This document shows positions 1 to 64,000 of a stretch of 64,000 bases of DNA, piece after piece. The notes under the pieces were generated by a model. That model saw nothing but the letters and a program-made list of their open reading frames with translations, ran no database searches and was not told the DNA's origin. Origin of the DNA: Larimichthys crocea (taxonomy: Eukaryota > Chordata > Actinopteri > Sciaenidae); the NCBI RefSeq assembly GCF_000972845.2, contig NW_020852345.1, positions 140,258-204,257 on the forward strand, read 5' to 3'. Position numbers and translations under genes: made by a program. Within the stretch, counting starts at the first letter, position 1. Each line of letters starts with the position of its first letter.

Positions 1-14
1 CCCCACCATCCTCG

Positions 15-16
<2 letters not shown>

Positions 17-57
<41 letters not shown>
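17..57. repeat. (CA)n microsatellite
   Basis: About twenty uninterrupted CA dinucleotides are read directly. A (TG)n tract follows about 140 bases downstream, so the two could pair as an inverted repeat. Confidence 0.97.
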
Positions 58-59
<2 letters not shown>

Positions 60-195
60 ACTTCCACCCATGCAGTAGTAAGAGAATGATTCATTCCAGG
101 CTGCTTTTATCTGACCTGAGCCAAGTGTTCTACACACTGCGGTCAGGCCTGCAGAGCACTTTCTCACTTAGAGATGTCACTGTGTGTGAGTGTGT

Positions 196-198
<3 letters not shown>

Positions 199-269
<71 letters not shown>
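199..269. repeat. (TG)n microsatellite
   Basis: A long perfect TG tract, preceded by an imperfect GTGTGAGTGTGTGGG lead-in. Short reading frames across it encode only Cys-Val or Thr-His repeats and are not genes. Confidence 0.97.
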
Positions 270-273
<4 letters not shown>

Positions 274-551
274 CCTCTGCCTTGTTTGAAGACCCTTCTT
301 ACAGCCTGTCTCAGAGATAAGAACCGTTGCTTTTTCATTTCAGGAAACTCTCCCTCTCTGTTCTTCCACTCGGGAGCAGAGCGCTGAGGGCTGGCGAGGC
401 TTTCCGACTTCATCCTGTCAATACGACGGGATAAGGAGTCCAACTGAAAGTTCATTAATTCCTGGGTAACCTATGCCTGGGCCGGGTTAATACCCCCCTC
501 CGCTCTATTGATGTTGCTGTTCCCAGGGTGAGAGAGCAGCTTTAACTTTGC

Positions 552-597
552 AACACACACACACACTCCTGTCTGTCTGTCTGTCTGTCTGTCTGTT
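552..597. repeat. (CA)n followed by (CTGT)n microsatellite
   Basis: A short CA tract at 552-566 is followed by about seven CTGT units at 570-597. Compound microsatellites of this type are common in fish introns and intergenic DNA. Confidence 0.93.
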
Positions 598-2297
598 TTG
601 ATCTGTCACACACTCTTCTGTCACTAAAATAATGAATTGAAATGAAAAGCAATGAAAGTTCAAAACATGGAGGCTTTTATTCTTTATCCTGCATGCCTGA
701 TCTCTCCATTCTTTCCTTCTAATCTTAGAGATTTGTCTTCATGTGTACATGTGCAGGTGTACACAATGGCCTTTACAACCTGACACTATAACTCCACTAC
801 CTCAACCTCCTCATTGATATTGTTCATTTAAATGAGATACATAATAACATAATTTTAATCATCAATGCATTATAATTTGAATATGTATCTTGTATACATA
901 AATAAAAACATATATGAATAGCAATGACAGCAAAAAAGAATGTACTCATAGAGATGAATATCCATTGTTTCCTTTATTCACTGGCTTCAAAATTTGATTG
1001 AACCAAAGTTACTTATATTATTTATAATGGAATTCTTTGTTCTATGTGGAACGTCTCTCCTAGTGTGTGGGTCAGACAGAGCATCGATGGAGTTAACAAA
1101 GAACAAGAGAACACTCAGACAGACAGACATGATGTGAGGTGAGGTGAAATGTAGAAAAGTACAAATGATTTCAAACTCTGCTGCTGCCATTAGCTTCTCC
1201 AAGCCCCAAAGTTGTGGAAACAATATGTATGAAAATGAGTCGGAGAGTCAAATCCTCTCCACTGACAAGAATTTTGTCCCATAAGCAGCCTACTGTTTCC
1301 AAACTGATGAGAAGCTTATCCTGGGTTTGTGGGCCAATAGACCACCATTTTGCTTCTTCCGAAGGGGTGTCCCTACTTTGCGTTGCAGAGCTGTTTTAAT
1401 AGTTTTGCAGAGCAGTTGGCATGGTTACCGTTGCAGAAAGACAGCAACTTAAATCTGCCAGCTGAACCTCAGTGAACCTGCTATAATCTTTAAACAATAC
1501 CTGTATTAACATTCAACTTGTGCCTGGCTCTTCCTTTGCTGCGTGTTCCTCTGCCTGCTGCACACCTCAGACCAGCAAAGATGTTTTTTACTCTAACAGG
1601 ATAAAAGCTGGTAAAATGGGGGTTCTAACATCATTACCTACCAAAGCCTTCCTTACTGCCCCTGACCCAACACCAGCCATTAATTTTGTAAAAAAGGGGG
1701 GAAAGAATGGAGGAGGTTGAGTCTCAGTGTGACAACTGAGCAGAGACTGCAGTGAGTTTTGATACAGGGAATGAGAATGGGAATAACAAGGCAGGATAAG
1801 GGGCTCTGGTGATGGTTCACTGGCCCTCTATGTAAATCCCTGGAACGTGTGGTGAAATGTAGCAGGCAATGTGCTAGCGTAAGCCCTTTAGCAGCCGCTG
1901 GCCCTGATTAAAACAGCACATTAAGATGCCACAGGCGGCTGGAAGACATTGGCCAAGCCCTGCACCAAACTCAGGGTTATTTATTAGCTAGCCCTGCTAA
2001 CAAGTATTGACCGGCCTGAAATAATGTGCAGTTTCCTCTTTTCCTGCTGTTGATGTGTATAGTGCTACAGTCATTTGTAATGGTGTTGGCCACTCCTCAT
2101 GACCTCACATTCAAAGTCTGAACACTGGATTTTTCTGTCATTATCTCTTTGATGTCCCTGTCCTACTGATATTCAAATTGTCCTGCTTATGGACAATGTT
2201 CATGTCATTCACAAGACTTAGGATGTTTTATTACTGTCCTCTAGATAAGGAAGACCACAGTTTATTAGATTTTGGTTTTATTTGTGTAGCTCTGACC
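598..2297. other. Non-coding stretch, no gene recognised
   Basis: No reading frame here resembles a known protein and no mobile element was recognised. Part of it, about 1,840-2,040, is of mixed composition and free of recognisable repeats. It could be a conserved non-coding element, but that is only a guess from its appearance. Confidence 0.5.
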
Positions 2298-2426
2298 ATC
2301 AAATCAAATTTTATTTGTATAGCCCAAATTCACAAAACATAATTTGCATCGGAGGGCTTTACAATCTGTACAGGGAGTGACACCCTCTGTCCTTAGAGCC
2401 TTGGTTCGAGTGAGGAAAAACTTGCC
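2298..2426 (-). mobile_element. L2-type LINE 3' tail fragment
   Basis: Read on the minus strand this is the last ~130 bases of the LINE family found several times in this window. It contains the conserved stretch around CTGTACAGATTGTAAAGCCC and ends in an ATTTGATTTGAT-like terminus. The same tail appears at 4,628-4,910 and 39,747-39,885 (plus) and at 42,341-42,600 (minus). It is a strongly 5'-truncated insertion with no coding capacity. Confidence 0.85.
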
Positions 2427-3558
2427 GTCTTGCCATCTTTTCTATTGGTTCTGATATTTGCTTTCACCAAAGTAAATACTGAGATTTGGAAACAACAGAC
2501 AACTTGTTACAGTGAGATCAAATAGCTGGTAAGATGATCGAACATGTTTGAGTAATGTAGTTGTTTTAGGTTTCCTGTGGATTTTAAAATAACGTCATTC
2601 ATCTGTGATATTCCGTTCCTTCCTGTGGTGCTTCTGCACTGCCTCTCTTTAGGGTCACTTGTACAGTAACCAGTGTGGTCAGAACTGTAACTTGAAGTGA
2701 ATTTCCTGTGATGCAACACACCCACTGTTCTACACTATAGTGTGTGCAACCACTGGATCTTAACTCTTCACATTTTGTATGTATTGTTCTTTAAAAATGC
2801 TGTGCTGCTTGTTTCGCTTCTTTTGGTTCTTACTGTCCACCCTGAAAATAATGTAATTTAATTTCTCTGTTGTCTCAACCTGTCTCAGAACAGTTTCACC
2901 ATGTGTTTACGTTTCCAAACAGCCACCCATGAGTTTTTTCTGCAGTTTCAACTCATCGCTAAGTAATTTAATGTTCATTGAGAGACTTTAAGGACCATTC
3001 TGCTCTGCTAAAATCTTCAAAGAGATTGCTAAGGTGAGGTCCAAGAAGAGTGACCCTCACAGACCTCCATCTGTTGCTGCCCCATCTCTCCACAGTTGCA
3101 GAGCTGCTTCCATCTGACGCACTGAAGTCCAGGGACCACAAAAGAAGTCAGCATTGCTAAACTTAAAGTTGCTTTAACTTCTGGGAGTCTGGCCAGGCTG
3201 TTTAGCCAGCCTGCAGAGAGCAACATGGGTGGAGGACAACAAAGATGGACCCTTCGTTCCTCCATATGGCAGGGTGAAAGGGGTCACCACTGGAAGAGAG
3301 AGGGACTGTTCATGAGCGAAAGTTGGTATTAAAGACTTGGTTGGTGCACTGCAGTGAAGCCTGAGTAAAACAGCACATTGGCTCTGGATTATGCTGCAGC
3401 ATGAAGAGTTAGAAAATGTGTGTGTTCAAGACAAACACTGTGTGGAAGCAAAGAGCACCTTTTGTCTTGTTTACAACAAATTTGTGAAACTCTTTTGGAA
3501 CCAAACATGTTTTTGTGATGTTGGTATGCACTGAAAGTGGCAGTTGGCAGTTTCTTAT
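2427..3558. other. Non-coding stretch, nothing recognised
   Basis: Only short random reading frames are present. I see no repeat unit, RNA gene or exon-like segment that can be defended. Confidence 0.5.
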
Positions 3559-3917
3559 AAATGGACTGTACTTATATAGCGCCTTTTTAGTCTTCCGACC
3601 ACTTGGACTGTACTTATATAGCGCCTTTTTAGTCTTCCGACCACTCAAAGCACTTTACAGTACATACCTCATTCACCCATTCACACACATTTATACACTG
3701 ATGGCATTGGCTGCCATGCAGGTGCCAACTGCTTGTTGTTTGAGGAGCTAACCATTCATACACATTCACACACTGATGGCACAGCCTTCAGGAGCAATGT
3801 GGGGTTCAGTATCTTACCCAAGGACACTTCGACATGCAGACCGGAGGAACCGGAGATCGAGCCGCCGATCATCTGATTAGTGGATGACCCGCTCTGCCTC
3901 TGAGCCACAGCCGAGAA
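3559..3917 (-). mobile_element. tRNA-derived SINE (family 1), minus strand
   Basis: Read on the minus strand, the head at 3,917 contains TGGCTCAGAGG, a good Pol III A-box, followed by GGCTCGATCTCC, a B-box-like motif. A body with GTCGAAGTGTCCTTGGG follows. The tail includes a stretch resembling AAGCGCTATATAAGTACAGT. The tail carries a perfect 42-bp tandem duplication (3,562-3,603 and 3,604-3,645). The same family lies on the plus strand at 4,400-4,985 and 55,164-55,353. Family name not assigned. Confidence 0.75.
3562..3645. repeat. 42-bp perfect tandem duplication in the SINE tail
   Basis: The two 42-base units are identical by eye, and the other copies of this SINE in the window have only one. 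This suggests a recent slippage or duplication event. Confidence 0.95.
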
Positions 3918-3934
3918 TTTTGAGAGTTTTAAAT

Positions 3935-4160
3935 GAAGTGGTTAACACTGTCGCTTCACAGCAAGAACGTCCCTGGTTTGAACCTTGGCTGTGGCTGAGA
4001 TTGCATGTTCTCCCCATGTCTGCATGGGTTCTCTCTGGGTACTCCAGCTTTCTCCCACAGTCCACAGACATGAATCTTAACAGGTTAATTAGTAACTCTA
4101 AATCGGTGCCCTGCGATAAGTTGACAACTTGCCCAGGGTGTACCCTCAAGTTAGGAGTAG
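3935..4160 (+). mobile_element. tRNA-derived SINE (family 2), 3'-truncated
   Basis: The head reads GTGGTTAACACTGTCGC and then TGGTTTGAACC, matching degenerate A and B boxes of a tRNA-derived Pol III promoter. The body includes GCATGTTCTCCCCATGTCTGC and a CAGGGTGTACCCT motif, typical of an abundant teleost SINE. It sits between two family 1 SINEs in opposite orientation. Reading frames across it on both strands are shadows. Confidence 0.7.
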
Positions 4161-4399
4161 TCTGATTCAGGGGGGTTCTGATTTCAGGAGGCCCAGATAA
4201 AGAAGATTTCCTCATGTTCAGGTCTGCAGCATCGTCATGTAATGTTGTATTATAATTTAGTTATACATTACAATTATTTTATATATTCAACGTCATGTCA
4301 ACAATATTTATTTTCAGTGACACTCTGGACTCTGGAGAGCTATGTACAATAATAAATAAAAAGTACTTTAACAATAATTATAATAGTAGTAATAATAAG

Positions 4400-4985
4400 C
4401 GGCTGTGGCTTGGAGGTCACCCACTAATCAGATGATCAACGGTTCGATCCCCAGCTCCTCCAGTCTGCATGTCGAAGTGTCCTTGGGCAAGATACTGAAC
4501 CCCACATTGCTCCTGAAGGCTGTGCCATCAGTGTGTGAATGTGTATGAATGGTTAGCTCCTCAAACTGATGAGCAGTCGGCACCTTGCATGGCAGCCAGT
4601 GCCATCAGTGTATGAATGTGTGTGAATTGTTATTGTACAATATGTCTCTGTTGATTTGTCCTGTACACGTGACATCCATTGCACGTCTGTCCGTCCTGGG
4701 AGAGGGATCCCTCCTCTGTGGCTCTTCCTGAGGTTTCTTCCACCTTTTTTCCCTGTTAAAGGTTTTTTGTGGGGAAGTTTTTCCTCACTCGAACCGAGGG
4801 TCTAAGGACAGAGGGTGTCACTCCCTGTACAGATTGTAAAGCCCTCCAAGGCAAATGTACTTTGTGAATTTCGGCTATACAAATAAAATTGATTTGATTT
4901 GATTTGATTTGAATGAGATATGTCCTGTAAAAGCGCTTTGAGTGGTCAGAAGACTAGAAAGGCGCTATATAAGTACAGTCCATTT
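4400..4985 (+). mobile_element. tRNA-derived SINE (family 1) split by an L2 tail
   Basis: The SINE head and body run from 4,400 to 4,627, with a clear B box (GGTTCGATCCC) but a damaged A-box region. The SINE tail resumes at 4,911 (GAATGAGATATGTCCTG) and ends near 4,985. The uninterrupted arrangement is visible in the copy at 55,164-55,353, which shows that 4,628-4,910 is an insertion. The bases GAAT occur on both sides of the insertion, as expected for a short target duplication. Confidence 0.75.
4628..4910 (+). mobile_element. L2-type LINE 3' tail inserted in a SINE
   Basis: This 283-bp segment matches the 3' end of the LINE copies at 38.7-39.9 kb and 42.3-42.6 kb, including GACATCCATTGCACGTCTGT and the terminal TTGATTTGATTTG repeats. 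It is 5'-truncated, as expected from incomplete target-primed reverse transcription. The 10-N gap and the B/C symmetry centre map to its 3' end, so the simple repeat there may have helped confuse the assembly. Confidence 0.85.
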
Positions 4986-5934
4986 ACCATTTAATAATAA
5001 CAAGTTACTGACTGAGGCGTCAACCTTCCTCTGTTTAGCACACGCCATGGCACACTCACAGTTTGACCTCTTTTCTCTTCCTCATTCCTTTATATTTTCC
5101 TCTCTGTCACTGTCACTGCCACTCTATTCAGTGAAGACCCGCCCTACCCTCCCTGTGATTGGCTGACATTCCTGCCCTCACCTTGACCAATCTCAGTCCT
5201 CATGCCTAAACCCAAGCAACTCAAACCCACAAAGGCAACGAGTACTGGCCAATCAGAGACAGGTAGGATGTCCCTTTCACTGAGTAGTGGTGTAGAAACA
5301 CTGTCAGAAAAAAAAAATGCTGTTCAAAATATAATCTCCACCAAGACTGAATAAAACTCAATGATATGTCGTTTCTGGCCCTGGGTCCAGACAGGACAAA
5401 GTGTGGGTCCGGACCTAGCCTATTTAGTGACTTGTGCTTTAAGGTCTCAGTACACTCAGTGCACTTCTACTTGTACTATTGGACACAGTCTTCCTAAAAT
5501 GCTTTGCTTTACCTCTCTAGTCTTTATACAATCTTGTACAAATCTCAACAGTTCACACAACTCTGCGTGCTTTCATATCTCAGTACACCTGTCCAGATGT
5601 TGTGTAAAGTTGCCCACATTGTAGAACATTTATACATTTTATAATATTTGCCACTTACACACATTAACAGGCAATTAACATAATTAACAAAACAAGTTCA
5701 CTTTAAGATTGGGCTACATTTTAAATACATGCACTCATAGATGAAATAACACTGTACATGGTTAGTGGACAAACCCTGTTCATATACCTACCTAAAACTT
5801 TTCATCAAATCAATAAGGACCATATTACTAACTAAGACAGTCCATAACTGATGATCACCCTTTCAAAAATTGACAATTAATCATAGATGGGTAGTGATGT
5901 GTTCCATCATGTATACATGTACATTTAATACTAA

Positions 5935-6290
5935 TTATTTTTTACATTTAAATTGACTAATTTAGCTGATGCTTTTATCCAAAGTGACAATCAAGGGAAA
6001 CAATCAAGGTACAGTGCGACTAGGACAAATAGTGCCGCAATAAGTACTGTGGGGGGGTAGATTCATTATCTCCAGTTGAGGTCCTCTCTGAAAAGCTGGG
6101 TGTTCAGGAGTTTTTTTAAGTTATGGAGGAACACTCCTGCTCTGGTAGGAACTGGTATCGTATTCCACCAACAGGGAACAACAGACAAGAAGAGTCTGGA
6201 TTGCCTTGAGCGTACAGGTGGCAGAGCCAGGCGTCGTTCATTGGAGGAATGCAAAGGTTGTGAGGTAACACAATGCTGCTGAAAAGTTTG
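5935..6290 (-). mobile_element. Degenerate LINE RT C-terminus and 3' end
   Basis: On the minus strand, 6,254-6,066 encodes a peptide with ERRLALPP, then a WNTIP-like motif, then LLNTQLF. This is the pattern seen at the C-terminus of several fish non-LTR retrotransposon RTs. The following 3' part contains the widespread motif GATGCTTTTATCCAAAGTGAC. It belongs to a different LINE family from the one at 11-15.7 kb. Clade not assigned. Damaged counterparts lie at about 27,400-27,850 and 24,340-24,800. Confidence 0.5.
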
Positions 6291-7607
6291 CGAACCCTAC
6301 AGCAATGGTCAGTTTTTTTTTTGTAAAAAAAAACTAAAATAACCTTATTAAATGGAAAGTTATACCCTATTCTGACATTCCAAATAATGGACTCAGCAAC
6401 AACAAAATGTTTGCCAGATTTCTGAGTAGGAGGGTTGTGGACCAGTTGGAGGTCGAACCAGGAAATCACTGCGATAGCATAGCATTCAAATGTGTCATAT
6501 AACAGGTATAGAGAAGAAGCACATATTGTAATATTGTGACAGTTGGAGGCAAATGTACTGGTTCCCTGTGCTTGGTGAATTTGCTCGTCTTGATCTACAT
6601 ACGTCCAGTACGGCTGAACACGATAGCTGGCGCTAAATATTGTTTCCCAAGAATGAATGGATGAATTTATAAGGAGTTTAATTCATTTTGGGTGTCATGT
6701 TTATAAACAGCAATATTTTAAGATATTTTGACAAAAAACTTCCGTCAACCTAATTGCAACATGTGCGTAATCATACAAAATATAGTCCTCATTTCATCAC
6801 ACAACTCATAGTGACGAGTCTTCAGTGTCCACAGAGGTAGCTACTCACCTGCTCTAGGTATACTACTACAGAGCAGCAAATTCAGAACAACAAACAATAT
6901 ATAAAAACAGAAAAAAATCAAGCAAGCATCAGAACAAAATGTACTGAATTGTGTTTGATCTAGTGGTCAGGTACTTTATGCATTATTCAAGCAGATGTAT
7001 CTTAAGGGTGTTATACTTCTGTATAAAAACTTGTTCACAGAAAGCCGTTCCATCTTTTAAGTATGGAAACAAAACAATCCATTTGAAACCTGCTTGCCCT
7101 GAACAGCACAAACACCTATTACATGACTAAGTTCCTTGGAGAAACCGACATCTTCAAGGTAACACGTAAAGGGCAGTTGGCATCTTTACAAACCCCTGAA
7201 TGTCACCCGTTCCAATGGATTGACAAAATAATATGCACCCATCGCTTTGTGACTGTGGATGGAAAGAGAATAGAAAAAAAACATAAAGGAAAGGATGCAG
7301 GGCGCATTTGGGCTTTTTTCCCCGTCTCTTTTTAATCAGAGGAGGAAGACTGACATGTCCAATCATAACAAAACATCAGCTGGTAAATGGGCCTTCGCAA
7401 TCACTGTCAGCCAGCCTCTATTAGAAAGACCCCCTTTCCTGGACATCAATCAATGCTTTATGGACTGATTCCTTCATTCATTATTTAATTACAGCTATTT
7501 CTTTATTTATTTAACCAATGAAGACTTTTTTGTGAGCCTTAATCACTTCTTTGTTGGCAATCACATTTTTACTTCTTGTTTATGTCAGTATTTTTCTTTC
7601 TTTTATG

Positions 7608-7633
7608 TTTTTTTTTTTTTTTTTTTTTTTTTT
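7608..7633. repeat. Poly-T run
   Basis: Twenty-six consecutive T residues. Could be a minus-strand poly-A tail, but no retrotransposed unit was recognised next to it. Confidence 0.95.
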
Positions 7634-7828
7634 GGTAATACCTTTGTTCCAGTGTTTCATCCCCGGTGAATAAAAGCTAGAAGAGAAGAGCAGCTGGTCC
7701 TAACACCACCTATAACAACTCGTAAGAGCACAAAGGAAAGTGGTCAAAGCAGAGTGCTGGACATTTGATCAACTTTGAATGCAATAAAACAGCCTCATTC
7801 TGCTCTCTAATTCCAGCCCATTCAATAA

Positions 7829-7849
7829 ACACACACACACACACACACA
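7829..7849. repeat. (CA)n microsatellite followed by A-rich DNA
   Basis: A short CA tract runs into an A-rich stretch. At the matching place in C (about 29,870-29,960) the CA tract is interrupted by long G-runs, which is one of the signs of consensus corruption there. Confidence 0.9.
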
Positions 7850-9179
7850 AAAAACAAAAAAAAAGTAGCAAAGCCCACATGCAAAATAGCCAACTGTGGA
7901 AATCTTGGATTATTTCCTGAAATTAAGCCCATTAGCCGTGAAATTATTTGCTTTCATTTAAGACGGCATGCAATCCAATTTGAGGTGGCACACACGCACT
8001 ACAACTCTTTCCAATTTCCCACTGATCCCGCGGAACCAAACATCCACAAAAGAGTCAGCTTGGGTCACCTAAGTATAGAAATAAGAGATATATCCTACTG
8101 AGAATCAGATTGGCATGGAAGATTAGCAAGGCTTTATCATGATATTCATTCAAATCCCCCCGAACATCAGCAGCAGCTCGCTTTTTCCACCCATTAACAC
8201 AAAGCAAAGTTTTACAGGAACTTAAAGAAGCCACAGAGTAGAATATTATGATCAGCTGATGGTGACATGGTAATGGATTTACTGGATATGGACTATTACA
8301 GTCATTTTCATAAATGCAGAGAGGGTTGGGTGAGTGCAGGAGCAAGTGTGTTGAAGCTGTTTGCTCTGTCACTGCCTCACTATTCTCTCTTTCAGCGTCA
8401 TTAATTATCAGGATGCTTCATGTCTGATTTGGTTACAGCTGTGACAACACAGGTCAGGAGTCATTTGAGGAGGAACTTAGGTCAGGATGAGATTTTGTAT
8501 CTTCACCTGCAGCTGCTTGGTCACACATTCCTGATGAGGATTATAACAGACTCACATAATGATAAAGTGTTCAGTTGTTATGCTCCACTTGTTAGTTTGT
8601 TGTATTTGTCTTCTTTGCAGACCCTATTTTTAGCAAAATATTGTTGAATACACTGAAAGCTTTTTGTGTATTCAGTATTCAGCCAACAACCAACAACAAT
8701 TCAATATAGTGAGCATATGACTGGACAGTGGAGATGAGGACTATGCTGCAGGACATTTTGATAGAATTTTCTTTTCACCATTGGATTACATTGTAACTGA
8801 CATGATACCAAGCTGTTATCTGTCAGTGAAGAAACTACACTATTTTTACACCCACCATTAAGACACAGGGTGATAGATTTAGATTTGGAAACGTTTGCCA
8901 TGACAACAGTCCACAGATGACAGATGAATAGTGGCACAAATTCAGAGCCAAGCCCTACCAGTAATAAACCGTTAGCACAGGTGCTCTTCTGGTAACTTCT
9001 TGCCATGGGCTGTGGTTTGTCAACACAGGATGTTTAGTTTGAACAGACATCCAATCCAACAGCAGGAAGCCACCTAGATGAGACTTCATAATCATTTTTG
9101 GCTTCACTAGAACAAAGCAATGAGTCCACTTCCCCTTTCATATACATGGACAAGCAGTGGAGACAACGGATAACCTAAA

Positions 9180-9420
9180 GTGTGTTAAAACAGCTGACAT
9201 GGAGCTCCAACACCTCACACCTGATGGAGCCCAACAAAGATTCTTCTTCCTCAAGAGGCTGAAACAGGTCCAGCTCCCACAGAAATTGTTTCTACAGGAG
9301 CATCACTGAGACTGACTGACTGACAGACAGACTGACATCTGCATGGTGTTCCAGCTGTACAGCTGCAGAGTAATTTGGATCCCACACCTGGACATTATGT
9401 CCATCTATGCCTGTTGACAC
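9180..9420 (+). mobile_element. Possible non-LTR retrotransposon fragment
   Basis: Around 9,228-9,310 a plus frame reads QQRFFFLRRLKQVQLPQ. This resembles the 'RLFFLRRL' region just past the RT domain of several fish LINEs. The related and better preserved segment is at 56,940-57,165. Stops follow quickly and no ends are visible, so this is a weak call. Confidence 0.35.
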
Positions 9421-11002
9421 AAAGACCACTTATGCAGTTAATACAAAGAGAACATATTGATTAATAACATCATTTAAAATTTAAAAAATTGTATTTGTTT
9501 TATTCTACCTACATGGAGAGAAGACATAAACGTCTACGTGACTAAATGTCATTGTACTGGATCTGTCTTTGCATGTGAGCTGTATGCTCCAAACATCCAG
9601 GTCCACATACTTACTACAAACTAAAAGTGGACACCTGAATCTGATGTAATGATCTACAGTAACACCTAGTCAGTTGTTGGAGGGAGGCCAGTAGACTTAA
9701 AGGTAATGACAAGGTAGAAGTCCAAAGGAATACAAACAGACAGATCGCCACCTATCCACTTGCACTCCACTTCATTAGTGAGATTGCTCCTGTTTGCGGG
9801 AGTTGAACAAGCTGCGTCTGCTGTTAAGTAAATGAGTAGTGTGCTGTGCTTCTGCTTCTCTTCATAGAAACAGAAACTCACCTCCCTGTTAAGTCTGAGC
9901 AGTGTATGAAGGCCACATCAATTAAAATGAATTAAGTTAAAAACATGATAAAAATATAATGTTTAATACAATAACACCCTGAGACTATGTAACTCTTGAT
10001 ATAAACAATAAGTGGAAATTTGTTGTAACTTAATCGCTTGTATTGCTGAGTTGAATTCATAAATAAAATCAATCAAATCAATCAATCATTTTTATTTTCA
10101 CTCCAGTTGGGTGCAGCGGAACAGCCTGTAAGAATAACAAGAACAACAATATTTATCAAATTATAAACCAAAGCAACATGAATGTAAATCCAATATTCAT
10201 GCTGTCTGCTGAGCAAATGGGTTGATCACTGATGGGTTTTTCACAGAAAACAGCTGCCTGCTGGAATCAAGGTTAAACAAGAGTTTGTGGGCCAAAACAA
10301 AACAATGAGCTAAAAGAGGATCTAAGGTTTACAGTTGAGGGGAACTACATAGCTGGATCATAATTCTCTGCACGTTCATCTGTTTTGAGCTGGAATTCCC
10401 TAAAATTGGATATTCATGGTATTCAGAGGATGGACCCTCATGTGACTTCTTGACTATCTGTGCCCTGCACCCTTCATGCCAGAAAGTTCAAGCCATGTAT
10501 TATGTGCTATGCTTCAAGGCACTCCAACCACTGTAGTGGATACGGAGAGTGTTACTTCCACTTTCTCTACCTATATTTTCTCACCTGGATTTGTGGAGCA
10601 TGGAGGAACATGCAACCTTAACATACAAAGCAATGGGAATTGAACACACAACCCTCTTACTGAAAACTGAGATATTGTACATCCATCATCTTGTTAGCCC
10701 TGCCTTGTTGTGATTTGTAAAATTCCTAAAATCACAAAGAGAAAAAAAAAACATGTTGCAATAATGAGGTCATGAGTCCAAGCCCCTGGACCGGACTGTT
10801 CAATTATCGGTCGTACTATTGGTTGGGCTATTGACACATTTTGATCTGATACTCTGAAGTGAACCTGCTCCAACAGACAATGCAGCACAGACCAAACATG
10901 TTCATACAGAGTGTGTGTGCATCTAGATGCACGTAGGAGCTAGTAAAAGATCCTCTGTCTCCTCTCTTGTTTTATTCAGGGAGTGCCTACACACACAGAG
11001 CG
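9421..11002. other. Non-coding stretch, nothing recognised
   Basis: Includes a short ATCAATCAATCA-type repeat near 10,060-10,090. No protein or RNA gene recognised. The counterparts are about 18.2-19.9 kb (inverted) and 32.4-34.1 kb. Confidence 0.45.
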
Positions 11003-11092
11003 CATCTTGACGACCTCTTTGCGGTAACGTATTGTGTCACTTCCGGTTATCGGTGTTGCTGCCACGGTGCTCTCTGCTCTGTTCACCTAAAC

Positions 11093-11259
11093 CAGACATG
11101 GGCAAACTACGGCCCGCGGGCCGCATGCGGCCCGTTAGGCTTTTCAATGCGGCCCGCCGAACTTATCCACATCCAAAAAATAGGAGGTCCTGGCCCAGCC
11201 CCTCTGTCAAATTTTAGAACCCAATGTGTCCCACAAGTCAAAAAGTTTGCCCACCCCTG
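11093..11259. mobile_element. 167-bp hAT-type MITE in the LINE 5' UTR (copy A)
   Basis: The ends are inverted repeats. The left begins CAGACATGGGCAAACT and the right ends AGTTTGCCCACCCCTG. The element is flanked by 8-bp near-duplicates, ACCTAAAC (11,085-11,092) and ACCGAAAC (11,260-11,267). The LINE copy on the minus strand near 45,270 lacks the element and has only one such octamer, a natural empty site. An 8-bp duplication with CAG...CTG ends fits the hAT superfamily. No coding capacity. Confidence 0.85.
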
Positions 11260-11427
11260 ACCGAAACAGATTTTGGTATATTTCTCACATCAGCGATTAT
11301 CTACTTATCTCTGCACTATCCTTTGACTTGTTCTGTCTGTGCACGAACAGGTCTCTCAACTCTAGTAACCACAATCTGATAGTTTCACCAGTTTATGTTA
11401 GCCACACTAACTAACCTAGCGATAGCA

Positions 11428-12327
11428 ATGGCTTCTCTCTGCTCTCCTCCTCTCTCCTCTCCTGCTCTCTCCTGCCCTGTGTGCCACATGTTCAGTTACT
11501 CCTCGTCCTCCTTTAGTGATAACGGTACTTGTGATAAATGTAGTTTATTTGTAGCTCTGGGGGCAAGGGTCAGTGAGCTAGAGGCACGCTACCGCACCAC
11601 CGAACAGTCAGTAGCTCAGATAGTTAGCCAGTCCCCTGTAGCCGGTGCAGTACCGCCGCAGGTAGCTTCAGCTAGCCGTCCCCCGGTAGTTCCCGAGCAG
11701 CCGGGAGGCTGGGTGACTGTCCGAAGGAGGCATAGCCCCAAACTGAAACCCACGGTACACCACCAACCGCTCCACGTTTCTAACAGATTTTCCCTGCTCA
11801 GCGACACACCTGCTGAGAGGCCAACTCTGGTCATTGGCAGCTCCATAGTCAGAAACGTGAAGTTAGCGACACCGGGGGCCATAGTTAAATGCATCCCGGG
11901 GGCCAGAGCGGGCGACATCGAATCTTTTTTTAAACTGCTGGCTAAAGATAAAAGTAAATATAGTAAAATTGTTATTCACGTCGGCGGTAATGACACCCGG
12001 TTACGCCAATCGGAGGTCACTTAAATTAATGTTTCATCGGTGTGTGCATACACCAAAACGATGTCGGACTCCGTAGTTTTCTCTGGTCCCCTCCCCAATG
12101 TGACCAGTGATGACATGTGTAGCCGCATGTTGTCATTCCAACGCTGGCTGTCGAGGTGGTGTCCAGCGAACGATGTGGGTTTCATAGACAATTGGACACC
12201 TTTCTGGGGAAAACCTGGTCTGATTAGGAGAGACGGCATCCATCCCACTTTGGATGGAGCAGCTCTCATATCTAGAAATATGGCCAAGTTTATTAGTCGA
12301 CCAAAAACCGTGACAACCCAGAGTTGA
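11428..12327 (+). pseudogene. LINE ORF1 protein with SGNH esterase domain, one nonsense codon
   Basis: In CR1/L2 LINEs ORF1 is a nucleic-acid-associated protein, and some carry an esterase of the SGNH hydrolase fold whose role in transposition is unclear. Seen here: two Cys pairs (CPVC, CDKC) near the N-terminus, a heptad-like stretch [15 protein letters not shown], then esterase block I (VIGSSIVRN, with the nucleophile Ser), block III (HVGGNDTR) and block V ([11 protein letters not shown], with Asp and His). I chose the Met at 11,428 because it begins the conserved MASLCS; an in-frame Met also lies at 11,395. A TAA at 12,022-12,024 interrupts the frame. The minus-strand copy has AAA (Lys) at that position, so a single base change explains the stop. 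Length about 300 codons. Confidence 0.8.
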
Positions 12328-12509
12328 GACCAAGAAGCAGAGCTGCAGTCTTACACGCTTCTCTGCGCCTCCATTAGAGCAGCTGCCCACCCAGTCTTTT
12401 AGTATAGAGACTGTGTCTGTCCCCCGTCCACCTACGTTATTTAAAGATAAAACAAACAGAAGAGGAGTTCATCATAAAAACTTAAGTCAACATCAACAGT
12501 CCAAAATAA

Positions 12510-13135
12510 GAGCATTAAATGTGGACTCCTGAATATCAGGTCTTTGCCATCTAAAGCTGTCTTAATCAATGAATTAATATCTGATTATGATATTAATTTG
12601 TTCTGTCTCACTGAAACTGATGAATATGTTGGCCTAAATGAATCCACTCCTCCGAGCTGGTGGAGTTGGAGCCATATTTGACTCAAGTCTATTAAAAAAT
12701 CCTAAACCTAAACTAAATTATAATTCATTTCAAAGTCTTGTTCTCAGCCTCACTCACCCAACCTGGAAAACATCGCAGCCAATTTTATTTGTTACAGTAC
12801 ATCGAGCTCCAGGTCCTTATTCTGAATTTTTATCTGAATTTGCAGAATTTGCATCAGGCTTGAGCCTTAAAACAGATAAAGTAATTGATGTGATTTTAAC
12901 ATTCGTGTGGACAACCACAATGATATTCTTAGTACTGTGTTTATCTCTCTATTACACTCAGTTGGCTTCTGTCAGAGTGTAAATAAACCGACTCATTGTC
13001 TGAACCACACTCTTGATCTTTTTTTCTCATATGGCATTGAAATTGATAATCTATTTGTCTTTCCACAGAATCCTCTTCTGTCTGACCATTTTTTAATAAC
13101 CTTTGAGTTCATATTACTGGACTATAAGCCTTTGT
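12510..13135 (+). pseudogene. LINE ORF2 endonuclease domain, frameshifted
   Basis: This is the APE-type endonuclease that nicks target DNA for target-primed reverse transcription. Its motifs are spread over three frames: NIRSLPSK and CLTETD (the conserved acidic residue) at 12,520-12,620, then VHRAPGPYSEFLSEF near 12,795-12,840, then FNIRVDNHND near 12,895-12,925, then HTLDLFF near 13,000 and SDHFLIT near 13,080. The order and spacing match the family. At least two frameshifts separate them. Copies B and C show the same domain with different breaks. Confidence 0.75.
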
Positions 13136-13559
13136 GCCGAAACTCCTACAGCAGATGTTTATCTGATAGTGCTGTAGCCAAATTTAAAGAAGTGATTCCT
13201 TCAGCATTGAATTCAATGCCATGTCTCAATGCAGCAGAGGACTTGTCTGCTTCCTTTAGCCCCTCACAAATAAATCATCTTGTTGATAGTACCACAGGCT
13301 CAACGGACAACTCTAGACTCTATTGCACCTCTGAAAAAGAAGACAATTAAACAAAGGAGGAAGAGACGCGTAAATCTGAATGCAAATGGCGTGCCACTAA
13401 ACTGGAAAAATCTCGTCTAGTCTGGCAAGATAATCTCAAAACATACAGGAAGGCTCTCTGTAATGCCAGAGCAGCCTACTACTCTTCATTAATAGAGGAG
13501 AATAAGAACAACCCCAGATTTCTCTTCAGCACTGTAGCCAGGCTAACAGAGAATCACAG

Positions 13560-15290
13560 CTCTACTGAACCATCTATTCCTTTAGGTCTAAGTAGCAATG
13601 ACTTCATGAGCTTCTTTAATGATAAAATTATAACTATTAAAGACAAAATCCATCACCTCTTGCCCTCAACAGGCATTGATTTGGATTCTGATACAGCAAG
13701 TTTGGAAACAGCTGTAAAACCTGATATGTATTTAGACTCTTTTTCTCCCATCGACCTTCATCAAATAACTTTAATAATTTCTGCAGCTAAGCTGTCAACC
13801 TGTCTCTTAGACCCCATCCCAACCAGGCTGCTCAAGGATTTTTTCCCCTAGTTAGTCATTCTTTATTAGATATGATTAATCTGTCTTTATTATCAGGATA
13901 TGTACCACAGTCCTTTAAGGTAGCTGTAATTAAACTTCTTCTTAAAAAGCCCACGCTAGATCCAGAGGTCTTAGCCAACTACAGACCGATATCACACCTT
14001 CCCTTTCTGTCTAAGATACTTGAGAAAGCTGTAGCTAATCAGCTGTGTGACTTTCTCCATAACAATAGTCTATTTGAGGATTTTCAGTCAGGATTTAGAG
14101 TGCATCATAGCACAGAGACCGCATTAGTCAAAGTTACAAATGACCTCCTAATGGCATCAGACAAAGGACTCATCTCTGTACTCGTCCTGTTAGATCTTAG
14201 TGCTGCATTTGACACTACTTGTCCTGTTAGATCTTAGTGCCGCATTTGACACCATTGACCATCAAATTCTTTTACAGAGACTGGAACATCAAATTGGCAT
14301 CAAAGGAACCGCCCTAAGCTGATTTAAGTCATATTTCTTAGATCGATCTCATTTGTTCACGTCAATGATGAATCCTCCGTGCATTCAAAGTTTGTCATGG
14401 AGTCCCACAAGGTTCTGTATGTGGACCACTTGTTTAGTTAATTTTCAAAAAAAGTTTCATTGTGTATGCTGACGACACTCAATATATTTATCGATCAAGT
14501 GATAAAACCTATCAATTAATTAAAACTCCAAGCATGCCTTAATGATATAAAGTTGGATGACCTCACAATTTTCTGATGTTAAATTCAGACAAAACTGAAG
14601 TTCTTGTAATTGGACCGAAACACCTCATAAACTCTCTTTCTAGAGACTTAGTTACTTTAAATGGGATCACCCTGGCCTCCAGCTCCACTGTAAGAATCTT
14701 GGAGTTGTTTTTGATCAGGATTTGTCTTAACGTCCACATAAAACAAATTTCGAGGACGATTCTTCCACTTACGTAACATTCTAAAATCAGACGCATTGTC
14801 TCTCACAGCGGATGCAGGAAAACTAGTCGCATTTGTTACTTCAAGGCTGGACTATTGTAATTCTTTGTTATCAGGGCTCCAATAAGTCTCTTAGGACTTT
14901 GCAGTTATTCAGAATGCTGCTGCGCGTGTTCTGACAGGAACCAAGATCAGAGATCACATCTCTCCCATTTTAGCTTCCTTGCATTGGCTGCCTATTAAAT
15001 CTAGAATAGAATTTAAAATTCTTCTCTTACTTACAAAGCTTTCTGTCAGGACCATCATATCTAAAAGAGCTCATAGTACCTTACCACCCTCTAACACTGC
15101 ACTCTCAGGATGCTAAGTTCCTTGTGGTTCCTATATATTTCCAAAAGTAGATTGGGAGCCAGAGCTTTCAGCTATCGGCTCCTTTCTGTGGAACAAACTA
15201 CCTTTCTCGGTTCGGGAGGCAGACATGGTCAACACTTTTAGAATAGACTTAAGACTTTCCTTTTTGATAAAACCCTAGTTAGGGCTGGCT
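13560..15290 (+). pseudogene. LINE ORF2 reverse transcriptase domain, multiply broken
   Basis: This would be the RNA-dependent DNA polymerase of the element. Recognisable pieces in order: [13 protein letters not shown] near 13,800, [19 protein letters not shown] at 13,970-14,030, [15 protein letters not shown] near 14,085-14,130, [12 protein letters not shown] near 14,180-14,220, YADDT near 14,470 (in a different frame), LMLNSDKTEVLVIGPK near 14,575 and the thumb-like LDYCNSL region near 14,850. A stop separates the first two pieces. A 37-bp tandem duplication at 14,179-14,252 shifts the frame right after the first catalytic Asp motif. No intact polymerase can be made from this copy. Confidence 0.8.
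14179..14252 (+). repeat. 37-bp tandem duplication inside the LINE RT
   Basis: Two 37-base units differ at two positions (CTCG/CTTG and GCTGC/GCCGC). Copy C (37,296) and the minus-strand LINE (about 43,700) have one unit. 37 is not a multiple of three, so the duplication breaks the frame. The slight difference between units suggests two overlapping sequences joined end to end rather than polymerase slippage. Confidence 0.9.
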
Positions 15291-15715
15291 CAGGTCATCC
15301 CTTAGTTATGCGCCATAGGATTAGCCGCCGGGAGACTCTCCTTCCCTTCTCTCTCTCACTCTTTCTCTCCCTCTCTCTCTCCCCCTCTCCCTCTCTCTCC
15401 TTCTATCATCTGTTGACAGAAACATGTCTCATGATGCATGTTAAACTAAACTTCCCGGAGTTTCGCTCTGTCGCCAGCAGCTCGTGGACGTGGCTGCGTG
15501 TGACCGCATGACGTCCCACACATTTATTACTGTCATTTTGCTGCCATATCTGATACGTGGTCATTTCACATTGAATTCATTGCATTTTTTTTCATTCATT
15601 GTGATTCATGTCATTTTGTCAGTCTGACATCCATTGCACGTCTGTCCGTCCTGGGAGAGGGATCCCTCCTCTGTGGCTCTTCCTGAGGTTTCTTTCACCT
15701 TTTTTCCCTGTTAAA

Positions 15716-15852
15716 TAGGGATGTAACGATACATCGTGACACGATTAAAATCGGTACAAATGCGTGACGACTCGCATCGGTTGACAGAAAAAATGAATCG
15801 CGATTCTTGGCGAATGCGAGAGAAGTAGGATATGTTCTTTTTCGTCTTTTTT
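15716..15852. mobile_element. Left part of the 868-bp hAT-like element (copy A)
   Basis: It starts with TAGGGATGTAACGATAC, just as the complete element does at 38,879, and follows that copy until about 15,851. There the sequence switches, within a T-run, to the inverted segment B. The right end is missing, so the break here is secondary to the element's insertion. Confidence 0.85.
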
Positions 15853-18190
15853 TTGTCTTCTTTTTCAGAGGTGGCATAGAGTCTAGAGTTGTCCGTTGAG
15901 CCTGTGGTACTATCAACAAGATGATTTATTTGTGAGGGGCTAAAGGAAGCAGACAAGTCCTCTGCTGCATTGAGACATGGCATTGAATTCAATGCTGAAG
16001 GAATCACTTCTTTAAATTTGGCTACAGCACTATCGATAAACATCTGCTGTAGGAGTTTCGGCACAAAGGCTTATAGTCCAGTAATATGAACTCAAAGGTT
16101 ATTAAAAAATGGTCAGACAGAAGAGGATTCTGTGGAAAGACAAATAGATTATCAATTCAATGCCATATGAGAAAAAAAGATCAAGAGTGTGGTTCAGACA
16201 ATGAGTCGGTTTATTTACACTCTGACAGAAGCCAACTGAGTGTATAGAGAGGATAAACACAGTACTAAGAATATCATTGTGGTTGTCCACACGAATGTTA
16301 AAATCACATCAATTACTTTATCTGTTTTAAGGCTCAAGCCTGATGCAAATTCTGCAAATTCAGATAAAAATTCAGAATAAGGACCTGGAGCTCGATGTAC
16401 TGTAACAAATAAAATTGGCTGCGATGTTTTCCAGGTTGGGTGAGTGAGGCTGAGAACAAGACTTTGAAATGAATTATAATTAGTTTAGGTTTAGGATTTT
16501 TTAATAGACTTGAGTCAAATATGGCTCCAACTCCCCAGCTCGAGGAGTGGATTCATTTAGGCCAACATATTCATCAGTTTCAGTGAGACGAACAAATTAA
16601 TATCATAATCAGATATTAATTCATTGATAAGACAGCTTTAGATGGCAAAGACCTGATATTCAGGAGTCCACATTTAATGCTCTTATTTTGGACTGTTGAT
16701 GTTGACTTAAGTTTTTATGATGAACTCCTCTTCTGTTTGTTTTATCTTTAAATAACGTAGTGGACGGGGGGGACAGACACAGTCTCTATACTAAAAGACT
16801 GGGTGGGCAGCTGCTCTAATGGAGGCGCAGAGGCGTGTAAGACTGCAGCTCTGCTTCTTGGTCTCAACCTGGGTTGTCCACGGTTTTTGGTCGACTAATA
16901 AACTTGGCCATATTTCTAGATATGAGAGCTGCTCCATCCAAAGTGGGATGGATGCCGTCTCTCCTAATCAGACCAGGTTTTCCCCAGAAAGTGTCCAATT
17001 GTCTATGAAACCCACCATCGTTCGCTGGACACCACCTCGACAGCCAGCGTTGGAATGACAACATGCGGCTACACATGTCATCACTGGTCACATTGGGGGG
17101 GGACCAGAGAAAAACTACGGAGTCCGACATCGTTTTGGTTGTATGCACCACACCGATGAAAACATTAATTTAAGTGACCTCCGATTGGCGTAACCGTGTC
17201 GTGTCATACCGCCGACGTGAATAACAATTTACTATATTTACTTTTTATCTTTAGCCAGCAGTTTAAAAAAGATTCGATGTCGCCCGCTCTGGCCCCCGGG
17301 ATGCATTTTAACTATGGCCCCCCGGTGTGTCGCTAACTTCACGTTTCTGACTATGGAGCTGCCAATGGACCAGAGTTGGCCTCTCAGCAGGTGTGTCGCT
17401 GAGCAGGGAAAATCTGTTAGAAACGTGGAGCGGTTGTTGGTGTGTACCGTGGGTTTCAGTTTGGGGCTATGCTCCTTCGGACAGTCACCCAGCCTACCGG
17501 CTCTCTGCTCTGGCAATAACCGGGGGACGGCTACTGAAGCTACCTGGCGGCGGTACTGCACGGCTACAGGGACTGGCTAACTATCTGACTACGACTGTTG
17601 CGGTGGTGCGTAGCGTGCCTCTAGCTCACTGACCCTTGCCCCAGAGCTACAAATAAACTACATTTATCACAAGTACCGTTATCACTAAAGGAGGACGAGG
17701 AGTAACTGAACATGTGGCACACAGGGCAGGAGCGAGCGAGAGGAGAGAGGAGGAGAGCAGAGAGAAGCCATTGCTATCGCCTAGGTTAGTTAGTGTGGCT
17801 AACATAAACTGGTGTGAAACATCAGAGTTGTGGTTACTAGAGTTGAGAGACCTGTTCGTGCACAGAACAGAACAAGTCAAAGGATAGTGCAGAGATAAGT
17901 AGATAATCGCTGATGTGAGAAATATACCAAAATCTGTTTCGGTCAGGGGTGGGCAAACTTTTTGACTTGTGGGACACATGTTGGTTCTAAATTTGACAGG
18001 GGCTGGGCCAGGACCTCCTATTTTTTGGATGTGGATAAGTTCGGCGGGCCGCATTGAAAAGCCTAACGGGCCGCATGCGGCCCGGGCCGTAGTTTTGCCC
18101 TGTCTGGTTTAGGTGAACAGAGCAGAGAGCACCGTGGCAGCAACAACCGATAACCGGAAGTGACACAATACGTTACCGCAAAGAGGTCGT
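15853..18190 (-). mobile_element. CR1/L2 LINE, copy B (5' half only)
   Basis: On the minus strand this has the same order as copy A from the 5' UTR to just past the endonuclease. Esterase block V ([11 protein letters not shown]) is read at 17,151-16,864, and HTLDLFF with SDH-type endonuclease motifs near 16,200-16,100. The RT is absent because B starts at the A position 13,346. A MITE copy is at 17,944-18,106. More frameshifts than A. Confidence 0.8.
17944..18106. mobile_element. hAT-type MITE, copy B
   Basis: The left end reads CAGGGGTGGGCAAACTTT and the right end GTTTTGCCCTGTCTG. It is the inverted counterpart of 11,093-11,259 with several small indels. Confidence 0.8.
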
Positions 18191-21054
18191 CAAGATGCGC
18201 TCGTGTGTGTAGGCACTCCCTATAAACAAGAGAGGAGACAGAGGATCTTTTACTAGCTCCTACGTGCATCTAGATGCACACACAACTTGTATGAACATGT
18301 TTGGTCTTGCTGCGCATTTCTGTTGTTGGAGCAGGTTCACTTCAGAGTATCAGATCAAAATGTGTGTCCTAAGCCCAACCAATAGTACGACCGATATTGA
18401 ACAGTCCGGTCCAGGGGCTTGGATCTAGACCCTCATTATTGCAACATGTTTTTTTTTTCTCTTTGTGATTTTAGGAATTTTACAAATCACAACAAGGCAG
18501 GGCTAACAGATGATGGATGTACAATATCTCAGTTTTCAGTAGAGGGTTGTGTGTTCAATTCCCATTGCTTGTATGTTAGGTTGCATTTTCTCCATGCTCC
18601 ACAAAATCCAGGTGAGAAAATATAGGTAGAGAAATGGAAGTAACACTTCCGTATCCACTACAGTGGTTGGAGTGCCTTGAAGCATAGCACATAATAACAT
18701 GGCTTGAACTTTTCTGGCATGAAGGGTGCAGGCACAGAGAGTCAAGAAGTCACATGAGGGTCCATCCTCGAATACCATGAATATCCAATATTTAGGGAAT
18801 TCCAGCTCAAAACAGATGAACGTGCAGAGAATTATGATCCAGCTATGTAGTTCCCCTCAACTGTAAACCTTAGATCCCTTTTAGCTCATTGTTTTGTTTG
18901 TGCCCACAAACTCTTGTTTAACCTTGATTCCAGCAGGCAGCTGTGTTTCTGTGAAAAACCCATCAGTGATCAACCCATTTGCTCAGCAGCCAGCATGAAA
19001 TTGGATTTACATTCATGTTGCTTTGGTTATAATTGATAAATATTGTTGTTCTTGTTGTTCGTCCAGGCTGTTCTCGCTGCACCAACCGGATGTGAATAAA
19101 AATGATTGATTGATTTGATTGATTTTATTTATGAAGCACTCAGCATACCAAGCGATTAAGTTACAACAAATTTCCACCTATTGTTATATCAAGAGTTACA
19201 TAGTCTCAGGTGTTTTGTTTATTGTATTAAACATTATATTTTATCCATGTTTTCTTAACTTTATTCATTCTTAATTGATGTGGCGCTCCGAACACTGCTC
19301 AGACTTAACAGGGAGGTGGTTCTGCTATGAAGAGAAGCAGAAGCACAGCCACACCATACCTAAACTTACAGCAAGACGCAGCTTGTTCAACCTCCGCAAA
19401 CAGGAGAATCTCACTATGAAGTGGCGGTGACATGTTGGATTTTCTTTGGTGTCTGTCTTCCTTGTATTCGGACTTCTTACCGTCATTACCTTTAAGTCTA
19501 CTGGCCGCCCTCCCAACAACTGACTAGTGTGTACTGTAGATCATTACATCAGATTCAGGTGTTCCACTTTTAGTTTGTTAGTAAGTATGTGGACCTGGGA
19601 TGTTTGGAGCATACAGCCACATGCAAAGACAGATCCAGTACAATGACATTTAGTCACGTAGACGTTTATGTCTTCTCTCATGTAGGTAGAATAAAACAAA
19701 TACAATTTTTTAAATTTTAAATGATGTTATTAATCAATATGTTCTCTTTGTATTAACTGCATAAGTGGTCTTTGTTGTCAACAGGCATGATGGACATAAT
19801 GTCCAGGTGTGGGATCCAAATTACTCTGCTAGCTGTACAGCTGGAACACCATGCAGATGTCAGTCTGTCTGTCAGTCAGTCAGTCTCAGTGATGCTCCTG
19901 TAGAAACAATTTCTGTGGGGAGCTGGACCTGTTTTTTAGCCTCTGAGGAAGAAGAATCTTTGTTGGGCTCCATCAGGTGTGAGGTGTTGGAGCTCCATGT
20001 CAGCTGTTTTTATAAACCACTTTAGGTTATCCGTTGTCTCCACTGCTTGTCATGTATATGAAAGGGGAAGTGGACTCATTGCTTTGTTCTAGTGAAGCCA
20101 AAAATGATTATGAGTCTCATCTAGGGGCTTCCTGCTGTTGGATTGGATGTCTGTTCAAACTAAACATCCTGTGTTGACAAACCACAGCCCCCCATGCAAG
20201 AGTTACCAGAAGAGCACCTGTGCTAACGGTTATTAGTGGTAGGGCTTGGGCTCCTGAAGTGGGCCACTATTCATGTCAGCTCCGGGGATCTTGGGGCGTC
20301 AAGGGCACAAACGGGGCAAAGCGAAAGCGATCATCCCTGGGGGGCTGGGATTAGGGGTGTTGTGGTCCGTGGGGTGACGAAAAAAGAGGGTAGGTGCTGC
20401 ACGGACAGATAACAGCCTGGGGGTGCAGGTCAAGTGACACTGGATGCCAAAGGGGGAAATATGTGTAAAAGGCGAGCAAAGGGCCGGCAGGGCAGAGGTC
20501 CGCATCGCACTGGGGCTCAGGCATTTCGTCGGGCATCTGAGAGGGAATTGGGTGTGTGCTCGTCGGCCCCGGCCCGCTCCCATGGGGACGGAAGACCACC
20601 TAACCATTTCCATAACCCAGCCCTTTCCCCTGCTAGTCTGGATTAAAACCAATCTACTCCCGTGTGATGACCCATCATTTTTACCAATCCCCGGTTTCAG
20701 TCGCACATTAAGACCCAAAGACAAATGTTACTACCAAACCTCTAACCATACCCCCCTTTGTGGAGAATAACAAGTCCTGAACACTTTTTATTCATTCCAT
20801 GTGATGTGCTCTGTTTTCTACTCCCAATCCCTCATCAGCGAATGCCCTCGTGACCCACCCCCAAGTTTACAGCCTGTAATGGTGATAGATAAAATAATCT
20901 TTCATACTGACCTAAGTTCCTACAATTCAAAAATTTTTGACTGTCTTTTTCCTCTTTTCTTCGCACCTGTTGATGTTTGGTCACCAGCTGTAACAAAAAT
21001 TTTTAAGTAACCTTTTTATTGAAGTCATCTCTGATAAGAATGAAGCTTTTGATT

Positions 21055-22800
21055 TCAAGACCCCACATCCTCCTTTTTTCCCTCTCTCCCCCACCCTCTT
21101 GAGATTTTTTTTGATAATTGACCCCCTCCCCCCCTCTTTTTCCCCTTTTTTCTTTCCCCCCCCTTTTTTTTTTCCTCCCTTCTTCCCCCTTTTTTCTTCC
21201 CTTCCGAGAATAGTCGATCTGGAAGGATTCCCAGGACGCCAAAAAGGATCGTTAATAAAAATTCATTACTTGATATACTGAATCTCCCCCTCAACACAAA
21301 CTTTTTCCCCTTTTTCTTCCCCTCTCCCCCATAGCATGCCATTCTATGAACAATTTGAATTTCTTTTGTACATCCTTCACTCAGCCTCCCCCCCCATATC
21401 CAGTCAAATCCTTTTCCCCATCTTCACCATGTCCTACCATCCCAACGCTTTTTCTGATTAATCAATATTATACTCTATGCTGGTTCTTCTTTAAGTCAGG
21501 TTTAAAACTTTGATTTGCTCCCGTTGACAATGGTGTTTCGATTCCTTTTCTCTTTTTTTCTTCCCCTTCCCCCCTTTCTTTCCTTTTTTCCTCCTTCCCC
21601 CCCCCCTTTTTTTTTTCTTTTTCCCCTCTTCCCTTTTTTTCCCAAAATTGCTGATGCTTTGAGCTCTTACGCTTTTTGCCCCCCCACTCCGCTCCGTACT
21701 GTCTTTTTTCCCCTTTCGGGGGGGATTTGATCATGAATATCATGATAAAGCCTTTGCTCATCTTCCATGCCCCCAATCCCTGATCTTTTTTTCGTTTTTT
21801 TCGGTTTATTTTTATATCTGCTTATTTCTATTCACTTATTCTCGTGTGTATTCTACCCAAGATCGCCCTCTTTTTTTTGTTTTTTTGGTTTACTGTTTCC
21901 TGGTTCCGCTCCCCCCCCCCCCCCCCTCCCCCCTCCCCTTTTTTTTTGCCCCCGGATCCAGTGGCGGGCCGGGAAACTGCGTATTCACACGCGTTGTACC
22001 CGCCCCCCCCCTGCCCTTTCTTTTCTTTTTTTTCCCTTTCCCCCCCCCCCCGTCGTGCTGCCACCTCAATATTGCCGATTGCAGGCCGTCTTAAATAAAG
22101 CAAATAATTTCACGGCTAATGGGCTTTAATTTCAGGACCTTTACCCATACATCATCCATTCCCCGATTTTTTTTTCCCAAAGTTGTTGCTCATTTTCGCC
22201 CCCCTATGTGCCTCGTGGCCTGTTTGCTACTTTTTTTTTGTTTTTTTTTTTGTGCTTCCTCCTTTCTTTTCCTCCCCCCCCCCCCCCCCCCCCTTTTTGT
22301 GTGTGTTCCCCCGTGTGTGTTATTTGATAATGGCTGGAAATTACCCTCTTTTTTCCCCTGCCCGCAGCAGAATGACCCGCGCCCCCTCGTTTTATTGCAT
22401 TCCAAAGTTGTATCAAATCGCTCCAGCCCCACCCTCTGCATCCTTGACCCCCCACACTTTACCTGTGCTGCTCTTACGAGTTGTTATCTGTGGGTTGTCT
22501 TTAGGGACCAGCTGTCTTCGTCTCTGTTCTTTGGGATTCCCACCGGGGAGTTTCTTTTTGGAAATTCCACCCCCCTGGAACCAAATTCTTGGTATTACCA
22601 ATAAAACAAAAATAACAACCCAAAATATTCAAAACAAACTAAAAAACATAAAGATCTTAAGACCCCAACCAATACTGACCCCATATACACGACAGAAAAA
22701 TGTGATCCTCCCCCCCCCCGCTTATTGCCTAACCACACAACAGCACCCCCCCCAGACCCCCCAGGATTAAGGCTTCTACAAAAAATGTCTTCCATTGCCG
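21055..22800. repeat. Homopolymer-rich degraded tract in segment B
   Basis: Long C-runs and T-runs alternate over about 1.7 kb. The matching part of A (about 7.3-8.4 kb) is ordinary sequence with far shorter runs, and shared words such as AGCCCATTAGCCGTGAAATT are still found in both. Reading frames here give Pro/Phe-rich or Gly/Lys-rich peptides that are not genes. The mirror image lies at 29,390-31,134. Confidence 0.8.
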
Positions 22801-25800
22801 TTATCAAATAACATAAAGAAATAATAGCTGTAATTAACTTACCCCCATGATCTTTCCCCCCATGATAGCCGAATCAGTTCACATCTATACCAAGCATTGG
22901 ATTTGATTTCCCCCTGTTCAAGGACGGGGGTCTTTCTCATAGATTGTGCTCCGCCCCCGATCCAGTGAGTGCGACAGTGCCCATTTACCCGATGCTGTTT
23001 TGTTATGATACTTTGGCACATGTCAGTCCCTCTCTCTCCTCTGATCTTTACCCACAAGATTTTCAGAGACGCCCGGGAAAAAAGATTTTCCAAACTGCTG
23101 ACCTTCGCCCCATCCTTCTCATTTATGTTTTTTTTCTCTTCTCTTTTCCATTTTCCCACTCAGTACCAAAGCTTGCTATGGCTGTGTTACTCCCTCCCCC
23201 CTGCCCCCCCCCTTTTTTTCCCCCCCCTGGTGTGCATATTATCCTTTGTCAATCTCTATTGGAAACGTGCGTGACATTCAGGCGTGTTTGTATAAGATGC
23301 CAACTGCCCTTTACGTGTTACCTTGAAGATTGTCAGGTTTCCTCAAAGCCCGCACTCTAGTCATGCTAATCACGGTGTTCCCTGTTGCTGTTCAGGCCAG
23401 CAGCGTTTAAAATGGCATTTGTTTTGTTTCCATACTTAAAAACGACTGGTCACGGCTTCGCCCTGAAAATCAAGTTTTTTATCCAGATAGTATAACACCT
23501 TAAGATTTTCATTGCCTTTTTTGATATTTCTAATGCATTAAATTGTACCTGTCCCACTAGACTCAAACACAATTCAGTACATTTTGTGCTGCATGCTTGC
23601 TGATTTTTTTCTGTTTTTATATCCCTTGTTGTTGTTCTTGACTTTGCTCTTTGTAGTAGTATACCTAGAGCAGGTGGTAGCTACCCTCTGTGGCGACACT
23701 GAAAGGGACTCGTCATATGAGTTGTGTGATGAAATTTGTCCCATTGGCCACCTTACTATTGTTTGTCTGATTACCACATCTCCTTCTCTTCCCTGTTGTT
23801 AATTACGCCGTTTGACTTGGACCCACTTAGTTTTTTGTCAAAATATCTTAACATATCACTGCTGTTTATTAAAAACCTGACCTACCCAAACCATGAATTT
23901 CTTAAAATCTTATAAAATTCATCCATTCATTCTTGCGGAAACACTATTTAGCGGCCAACGCCCTATCGTCCGTTCGCCGTACTGGGACGTTATGTAGATT
24001 CAAGACTCCCGACGGCCAAATTCCAAAGCCACCGTGGAGGAACCACTAATTTGCCTCCAACTGCCACAATTATTACAAATCTATGGCTTCTTCTTCTTAT
24101 ACCGGTTATAGACACATTTGAATTTTGCTCTGCTATCGCACGCCCCCTATGTGTATTTCCTGGTTTTTTCGACCTTCCTTACCCTGGTCCCACACCCCCC
24201 TACTCAGAAATCTGGCAAAATCTTTGTCTGTTCCCTGCCACGCTCCTATTATTTGGTGAATGTTCAGATACCTCAGCGGTATAATTCCTTTCATTAATAA
24301 GGTTATTTAGTTTTTTTTTACAAACAAAAAACCTGACCATTGCTGTCGGGTTCGCAAATTTTCTTTCACCGCCTAAGCATTTGTGTTTTTACCGTCACAA
24401 CCCTGTTTTTGCATTCCTCACCCATCATGAACGACGCCCCTGGCTCCTCAACCTGCTACGCTCAAGGTCCCAAATACAGCACGCTTCGGGGCGTTGGGAC
24501 CTGTGTGTGGACGACGACGTATCCAGGGTCCTGCAACCAGAGCAGGAGGGTGCCTCCAGAACGCCCTAACAAAAAACGCCTGAACCCCACCCAGCTTGCA
24601 CCGTGAGGCGACCCTGGAAACTGGAGATAATGAAGCCTACCCCCCCACCCCCACGTATCCCCTTATGTACGTTGCCACGATTTGTGCTCTCAGTCGCATG
24701 TTTTGTGACCCCTTCGCTATTGTTTTCCCTTTTGCACGTGTCACCCCTTTGGATAAAAGCATCAGCCTTTAACTACATTAGTCAATTTAATTTAATGGTA
24801 AAACAATAGAACTCCTCCCCCCAGTATACAGGTACCCATGTATACGGATGGACCCCACACCCCCCCCCCCCCCCCTTTCTATTCACCCTACCCATCCTCA
24901 TGCGTACCCCATTGCTTCACTTTGTGATAAGGTTGTGATATCATTGTTTTTTTTTCTCCCACCCCCTTTTTTCTCTGGTTATCTTCCTCCCTCTGTTGTT
25001 TTTCCCTTCAGCTGTTTTACTCTTTTGATTTTATTTTTGGGTTTTGGGTCCGTAGGGATTTGTATGAAAACCCAGTTTCCGCGTGGTATATGAACCCAGG
25101 GTTTTCGTTTCCATCGGAATCTCATGATACATGTGGTTCTTTCACGCTTGATGCAGTGCATGGTATTTAAAATGTTAAGCCCAACTCGTAAAGGGACCCC
25201 TACTTCCGTTTTGGATTATGTGAAATTGCCTTGCTATGTGTGGAACGTGGCTCTTCACAGATGATAAAATGTTTATAAATATGTTTCTATCCAAGTGGGG
25301 CAACTTACACAAACATCTCGGACAGGTGTACTGGAGAATGAAAGCACGCAGAGTTGTGTGAACTGTTGAGATTTGTACAATGATTGTCTTTATATTAAAG
25401 ACCTAGAGACGGCCCTAACAGCACGCTTTTAGGAAGCCTGTGTCCAATAAGTACAAGTAGAGTTGCACTGCCAGTGTACTTGGAGACCTTAAAGCACAAG
25501 TCCCTAAATAGGCTAGTTCCGAGGGACCCACACTTTGTCCTGTCTGGACCAGGTCCAGAACACCGACAGATCCTATCATTGAGTTATTCGTCTTGGTGGA
25601 GATTATATTTTTGAACCAGCATTTTTTTTTCTGACCGTCCCTGTTTCTACCACCACTACTCAGTGAAAGGGACATCACGTTTTTACCCTGTCTTGATTGG
25701 CTCATACTCGCTGCATTTGTGGGTTTGAGTTGCTTGGGTTTAGGCCATGAGGACTGAGTATTGGTAAAGGCCTGAGTAAGGAATGTCACGCCCACCATCA

Positions 25801-26089
25801 CAGGGTAGCCGGTTAGGGCCGGCGCGGTCTCTCCCACTGAAAACTAGAGTGGCGTGACAGTGACAGAGACGTGGACAATATAAGGGATATGAGGAAGAGA
25901 AAAAGAGGTCAAACTGTTGAGTGGCCCCATGGCGTGTGCTAAACAGAGAAGGGTTGGACGCATCAGCAGCCCTAACCAAGTGTTTATGAGTTAAATGGTT
26001 AAAGGGAAGTGACAGTACTTATAGCGTTCATGCTAGGTTCTGCTGACCACTCAAAGCGCCTTTGACAGGACAATTATTCTCATTCAAAT

Positions 26090-26099
26090 NNNNNNNNNN
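26090..26099. other. Assembly gap (10 N)
   Basis: Ten N characters lie exactly at the centre of the perfect inverted repeat, between CATTCAAAT and ATTTGAATG. A gap placed at the exact symmetry point suggests a contig end joined to its own reverse complement, or two ends of the same read. Confidence 1.
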
Positions 26100-29000
26100 A
26101 TTTGAATGAGAATAATTGTCCTGTCAAAGGCGCTTTGAGTGGTCAGCAGAACCTAGCATGAACGCTATAAGTACTGTCACTTCCCTTTAACCATTTAACT
26201 CATAAACACTTGGTTAGGGCTGCTGATGCGTCCAACCCTTCTCTGTTTAGCACACGCCATGGGGCCACTCAACAGTTTGACCTCTTTTTCTCTTCCTCAT
26301 ATCCCTTATATTGTCCACGTCTCTGTCACTGTCACGCCACTCTAGTTTTCAGTGGGAGAGACCGCGCCGGCCCTAACCGGCTACCCTGTGATGGTGGGCG
26401 TGACATTCCTTACTCAGGCCTTTACCAATACTCAGTCCTCATGGCCTAAACCCAAGCAACTCAAACCCACAAATGCAGCGAGTATGAGCCAATCAAGACA
26501 GGGTAAAAACGTGATGTCCCTTTCACTGAGTAGTGGTGGTAGAAACAGGGACGGTCAGAAAAAAAAATGCTGGTTCAAAAATATAATCTCCACCAAGACG
26601 AATAACTCAATGATAGGATCTGTCGGTGTTCTGGACCTGGTCCAGACAGGACAAAGTGTGGGTCCCTCGGAACTAGCCTATTTAGGGACTTGTGCTTTAA
26701 GGTCTCCAAGTACACTGGCAGTGCAACTCTACTTGTACTTATTGGACACAGGCTTCCTAAAAGCGTGCTGTTAGGGCCGTCTCTAGGTCTTTAATATAAA
26801 GACAATCATTGTACAAATCTCAACAGTTCACACAACTCTGCGTGCTTTCATTCTCCAGTACACCTGTCCGAGATGTTTGTGTAAGTTGCCCCACTTGGAT
26901 AGAAACATATTTATAAACATTTTATCATCTGTGAAGAGCCACGTTCCACACATAGCAAGGCAATTTCACATAATCCAAAACGGAAGTAGGGGTCCCTTTA
27001 CGAGTTGGGCTTAACATTTTAAATACCATGCACTGCATCAAGCGTGAAAGAACCACATGTATCATGAGATTCCGATGGAAACGAAAACCCTGGGTTCATA
27101 TACCACGCGGAAACTGGGTTTTCATACAAATCCCTACGGACCCAAAACCCAAAAATAAAATCAAAAGAGTAAAACAGCTGAAGGGAAAAACAACAGAGGG
27201 AGGAAGATAACCAGAGAAAAAAGGGGGTGGGAGAAAAAAAAACAATGATATCACAACCTTATCACAAAGTGAAGCAATGGGGTACGCATGAGGATGGGTA
27301 GGGTGAATAGAAAGGGGGGGGGGGGGGGGTGTGGGGTCCATCCGTATACATGGGTACCTGTATACTGGGGGGAGGAGTTCTATTGTTTTACCATTAAATT
27401 AAATTGACTAATGTAGTTAAAGGCTGATGCTTTTATCCAAAGGGGTGACACGTGCAAAAGGGAAAACAATAGCGAAGGGGTCACAAAACATGCGACTGAG
27501 AGCACAAATCGTGGCAACGTACATAAGGGGATACGTGGGGGTGGGGGGGTAGGCTTCATTATCTCCAGTTTCCAGGGTCGCCTCACGGTGCAAGCTGGGT
27601 GGGGTTCAGGCGTTTTTTGTTAGGGCGTTCTGGAGGCACCCTCCTGCTCTGGTTGCAGGACCCTGGATACGTCGTCGTCCACACACAGGTCCCAACGCCC
27701 CGAAGCGTGCTGTATTTGGGACCTTGAGCGTAGCAGGTTGAGGAGCCAGGGGCGTCGTTCATGATGGGTGAGGAATGCAAAAACAGGGTTGTGACGGTAA
27801 AAACACAAATGCTTAGGCGGTGAAAGAAAATTTGCGAACCCGACAGCAATGGTCAGGTTTTTTGTTTGTAAAAAAAAACTAAATAACCTTATTAATGAAA
27901 GGAATTATACCGCTGAGGTATCTGAACATTCACCAAATAATAGGAGCGTGGCAGGGAACAGACAAAGATTTTGCCAGATTTCTGAGTAGGGGGGTGTGGG
28001 ACCAGGGTAAGGAAGGTCGAAAAAACCAGGAAATACACATAGGGGGCGTGCGATAGCAGAGCAAAATTCAAATGTGTCTATAACCGGTATAAGAAGAAGA
28101 AGCCATAGATTTGTAATAATTGTGGCAGTTGGAGGCAAATTAGTGGTTCCTCCACGGTGGCTTTGGAATTTGGCCGTCGGGAGTCTTGAATCTACATAAC
28201 GTCCCAGTACGGCGAACGGACGATAGGGCGTTGGCCGCTAAATAGTGTTTCCGCAAGAATGAATGGATGAATTTTATAAGATTTTAAGAAATTCATGGTT
28301 TGGGTAGGTCAGGTTTTTAATAAACAGCAGTGATATGTTAAGATATTTTGACAAAAAACTAAGTGGGTCCAAGTCAAACGGCGTAATTAACAACAGGGAA
28401 GAGAAGGAGATGTGGTAATCAGACAAACAATAGTAAGGTGGCCAATGGGACAAATTTCATCACACAACTCATATGACGAGTCCCTTTCAGTGTCGCCACA
28501 GAGGGTAGCTACCACCTGCTCTAGGTATACTACTACAAAGAGCAAAGTCAAGAACAACAACAAGGGATATAAAAACAGAAAAAAATCAGCAAGCATGCAG
28601 CACAAAATGTACTGAATTGTGTTTGAGTCTAGTGGGACAGGTACAATTTAATGCATTAGAAATATCAAAAAAGGCAATGAAAATCTTAAGGTGTTATACT
28701 ATCTGGATAAAAAACTTGATTTTCAGGGCGAAGCCGTGACCAGTCGTTTTTAAGTATGGAAACAAAACAAATGCCATTTTAAACGCTGCTGGCCTGAACA
28801 GCAACAGGGAACACCGTGATTAGCATGACTAGAGTGCGGGCTTTGAGGAAACCTGACAATCTTCAAGGTAACACGTAAAGGGCAGTTGGCATCTTATACA
28901 AACACGCCTGAATGTCACGCACGTTTCCAATAGAGATTGACAAAGGATAATATGCACACCAGGGGGGGGAAAAAAAGGGGGGGGGCAGGGGGGAGGGAGT

Positions 29001-32000
29001 AACACAGCCATAGCAAGCTTTGGTACTGAGTGGGAAAATGGAAAAGAGAAGAGAAAAAAAACATAAATGAGAAGGATGGGGCGAAGGTCAGCAGTTTGGA
29101 AAATCTTTTTTCCCGGGCGTCTCTGAAAATCTTGTGGGTAAAGATCAGAGGAGAGAGAGGGACTGACATGTGCCAAAGTATCATAACAAAACAGCATCGG
29201 GTAAATGGGCACTGTCGCACTCACTGGATCGGGGGCGGAGCACAATCTATGAGAAAGACCCCCGTCCTTGAACAGGGGGAAATCAAATCCAATGCTTGGT
29301 ATAGATGTGAACTGATTCGGCTATCATGGGGGGAAAGATCATGGGGGTAAGTTAATTACAGCTATTATTTCTTTATGTTATTTGATAACGGCAATGGAAG
29401 ACATTTTTTGTAGAAGCCTTAATCCTGGGGGGTCTGGGGGGGGTGCTGTTGTGTGGTTAGGCAATAAGCGGGGGGGGGGAGGATCACATTTTTCTGTCGT
29501 GTATATGGGGTCAGTATTGGTTGGGGTCTTAAGATCTTTATGTTTTTTAGTTTGTTTTGAATATTTTGGGTTGTTATTTTTGTTTTATTGGTAATACCAA
29601 GAATTTGGTTCCAGGGGGGTGGAATTTCCAAAAAGAAACTCCCCGGTGGGAATCCCAAAGAACAGAGACGAAGACAGCTGGTCCCTAAAGACAACCCACA
29701 GATAACAACTCGTAAGAGCAGCACAGGTAAAGTGTGGGGGGTCAAGGATGCAGAGGGTGGGGCTGGAGCGATTTGATACAACTTTGGAATGCAATAAAAC
29801 GAGGGGGCGCGGGTCATTCTGCTGCGGGCAGGGGAAAAAAGAGGGTAATTTCCAGCCATTATCAAATAACACACACGGGGGAACACACACAAAAAGGGGG
29901 GGGGGGGGGGGGGGGAGGAAAAGAAAGGAGGAAGCACAAAAAAAAAAACAAAAAAAAAGTAGCAAACAGGCCACGAGGCACATAGGGGGGCGAAAATGAG
30001 CAACAACTTTGGGAAAAAAAAATCGGGGAATGGATGATGTATGGGTAAAGGTCCTGAAATTAAAGCCCATTAGCCGTGAAATTATTTGCTTTATTTAAGA
30101 CGGCCTGCAATCGGCAATATTGAGGTGGCAGCACGACGGGGGGGGGGGGAAAGGGAAAAAAAAGAAAAGAAAGGGCAGGGGGGGGGCGGGTACAACGCGT
30201 GTGAATACGCAGTTTCCCGGCCCGCCACTGGATCCGGGGGCAAAAAAAAAGGGGAGGGGGGAGGGGGGGGGGGGGGGGAGCGGAACCAGGAAACAGTAAA
30301 CCAAAAAAACAAAAAAAAGAGGGCGATCTTGGGTAGAATACACACGAGAATAAGTGAATAGAAATAAGCAGATATAAAAATAAACCGAAAAAAACGAAAA
30401 AAAGATCAGGGATTGGGGGCATGGAAGATGAGCAAAGGCTTTATCATGATATTCATGATCAAATCCCCCCCGAAAGGGGAAAAAAGACAGTACGGAGCGG
30501 AGTGGGGGGGCAAAAAGCGTAAGAGCTCAAAGCATCAGCAATTTTGGGAAAAAAAGGGAAGAGGGGAAAAAGAAAAAAAAAAGGGGGGGGGGAAGGAGGA
30601 AAAAAGGAAAGAAAGGGGGGAAGGGGAAGAAAAAAAGAGAAAAGGAATCGAAACACCATTGTCAACGGGAGCAAATCAAAGTTTTAAACCTGACTTAAAG
30701 AAGAACCAGCATAGAGTATAATATTGATTAATCAGAAAAAGCGTTGGGATGGTAGGACATGGTGAAGATGGGGAAAAGGATTTGACTGGATATGGGGGGG
30801 GAGGCTGAGTGAAGGATGTACAAAAGAAATTCAAATTGTTCATAGAATGGCATGCTATGGGGGAGAGGGGAAGAAAAAGGGGAAAAAGTTTGTGTTGAGG
30901 GGGAGATTCAGTATATCAAGTAATGAATTTTTATTAACGATCCTTTTTGGCGTCCTGGGAATCCTTCCAGATCGACTATTCTCGGAAGGGAAGAAAAAAG
31001 GGGGAAGAAGGGAGGAAAAAAAAAAGGGGGGGGAAAGAAAAAAGGGGAAAAAGAGGGGGGGAGGGGGTCAATTATCAAAAAAAATCTCAAGAGGGTGGGG
31101 GAGAGAGGGAAAAAAGGAGGATGTGGGGTCTTGAAATCAAAAGCTTCATTCTTATCAGAGATGACTTCAATAAAAAGGTTACTTAAAAATTTTTGTTACA
31201 GCTGGTGACCAAACATCAACAGGTGCGAAGAAAAGAGGAAAAAGACAGTCAAAAATTTTTGAATTGTAGGAACTTAGGTCAGTATGAAAGATTATTTTAT
31301 CTATCACCATTACAGGCTGTAAACTTGGGGGTGGGTCACGAGGGCATTCGCTGATGAGGGATTGGGAGTAGAAAACAGAGCACATCACATGGAATGAATA
31401 AAAAGTGTTCAGGACTTGTTATTCTCCACAAAGGGGGGTATGGTTAGAGGTTTGGTAGTAACATTTGTCTTTGGGTCTTAATGTGCGACTGAAACCGGGG
31501 ATTGGTAAAAATGATGGGTCATCACACGGGAGTAGATTGGTTTTAATCCAGACTAGCAGGGGAAAGGGCTGGGTTATGGAAATGGTTAGGTGGTCTTCCG
31601 TCCCCATGGGAGCGGGCCGGGGCCGACGAGCACACACCCAATTCCCTCTCAGATGCCCGACGAAATGCCTGAGCCCCAGTGCGATGCGGACCTCTGCCCT
31701 GCCGGCCCTTTGCTCGCCTTTTACACATATTTCCCCCTTTGGCATCCAGTGTCACTTGACCTGCACCCCCAGGCTGTTATCTGTCCGTGCAGCACCTACC
31801 CTCTTTTTTCGTCACCCCACGGACCACAACACCCCTAATCCCAGCCCCCCAGGGATGATCGCTTTCGCTTTGCCCCGTTTGTGCCCTTGACGCCCCAAGA
31901 TCCCCGGAGCTGACATGAATACGTGGCCCCACTTCGGAGCCCACAGCCCGACCCTTAATAACCGTTAGCACAGGATGTCTTGCGGGTACGTCTTGGGGCC

Positions 32001-34223
32001 AGGGAGGGCTGTGGTTGTCAAGCACCGGATGTTTAGTGGAACCGAACATCCAATCCAACAGCGAAGCCCCTAGATGAGAAAATGTCATAATCATTGTTGG
32101 CTTCACGAGAACAAAGATGAGTCACTCCCCTTCATATACTATGTACAAGGCAGTTGGAGACAACGGGATAACCTAAAAGTGTTTGTATAAAACAGCTGGA
32201 CATGAGCTTCCAACGACCTCACAACAGAAAAGAAAGGCCTGATGAGCCCAACAAAGATTCTTCTTCCGTCAGAGGCTAAACAAGGGTCCGCTCCCAAGAA
32301 AATTGTTTTCTAACAGGAGCATCACAGGAGACTGACTGACTGATCCAGCGAATGACATCTGCTGTGTTAAATCCAGCTGTAGCAGCAGCAGTAGTAATTT
32401 GGGATCCCACACCTGGACATTATGTCCATAGCGTATGCCTGTTTACAAAAGACCACTGTATGCAGTTAATACAAAGAAGAACATAATTATAAGTAACATC
32501 ATGTTAAAATTTTAAAAAATTGTAAATTGTTTTAATTCTAACCAATACACTGAAGAAAGACATAACGTCTACGTGCTAATTTCATTGTACTTGGATCTGC
32601 CTTTGGCATGTGGGCGTATGCGCTCATCAGGTCCACATACGTCTAAACAACTAAAAAGTGACCACCTGAATCTGATGGTAGGGATCTACAGTACACACTA
32701 GGCAGTTGTGGATGGGAGTGAGGCCGTAGAACTTGAAAGGTAAATACCAGGTAGAAAAGTCCCCAAGGAATACACACGGACGAGCAGCCACCAGAAATCC
32801 ACAAAAGCCACTGATCACCTGCCTACTTCAGTAGTGGGAGATTTTCTCCTGTTGCGAGAGTTTTGAACAGCTGCGATCTGCTGTAAGTTAGGACCTGCAG
32901 GTGTGGTGCTGTGCTTCTGCTTCTCTCATAGCCAACCGAACACTCGAAACCTCTGTTAAGTACTGAGCATGTTCGGAGCAGGCCACAATGCAATTAAGAA
33001 TGAATTAGTTTAAGAAACAGGATAAAAGTAATGTTTAATACAGCATAGGAGGGCAAAACCCACTGAGAACTAAAATGTAACATCTGATACGAAACAATAG
33101 GAGTGGAAAATTTTTTGTAACTTAATCGCATTGGGTACTGCTGAAGTGAATATCGAAGAATATAAAATCAATCAAATCATCAATCATTTTTATGGCACAA
33201 GTCCGTTAGGGATGCAAAGGCAGAAGATGGAAAACAGCCTGGGTAGCGAACACAAGAACAACATATTTATCAATTATAAACCAAAGCAACATGGAATGTA
33301 AATCCAATATTCATGCTGCTGCTGAGCAATGGGTTGATCACTGATGGGTTTTTTCACACAGAACACAGCTGCCTGCTGGAATCAAGGTTAAACAAGAGTT
33401 TGTGGGCCAAACAAAACAATGAGCTAAAAGAGGATCATAGGTTTACAGTTGAGGGGAACTACAGAGCTGGATCAAGAATTCTCTGCACGTCATGCATCTG
33501 TTTTGAGGCTGGAATTCCCTAAAATTGGATATTCATGGTATTCAAGGATGGGACCTCATGTGACTTCTTGACTCTCTGTGCTGCACCCTCATGCCAAAAG
33601 TTCAAAGCCATGTTATTATGTGCTATGGCTTCAAGGCACTCCAACCACTGTAGTGGATACGGAAGTGTTACTTCCATTTCTCTACCTATATTTTCTCACC
33701 TGGATTTTGTGGAGCATGGGAGGAAATGCAACCTGAACATACAAAGCAATGGGAATTGAATACACAACCCTCTTACTGAAAACTGAGATATTGTACATCC
33801 ATCAATCTGTTAGCCCTGCCTTGTTGTGATTTGTGAAAATTCCTAAAATCACAAAGAGAAAAAAAAAACATGTTGCAATAATGAGGGGTCTAGATCCAAG
33901 CCCCTGGACCGGACTGTTCATGATCGGTCGTACTATTGGTTGGACTTATGTGACAACATTTTGATCTGTACTCTGAATTGAACCTGCTCCAACACAAGAA
34001 AAGCGCAGCAAGACCAAACATGTTTCATACAAGTGTGTGTGTCTAGATGCACGTAGGAGCTAGTACAAGATCCTCTGTCTCCTCTCTTGTTTTAGATAGG
34101 AGTGCCGTACACACACGAGCGCAATCTTGACGACCTCTTTTGCGGTAACGTAGGTTGTGGTCACTGGGTCGGTTATCGGTTGCTACGTGCTGCCACGGTG
34201 CTTCGTGCTCTGTTCACCTAAAC

Positions 34224-34387
34224 CAGACATGGCAAAACTACGGCCCGCGGCCGCATGCGGCCCGTTAGGCTTTCAATGCGGCCCGCCGAACTTATCCACA
34301 TCCAAAAAATAGGAGGCCTGGCCCAGCCCCTGTCAATTTTAGAACCAACAAGTGGTTCCCACAAGTCAAAAGGTTTGCCCACCCCTG
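34224..34387. mobile_element. hAT-type MITE, copy C
   Basis: Same element and same insertion site as 11,093-11,259, with CAGACATGG at the left and CCCACCCCTG at the right. It differs from copy A by small indels. Confidence 0.8.
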
Positions 34388-34572
34388 ACGGAAACAGATT
34401 TTGGTATATTTCTCACATCAGCGATTATCTACTTTACTCTGGCACTATCCTTTGACTTGTTTGTTCTGTCTGTGCACGAACAGGTCTCTCAACTCTATAG
34501 ACACACCAACAATCTGATGGTTTCATCATCAGACCTTTATGTTAGCCACACATAAACTAACCTAGCGATAGC

Positions 34573-35474
34573 AATGGCTCTCTCTGCTCTCCTCCTCTCG
34601 TCTCATCCTCGCCCCTTCCGCTCCTGCCCTGTGTGCCACATGTTCAGTTACTCTCGTCCTCCTTTAGTGATAACGGTACTTGTGATAACATGGTAGTTAT
34701 TTGTAGCTCTGGGGGCAAGGGTCAGTGAGCTAGAGGCCACGCTACGCCCACCGCGCGAACAGTCAGTAGCTCAGATAGTTAGCCAGTCCCTGTAGCCGGT
34801 GCGTACACGCCGCCGCAGGTAGCTTCATAGCCGTAGCCCCGCGGTAGTATTCCGCGAGGCATCCGGAGGCTGGGTGACTGTCCGAAGGGCATAGCCCCAA
34901 ACTGAAACCCACGGTACACACACCAACCGCTCCACTTTCTAAACAGATTTTCCCTGCCAGCGACACACCTGCTGAGAGGCCAACTCTGGTCCATTGGCAG
35001 CTCCATAGTCAGAAACGTGAAGTTGCGACACACGGGGGCCATAGTTAAAATGCATCCCGGGGGGCCAGAGCGGGCGACATCGAATCTTTTTTTAAACTGC
35101 TGGCTAAAGAAATAAAAAGTAAATATAGTAAGATATGTTATCACGTCGGCGGTATGACACCCGGTTACGCCAATCGGAGGTCACTATAAATTAATGTTTT
35201 CATCGGTGTGTGCATACACCAAAACGATGTCGGACTCCGTAGTTTTCTCTGGTCCCCCCCCCCAATGTGACAGTGATGACATTGTAGCCGCATGTTGTCA
35301 TTCCACGCTGGCTGTCGAGGTGGTGTCCAGCGAACGAGTGGGTTTCATAGACAATTGGACACTTTCTGGGGAAAACCTGGTCTGATTAGGAGAGACGGCA
35401 TCCATCCCACTTTGGATGGAGCAGCTCTCATATCTAGAAATATGGCCAAGTTATTAGTCGACCAAAAACCGTGA
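34573..35474 (+). pseudogene. LINE ORF1 (SGNH esterase type), copy C, frameshifted
   Basis: The ATG at 34,573 corresponds to the chosen start in copy A. The esterase block V motif [11 protein letters not shown] is readable near 35,390-35,425, followed by LISRNMAK. Block I and the coiled-coil-like region are present only in pieces, because single-base insertions and deletions occur every few tens of bases. The break pattern differs from copies A and B, so the breaks are probably sequence errors more than shared ancient mutations. Confidence 0.7.
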
Positions 35475-36019
35475 GACACCCAGGTTGAGACCAAGAAGCA
35501 GAGCTGCAGTCTTACACCGCTCCTGCGCCTCCATTAGAGCAGCTGCCCACCCGTCTTTTAGTATAGAGACTGTGTCTGTCCCGTCCCCGTCCACTACGTT
35601 ATTTAAAGATAAACAAACAGAAGAGGAGTTCATCATAAAAACTTAAGTCAACATCAACAGTCCAAATAAGAGCATTAAATGTGGACTCCTGAATATCAGG
35701 TCTTTGCCATCTAAAGCTGTCTTATCAATGAATTAATATCTGATTATGATATTAATTTGTTCGTCTCACTGAAACTGATGAATATGTTGGCCTAAATGAA
35801 TCCACTCCTCGAGCTGGGGAGTTGGAGCCATATTTGACTCAAGTCTATTAAAAATCCTAAACCTAAACTAATTATATTCATTTCAAAGTCTTGTTCCAGC
35901 CTCACTCACCCAACCTGGAAAACATCGCAGCCAATTTTATTTGTTACAGTACATCGAGCTCCAGGTCCTTATTCCTGAATTTTTATCTGAATTTGCAGAA
36001 TTTGCACAGGCTTGAGCCT

Positions 36020-38370
36020 TAAAACAGATAAAGTAATTGATGTGATTTTAACATTCGTGTGGACAACCACAATGATATTCTTAGTACTGTGTTTATCTCT
36101 CTATACACTCAGTTGGCTTCTGTCAGAGTGTAAATAAACCGACTCATTGTCTGAACCACACTCTTGATCTTTTTTTCTCATATGGCATTGAATTGATAAT
36201 CTATTTTCTTTCCACAGAATCCTCTTCTGTCTGACCATTTTTTAATAACCTTTGAGTTCATATTACTGGACTATAAGCCTTTGTGCCGAAACTCCTACAG
36301 CAGATGTTTATCGATAGTGCTGTAGCCAAATTTAAAGAAGTGATTCCTTCAGCATTGAATTCAATGCCATGTCTCAATGCAGCAGAGGACTTGTCTGCTT
36401 CCTTTAGCCCCTCACAAATAAATCATCTTGTGATAGTACCACAGGCTCAACGGACAACCTAGACTCCTATTGCACCGCTGAAAAAGAAAGACAATTAAAC
36501 AAAGGAGGAAGAGACGCGTAAATCTGAATGCAAATGGCGTGCCACTAAACTGGAAAAATCTCGTCTAGTCTGGCAAGATAATCTCACAACATACAGGAAG
36601 CTCTCTGTAATGCCAGAGCAGCCTACTACTCTTCATTAATAGAGGAGAATAAGAAACACCCCAGATTCTCTTCAGCATGTAGCCAGGCTAACAGAAGATC
36701 ACAGCTCTACTGAACCATCTCCTAGGTCAGTAACAATGACTCATGAGCCTTTAGATAAAAAATAACATTAAAGACAAAACATCATCACCTCTTGCCCTCA
36801 CAGGCATTGATTTGGATTCTGATACAGCAAGTTTGGAAACAGCTGTAAAACCTGATATGTATTTAGACTCTTTTCTCCCATCGACCTCATCAAATAACTA
36901 ATAATTCTGCAGCTAAGCTGTCAAACTGTCTCTTAGACCCCATCCCAACCAGGTGCTCAAGGATTTTTTCCCCTAGTTAGTCATTCTTTATTAGATATGA
37001 TTATCTGTCTTTATTATCAGGATATGTACCACAGTCCTTTAAGGTAGCTGTAATTAAACTTCTTCTTAAAAAGCCCACGCTAGATCCAGAGGTCTTAGCC
37101 AACTACAGACCGATTCACACCTTCCCTTTCTGTCTAAGATACTTGAGAAAGCTGTAGCTAATCAGCTGTGTGACTTTCTCCATAACAATAGTCTATTTGA
37201 GGATTTTCAGTCAGGATTTAGATGCATCATAGCACAGAGACCGCATTAGTCAAAGTAAATGACCTCTAATGGCATCAGACAAAGGACTCATCTCTGTACT
37301 TGTCCTGTTAGATCTTAGTGCCGCCTTTGACCACATTGACCATCAAATTCTTTTACAGAGACTGAACATCAATTGGCATCAAAGGAACCGCCCTAAGCTG
37401 ATTTAAGTCCTATTTCTTAGATCGATCTCAGTTTGTTCACGTCATGATGAATCCTCCGTGATACCAAAGTTTGTCATGGGTCCCACAGGTTCTGTATGTG
37501 GACCACTTCTGTTTAGTTAATTTTCAAAAAAAGTTTCATTGTTTTGCTGACGACACTCAATTATATTTATCGATCAAGCCTGATAAAACCTATCAATTAA
37601 TTAAACTCCAAGCATGCCTTAATGATATAAAAAGTTGGATGACCTACAATTTTCTGATGTTAAATTCAGACAAAACTGAAGTTCTTGTAATTGGACCGAA
37701 ACACCTCATAAACTCTCTTTCTAGAGACTTAGTTACTTTAATGGGATCACCCTGGCCTCCAGCTCCCACTGTAAGAATCTTGGAGTTGTTTTTGATCAGG
37801 ATTTGTCCTTTAACGTCCACATAAACAAATTTCGAGGACTGCATTCTTCCCCTTACGTAACATTGCTAAAATCAGACGCATTGTCTCTCAAGCGGATGCA
37901 GAAAAACTAGTCGCATTTGTTACTTCAAGGCTGGACTATTGTAATTCTTTGTTATCAGGCTGCTCCAATAAGTCTCTTAGGACTTTGCAGTTAATTCAGA
38001 ATGCTGCTGCGCGTGTTCTGACAGGAACCAAGATCAGAGATCACATCTCTCCCATTTTACTTCCTTGCATTGGCTGCCTATTAAATCTAGATAGAATTTA
38101 AAATTCTTCTCCTTACTTACAAAGCTCTTCATGGTCAGGCACCATCATATCTAAAAGAGCTCATAGTACCTTACCACCCCTCTAGAACACTGCACTCTCA
38201 GGATGCTAAGTTCCTTGTGGTTCCTATAGTTTCCAAAAGTAGATTGGGAGCCAGAGCTTTCAGCTATCAGGCTCCTCTTCTGTGGAACAAACTACCTTTC
38301 TCGGTTCGGGAGGCAGACATGGTCAACACTTTTAAGAATAGACTTAAGACTTTCCTTTTTGATAAAGCCT
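36020..38370 (+). pseudogene. LINE ORF2 (endonuclease C-terminus plus RT), copy C
   Basis: After the endonuclease motifs near 36,060-36,240, the RT follows with SKILEK near 37,130, DLSAA near 37,310 and FADDTQLYLSIKP near 37,545, continuous with MLNSDKTEVLVIGPK to about 37,710. The catalytic Asp pair is intact in this copy. The rest is split over several frames. The 37-bp duplication of copy A is absent. Confidence 0.7.
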
Positions 38371-38878
38371 ATAGTTAGGGCTGGCTCAGGTCATCCCTTA
38401 GTTATGCTGCATGGATTAGACCGCCGGGAGACTCTCTTCCCTTCTCCTCTCACTCTTTCTCTCCCTCTCTCTCTCCCCCCTCTCCCTCTCTCTCCTTCTT
38501 ATCATCTGTTGACATACATTCTCATTGATGCATGTTACTAACTAAACTTTCCCGGAGTTTCTGTGCTCTGTCGTCCAGCAGGTTCTCGTGGATCGTGGCT
38601 GCTGCTGTGATCCTGCATGACGTCCACTACACATTTATTACTGTCATTATTGCTGCCATATCTGATACTGTGGTCATTTTATCATTCATTGTAATTCATT
38701 GTCATTTTATCATTCATTGTGATTCATTGTCATTTTGTCAGTCATTGTAATTGTACAATATGTTTGTGTTGATTTGTCCTGTACACGTGACATCCATTGC
38801 ACGTCTGTCCGTCCTGGAGAGGGGATCCCTCCTCTGTGGCTCTTCCTGAGGTTTCTTTCACCTTTTTTCCCTGTTAAA

Positions 38879-39746
38879 TAGGGATGTAACGATACATCGT
38901 GACACGATTAAAATCGGTACAAATGCGTGACGACTCGCATCGGTTGACAGAAAAAATGAATCGCGATTCTTGGCGAATGCGAGAGAAGTAGGATATGTTC
39001 TTTTTCGTCTTTTTAAAAATTAGAAATAGGTTACGTTGTGGCTGCAGCTTCCACTGCCGTGTCTGCCTTTCTGTGTCACACACACACACACACACACAAC
39101 ACACCCACACCACACCACCACACACACACACACACACATGCGCAGTACTGGTAATCGGCGTCAGGCCTGACTGTACCGTAAATGATACCATAACACAGAC
39201 CCTCCAGGAATTCACGATGTTGCGATTTGCAACTTCAACGCAACTTCAGTGAATCCCCGTAAATTCAGGGCGGTGTTGCAATTTTAACCAATCACCGCAA
39301 CTTCCGCGCAGACTGCAAGGGGGATTAAACTCGGGTCAGGGACGGCCGCACGGTGCGGGAGGATCCCCTCATGGGACCTCTCCCCGGCGCTGGCTGGCCC
39401 CCGCCGGGCGCATTTCCTCCGAGGTGGTGCGCCGCGACCGGCTCTGCGTTTACACGGACCTCGCCGTTTCCCGGGGCCGTGGACTCTCATTAAAGGGTTA
39501 ATGAGCTATCATCTTAATTGTTTTTATTTTCTGTTAGCTCATACTTCAAACTGAAAGGTAATGGTCAGATCAGCTGCTTGCTGGCAGCCCTAATAAGAAC
39601 ACAAACTGCTTGAGAGTTTCTGTAAAGAGAGATTTTTTTCATACAAATCAAAAGATAATTTTATTTGGTCAGAATTTGTCTGTAGCTCATTTTGATTGAA
39701 AAAATCGTATCGTGAATCGTGAGTTGAGTATATCGTTACATCCCTA
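38879..39746. mobile_element. 868-bp hAT-like non-autonomous element with 8-bp target duplication
   Basis: The left end is TAGGGATGTAACGATA and the right end, read inverted, is also TAGGGATGTAACGATA: a 16-bp perfect terminal inverted repeat. The octamer CTGTTAAA is present at 38,871-38,878 and again at 39,747-39,754, an exact target duplication. The element sits in the LINE 3' tail, which is otherwise continuous. Inside are an imperfect (CA)n tract (about 39,077-39,138) and a GC-rich block (about 39,300-39,480). No transposase domain is recognisable, so it would depend on a hAT transposase supplied from elsewhere. Confidence 0.9.
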
Positions 39747-39885
39747 CTGTTAAAGGTTTTTTGTGGGCCTAAGGGTGGGTCCAAGGACATAGGGTGTCAC
39801 TCCCTGTACAGATTGTAAAGCCCTCTGAGGCAAATGTACTTTGTGACTTTGGGCTATAAAAATTAAATTGACTTGATTTGATTTG

Positions 39886-42340
39886 TCCATTCTGGACTAC
39901 TATAGAACATGGTGGTCCAAAATGAGAAACTCTGTGAGGACCTGCAGTGTCTGTAAACATGAAAATCTCAAACTCTCCATGATCAATTAATTCTAATTTC
40001 TCAAATGTTCAAAGTTTTTTGGTCATTTTTCTAAAGTTTTTAGTTTGGTTGTAAAATATGTAAGTTACTGGATACTTTGCCTCATTAGGCCTTTAAGTTA
40101 TGCATAAAATTGTGAAATACTGCATGATTTGACCTTTTCACTTTTCTTTATATATACAGTATATATTAAATATATCTTTGGTATATAGTTGTAGCTTGTT
40201 TTTGCTGCTATAGTTCAGCTCATTTTGTGATACTCTGTGAACATTACTTAACAGTAGTGCCACCACTGGTGAAGCCATGAGAAATATAGGAAACCCCCTT
40301 GATGGAGTCTTGACAGTGATGGTGGTGGCAAGATGAAGAGAATGGATAAAGATCTCGATGAGATGAGGAGTGGACTTCTGATGAGCTCCTGCCCTCCTGC
40401 CCTCTTGGGAACCATTGATCTAGATTAAGTGGGTGTTGTCCAATCAGTGTGTTTGTACTTCAAGCCTGTTTGCATGGAGAACAGGCTTTACTTATATTAT
40501 CAGGTGATGGATTACATTTAAGGATTACATTTAAACAGGTACCTTAGCCACCCACCTGTGTTCCTGTGCCGTGGAAGCCAGTAAATTGTCATGATCAGAT
40601 TACTTATTTGAGGTTTATGAAAGCCCAGGTCCATTAAGTATTATGTGGGCACTGGCAGAAAAAGCCTGAGGGAATAATTGCTCAATCTGTGAATTAATGC
40701 ATGTCATTCATCAGCAATATTGGAATTAAAGAAGCATAACAGTGTACTGTGAGGTACCAGTGCTGTTCAAATGACCTGCTCTTTAGTTTCTGAGACAAAA
40801 TCGTGAATTTACATTGAGAATTCATTCAAATGCATCTCAGATTAATCAGAACTAATGCTGCTGCATGCTGTAAAAAGGACCTTTTGGCATGGTAACCAGG
40901 CATCCTTTCATGTATTTATATTATTCATGAGATTCGGATAATGCTGCCTCTGACTATTACTCCCTCTATGGTGTGTTAACATGTATTAAAAGTGATTTGA
41001 TGAGATGTGGATTCATGGAAAATGGGGATGTCGATTACCACCGGAGTTAATAGGGTTGAGTGAGCAAATGGTGCAAGCAAATTTCATGCAGTTCGCACTC
41101 ATGTAACATTAATGTCATTCTTTAGAAACAAGACTTTTGAATCCCTGTATGGAAGCACCATACACATCTGATTTAGAGCAACTAGTAATCAATTTTGAGA
41201 GGATTTAGCCAGTGATTACCTGTGTGAAGTTTGGAAAAGTTTGAACTTCGTACATGCTAATTGGCTATAATCCATATAACAGGAAAAAATACCATGATAC
41301 ATGAATGTTATCATCACAATTAGTAAAATGTGTACCCATGTGAGGAGCAATCCTTGATGAAAGTAGGAACCATTCCTTTGTCAAAGTAAGTTGTATTCAT
41401 TCCAATGGGTAAAATTTGTGTTGTTTATTTCCTCTGTGTTTGGTCAGACAAACTGTAATACTGATTAACTGAAAGGAGCACACATCATCTCACTTTGCAA
41501 TAGGTGGATGGTTGAAGGATATTCTGATCTGATGAGTATAGACAACACTTCTTATTTGGGAAGTAGTAAGTGTTATGGAATTTTCTATCCTTAGGTTACA
41601 TGAGGTCACGTGTGGGCCTTGAGGTCCTCAGCAGTATTAGTTGATTGGCTTTGATTGACAGATTAACAGTAGGTGCCAGTTTATCTCAACACTGTGGTGG
41701 CCAGGGTCAAAGAGACCTATTGCTGCACTCTAAGAAATGATTCAGGAAGTTAGTTAGTATGACTTAAAAACATGAGCTTTTTCAGCATAAAAAATACAAT
41801 TTGTTACATGTCCATTGTTTTATTAAGTTGATAACTTATTTCAAGAAGTTGATCAAAATTAAAAATGAAGAAAGATGTCTGAATTCAGAAATAATATGAT
41901 TTTGAATAAGCCTTTCTGCCTTCAGTTAACAAGGAAAAGTTTTAAGTTAATGAAACCTAATATTGTATTATAATATTAAGTTAGTGCAGCTTCCTATCAC
42001 GTGTGCATATATTAAAGAAGAGAACGTGACCAACAACCGTTATATGCTGCCAGACTGCAACAGCCAGGGAGAGACCGCAAGGAGTGAAGGTCATCGTTGG
42101 ATTAACTTGGTGAGTAAATATTTTTTTTATTTTCTTAATTTTATGTGCAACTGCAAGTAACTATCAGAGCTCCGTCCAGTTACACAACACTACAATTGAA
42201 ATATGCTTTTAGCTAGCTAGCTAATGTCTTTAAAGTAATTAAACTTTTAGAAGTGCATTGGAGTCGGTTATAAGGTGCCCAAAGTTGCGGTCCAGGAAAC
42301 TGCTTGAATCTTCAGCCCTCGTGTTTGCAGACACATCTAT
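39886..42340. other. Repeat-poor non-coding stretch
   Basis: No recognisable transposon over about 2.4 kb, unusual for this window. Parts of 40,480-41,300 are complex in sequence with many ATTA and TAAT words, as in conserved non-coding elements near developmental genes; this is only an impression. A short exon-like piece near 41,985-42,112 ends in a GTGAGT donor-like site but is not recognised. Confidence 0.4.
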
Positions 42341-43778
42341 AAATCAAATCAAATCAATTTTATTTGCATAGCCCAAAGTCACAAAATACATTTGCCTCAG
42401 TGGGCTTTACAATCTGTACAGGGAGTGACACCCTCTGTCCTTAGACCCTCGGTTCGAGTGAGGAAAAACTTGCCCACAAAAAACCTTTAACAGGGAAAAA
42501 ATGTGGAAGAAACCTCAGGAAGAGCCACAGAGGAGGGATCCCTCTCCCAGGACGGACAGACGTGCAATGGATGTCACGTGTACAGGACAAATCAACACAA
42601 ACATATTGTACAATTACAATGACTGATAAAATGACCCCGGCAGTCTAATCCTATGGCAGCATAACTAAGGGATGACCTGAGCCAGCCCTAACTATAGGCT
42701 TTATCAAAAACGAAAGTCTTAAGTCTATTCTTAAAAGTGTTGACCGTGTCTGCCTCCCAAACCCAGAATGGTAGTTTGTTCCACAGAAGAGGGGCCTGAT
42801 AGCTGAAAGCTCTGGCTCCCAATCTACTTTTGGAGACTATAGGAACCACAAGGAACCCAGCGTCCTGAGAGTGCAGTGTTTTCTGAGGGGTGAGTAAGGT
42901 ATTATGAGCCTTTTAGATATGATGGTGCCTGACCATGAAGAGCTTTGTAAGTAAGGAGAAGAATTTTAAATTCTATTCTAGATTTAATAGGTAGCCAATG
43001 CAAGGAAGCCAAAATGGGAGAGATGTGATCTCTGATCTTGGTTCCTGTCAGAACACGTGCAGCAGCATTCTGAATTAACTGCAAAGTCCTAAGAGACTTA
43101 TTAGAGCAGCCTGATAACAAAGAGTTACAATAGTCCAGCCTTGAAGTAAGAGATGCGTGGACTTGTTTTTCTGCATCCGCTTGAGAGACAATGCGTCTGA
43201 TTTTAGCGATGTTACGTAAGTGGAAGAATGCAGTCCTCGAAATTTGTTTTATGTGGACGTTAAAGGACAAATCCTGATCAAAGACAACTCCAAGATTCTT
43301 TACAGTGGAGTTATTTGGAGAATTTAACATAAAAAAATTGTAGGTCATCCAACTTTTTATATCCTTAAGGCATGCTTGGAGTTTAGTTAACTGATTGGTT
43401 GCATCAGGCTTGATCGATAAATAAAATTGGGTGCATAACAGCATAACAATGAAAATTGATAGAGTGATTCCTAATAATGTTCCCTAAAGGAAGCATATAT
43501 AAACTAAATAGAAGTGGTCCAAGTACAGAACCTTGTGGGACTCCATGACAAACTTTGGTATGCATGGAGGATTCATCATTGACGTGAACAAACTGAGATC
43601 GATCTAAGAAATACGATTTAAACCAGCTTAGGGCGGTTCCTTTGATGCCAATTTGATGTTCTAGTCTCTGTAAAAGAATTTGATGGTCAATGGTGTCAAA
43701 TGCGGCACTAAGATCTAACAGGACAAGTACAGAGATGAGTCCTTTGTCTAATGCCATTAGGAGGTCATTTGTAAGATG
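42341..43778 (-). mobile_element. CR1/L2 LINE copy D, 3' part
   Basis: Read on the minus strand, this begins in the RT ([25 protein letters not shown] region at 43,757) and runs to the 3' tail and its ATTTGATTTGATTT terminus at 42,341. The tail matches those at 2,298, 4,628 and 39,747. Upstream (43,779-44,345) the element is interrupted by a segment of another LINE in the opposite direction. Confidence 0.85.
42902..43757 (-). pseudogene. LINE copy D reverse transcriptase, palm to C-terminus, catalytically dead
   Basis: Motifs in order on the minus strand are [15 protein letters not shown], then SQFVHVND, then [18 protein letters not shown]. After a frame change near 43,420 come LYLSIKP-like text, NLGVVFDQDLSF, LDYCNSLLSG, LQLIQNAAARVLTGT and ILASLHWLPI. 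This covers the palm, thumb and the C-terminal region typical of L2-clade RTs. At the catalytic site the expected YADD reads YAVM, so both catalytic Asp residues of that motif are lost, and a frameshift lies next to it. Confidence 0.85.
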
Positions 43779-43784
43779 ACTGCA

Positions 43785-44345
43785 GTCCTATAGAGTCATT
43801 GTGTAACTGTCTAGAGCAAGTCAAAAAATTGGATGAACCAAAATTTTCTTCAGTTAAATCAAGAAAAAACTGAGGTCATTGTGTTTGGCAATAAAGAGAA
43901 GAGGGTTGCTGTCAGTAAACACCTTGAGTTACTGTCTTTAAAAACTAAAGACCAAGTCCGAAATCTTGGCGTGTTGATAGACTCAGATCTGACCTTCAAC
44001 TGTCACATAAAATCAGTCACCAAAACAGCCTTCTACCAACTTAAGAACATATCCAGAGTTAAGGGCTTTATGTCCCAAACAGATCAGGAGAAGCTGATCC
44101 ATGCTTTCATCTCCAGTAGACTTGACTACTGTAATGGTCTTTTGACTGGACTCCACCAAAAAAGTATCAAACAGCTGCAGCTCATTCAGAATGCAGCAGC
44201 TCAAGTTTTGACCAGAACAAAGAGATCAGAACACATCACCCCAGTTCTTAAGTCTTTACACTGGCTCCCAGTTAGCCACAGAATAGATTTTAAAGTTCTG
44301 CTACTAGTTTACAAATCACTAAAGAGGTTTAATTACAGCTACCTT
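43785..44345 (+). mobile_element. Fragment of a second, related LINE RT, opposite orientation
   Basis: A plus-strand frame from 43,833 to 44,345 stays open for about 170 codons. It reads FLQLNQEKTEVIVFG, NLGVLIDSDLTFNCHIK, SRLDYCNGLLTGL, LQLIQNAAAQVLTRT and LHWLPVSHRIDFKVLLL. It is the same RT region as LINE D but differs at many residues, so it is a different family of the same broad clade. It begins just before the RT thumb region and ends abruptly at YLKG, joined directly to the ORF1 of LINE D. Neither end shows a LINE terminus. Confidence 0.8.
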
Positions 44346-45091
44346 AAAGGTGCTGGACACCACCTCGACAGCCAGCGGTGAAATGACGACATGCGGCTAA
44401 ACATGTCATCACTGGTCACATTAGGGAGGGGACCAGAGAAAACTACGGAGTCCGACATCGTTTTGGCGTATTCACACACCGATGAAACATTAATTTTAGT
44501 GACCTCCGATTGGCGTAACCGGGTGTCATTACCGCCGACGTGAATAACAATCTTACTGTATTTACGCTTATCTTTAGCCAGCAGTTTAAAAAAAGATTCG
44601 ATGTCGCCCGCTCTGGCCCCCGGGATGCATTTAACTATGTCCCCCGGTGTCGCTAACTTCACGTTTCTGACTATGGAGCTGCCAATGACCAGAGTTGGCC
44701 TCTCAGCAGGTGTGTCGCTGAGCGGGGAAAATCTGTTTGAAACGTGGAGCGGTTGGTGGTGTACCGTGGGCTTCAGTTTGGGCCTATGCCTCCTTTGAAC
44801 AGTCACCCAGCCTCCCGGCTGCTCGGGAACTACCGGGGGACGGCTAGCTGAAGCTACCTGTGGCGGTACCGCACCGGCTACAGGGGACTGGCTAACTATC
44901 TGAGCTACTGACTGTTCGGTGGTGCGGTACCGTGCCTCTAACTCACTGACCCTCGCCTCCAGAGCTACAAATAAACTACATTTATTACAAGTACCGTTAT
45001 CACTAAAGGAGGACAAGGAGCAACTGAACATGTGGCACACAGGGCAGGAGAGAGCAGGAGAGGAGAGAGGAGGAGAGCAGAGAGACGCCAT
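44346..45091 (-). pseudogene. LINE copy D ORF1, best-preserved esterase-type ORF1, 3'-truncated
   Basis: This is the cleanest ORF1 in the window, with about 248 codons open from the Met at 45,091. It shows the Cys pairs CPVC and CNKC, the heptad-like [16 protein letters not shown], a Pro/Ser-rich linker, esterase block I (VIGSSIVRN) and block III ([10 protein letters not shown]). It retains a Lys codon where copy A has a stop. The frame ends at WLSRWCPA because the element is joined there to an inverted fragment of another LINE, so esterase block V with its Asp and His is missing. A coding remnant, not a functional gene. Confidence 0.85.
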
Positions 45092-45300
45092 TGCTATAGC
45101 TAGGCTAGTATGTGTGGCTAACATAAACTGGTGAAACTATCAGATAGTGGTTACTAGAGTTAAGAGACCTGTTCGTGCACAGACAGAACAAGTCAAAGGA
45201 TAGTGTAGAGATAATAGGTGAAGAGATAAGTAGATAGTCGCTGATGTGAGAAATACACGAAAGTCTGTTGAGGTGAACAGAGCAGAGAGCACCGTGGCAA

Positions 45301-45866
45301 CCATAGACATATATACATAGACGCCGCATTGAGCGGGTTGGTCGTTGGTCGCGATACGTAAACGGCGCCGCCATATTGGTTCGGGCAGATCTGCCCGTAA
45401 ACTAATACAAGGAAATGGACTGAACTTCATAAAGCGCCTTTCTACAAAGTTCTTTAAGTTAATGTCTCTTATACACCCATTCACACACACACTAATATAT
45501 CTGGGAAACAAACAGGCACCAAAAAACAACGTATGTAACTTTTAAAGTGATGATTATAAATGTTTACTCCTTATGTAAGCACCAAACCAACGTATGTATT
45601 TTTCTAATGCTGAATGTTTACAGCCTCTAATGTGTGTAACACTGTTACTGTGATGATAAATATTGAAATATTTATATTTAACATTTAATCTGTGTCTATA
45701 ATAACCAGATCCTGAAATGTAGATGTGACATGAGGGTTTTCTGAATAAAGAGCACACACATATATATAATATATATATACACACACACACACACAACACC
45801 ACACACACACACATATATATTATATATATATATTATATTATATATATATATATATATATAGTAGTC

Positions 45867-45900
<34 letters not shown>

Positions 45901-45931
45901 ACACAACTATATATTATATATATATATATAT

Positions 45932-45963
<32 letters not shown>

Positions 45964-46452
45964 ATATATTGTTGTGTGGTGTGTGTGTGTGTGTGTGTGT
46001 GTGTTTGTGTGTGCTCTTTATTCAGAAACCCTCATGTCACATCTACATTTCAGGATCTGGTTATTATAGACACAGATTAAATGTTAAATATAAATATTTC
46101 AATATTTATCATCACAGTAACAGTGTTACACACATTAGTAGCTGTAAACACTCAGCATTAGAAAAATACATACGTTGGTTTGGTGCTTACATAAGGAGTA
46201 AACATTTATAATCATCACTTTAAAAGTTACATACGTTGTTTTTGGTGCCTGTTTGTTTCCCAGATATATTAGTGTGTGTGTGAATGGGTGTATAAGAGAC
46301 ATTAACTTAAAGAACTTTGTAGAAAGGCGCTTTATGAAGTTCAGTCCATTTCCTTGTATTAGTTTACGGGCAGATCTGCCCGAACCAATATGGCGGCGCC
46401 GTTTACGTACGATTCAGCGCTCAATGCGGCGTCTATGTATATATGTCTATAG
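45301..46452. mobile_element. 1,152-bp foldback element with ~450-bp arms and 6-bp target duplication
   Basis: The left arm begins CCATAGACATATATACATAG and the right arm, read inverted, begins CTATAGACATATATACATAG. The arms stay alignable through to about 45,757 and 46,008. The centre is a (TA)n/(CA)n-rich loop. TGGCAA is found at 45,295-45,300 and 46,453-46,458, flanking the element, and once in the uninterrupted LINE copy A (as TTGCTGCCA-like text). No transposase is encoded. The superfamily is uncertain. Confidence 0.85.
45755..45995. repeat. (TA)n and (CA)n/(TG)n loop of the foldback element
   Basis: Alternating TA and CA tracts on the left and TA and TG on the right, so the loop is itself largely self-complementary. 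It is expected to be unstable and length-variable. Confidence 0.9.
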
Positions 46453-46633
46453 TGGCAACAACACCGATAACCGGAAGTGACACAATACGTTACCGCAAAG
46501 CACGTCGTTGTCGCTGACAGCAGCCTATAAACTGGCATTGGTGAGGAATATGTTGTGGAAAGGCGCTAGCCGTTAGCTGCTAAGGCTAATATTGATGAAT
46601 GAACAGTGGCGCTAGCCGTTAGCCACTAACGCT

Positions 46634-46745
46634 GTACACATATAAAGAGACGCCGCATCGACGTCCACTGCTGCCTATTGGCGCTGACGAGAAATACAGC
46701 TGCCATCTTGGACCAGTCACCCGCTCCACTTGGTGTGTCTGTTTG
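46634..46745 (+). mobile_element. Solo terminus related to the foldback element
   Basis: CACATATAAAGAGACGCCGC resembles the foldback terminus (ATATATACATAGACGCCGC), and the following CTATTGGCGCTGACG and GCCATCTTGGACC parallel the CGCCGCCATATTGG zone of the foldback arms. It looks like a single end of the same or a related element. Confidence 0.4.
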
Positions 46746-46789
46746 ACAGGAGAAATAAAGTGTCAGCACATTTAATCAGTCATGATTCG

Positions 46790-47150
46790 GCGTATTTTAA
46801 AACTCAAAATCTTACAAAGAATATTTGTCATATTTCTTGTCAAAATGTCTCATTACTCTTAAAATTAAGACATTACCTAAAAGTAAGCTGTTTTTGACTT
46901 GTTTCCAAGTTAAATTCACCCATTTCAAGCAAATTTTTCACTTGAAATAAGTAAAACAAACCTGCCAGTGGAACACCGGTTTGTAACAAGAAAATAAATC
47001 TTAATTCACTGGCAGATTTTGCTTGGAATAAGTGAAATTTCACAAGTCATAAACAACTAAGTTTTCAGGTAATGTCTTTAAGTGTAATGAGACATTTTGA
47101 CCAGAAATATGACAAATATTCTTGATAAGATTTTGAGTTTTTGCAGTGTT
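46790..47150. mobile_element. ~360-bp MITE with ~85-bp inverted ends
   Basis: The left arm contains AACTCAAAATCTTACAAAGA and AAAATGTCTCATTAC, and the right arm, inverted, has AACTCAAAATCTTATCAAGA and AAAATGTCTCATTAC. The right end finishes in TTTTTGCAGTG. The left end is degenerate (CGTATTTTAAAACTC). Known teleost MITEs share the CACTGCAAAAACTCAAAATC end. No clear target duplication could be chosen. Confidence 0.75.
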
Positions 47151-47301
47151 CCCTAATCCTCTCTTCAGTATTCCTCTCCTTGATCTCTTTAAAGAGCAGT
47201 TGGTAATCTAACACAGAAAAACTATACTTTGTGTTAGTCTTGTTTGATTGTTAGCCTACTTGTGTTTAATTCTGACATTGATTCTGACCTATTTATGCTA
47301 G

Positions 47302-47579
47302 GTTGATGGAGATCTCACCACTGAACTGCTGAAGATCATTGTAACCAGAAGTGCCACATCTGATCCAGCCAGTGCAAAGATTGTGACTGAGGGAACAGAA
47401 GTCCTGGAAGATGTAGACGTACCTAGAGCCTGTGCCTTGCTAATGGGGCTGATCTACTCACTCAATCTCAGTTACCTGAAGGAACTCAAAAACACTTTTG
47501 AAGTGTTGAGCTGGATGGTCAAAAAGCAAGTCCGAAGGTAATGTCTCTGAAAAGTGAACTGCTGTACCAGAAAATGTGA
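47302..47579 (+). pseudogene. C-terminal exon of an uncharacterised multicopy teleost protein, frameshifted
   Basis: An AG acceptor at 47,300-47,301 precedes an open frame of 79 codons that starts VDGDLTTELLKIIVTRS and contains TEGTEVLEDVDVPRACALLMG and LIYSLNLSYLKELKNTFEV. From memory this resembles the C-terminal end of fish proteins often labelled SAM-domain-containing-3-like or uncharacterised, in which a G-TxxL...LMGLxYxLNLxYPxELKxTFEV stretch is followed by LELDG...SPKV. Here the frame closes at 47,539-47,541. The expected ELDGQKASPKV text reappears in another frame and ends at 47,577-47,579, so a short deletion near 47,505 has broken the gene. No upstream exons were found. Function unknown. 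Confidence 0.5.
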
Positions 47580-47756
47580 AGACTGTCCACTTATTGAGCA
47601 GGAAATGTTGCATTTACTTTGTGTTTGTATGTTTGTAAAGTTTTTGCTGTATACACTTATTTTGCTGTATACACTCCAGATTAAATCTTTCATAATATTT
47701 AAAGTACTTGAAGTACACGTTTACACCTGAAGTACACTTGAAGTTCAGTAAAAATT

Positions 47757-48905
47757 AAAGCTGCAAGCAGCGATGGTCGGGCCCTCGCACATGTGCGCAT
47801 GTCGACATGTGCGCATGTCGAAATGTGCATAATATCGGTCTTTATAATATCAGTATTAATAACCACAAGAAGTTTCAGACAGCTCTGAGAAGGTGATTCC
47901 TGCCGTTTTCTTCTTTAAATGATTTTTATGGATTGCCACGGCCACACAGTTTCCCAAAATTCATCATTTTGATAACTTTTACTCAGGAAGTCTATATGAG
48001 CACACCTACCAAGTTTGAAGTGAATTAGATAAAATCCCTAGGAGGAGTTCGTTGAAATACGACCCGAACCAGCCCGAAACAGCAAAAAATGTTGATTTTC
48101 ATTTTTAAATATCTTGCTTCGTGTTCATCGTAGCTCATTGCTGCAAGAGACTTTTTTGTAGGTCTTGCCATGTTCTACAATTCGGCTGAGGTTTCATAAC
48201 TCTGTGTCCAAAACTGTGGCGGCGCTGCCTCAAAGAAAAGGGAGCGCTATGGAGCGTTTTTGCCATGCCTCCCAAATGATATTATGCAGCCGAATTGTGC
48301 ATAATATTGTCTTAACAACCACGTGAAGTTTCAGACAGCTCTGATGAAGTATATGATAGCCAAACACTTTTGCCCGAAAATCAGCCCAAAAGTCAATGGA
48401 GTCTCATTTTTTTCCCAAAAAGATCTGCAGCGTTGACTTTGACGCGCCGTCACGGCCACGCCCTCTGATGAAAAGTTGTGATTTTGATAACTTTTCATTG
48501 TCGAGGCCTTGAGAACACACAGCAAGTTTCAAGCACATCGGATAAAATCCTTAGGAGGAGTTTGTTCAAAAGTGACCCCTGGAAGTGACCCAAAAACACG
48601 AAAAGTCCAAATTTGACAAAAATTGGACGCCGTACGCTTCACTGTAGCCCGGGTCACCAAGAGACTTTTTTGTGCGTCTCGGCATGTTACCTACTCCCTC
48701 CAAATTTCGTACACGTGGACGAAACCGTGGCGAGGGGCACCCCCGAAAACGCACACCTAGGTGACGCCGTAGAGCCATATGCGTGCGAGACCCCCAAAAT
48801 GCGTAATGTTATGCCCAACATTGGGGGGGGGGGTAGGCAAATTTTCATGAGTTTTTGAGGTGATATGGGCCGTCGGAAAAGCGTGCCATGCTCAACCCTA
48901 TTTAT
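47757..48905. mobile_element. Dispersed teleost repeat ('GCAAGCAGCGATGG' type)
   Basis: It begins AAAGCTGCAAGCAGCGATGG and contains GGGCCCTCGCAC and, twice, CAGACAGCTCTGA, GATAACTTTT and TAGGAGGAGTT. It closes with a CAAATTTTCATGAGTTTTTG motif. The duplicated words show two internal units of about 500 bp. This repeat type is familiar from many fish genomes, but I cannot give its superfamily. Reading frames across it are not genes. Confidence 0.7.
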
Positions 48906-48910
48906 TGTCT

Positions 48911-49030
48911 TAGGTAAGGTCTAAAGTAAACTGCTGTACTAAAAATGTGAAGTATTATGTGTCCACTAATTCAGCAGGAAATGTTGCACATGTTTTATAT
49001 ATCTAAAGTTTTGCTGTATACACTTTATTC
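48911..49030 (+). repeat. Duplicated copy of the exon's 3' end
   Basis: AAACTGCTGTACTAAAAATGTGAAG and GCAGGAAATGTTGCA here parallel 47,555-47,612 (AACTGCTGTACCAGAAAATG, GCAGGAAATGTTGCA), and TTTTGCTGTATACACTT follows in both. The dispersed repeat lies between the two copies. Either a local duplication, or a larger duplicated unit partly replaced by the repeat. Confidence 0.7.
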
Positions 49031-52000
49031 TGTATAAGTTCAGTACATTTAATACATAACTGTATAGCTGTCTGTTCAGATAGCAGACAGTGAATGAAAA
49101 GGTGAGAAGAGTAAAGAAGTAAACGAGGAAGGTGGACAAGAGTAGGGGGTTAACAGAAATAATAGAAACACACATACACACACTGTCGCAGATGTATCAT
49201 ATAATCACAAAAAGATGAAAAGATGTTAATGAATACATTTGGACAGTAAAACTGGAATTGCCATGTCTAATTTATTCTGACTTAAGTGAAATAAGTTACT
49301 TATAATCAACAAAATTGAGGTAACAATTTGCATGGACTTTTCTGAGTAGAAGGAAAGAAAAATATAGGAACGTAAAGCAACTTATAGCAACTTAAACAGA
49401 GTAATTTGACCACGTATTAACACTAAAACTTTGATATAAAAATTGAGTTGGTTCAACACAATTAAGCTTGTAGAGGACAAAACAAATCATTTTGGTCATA
49501 CTAAACTATTTGAGTTAGTCCAGCTATAAAAGTCGCATGAGAAATACTCAATAATGGCTTAGTTGGAATTACTTAAAAAGATAAATGCAAATTGTTACAA
49601 CAATTTTTATTAAGTTGAGCCAGTGTGCCTTCATAGACATAATAGATAGCTTGCTGTTGAAGTTCCAATCTGCGTAAACAGACATCTGTGTCTCCTGACT
49701 AGAATATGCTGACAATAACACCTGCATGGGTAAAGACATTCTCTTTGACTAATTCTGGGCGTGTATTTGTGGTGTTATCTTGGGGTTTAAAGTCTATCCA
49801 CCAGGATGAGTTGGGCAGAATGTGAGACCGACTCAGGCACTTCTGATGTACTTTGAGAGTGTCTCTAATTCTCCTTGGCCAAGTGTCAATAAATAATACA
49901 GCATAAGACATAAGACAGACGCTCCTGAACACTTTCTTCCCTCCTGACCTCACCATTGACTTCAGCGATTTCTCCACAACAGTTAAGTAATTAATTCTTT
50001 TCTATTTCTAATGAAGGCGAAGAAGAGCAGCATGGCATTCCACCTACAGAAGCGCAGACTTGAAGGAAAGAAAAAGGAGTTCTCACGATTTAATCCAGGC
50101 TGTGTCACTGACTGGATTTTTCCTGACAAGTCTATTGCTTAAATGAAACTGCACTAAATGAGTAGAAGATGGAGAACCCTGGAAATACCTCTTTAAGGAT
50201 TACCACAGTATGCCCATACTTGCCCCTGGAAATAAGCCCCATGATTGGCCGAGAGAGGCTTTTTTCATCAAATAACTTTGAACAAGAGAGTCCTGCGAAA
50301 GGACAGTTGTTCTAAGCTTTGACGCTATCAGTGTAATCTTTTGCCAGAAGAACACGATGCTTATCTTAATAATGACCATCAAAATTATATTTTAATGCTG
50401 AGATCAGCACTGGCAGTTGTACCCTGAGGAAGGACTTCTTAGAGACGAGTGCAGCTTGATGTTATCCAGTATGGTCGTTATCAGATCTGCTGCAGAGGAT
50501 TCAAGGCTTCCTGGACTGGGTTTGAGGGAGGGGCAAGAGAAAGGAAACCATCTTGTTGCCCAGGATGGCGTACATGCAATGAACACATTAGCTGCTGAAT
50601 GTGCACTCTCCCAGTATCATGCACACTCTGTATGCATCAATATCAATATAGCTTCTCTCTCTGTTGGTCCGTCTGTCCGGCATGCCACTAACCCGTGGGA
50701 CAGGCATGGATTTTACTGTGATGAATGCAAATGAAACCACTCTTCTGCATGTCTAACACAGAAGCTTGAACCCTCTGGGGCAATAATGAAACCACCAGCA
50801 CCACCTTTCCATTACACACATATTCCAACAACCACACTGTATGAGAGATTTGGAGACCTGATCAAACCATGAATGGATGGATAAAAAACAGATTCCATTC
50901 CAAACTATAACAGAATCAGATAATCTAGAAAAACAGTGGAAGAGTCCAAATGCCCAAGGCAAAAATGTTTCCAGCAGCTCCAGCAAAGGGCCCCTTAGCC
51001 AACAAGGGACCTTGAATTTAGCAAATTACAAGTCCTCTAGCTAGCTACTGCTGCTACTGTGATGTCCCGTGGATGAGGGCAGTCAGAGTTAAAGCTTCCA
51101 CACTGATGATGAGCACAAACACTGACACTGTGGGTCATCATCATGTTTTGTGTTTTGTAGCTGATAGCCCAAAATATATAGAAATATCTTGGTTGTCAGC
51201 AATGTCGCCTACAAGAAAACATATTGTACAGGTACAATATGTAAGATATTTACTGTATTAAATCATAAAATTAATATGCTATATCATCAGTTCTTAAGGA
51301 AACATGCTAAGTTGAAATGCTTGTTGACAAAAAACAGCCAAAATAATCTTATTTTCAAATTTACTACCCGGCTCGTCTCTTTGTTTATGTTTCAGCCTTT
51401 GTAATTCTCATCAATTAGTTTGATATCTGGGGTTTAGAACTTTCAGCGCACAGTACTGAAGCAATCAATAGGGCAGCCTTCTTCTTTTTGTCTAGCATGT
51501 TGCTAATAACCAGTGTCAGAGTTTTCAAATAAATCTTTATTGATAGCTGTCAAGAGACAGGACAGTCAGCAGGGGCCAACTGGCTGTTTTTACCCTCACA
51601 GTGTGAGCTCTCTGGTCGTGTTCGATGATCGGACCGTACAGTGTGAGTACATAAATAAATCGTGAGCTTTGGCCGTACATCATAGACTCATACAGTGTGT
51701 GATGGTATCAACAACAATATTTCAAAAATTGTACAGTGTATGCCCGGCTTAAAAGGTTCAGCAGCATCAACCTGGCACCTTGCGTGAGCATTGTCTGGAG
51801 AGGGGGGGGCGACTTACTCCACTGTTTGGAATTCGAGTTTGGAAATCAATCGTACATATTGTACCTTTAAACACAGGTGTTAACAATAATACTACTTAAG
51901 GTTCCGTTCCATGTTAGCTCACTGGAAAGACTCTGCTACAATAAATGGACCTAATTGGACTATTGAGTAAACATGTCTGTAATGATTTGACTCATTTTAC

Positions 52001-52938
52001 AAACTGAACCAAAGAAAGTTGTTTCAAACCAAACATCCTGTACCAAACAGTTCGACCCCTAATAGATAGATACATGTAGAGCTCCCTGTTCCATCCATCA
52101 TGTTTGTTGAGACCAAACTGTCTCAACATAAACCTCCCAGGTTGACATAAAATGCACTGTGGATATTCATTGTCACCAAAGGTTATCAGTTATTTTGACG
52201 ACAAACACCAGGTTAAAATTTCCAGGTCCACAAGTTTCATTTAAATTTCTGTAGATATTCATGAGATGCACTGAATACATTAGAAGGAAAGAACTTTTTT
52301 AATTTTAATAACCCAGTGGCCTTTTCTCCAGCACCATCCTCTGGACAAATGTTACAATATTACTACATTATTGTTAGCAAGGCAACAGGGAACAGCTTAA
52401 TCTTTAGTACATGCATGTTCTTCTAACTCATTGTACAGTGTAACATTGAGACAGTGGTGGTTTCTTCTGAGATCTACTCGTCTGTCTAACAGTGTTAGCA
52501 ACAATATTGTAAGATGCATTTGTTTACAAATGTACATGCTTTGAATTTAAGGACATACCTCTTGATACAGCTGTTTATTCAAATAAGACCTACATGAGTT
52601 ATCCTGATAAATGAAAGATGCCACAGACATTTGACAATTTCAGGTCTACCAGGCAGCTAGAAGAGTCTTCAAATGAACAGCTGTCCAAACCTCAATGTGT
52701 TGACAACTCCAAGAAGGTGCTCACCCTTTCAGAAGCAAGTGAACAAAGCAAGAATGAAAAGCAGATGTACAAGATGAGAATAAATAAGAAGAGGATGAGG
52801 GGAAGAAGATGAAAAAATATGAGAGGTGGAGGAGGACTATTTATCAGTCTAATTATGAGAGACAGATCAGAGGCCCCAGTGCATAGTGGGATGGTCTGAG
52901 TCAGGGAAAAGACTCCGGCCGGTCACACTGAATATTAA
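49031..52938. other. Non-coding stretch, no gene recognised
   Basis: Around 49,230-49,620 there are AAGTTGA/TTGAGTT words like those of a common fish MITE family, but ends could not be defined. 50,417-50,734 is open for 105 codons without any family resemblance. 51,600-51,760 has several TACAGTGTG words. Otherwise nothing is seen. Confidence 0.4.
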
Positions 52939-52940
52939 GA

Positions 52941-53030
52941 GAAAAGAGAGAAGGGAAGCATTTTATTAGAGAGACTAATGGTAACCACCATTACTCTCTC
53001 TAATAAAATGCTTCTCTTCTCTTTCTTCGC
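52941..53030. repeat. Short perfect-looking hairpin, ~42-bp arms
   Basis: The left arm includes GGAAGCATTTTATTAGAGAG and ends CTAATGGT at 52,982. A four-base loop (AACC) follows, and the right arm starts ACCATTACTCTCTC at 52,987 and goes on TAATAAAATGCTTCTCTTCT. A few mismatches only. It could be a very short foldback MITE or a recent palindromic insertion. Confidence 0.85.
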
Positions 53031-55163
53031 GAGTAAACCTCTATTCCAATATCTGGGTTGCTCATACCTCTCTCATCTCTGTGGCCTCTTTTGAGTAGAA
53101 CAGCTCTCAGATAAGCTGGACCACTGCAGGGTGACCTTCTCAGATTTCAATATCAGACACCAGAGTTTAACCCACTGTGCACCACGGAGGAGAATTTTAG
53201 GCTGGGAGCTGGACACAGTTTGCTATAATCATTGCTGCGGTTAACACTTGAGATTTGTAGGATCCTTTGATTTGCCATCCAAATATGAAATAATAAGAAT
53301 AACGTATTTTGACCCCTATATACAGTACACTATATACTATTCCCCATGCTTATTATTATAATTCTTACATTTCTTCCATGTTTTTTTGCACGCTACTCCA
53401 GTTTTGGTCGCACTTTATAAAAAAGGTATCAAAACGTGTGGGGTGGGTGTGTATTGGTAGAATGTTTGCAAGCTAGAGTGCGTGACATCATAGCTAGAGG
53501 GGAGAGGGAGAGAAAAATTTGTCAAAAAATACATTTGTAAACTGCTCTCGAGGCTACAAATTTCACTCCACAGAAATAATTTATAGCTAGAAATGTAGGG
53601 AAATCCGTCTTCTCACCCACATTCATCTGCTGAAGCTGTCAGACCTTTTGGTGAGACAGATGTGTTTTGGCATGGGACACAAAGATGCACCAGCAACACC
53701 CATCCAGAGCCTCATAGACTGCCATGTTAAAAAGGCGGGAAGATTTCTGGAGGAAAGCAGAGATACCACTTTCTCCCAATCGCTCTAAAGGTCCAATTTC
53801 CTAACTTTAGCCACATAAAATATATATGTAGATGTTCAGGAAGAGCCCAAAGTGAAGCCAGTTCACACAAAGACGATACAGGACATTCACGTGAGTCAAC
53901 GAAAAACAGGAATGGCGAGTCCGGAAAGTCCAAAAGTAGCCTTCTGTAAATGGAAGTATAGTATAGTATATATCATAAATAATTGAACACACACATGTAT
54001 TTTAAGTTCCGTCAAAGAGGGATGGAGGTGGGGTCCGGATTTCTTTGATACATTTGAGCATTTAAAAAATTACTTGAAAGTAATGCATTAGTTACTTTTA
54101 TAATTTGTAATTCAGTAACTAGTTACTTTCTGGGAGAAGTAACTAGTAACTGTAACTACTTGCTTTTTTAGAGTGACTAGTTTTTTAAAGACTTTGTAAA
54201 ACTCTCTCATTAACAGACACAAGCACGTACACACACGCTGACAGCTATTTAATGTATGGGAGCAACGGGGCCAGAGTCAGGCACATTTAAAATTTCTTTA
54301 GAAATGTTACTAGTTGCGTGTTGCCTTGCAGACAGACTTTTTTACAAATCGCCATCTTGCAACATCTTTTTGATACATTTATTGCCTTTGAATCACAGGA
54401 AGATTTTCTTAAATTAGGCTCACACATACATAACTTCACTCGACCAGAGTGCTCTCTGTCTCTCTGTCGCTGTCTGCCTTACCCATGCTAGTGTTTAAGT
54501 ACACTGAAATTATAAAGTTTTCATTTTGATTTTCATTATGTATTTTTAAGCATGAACTTGCAAATATTAATTTTAAATTTTCACATTTCATTCTAATTTT
54601 ATCTTATTTTATTTTAATAGTGGTATCCACAGACTTCTATATAAGATACATAAGACACAGATAAATAAATAAATAAAAAATGGGGAAAAAAAGACATGAT
54701 CCTGGCAAACTGGTCAGAGCTGTCTTTAAACTATTTCCCCCTTCAGAAAAGAAAGCCACCCTTAAATCAACCTGAAAACTGTCTGGTCTTGTTGGGCTGG
54801 AATGTGGCAGTTACAACTAGACCTGATGGCACAGCATTCCCAGAGAAAGAGACTAAAAGCGAGGAGTGGGTCAGTCAGAAATGCTTGAGGGAACTTTCCC
54901 TCTGATAGCATGTTCAGTATATACAAATACCACAAAGCATTTGCCAAACTGCCCTTTTTCTGCTAATCTCACTACACAGGAATATTGCAATAAGATAAAT
55001 CTGATCAGCAGTCCAGACTCTCTGATGGTCAACTCATCTGCAAGTGAAGGCAAGGAGAGGCAGTGAAAGTGGAAAATATGTAATGGTAATTTACGGCTTA
55101 GACAGTGAAAGGCAAGAAAAGATATCATATACAATATATGAAATACTTTTCAGTTTGTTTTTT
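53031..55163. other. Non-coding stretch with a TAACTAG-rich patch
   Basis: 54,075-54,176 contains AGTAACTAGTTACTTT and AGTAACTAGTAACTGTAACT, a palindromic word family known from fish MITEs, though no element ends could be set. 53,400-53,830 has the look of an old dispersed repeat without coding capacity. (AAAT)n lies at about 54,662-54,680. Confidence 0.4.
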
Positions 55164-55353
55164 TACTAACCACATGATCGGCGGTTTGATCCACAAATTC
55201 TCCAGTCTGCATATCGAAGTGTCCTTAGGCAAGATACTGAACCTGAAGGCCGTGCCATTGGTGTATGACTGTGTATGAATGGGTGAATGAGATATGTAGT
55301 GTAGAAGCACTTTGAGTGGTCAGATGACTAGAAAGGTGCTATATAAGAACAGT
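55164..55353 (+). mobile_element. tRNA-derived SINE (family 1), 5'-truncated
   Basis: It begins at a B-box-like GCGGTTTGATCC, continues through TCGAAGTGTCC and GGCAAGATACTGAAC, and ends AGGTGCTATATAAGAACAGT. It shows the uninterrupted tail (ATGAATGGGTGAATGAGATA), which proves the L2 insertion in the copy at 4.4-5.0 kb. Confidence 0.75.
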
Positions 55354-56939
55354 GGGGAGAAGGTACTTTGACTTGTGGACTCTTTGTTGGCAGAATTTGT
55401 TAATGTTGCTGGTATGTTGTTCATTTCATTGTTCGTTTCATTTTTTCACATGTTTTGTGGCTCGGAGACTACATCCAGGTTGCCAAACCAAAAATGTTCC
55501 AGTCTGCTCAGGCAAGTGAACCCTGCTGAAAAGAACATAACCAGTTGTTCATATTTCTTCATCAAATGCACACTGTGAAGCTTTAGACTGTGCTTGATGC
55601 TACCTGCAGACCACTAACTGCACATTGTGTTCTCTGTGAGTATGTTCTCTGGTCTTGGCTACTTGCCAGTAAGAGACTGTTTATTAGCTAAAAAAAAGTA
55701 GTTCTGAAGCAGCACAACTCTGTGTAGAAGGCCTCCCTAGCTTTATACAAGCCTGTTATTTTGGTCAACCCTATCCACTCAGTGCCCTCAGGAGTAAACC
55801 ATTGATTACAGCTTTTGATGTAAAACATGAAATTGGGTTCTTTTGCATTGGAGCATTGAAGGCTGGTAGGTGTTAGCAGGGTGTATCAGCAGGAAGATGG
55901 CAAGAAGAGGTTGTTTGTGTTTGAGGCTTGTCAACAGCAGACAGTCATCGTTGAAGCTTTAGAGTCATGGAGCTGGATTTCTCGTGCGCTTGTTCTGTTT
56001 TTCCCATCAGGCTAAGCAATCCTGTCAACAGACCTCCTCTAGATAATTGCAGCAGTTTCACCACAACATAACAAATATATCCAGGATTACAAGCAGAGAG
56101 AGATTGAAATGCTATATTTTAGTTGAGGACATTTACTCAGCAAATCTGCATTTTCAACAATAAAACCCCCTGTAACCAGCGGTGCACACCTTGCAGCATT
56201 TCCCCCTCCCCGACTGACCTCAATTTGTGGACTTTATAAAAAGGTGGACAAATATCTGGCCCTGTGGTCCAGGAGGTAATTACTAATGTTACCGCTTCTC
56301 ATTGGGGAGGGAAGATGTGATGCCTCTGCCAGCTCTCCCGTTTGGAGCCAGGCCAGTTATTTCCTGTGGAATCAGGCAGCATTAACCTCTTGGATGCAGA
56401 TCCATTCGGTTGTAAATTAGCAACTAATTAGAAGGCGCTTGTCATCTTTTGAGACAACATGAAAAACACCTCAAGAAATGATGGAGATACAAATTGTGTA
56501 CCATCATGTATCATCGTAGCAATTTTTATCTTATTTGTTTTTTCTATTTTTTATTGAATACTTTTGAGGTAAAACATTAGTTAATAGTCATCACATTGAA
56601 TATGAAAAAACAGATAACAGATAAATATATTGTGTATATCTACAGTATAGTAAACAGTAAACACATTTCTATTAAAATACTACAGATGTTAAATGGGAGA
56701 TATCATTTAAAGATGAGTGATTCACACCTGGGAAAGTGTGGGCGTCATTCACCAACCATTTCGAAGACAAAAACCATGCTTAGAAGACAGTAACTGACAT
56801 TTACCAGTTTCATATTTTCTTATTCTTTGGTAAGAACAGAATAGGAACTTAAACTTAAACACTTTTTATGTAACAGCATTGTGTATGTGTATGTGTGTGT
56901 GTACACTATCCAATAAGTATAAAGTCTCTATCTGGGGCT
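55354..56939. other. Repeat-poor non-coding stretch
   Basis: No mobile element or gene recognised. 56,140-56,480 is complex and balanced in composition, with GGTAATTACTAATG and AACTAATTAGAAGG words, and could be a conserved non-coding element. That is a guess to be tested by alignment. Confidence 0.4.
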
Positions 56940-57165
56940 ACAGCTCTCCACAGTACTTCCTGAGAAAGCTGGGGTCCTTCAACATTTGCAAAAAACTATA
57001 TTATATATAGATATTTTACCAGTCTGTGGTGGCCAGTGTCCTCTTCTACACTGTGGTTTGCTGGGGAGGAAGCAGCAAGAAGAGGGATGTCGCTTGACTG
57101 GACAGACTGGTGACGAGGGCTGGCTCAGTGGTGGGCTCAGAGCTGGACTCTGTGATAACAGTGGC
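56940..57165 (+). mobile_element. Non-LTR retrotransposon fragment (post-RT region)
   Basis: Read in plus frames: LRKLGSFNICKKLYY, then FYQSVVASVLFYTVVCWGG, then SVVGSELDSV. This pattern is common at the RT C-terminal side of a fish LINE family distinct from the L2 copies. Stop codons interrupt it. It runs into an (ATCT)n microsatellite. Confidence 0.65.

Positions 57166-57249
<84 letters not shown>
57166..57249. repeat. (ATCT)n microsatellite
   Basis: About 21 uninterrupted tetranucleotide units. It lies at the break between two LINE fragments. Confidence 0.97.
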
Positions 57250-57250
<1 letters not shown>

Positions 57251-57339
57251 GTTAATTTGGACAGAAGAAATCAAAAACAGAATGTCTTCTGATCATTTAT
57301 CAGTTTGTCTGTGTTGCAAACAGGTTTTCTTTATTTTAT

Positions 57340-57486
57340 TCTGAATTTTACAGGGAGCTCTGTAGAGAAGTTAAATGGGAGAAATATGACTTTGTTTCTG
57401 GTTCCTGTTAGTACATGTGCTGCAGCATTCTGGATCCACTGCAAAGTCTTACAAGACTTACTGGGGCAGCCTGATAATAAGGAATT
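57340..57486 (-). mobile_element. L2-type LINE RT fragment, minus strand
   Basis: On the minus strand the text around GGCTGCCCCAGTAAGTCTTG and GCTGCAGCACATGTACTAAC parallels the LDYCNSLLSGC...NAAARVLTGT region of LINE D (43,140-43,020). Only about 145 bases remain. Confidence 0.6.
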
Positions 57487-58019
57487 AGATAGATAGATGA
57501 TTTATTGTCCTCCATAGAGGAAATTTATTTCCACATCCTGTACACACATAAGAACATCAATCATCACACAACACAAAAACGTGCAACAAGGAACACAGCA
57601 CAGTCAGCACATGAGTCAGAACATGAGTGCGTTAATTCTACATTTTGTTGAGGGCAGAGGGTACAAGGCTCTTACTGCTTTTTTAACAATCAAAGAATGC
57701 AGCTAAAAGGGAGCACAGTGAATTATGAGTTTAGGGGGTGGCTGGGGTCGTGTGTGTTGTCAGTGCTTTGCCTGTGATGACAATGTCATTGAGGGCGGAG
57801 GAGACCAATGATTTTAGAGGCAATGTGTGTGATCTTGAAGAGTTTGTTTCTGTTGGTGAAAGTAAGCATGTTGAAGTACCATGTGGAACAGTGGTAGGAT
57901 GGGTTCTGTGATGATGCTGTACACGAAGAGCAGAAGGTGAGATGTGAGGTTCCGGATGATGGAGGGCCACTGTTAGGGATGGGATTTACGATTCCGATTC
58001 CATTATCAATTCTGCTTAG

Positions 58020-58106
58020 AAGAAGAAGAAGAAGATATACTTTATTAATCCCTCAATGGGGAAATTCTTTTTTCACTCTATTTTATTTTTTACATGCATT
58101 TTAACC

Positions 58107-58138
<32 letters not shown>

Positions 58139-58275
58139 CACACACACACACACACATGTAGTACAAGGGCATAGACATGCAAATGTGGAGAGTGATGGGC
58201 AGCCAGCCAGACCAGCACCCTGCGAGCAGTTGGGTGGGGTCTTGCTCAAGGGCCCCTCGGCAGTGCCCAGGAGGA
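58020..58275. mobile_element. Nested LINE 3' tail with (CA)n
   Basis: GAAGAAGAAGAAGATATACT followed by TTATTAATCCCTCAATGGGG is a common fish LINE-tail-like repeat start. (CA)n occupies 58,107-58,155, and the piece closes with GCTCAAGGGCCCCTCGGCAG. It interrupts the left part of the hAT element. Confidence 0.6.
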
Positions 58276-58534
58276 TTAACGATTTGATTCTTTATCGATT
58301 CTCTTATCGATTCTCATTTGGGAAAAAAAGGAGAACAAAAAGGAGATCAGCATCATCTAGAGGAGGTAGTGAACTGGAGCGAGTGCTAGTACAGCTGCCA
58401 GCCTCTGAGCCAGCCAGACTCTCTCTCTCGTCATGGTCATCTTCTAAATGGAATGCAGAAGGCATTGGTTTAATGTGAACTGTTATATCATGTTTTACAA
58501 AGAAGCACATGGTGCTAACATGGTAGGCAGTATG

Positions 58535-58816
58535 TTATTTACCTTCCGTACCTTCCGTAGTATCTGCAGAGGTGGTCATAGCCTGGCTGCTGCCGCTGCT
58601 GCTAGGTTGAGATTCATCTCCAGTCCGAAGCGTGTCAAAAACACGACATTCATTTAAAAATATTGCATGTTGTGTGCGCAAATGTTTCTGCATGTTTGTC
58701 GTGTTCCCTCCCAACGCTGTTATCTCCACTTTGCAATGATTGCAAGTCGCCCTGTTGCCATCTGTTTTGGTAAAATGCAGCCAAACTTTGGAGCGTTTGA
58801 ACCAAGTGGGTGACAT
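58535..58816 (-). pseudogene. hAT transposase N-terminus, BED-type zinc finger
   Basis: A 93-codon frame starts at 58,816. Residues about 10-51 carry the BED signature: SKVWLHF (aromatic W and F), then CNHC, then MQKHLRTQH with two His. BED fingers bind DNA and stand at the N-terminus of hAT transposases and the host ZBED proteins derived from them. The catalytic RNase-H-like domain and the C-terminal dimerisation region are not present. The position within TIRs with an 8-bp duplication favours a transposon remnant over a domesticated ZBED gene. Confidence 0.8.
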
Positions 58817-59093
58817 TGTTTACTACTGATTGCACTGCACGTGCGGAACTTGCGTAAGTTACGTGCCGTAATTTGTTGTGCTTTCTGGAATCGATAAGAG
58901 AATCGTTAAATAAACTGCCAAACGATTCCATGGAATTGAAACACACGAAACCAGTTCTCAACAAGAACCGGTTCTCGATTCCCATCCCTAGTCACTGTTG
59001 GCAGTGGCTATTGTCAAAGATGATTCCAAGATATGTGAAGCTATCTGCCAACTCAACTGGCTCACTCTTCGACAAGTTTGTCTGCATCATTTG

Positions 59094-60411
59094 AGAAAGG
59101 AAAAAGCTATCATGTTGACATAGTTTAGTTTCAGGTCTTAGCTAACAATAGTAAACACACAACCAATACACAGTAACCACAGAAAGCTACTTTATTCTAA
59201 TGTTGCATGCTAATGTGAAACTGTTAAATCAGAGTTTGGGTCCGATGTTGTGTTTTGTTGTCTATGGCATAAAATCAAAGTATCATTTTAGCTAAATTTG
59301 TATACTTTGAAAACACACATCACAGTATATCTGCAGTTTATTACCCCCAGGCACCCCATGGGCCAATCAAGGTGCATCATCATATTAAGTTTCTCTAAAT
59401 CGGACCTGTGGCGCAGCATTTCTGGCCTTTAGAGGTTTGAAATTTTTGACCTTTAATTAAGGCACCTCCTGCCAGGCCAATCTGTGGAACATCTGAAACG
59501 TCAGAGCTCTACACCAAAATATACCATCAAACCCGGTTTAGTAAAACCTAGGCAGCAGCCAGAGATCACATTTGCGTTAACATTGTGACATTTAATCAGA
59601 GCGCCCTCATTAGGTCAATCAGTGCAGTTTTAAGTAGCAAAGTAAGTTTTATATTGACCGCTTTCATTAAAAACACTCCAATCAGTGCAGTCAAAGCAGG
59701 CCTTAATTCCAGCTTTGCCTCATTGGTCCAGCTTAGCAGATTTTAGTTTCTGCCTTTTAGTCAGGAGAAGATGAACCATGCAGTGATGGGAGAGTCCTGG
59801 TTATCTGGTTAGCCAGGTGTTGTAACACAGATCTGAGGTAGGATGTAAACATCAATCAGAATAAACAAATAAAACAATTTAAAATCAACAAGTGAGGACT
59901 GCGTGATTCCTTTAAACTGTGACCTCTGTTGACCAACCTGTTTATGTAGAAGGAGATTCTGCCTCCCCTCGTTCATGTTTCAGTAAAACATAGGGTGGAA
60001 AGTCAAAGTCCATGTTTGCTCTGATAACACCAGCAGTTTGTCCATCTTGTTAGCTGGCAAGCAGCCAGATGGATAGTTCAAAAACCCTGTTGTTTCAGTT
60101 TAACAAGTACAAACCCCAAGCTCACGTCCTCCTGCTAATCTCAAAGGAGCTGGTGCTCCATAGACTCAGAAAAACTCTCCAGGTTATTGGAAAACTGTGA
60201 AAAAGTTTGACCATTGGATTATTAGATGTTTAAAAATGATGTGAAGATCTGAACTGAACATCTTGGTCAGATGGTTGTCTTCAACAGTGAAACTTATTCA
60301 GCTCATTGATGAGGCTGAGGAAACCAATTCTATTCAATTTTATTTATATAGCGCTGATTGATAACAAACGTTATCTCTCCACATAGAGCAGGTATAGAGT
60401 TTATTCTTTAA
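59094..60411. other. Non-coding stretch
   Basis: No gene recognised. 60,325-60,405 contains ATTTTATTTATATAGCGCTG, a widely dispersed fish repeat word. The rest is unremarkable to the eye. Confidence 0.45.
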
Positions 60412-61188
60412 TGTTGTCATGTTCTATAAGCATTGCCTGTATTTGTATTACCTTTCCTCCCCCTACTGGCGTTTAAGAGTAATGCATTATTTTCTTGTTC
60501 ACCTCCAGCCTTTGTTCTGATAGGTAGATGAGGTCACATGACACTGCCAGATCATAGGGCAGAGAGTCTAATCAGAAAAGGCATTAGCTTCTGCATGCCA
60601 TGCGGTTAGCTTGTAGCTCCAGCTAGCTTCATCATTTCCTCCTGTTGTTTGTGCCGAGGAAAAGGATCGCTTGTGAGTTATATTCACATTTTCAGTCAAC
60701 TCTGTTGTTGCACAGGTGTTCATGTGGTGCATTTGATATGTTACATAGATGTTTAGTTTGTTTGCATGTAACTGTCGCTACTGCTTAATTAACAGTGAAC
60801 TAGAACTATTTACATTGTTTACAAGTTATGTACAGCTATTTACATTATCATGCTTGTGAATATATGATGTTATTTGAGCAACCATTCAGTATTTGATGCT
60901 ATATTTTTCTGTATCATTCCAGTTTTACAAAATTGTTCATGAGAATGAAGACGACAGTAAAACCCGTTCAACTTTACTCCAGCTTCTGACTTTCTCTTGG
61001 AGCTTGTTCGCTATCTGTCAATTTGTGTAGAGAAACACACACTGAGGACAGAATAGTAAAAAAGCGTCTTCGCGGCAGGCACTTCAGCATCAAGGAAAGC
61101 AAGTTACTGAGCAGGATCAACGTGGCATACTCAAAAATTCTCCATATCCACCTCTTCTCATACATCGTTTGGAGAAACTTAATCGATA
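60412..61188 (+). mobile_element. Putative 5' LTR and leader of a BEL/Pao retrotransposon
   Basis: It starts TGTTGTCATGTTCTATAAGC, a form seen at the 5' end of LTRs, and lies directly upstream of the gag-like frame. The LTR end and primer binding site could not be fixed with confidence; it probably ends between 60,960 and 61,000. The 3' LTR lies beyond the window, so no LTR pair can be compared here. Confidence 0.4.
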
Positions 61189-62796
61189 ATGTCACATGCT
61201 AGTGAAGCTAGACAGGAACAATCATCCAGCAAAGATCATGGTGTTACAGGAAAGGACACCGCACCCAAAGCAAAATCACAGTGTTCTACCTCATCCACCT
61301 CATCTAATTCTTCCTCAGCCAGCAGAGCAGCAGCCAGGGCCCGTGCTAAAGTTGAAGCTGCACGGGCAAGCGCCCTTTTCGTTCAGTGAGAAGCTGAATT
61401 AAAATTAGCAGAGGCTCGTCTAGCCGCTGAGATGAGGGTGGAAGAGGCCCGTCTAGCTGCAGATGTGAAAGTCAAGGAGGCACGTATAATGGCTGAATTA
61501 TCAACTCTAAAACATGAGAAGGAGGTAGCTGTAGCTTTGGCAGAAGCTGAAGTTCTGGAAGCAGCAGCAGAAGCGGTGGATAGAGAGGGCAGCGGGAGTC
61601 ACCGTGATTCAGTTCATGTCGCCATGCAGTGCACCCGCGACTATGTCGAACAGCACTCCAAGCTACATCTTAGCGATACAGAGCCTCCAGAACTCAAACC
61701 ATATACACCATCCTTGTTGCCACCTGTCAAAAAAGAGCGTACTCCTGGGGATGATGGCGGTGCTTATCCTGTATTACCTAAGAGTGATGTTCCTACAACA
61801 AAGCAGCCTCAGTGGGAAACGCCGGTGGTTCGCCAATGCACCACGATGGACAACGACAACCACAAGGCACAGCAACCCAAAAGGCTAATGCCAGCAGTTC
61901 ATCACCAGCCCCCTGTTAACCCTCCCTTTGCACAGCCAGACACTTCCTCTTTCAGTAGGCCCTTATTACAGCCGCATGTTGATGATAGGACTGGTATGAG
62001 CGATATCACAAGGTACCTAGTGCGCCGCGAGCTTGTGAACTCTGGCCTCATCAAGTTCAACGACCGCCCAGAAAGCTACTAGGCGTGGAAGTCCTCATTC
62101 CACAACGCCATAGGAGGACTTAACTTAAGCGCAAGTGAAGAACTTGACCTTTTAACAAAGTGGTTAGGAAATCAGTCTTCAGAGCACGTCATGAGGATTC
62201 GTTCTGTGCATGTTGCTAACCCTGCCGTAGGCTTAAGGAGGGCCTAGGATCGCTTAGAGAAGTGTTATGGCTCTCCCGAGGTAATCGAAAGAGCTCTTTT
62301 TGAGAGGATGGAGAAAGTTCCAAAAATCAGTCCTAGGGATGCTTTGAGACCTGTTAAGGGAGTCCGCCAAATCTGAGGGCTACTTACCTGGTCTCTCATA
62401 CCTGGACACCGCCAGGGGGGTCAACCCTATCGTTGAGAAGTTGCCACACAATCTGCAAGAGAGGTGGTTAGCTCACGGTTCTCAGTACAAGGAGCAGTAT
62501 AATGTCTCTTTTCCTCCATTTGCTTTCTTCACAGACTTCATATGTAATGAAGCACGCAGAAGAAACGACCCTAGCTTCACACTCTCAGCCATCCCTACAG
62601 TTTCATCGAACAGTTCCCACAGATTCTCCACAGGTCCCCTAAAGCCTGAACGAGTGGAAAGGAGATCAGGATACATCAAAGGCCATGTGTCCGCTCACAA
62701 GACTGAAGTTGCATCGCAACGCTCAAGTTCTCAGTCAGACAGTACAAGCAGCAAGCTGAGTGACGTTGCCCCATCCATAAAAAACCCCATCCTCTA
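61189..62796 (+). pseudogene. BEL/Pao gag, broken by stops and a frameshift
   Basis: Gag would form the particle of the element. The frame starts at the Met at 61,189. A Ser-rich N-terminus and an Ala/Glu/Lys-rich, probably coiled-coil region (61,340-61,580; EARLAAEMRVEEARLAAD) are followed by a Pro-rich linker and then the conserved AWKSSFHNAI, WLGNQSSEHV and YGSPEVIERALF motifs of Pao-type gag. In-frame stops lie at 61,387, 62,080 and about 62,245. A deletion near 62,348 moves the rest (LPHNLQERWL, 62,441 on) to another frame. Two of the stops look like CpG-type or G-to-A transitions. Not functional. Confidence 0.8.
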
Positions 62797-64000
62797 AAGA
62801 AGTGTAGAGGTTTTCGAAGCAAGCCACTCGAAGAGCGTAAGGCTTTTCTTAAAGAGAGTGGCATTTGCTTTAGGTGTTGCTCTTCTACTACTCACTTCGC
62901 AAAGAACTGTGAAGTGGCCTTGAAGTGCAAAGAATGTGAGAGCGACGGCCACATTGCAGCACTACACCCTGGACCTGCTCCATGGCATGTTAGAGACCCC
63001 TCCTTAGAGCATGGCGGGGAGGAAGAAGGAGAGGCATCTCACTCAGCGGTCACATCCAGGTGCACAGAAGTTTGTGACAGAGGTAAGGAATCTAGATCTT
63101 CTTCTAAGATCTGCCTTGTAAAAGTCTATCCCAAGGCACATCAAGACAAAGTCCTTAAGGTTTATGCTATTATGGACGATCAAAGTAACAAGTCATTAGC
63201 CAGGTCTGAATTCTTCAACCTTTTCCAAATTAAAGGGTTAGACTCACCATACACACTGCGTACGTGTGCAGGTACTACTGAAACATCAGGGAGGAGAGCT
63301 ACAGGGTTTATGGTGGAGTCGTTAGATGGTGTGACAAAGGTGATGCTTCCCACGCTCATAGAGTGTAATCACATGCCAGATGATTGGTCAGAGATCCCGA
63401 CACCTGCAGCTGCACAGCACCATGCTCACCTGAAGTCTATAGCTCATAGGATTCCTCATCTAGATCCAGAGGCTCAGATACTACTCCTTCTAGGCCGCGA
63501 CATCCTGCAGGTTCATAAGGTCAGAGAGCATCGCAATGGTCCTCCCAACGCCCCTTACGCTCAGAGACTAGACCTTGGCTGGGTTGTTGTTGGCAATGTC
63601 TGCTTGGGCTCAGCCCACAAGCCAGAGGCTGTTACTGCTTTCCGGACCAACGTGCTTAAAAACGGGCGTCCATCCCTTCTCTCTCCATGCCCCAAGCGCC
63701 TTAAAGTAAAAGAAAGGTTTGGCACCACAGTCCTTGATGACCGCAGCCTCAGCAGCTCAATCTTTGAAAGAACCAAGGATGATGATAAAGTAAGTCTCTC
63801 CATTGAAGACAAGCTTTTCCTGGAGATCATGGGTAAAGAGATGTTTATGAACAACACCAATAGTTGGGTGGCACCCCTTCCATTCCGATCTCCGCGGCAG
63901 CGGCTCCCAAACAACCGAGAGCAAGCTCTCAGTCGCCTCACTTCTCTTCAACGCACCCTAGAGAGAAAGCCTGAGATGAAAACTCACTTTCTGGGCTTCA
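62797..64000 (+). CDS. BEL/Pao pol N-terminal part: zinc knuckle, aspartic protease, start of RT (open at window edge)
   Basis: About 400 codons are open in the same frame as the gag start and run off the window. Features in order: a zinc knuckle CFRCCSSTTHFAKNC with a further CKEC...H pair (62,870-62,975), then the protease-like AIMDDQSNKSLARSEFF (63,166-63,220), the LLLGRDILQVHKV and GWVVVGNVC stretches, then a segment leading into the RT with SWVAPLPFRSPRQRLPNNR (63,862-63,920). The order and motifs match the Pao-type polyprotein. I cannot judge the RT, RNase H or integrase, which lie beyond the edge. No separate start codon is proposed, since it would be translated as a fusion with gag. 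Confidence 0.8.

Follow-up and report, generated by a model that had tools for sequence, protein, structure and literature searches.

A plus/minus/plus arrangement in a Larimichthys crocea scaffold, with identical error-rich sequence on both sides of an N run, is very probably an assembly artefact

INTRODUCTION

Missed SMRTbell adapters yield palindromic reads, and artificial inverted duplications have been reported in an assembly built from chimeric or missed-adapter reads, both in passages of the report on Pacasus (PMC6218980). Inverted structures can also be genuine: passages of two further reports describe an interstitial inverted triplication that has a plus/minus/plus order with both flanks (PMC4689423; PMC4352052). 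A third described system concerns the content of such a stretch, the structure of the ORF1 esterase of the zebrafish element ZfL2-1 having been set out in part of PMC3905857.

The window analysed here, the whole stretch of 64,000 nucleotides at positions 140,258 to 204,257 of contig NW_020852345.1 (Larimichthys crocea, assembly GCF_000972845.2), holds a locus that can be set beside each of these. It resembles the artificial palindromes of the Pacasus report, as far as the passages of PMC6218980 describe them, in appearing to be an inverted duplication made by sequencing or assembly, and it differs from them in that its mirrored arms share every difference from the clean copy, an N run lies at their centre and the other turn has a loop of 2.5 kb. 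It resembles the triplications attributed to ODIRA, in the account given in passages of PMC4689423, in its plus/minus/plus order and in the keeping of its flanks, but here the stretches tested at the first turn hold no inverted repeat of at least 10 bases and the copies differ by read noise.

RESULTS AND DISCUSSION

Architecture of the arrangement

Comparison of the window with itself by BLAST bears out the plus/minus/plus order of one segment that an earlier note had read from these letters, with copy A at 4907-15851 (plus), copy B at 15853-26089 (minus) and copy C at 26100-39014 (plus). The stretch 15853-36494 matches its own reverse complement, 31915-39014 matches 8924-15851 on the same strand and 15853-20274 matches 13346-8924 inverted; weaker pieces (75-79%) extend the match to 4907 and to 26089/26100. 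The segment has two parts, here called X, of which A holds the clean version (4907-13346, plus), and L (13347-15851 in A, plus), which is found in A and C and is missing from B. Copies A and C each consist of X and L, and copy B, which mirrors A at 4907-13346 only, is the reverse complement of X alone. The inner part of B (15853-20267, minus) is a moderately noisy reverse complement of A from 13346 down to about 8930, and its outer part (20268-26089, minus) carries noise like that of a raw read. The 10-N join at 26090-26099 is the single N run of the window. The outer part of C (26100-31921, plus) has the same raw-read-like noise, the inner part of its X (31922-36494, plus) is noisy with quality that is better toward the right, and its L (36495-39014, plus) continues into the right flank.

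The turn from A to B lies in the T-run after 15851, where the earlier note had put it (about 15,852), and leaves 2.5 kb unmirrored. The last 193 bases of A and C, ending at 15851 and 39014, are identical; past this shared end A passes through the T-run into B and C passes into the right flank. As had also been claimed, C is longer than A through scattered insertions (12915 against 10945 bases), and this excess consists of inserted-base noise rather than inserted elements.

An exact mirror of error-rich sequence at the N run

The two arms that flank the N run, 20268-26089 and 26100-31921, are exact reverse complements with 0 differences over 5822 bp, which upholds the perfect symmetry that had been noticed at the gap, and the first differences between B and C appear only more than 5822 bp from the N run. 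Aligned with 4018 bases of A, the mirrored arm gives 3730 matches, 210 substitutions, 78 deleted bases and 1882 inserted bases, so that one noisy sequence with 2170 bases off A is present twice. Of the inserted bases 1601 (85%) are A or G on the strand of C, and the printed alignment reads as the sequence of A with runs of G and A inserted. The weak match between A at 4907-8906 and C exceeds chance throughout: cut into blocks of 400 bases, it scores 13.8 to 32.6 sd above shuffled sequence in all 10 (30 shuffles per block), and the mirrored stretch is therefore the same locus as A and not some other low-complexity element; the idea that its purine- or pyrimidine-rich stretches are a genuine element of that kind was rejected, as they align to ordinary sequence of A with A/G runs added. 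Between 20 and 33 kb, the 13 one-kb bins have on average 76 bases per kb in G or C runs of at least 4; the other 51 bins of the window have a mean of 13.5 and a maximum of 36 per kb. Of the 13 bins, 5 lie inside the range of the other 51, which counts against an artefact.

Some two thousand noise differences held in common are not expected of two genomic copies or of two passes of one molecule. Given that all the differences of the arms from A are common to both, copying by software is indicated rather than a second pass, and one noisy read tail would have been placed twice by software. It is highly likely that the same raw read tail stands on both sides of the 10-N join in opposite directions.

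The earlier note had offered two origins for such a structure. The first, a missed adapter, would in its full form be one missed-adapter or fold-back long read inserted whole, running backwards through X, round a hairpin and then forwards through X and L. The palindromic reads described in passages of PMC6218980 lend this reading some plausibility, and the turn from B to C is indeed mirrored right up to the turn, with nothing between the arms but the 10 N. However, it is very improbable for several reasons: two passes would have independent errors, whereas these arms share all of theirs over 5822 bp; 10 N would not occur in a read; B and C differ beyond the arm and are partly corrected there; and the turn from A to B is not mirrored up to the turn. 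The errors common to both arms and the loop left unmirrored thus led to the rejection of a pure missed-adapter read as the sole cause; a missed adapter may still have contributed to the turn from A to B. The second origin, a contig joined to its own reverse complement, comes nearer for the turn from B to C, and is put more exactly as one uncorrected read tail that appears twice, in opposing orientations, to the left and right of the N run.

Noise within and beyond the mirror

Beyond the identical arms, noise drops with distance from the N run. Farther from it, B comes closer to A, from 92% identity to 99% apart from the block 9707-10106, where identity falls to 84%, and C likewise goes from 75-83% to 98-99%. 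In these parts, more than 5822 bases out, B and C no longer coincide and each gives a better, partly corrected version of that part of A, and a gain in quality of this kind has the appearance of contig ends with thinning read depth. Within the identical arm, noise does not drop with distance: its lowest level, at about 80% identity, is beside the N run and its highest some 4-5 kb off, a trend that is not accounted for by read depth simply tapering off and that counts against the artefact model.

The kind of noise also varies along the mirrored arm. At 31600-31921 and in its mirror it shifts from inserted A/G runs to changes toward C, and in the zone 31600-32099, which reaches slightly beyond the arm, C is the resulting base in 46 of the 66 substitutions.

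The copies differ mainly by indels

Six comparisons between the copies hold 124 substitutions and 567 indel events. Six control pairs, which are dispersed repeats from the same window chosen among, and not making up all of, the pairs found by self-BLAST, hold 98 and 13; the differences of the copies are in this sense dominated by indels beyond those of real repeats of the same window. Fisher's test on these counts gives 2e-48, a value that is descriptive only because parts of A enter more than one copy comparison and two of the comparisons have 168 bases in common. Five pairs were left out of the controls. One, 45906-46459 with 45294-45865 (12 substitutions, 16 gap starts), would oppose the contrast; the others are 4753-4906 with 39747-39885 (12 substitutions, 2 indel events), 4626-4760 with C (4 and 2), 4670-4760 with A (1 and 0) and 42486-42635 with C (3 and 2).

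Between 12000 and 13346 of A, the comparison with B has 0 substitutions and 23 indel events in 1357 columns, and that with C has only 3 substitutions. A LINE copy in the right flank, at 44352-45269, serves as an outside standard: its substitutions to A, B and C are 37, 39 and 37, and its indel events 5, 41 and 59, which places A nearest. In the LINE esterase frame, A and the flank copy have a complete GGND motif, from which the same single base is missing in both B and C. Taken together, the indel counts against the flank LINE and the lost base in GGND indicate that A has the better sequence in X. For A, B and C the longest stop-free stretch across the LINE part of X (11265-13346 in A) is 213, 112 and 75 codons, respectively. 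The shared lost base would be consistent with B and C having drawn on the same reads, which they probably did in part.

What decides the matter is the kind of difference, which in B and C takes the form of indels and read noise. The earlier note had argued that the copies of a real triplication would have to decay equally; this is a weak argument, unsafe in general, and it is not needed here.

Part L and the possibility of a second haplotype

In part L the comparison of A with C gives 15 substitutions in 2617 columns, and a unit of 37 bp is present as two tandem copies in A (14179-14252) and as one copy in C (at 37297). The two units in A differ from each other at two bases. The tandem duplication may represent two alleles written one after the other or a local error, and allelic variation may be mixed into the differences between the two versions of L. 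Which version is better depends on the standard used: against a second flank LINE (LINE2) that of C is cleaner, with 11 indel events against 25 for A, against a third (LINE3) the two are equal (21 for A and 22 for C), and by the longest stop-free stretch that of A is better (166 against 120 codons).

These differences raise the possibility that A and C are two alleles, C being an unpurged second haplotype left in the scaffold and B a chimera that bridges them. As a complete account this is very improbable, given that 26100-31921 is read noise, that A and C differ by so few substitutions between 12000 and 13346, and that the inverted copy is left unaccounted for. A second haplotype could instead be an added ingredient of the assembly artefact rather than a full rival to it.

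The rival reading of a genuine inverted triplication

A genuine interstitial inverted triplication, of the ODIRA or DUP-TRP/INV-DUP type, shares the order and the retained flanks described in passages of PMC4689423 and PMC4352052, and was nonetheless rejected as extremely improbable, given the spectrum of the noise and its exact mirroring: its copies would be genomic and differ, if at all, by mutation, whereas the differences here resemble sequencing noise, and that noise is mirrored exactly about an N run at the centre of the arrangement. Nor was a turn at short interrupted inverted repeats found at the first turn, the second being masked by N: 13300-13400 and 15800-15852 have no inverted match of 10 or 12 bases, and their inverted matches of 8 bases are just two, overlapping and A-rich. 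Equally far-fetched is a real inverted triplication whose inner copies appear only as poor reads, accurate reads failing to resolve them.

A model for the probable artefact

The plus/minus/plus arrangement is thus almost certainly an assembly artefact of one kind or another and not biology, a judgement made from the letters of the window themselves. What is observed directly is the architecture, a mirror that repeats error-rich sequence without a difference, copies set apart mainly by indels, noise that drops away beyond the mirror, and a single-base error common to B and C. The following sequence of events is suggested. The true locus would be a single X followed by L, with the left flank ending at 4906 and the right flank starting at 39015. 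One contig would enter from the left as X and L and then falsely turn into the reverse complement of X, giving copy B; a second would enter from the right as L and X, giving copy C, and overlap the first. Both would thin from consensus to one uncorrected, insertion-rich read tail of 5822 bases, presumably from a continuous long read of PacBio type, and the two contig ends, carrying one raw read in opposite directions, would have been juxtaposed with 10 N, perhaps by a scaffolder or gap filler. The turn from A to B would have come from a chimeric read or a mis-join. The false turn itself, and the start of B at 13346 of A, lie outside what this model explains.

The claim that an assembly artefact has added about 23 kb is strongly supported, 15852-39014 amounting to 23163 bases, and this part of the scaffold is unfit for gene annotation, repeat counts or claims of copy number. 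Exact mirrored arms at a short N run, indel-dominated differences relative to a clean copy and homopolymer inserts made of the bases of one strand offer, in combination, a check for such artefacts that requires no reference.

LINE content and other features of the window

Copy A carries a ZfL2-like LINE at 11265-15715 (plus), of which the right flank has a rearranged copy in inverted orientation at 42341-45269; within the latter, 44352-45269 is matched at 94% by 11265-12167 of A. The likeness to a ZfL2-type element with an ORF1 esterase comes through the flank ORF at 44339-45136 (minus), which matches residues 148-261 of PDB entry 4c1b (E 1.4e-16), an entry that we take to be the structure of the ZfL2-1 ORF1 esterase of zebrafish. 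Here the element is an ordinary dispersed repeat within X and L. Pieces like the 3' end of the LINE recur at 2298-2426, 4626-4906 and 39747-39885, and copy A begins directly after one such piece, at an ATTTG-type tail.

Searches of the remaining content returned no Rfam family in the window at gathering score, no tRNA in the window by ARAGORN (run with the bacterial code), no Pfam match at E 0.01 for any of 7 LINE or flank ORFs, and no PDB match at E 0.1 for the flank ORF at 43815-44381 (plus). Microsatellites of CA type are present in the window and, taken with the esterase match of the LINE, point to a fish as the source of the DNA. A smaller inverted repeat occupies 45294-46459, with arms at 45294-45865 and 45906-46459 and a spacer of 40 bases; outside AT/AC microsatellites, in which many of the gaps between them fall, the arms are near-identical. 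This may be a genuine fold-back element, or else a further local error of the fold-back kind.
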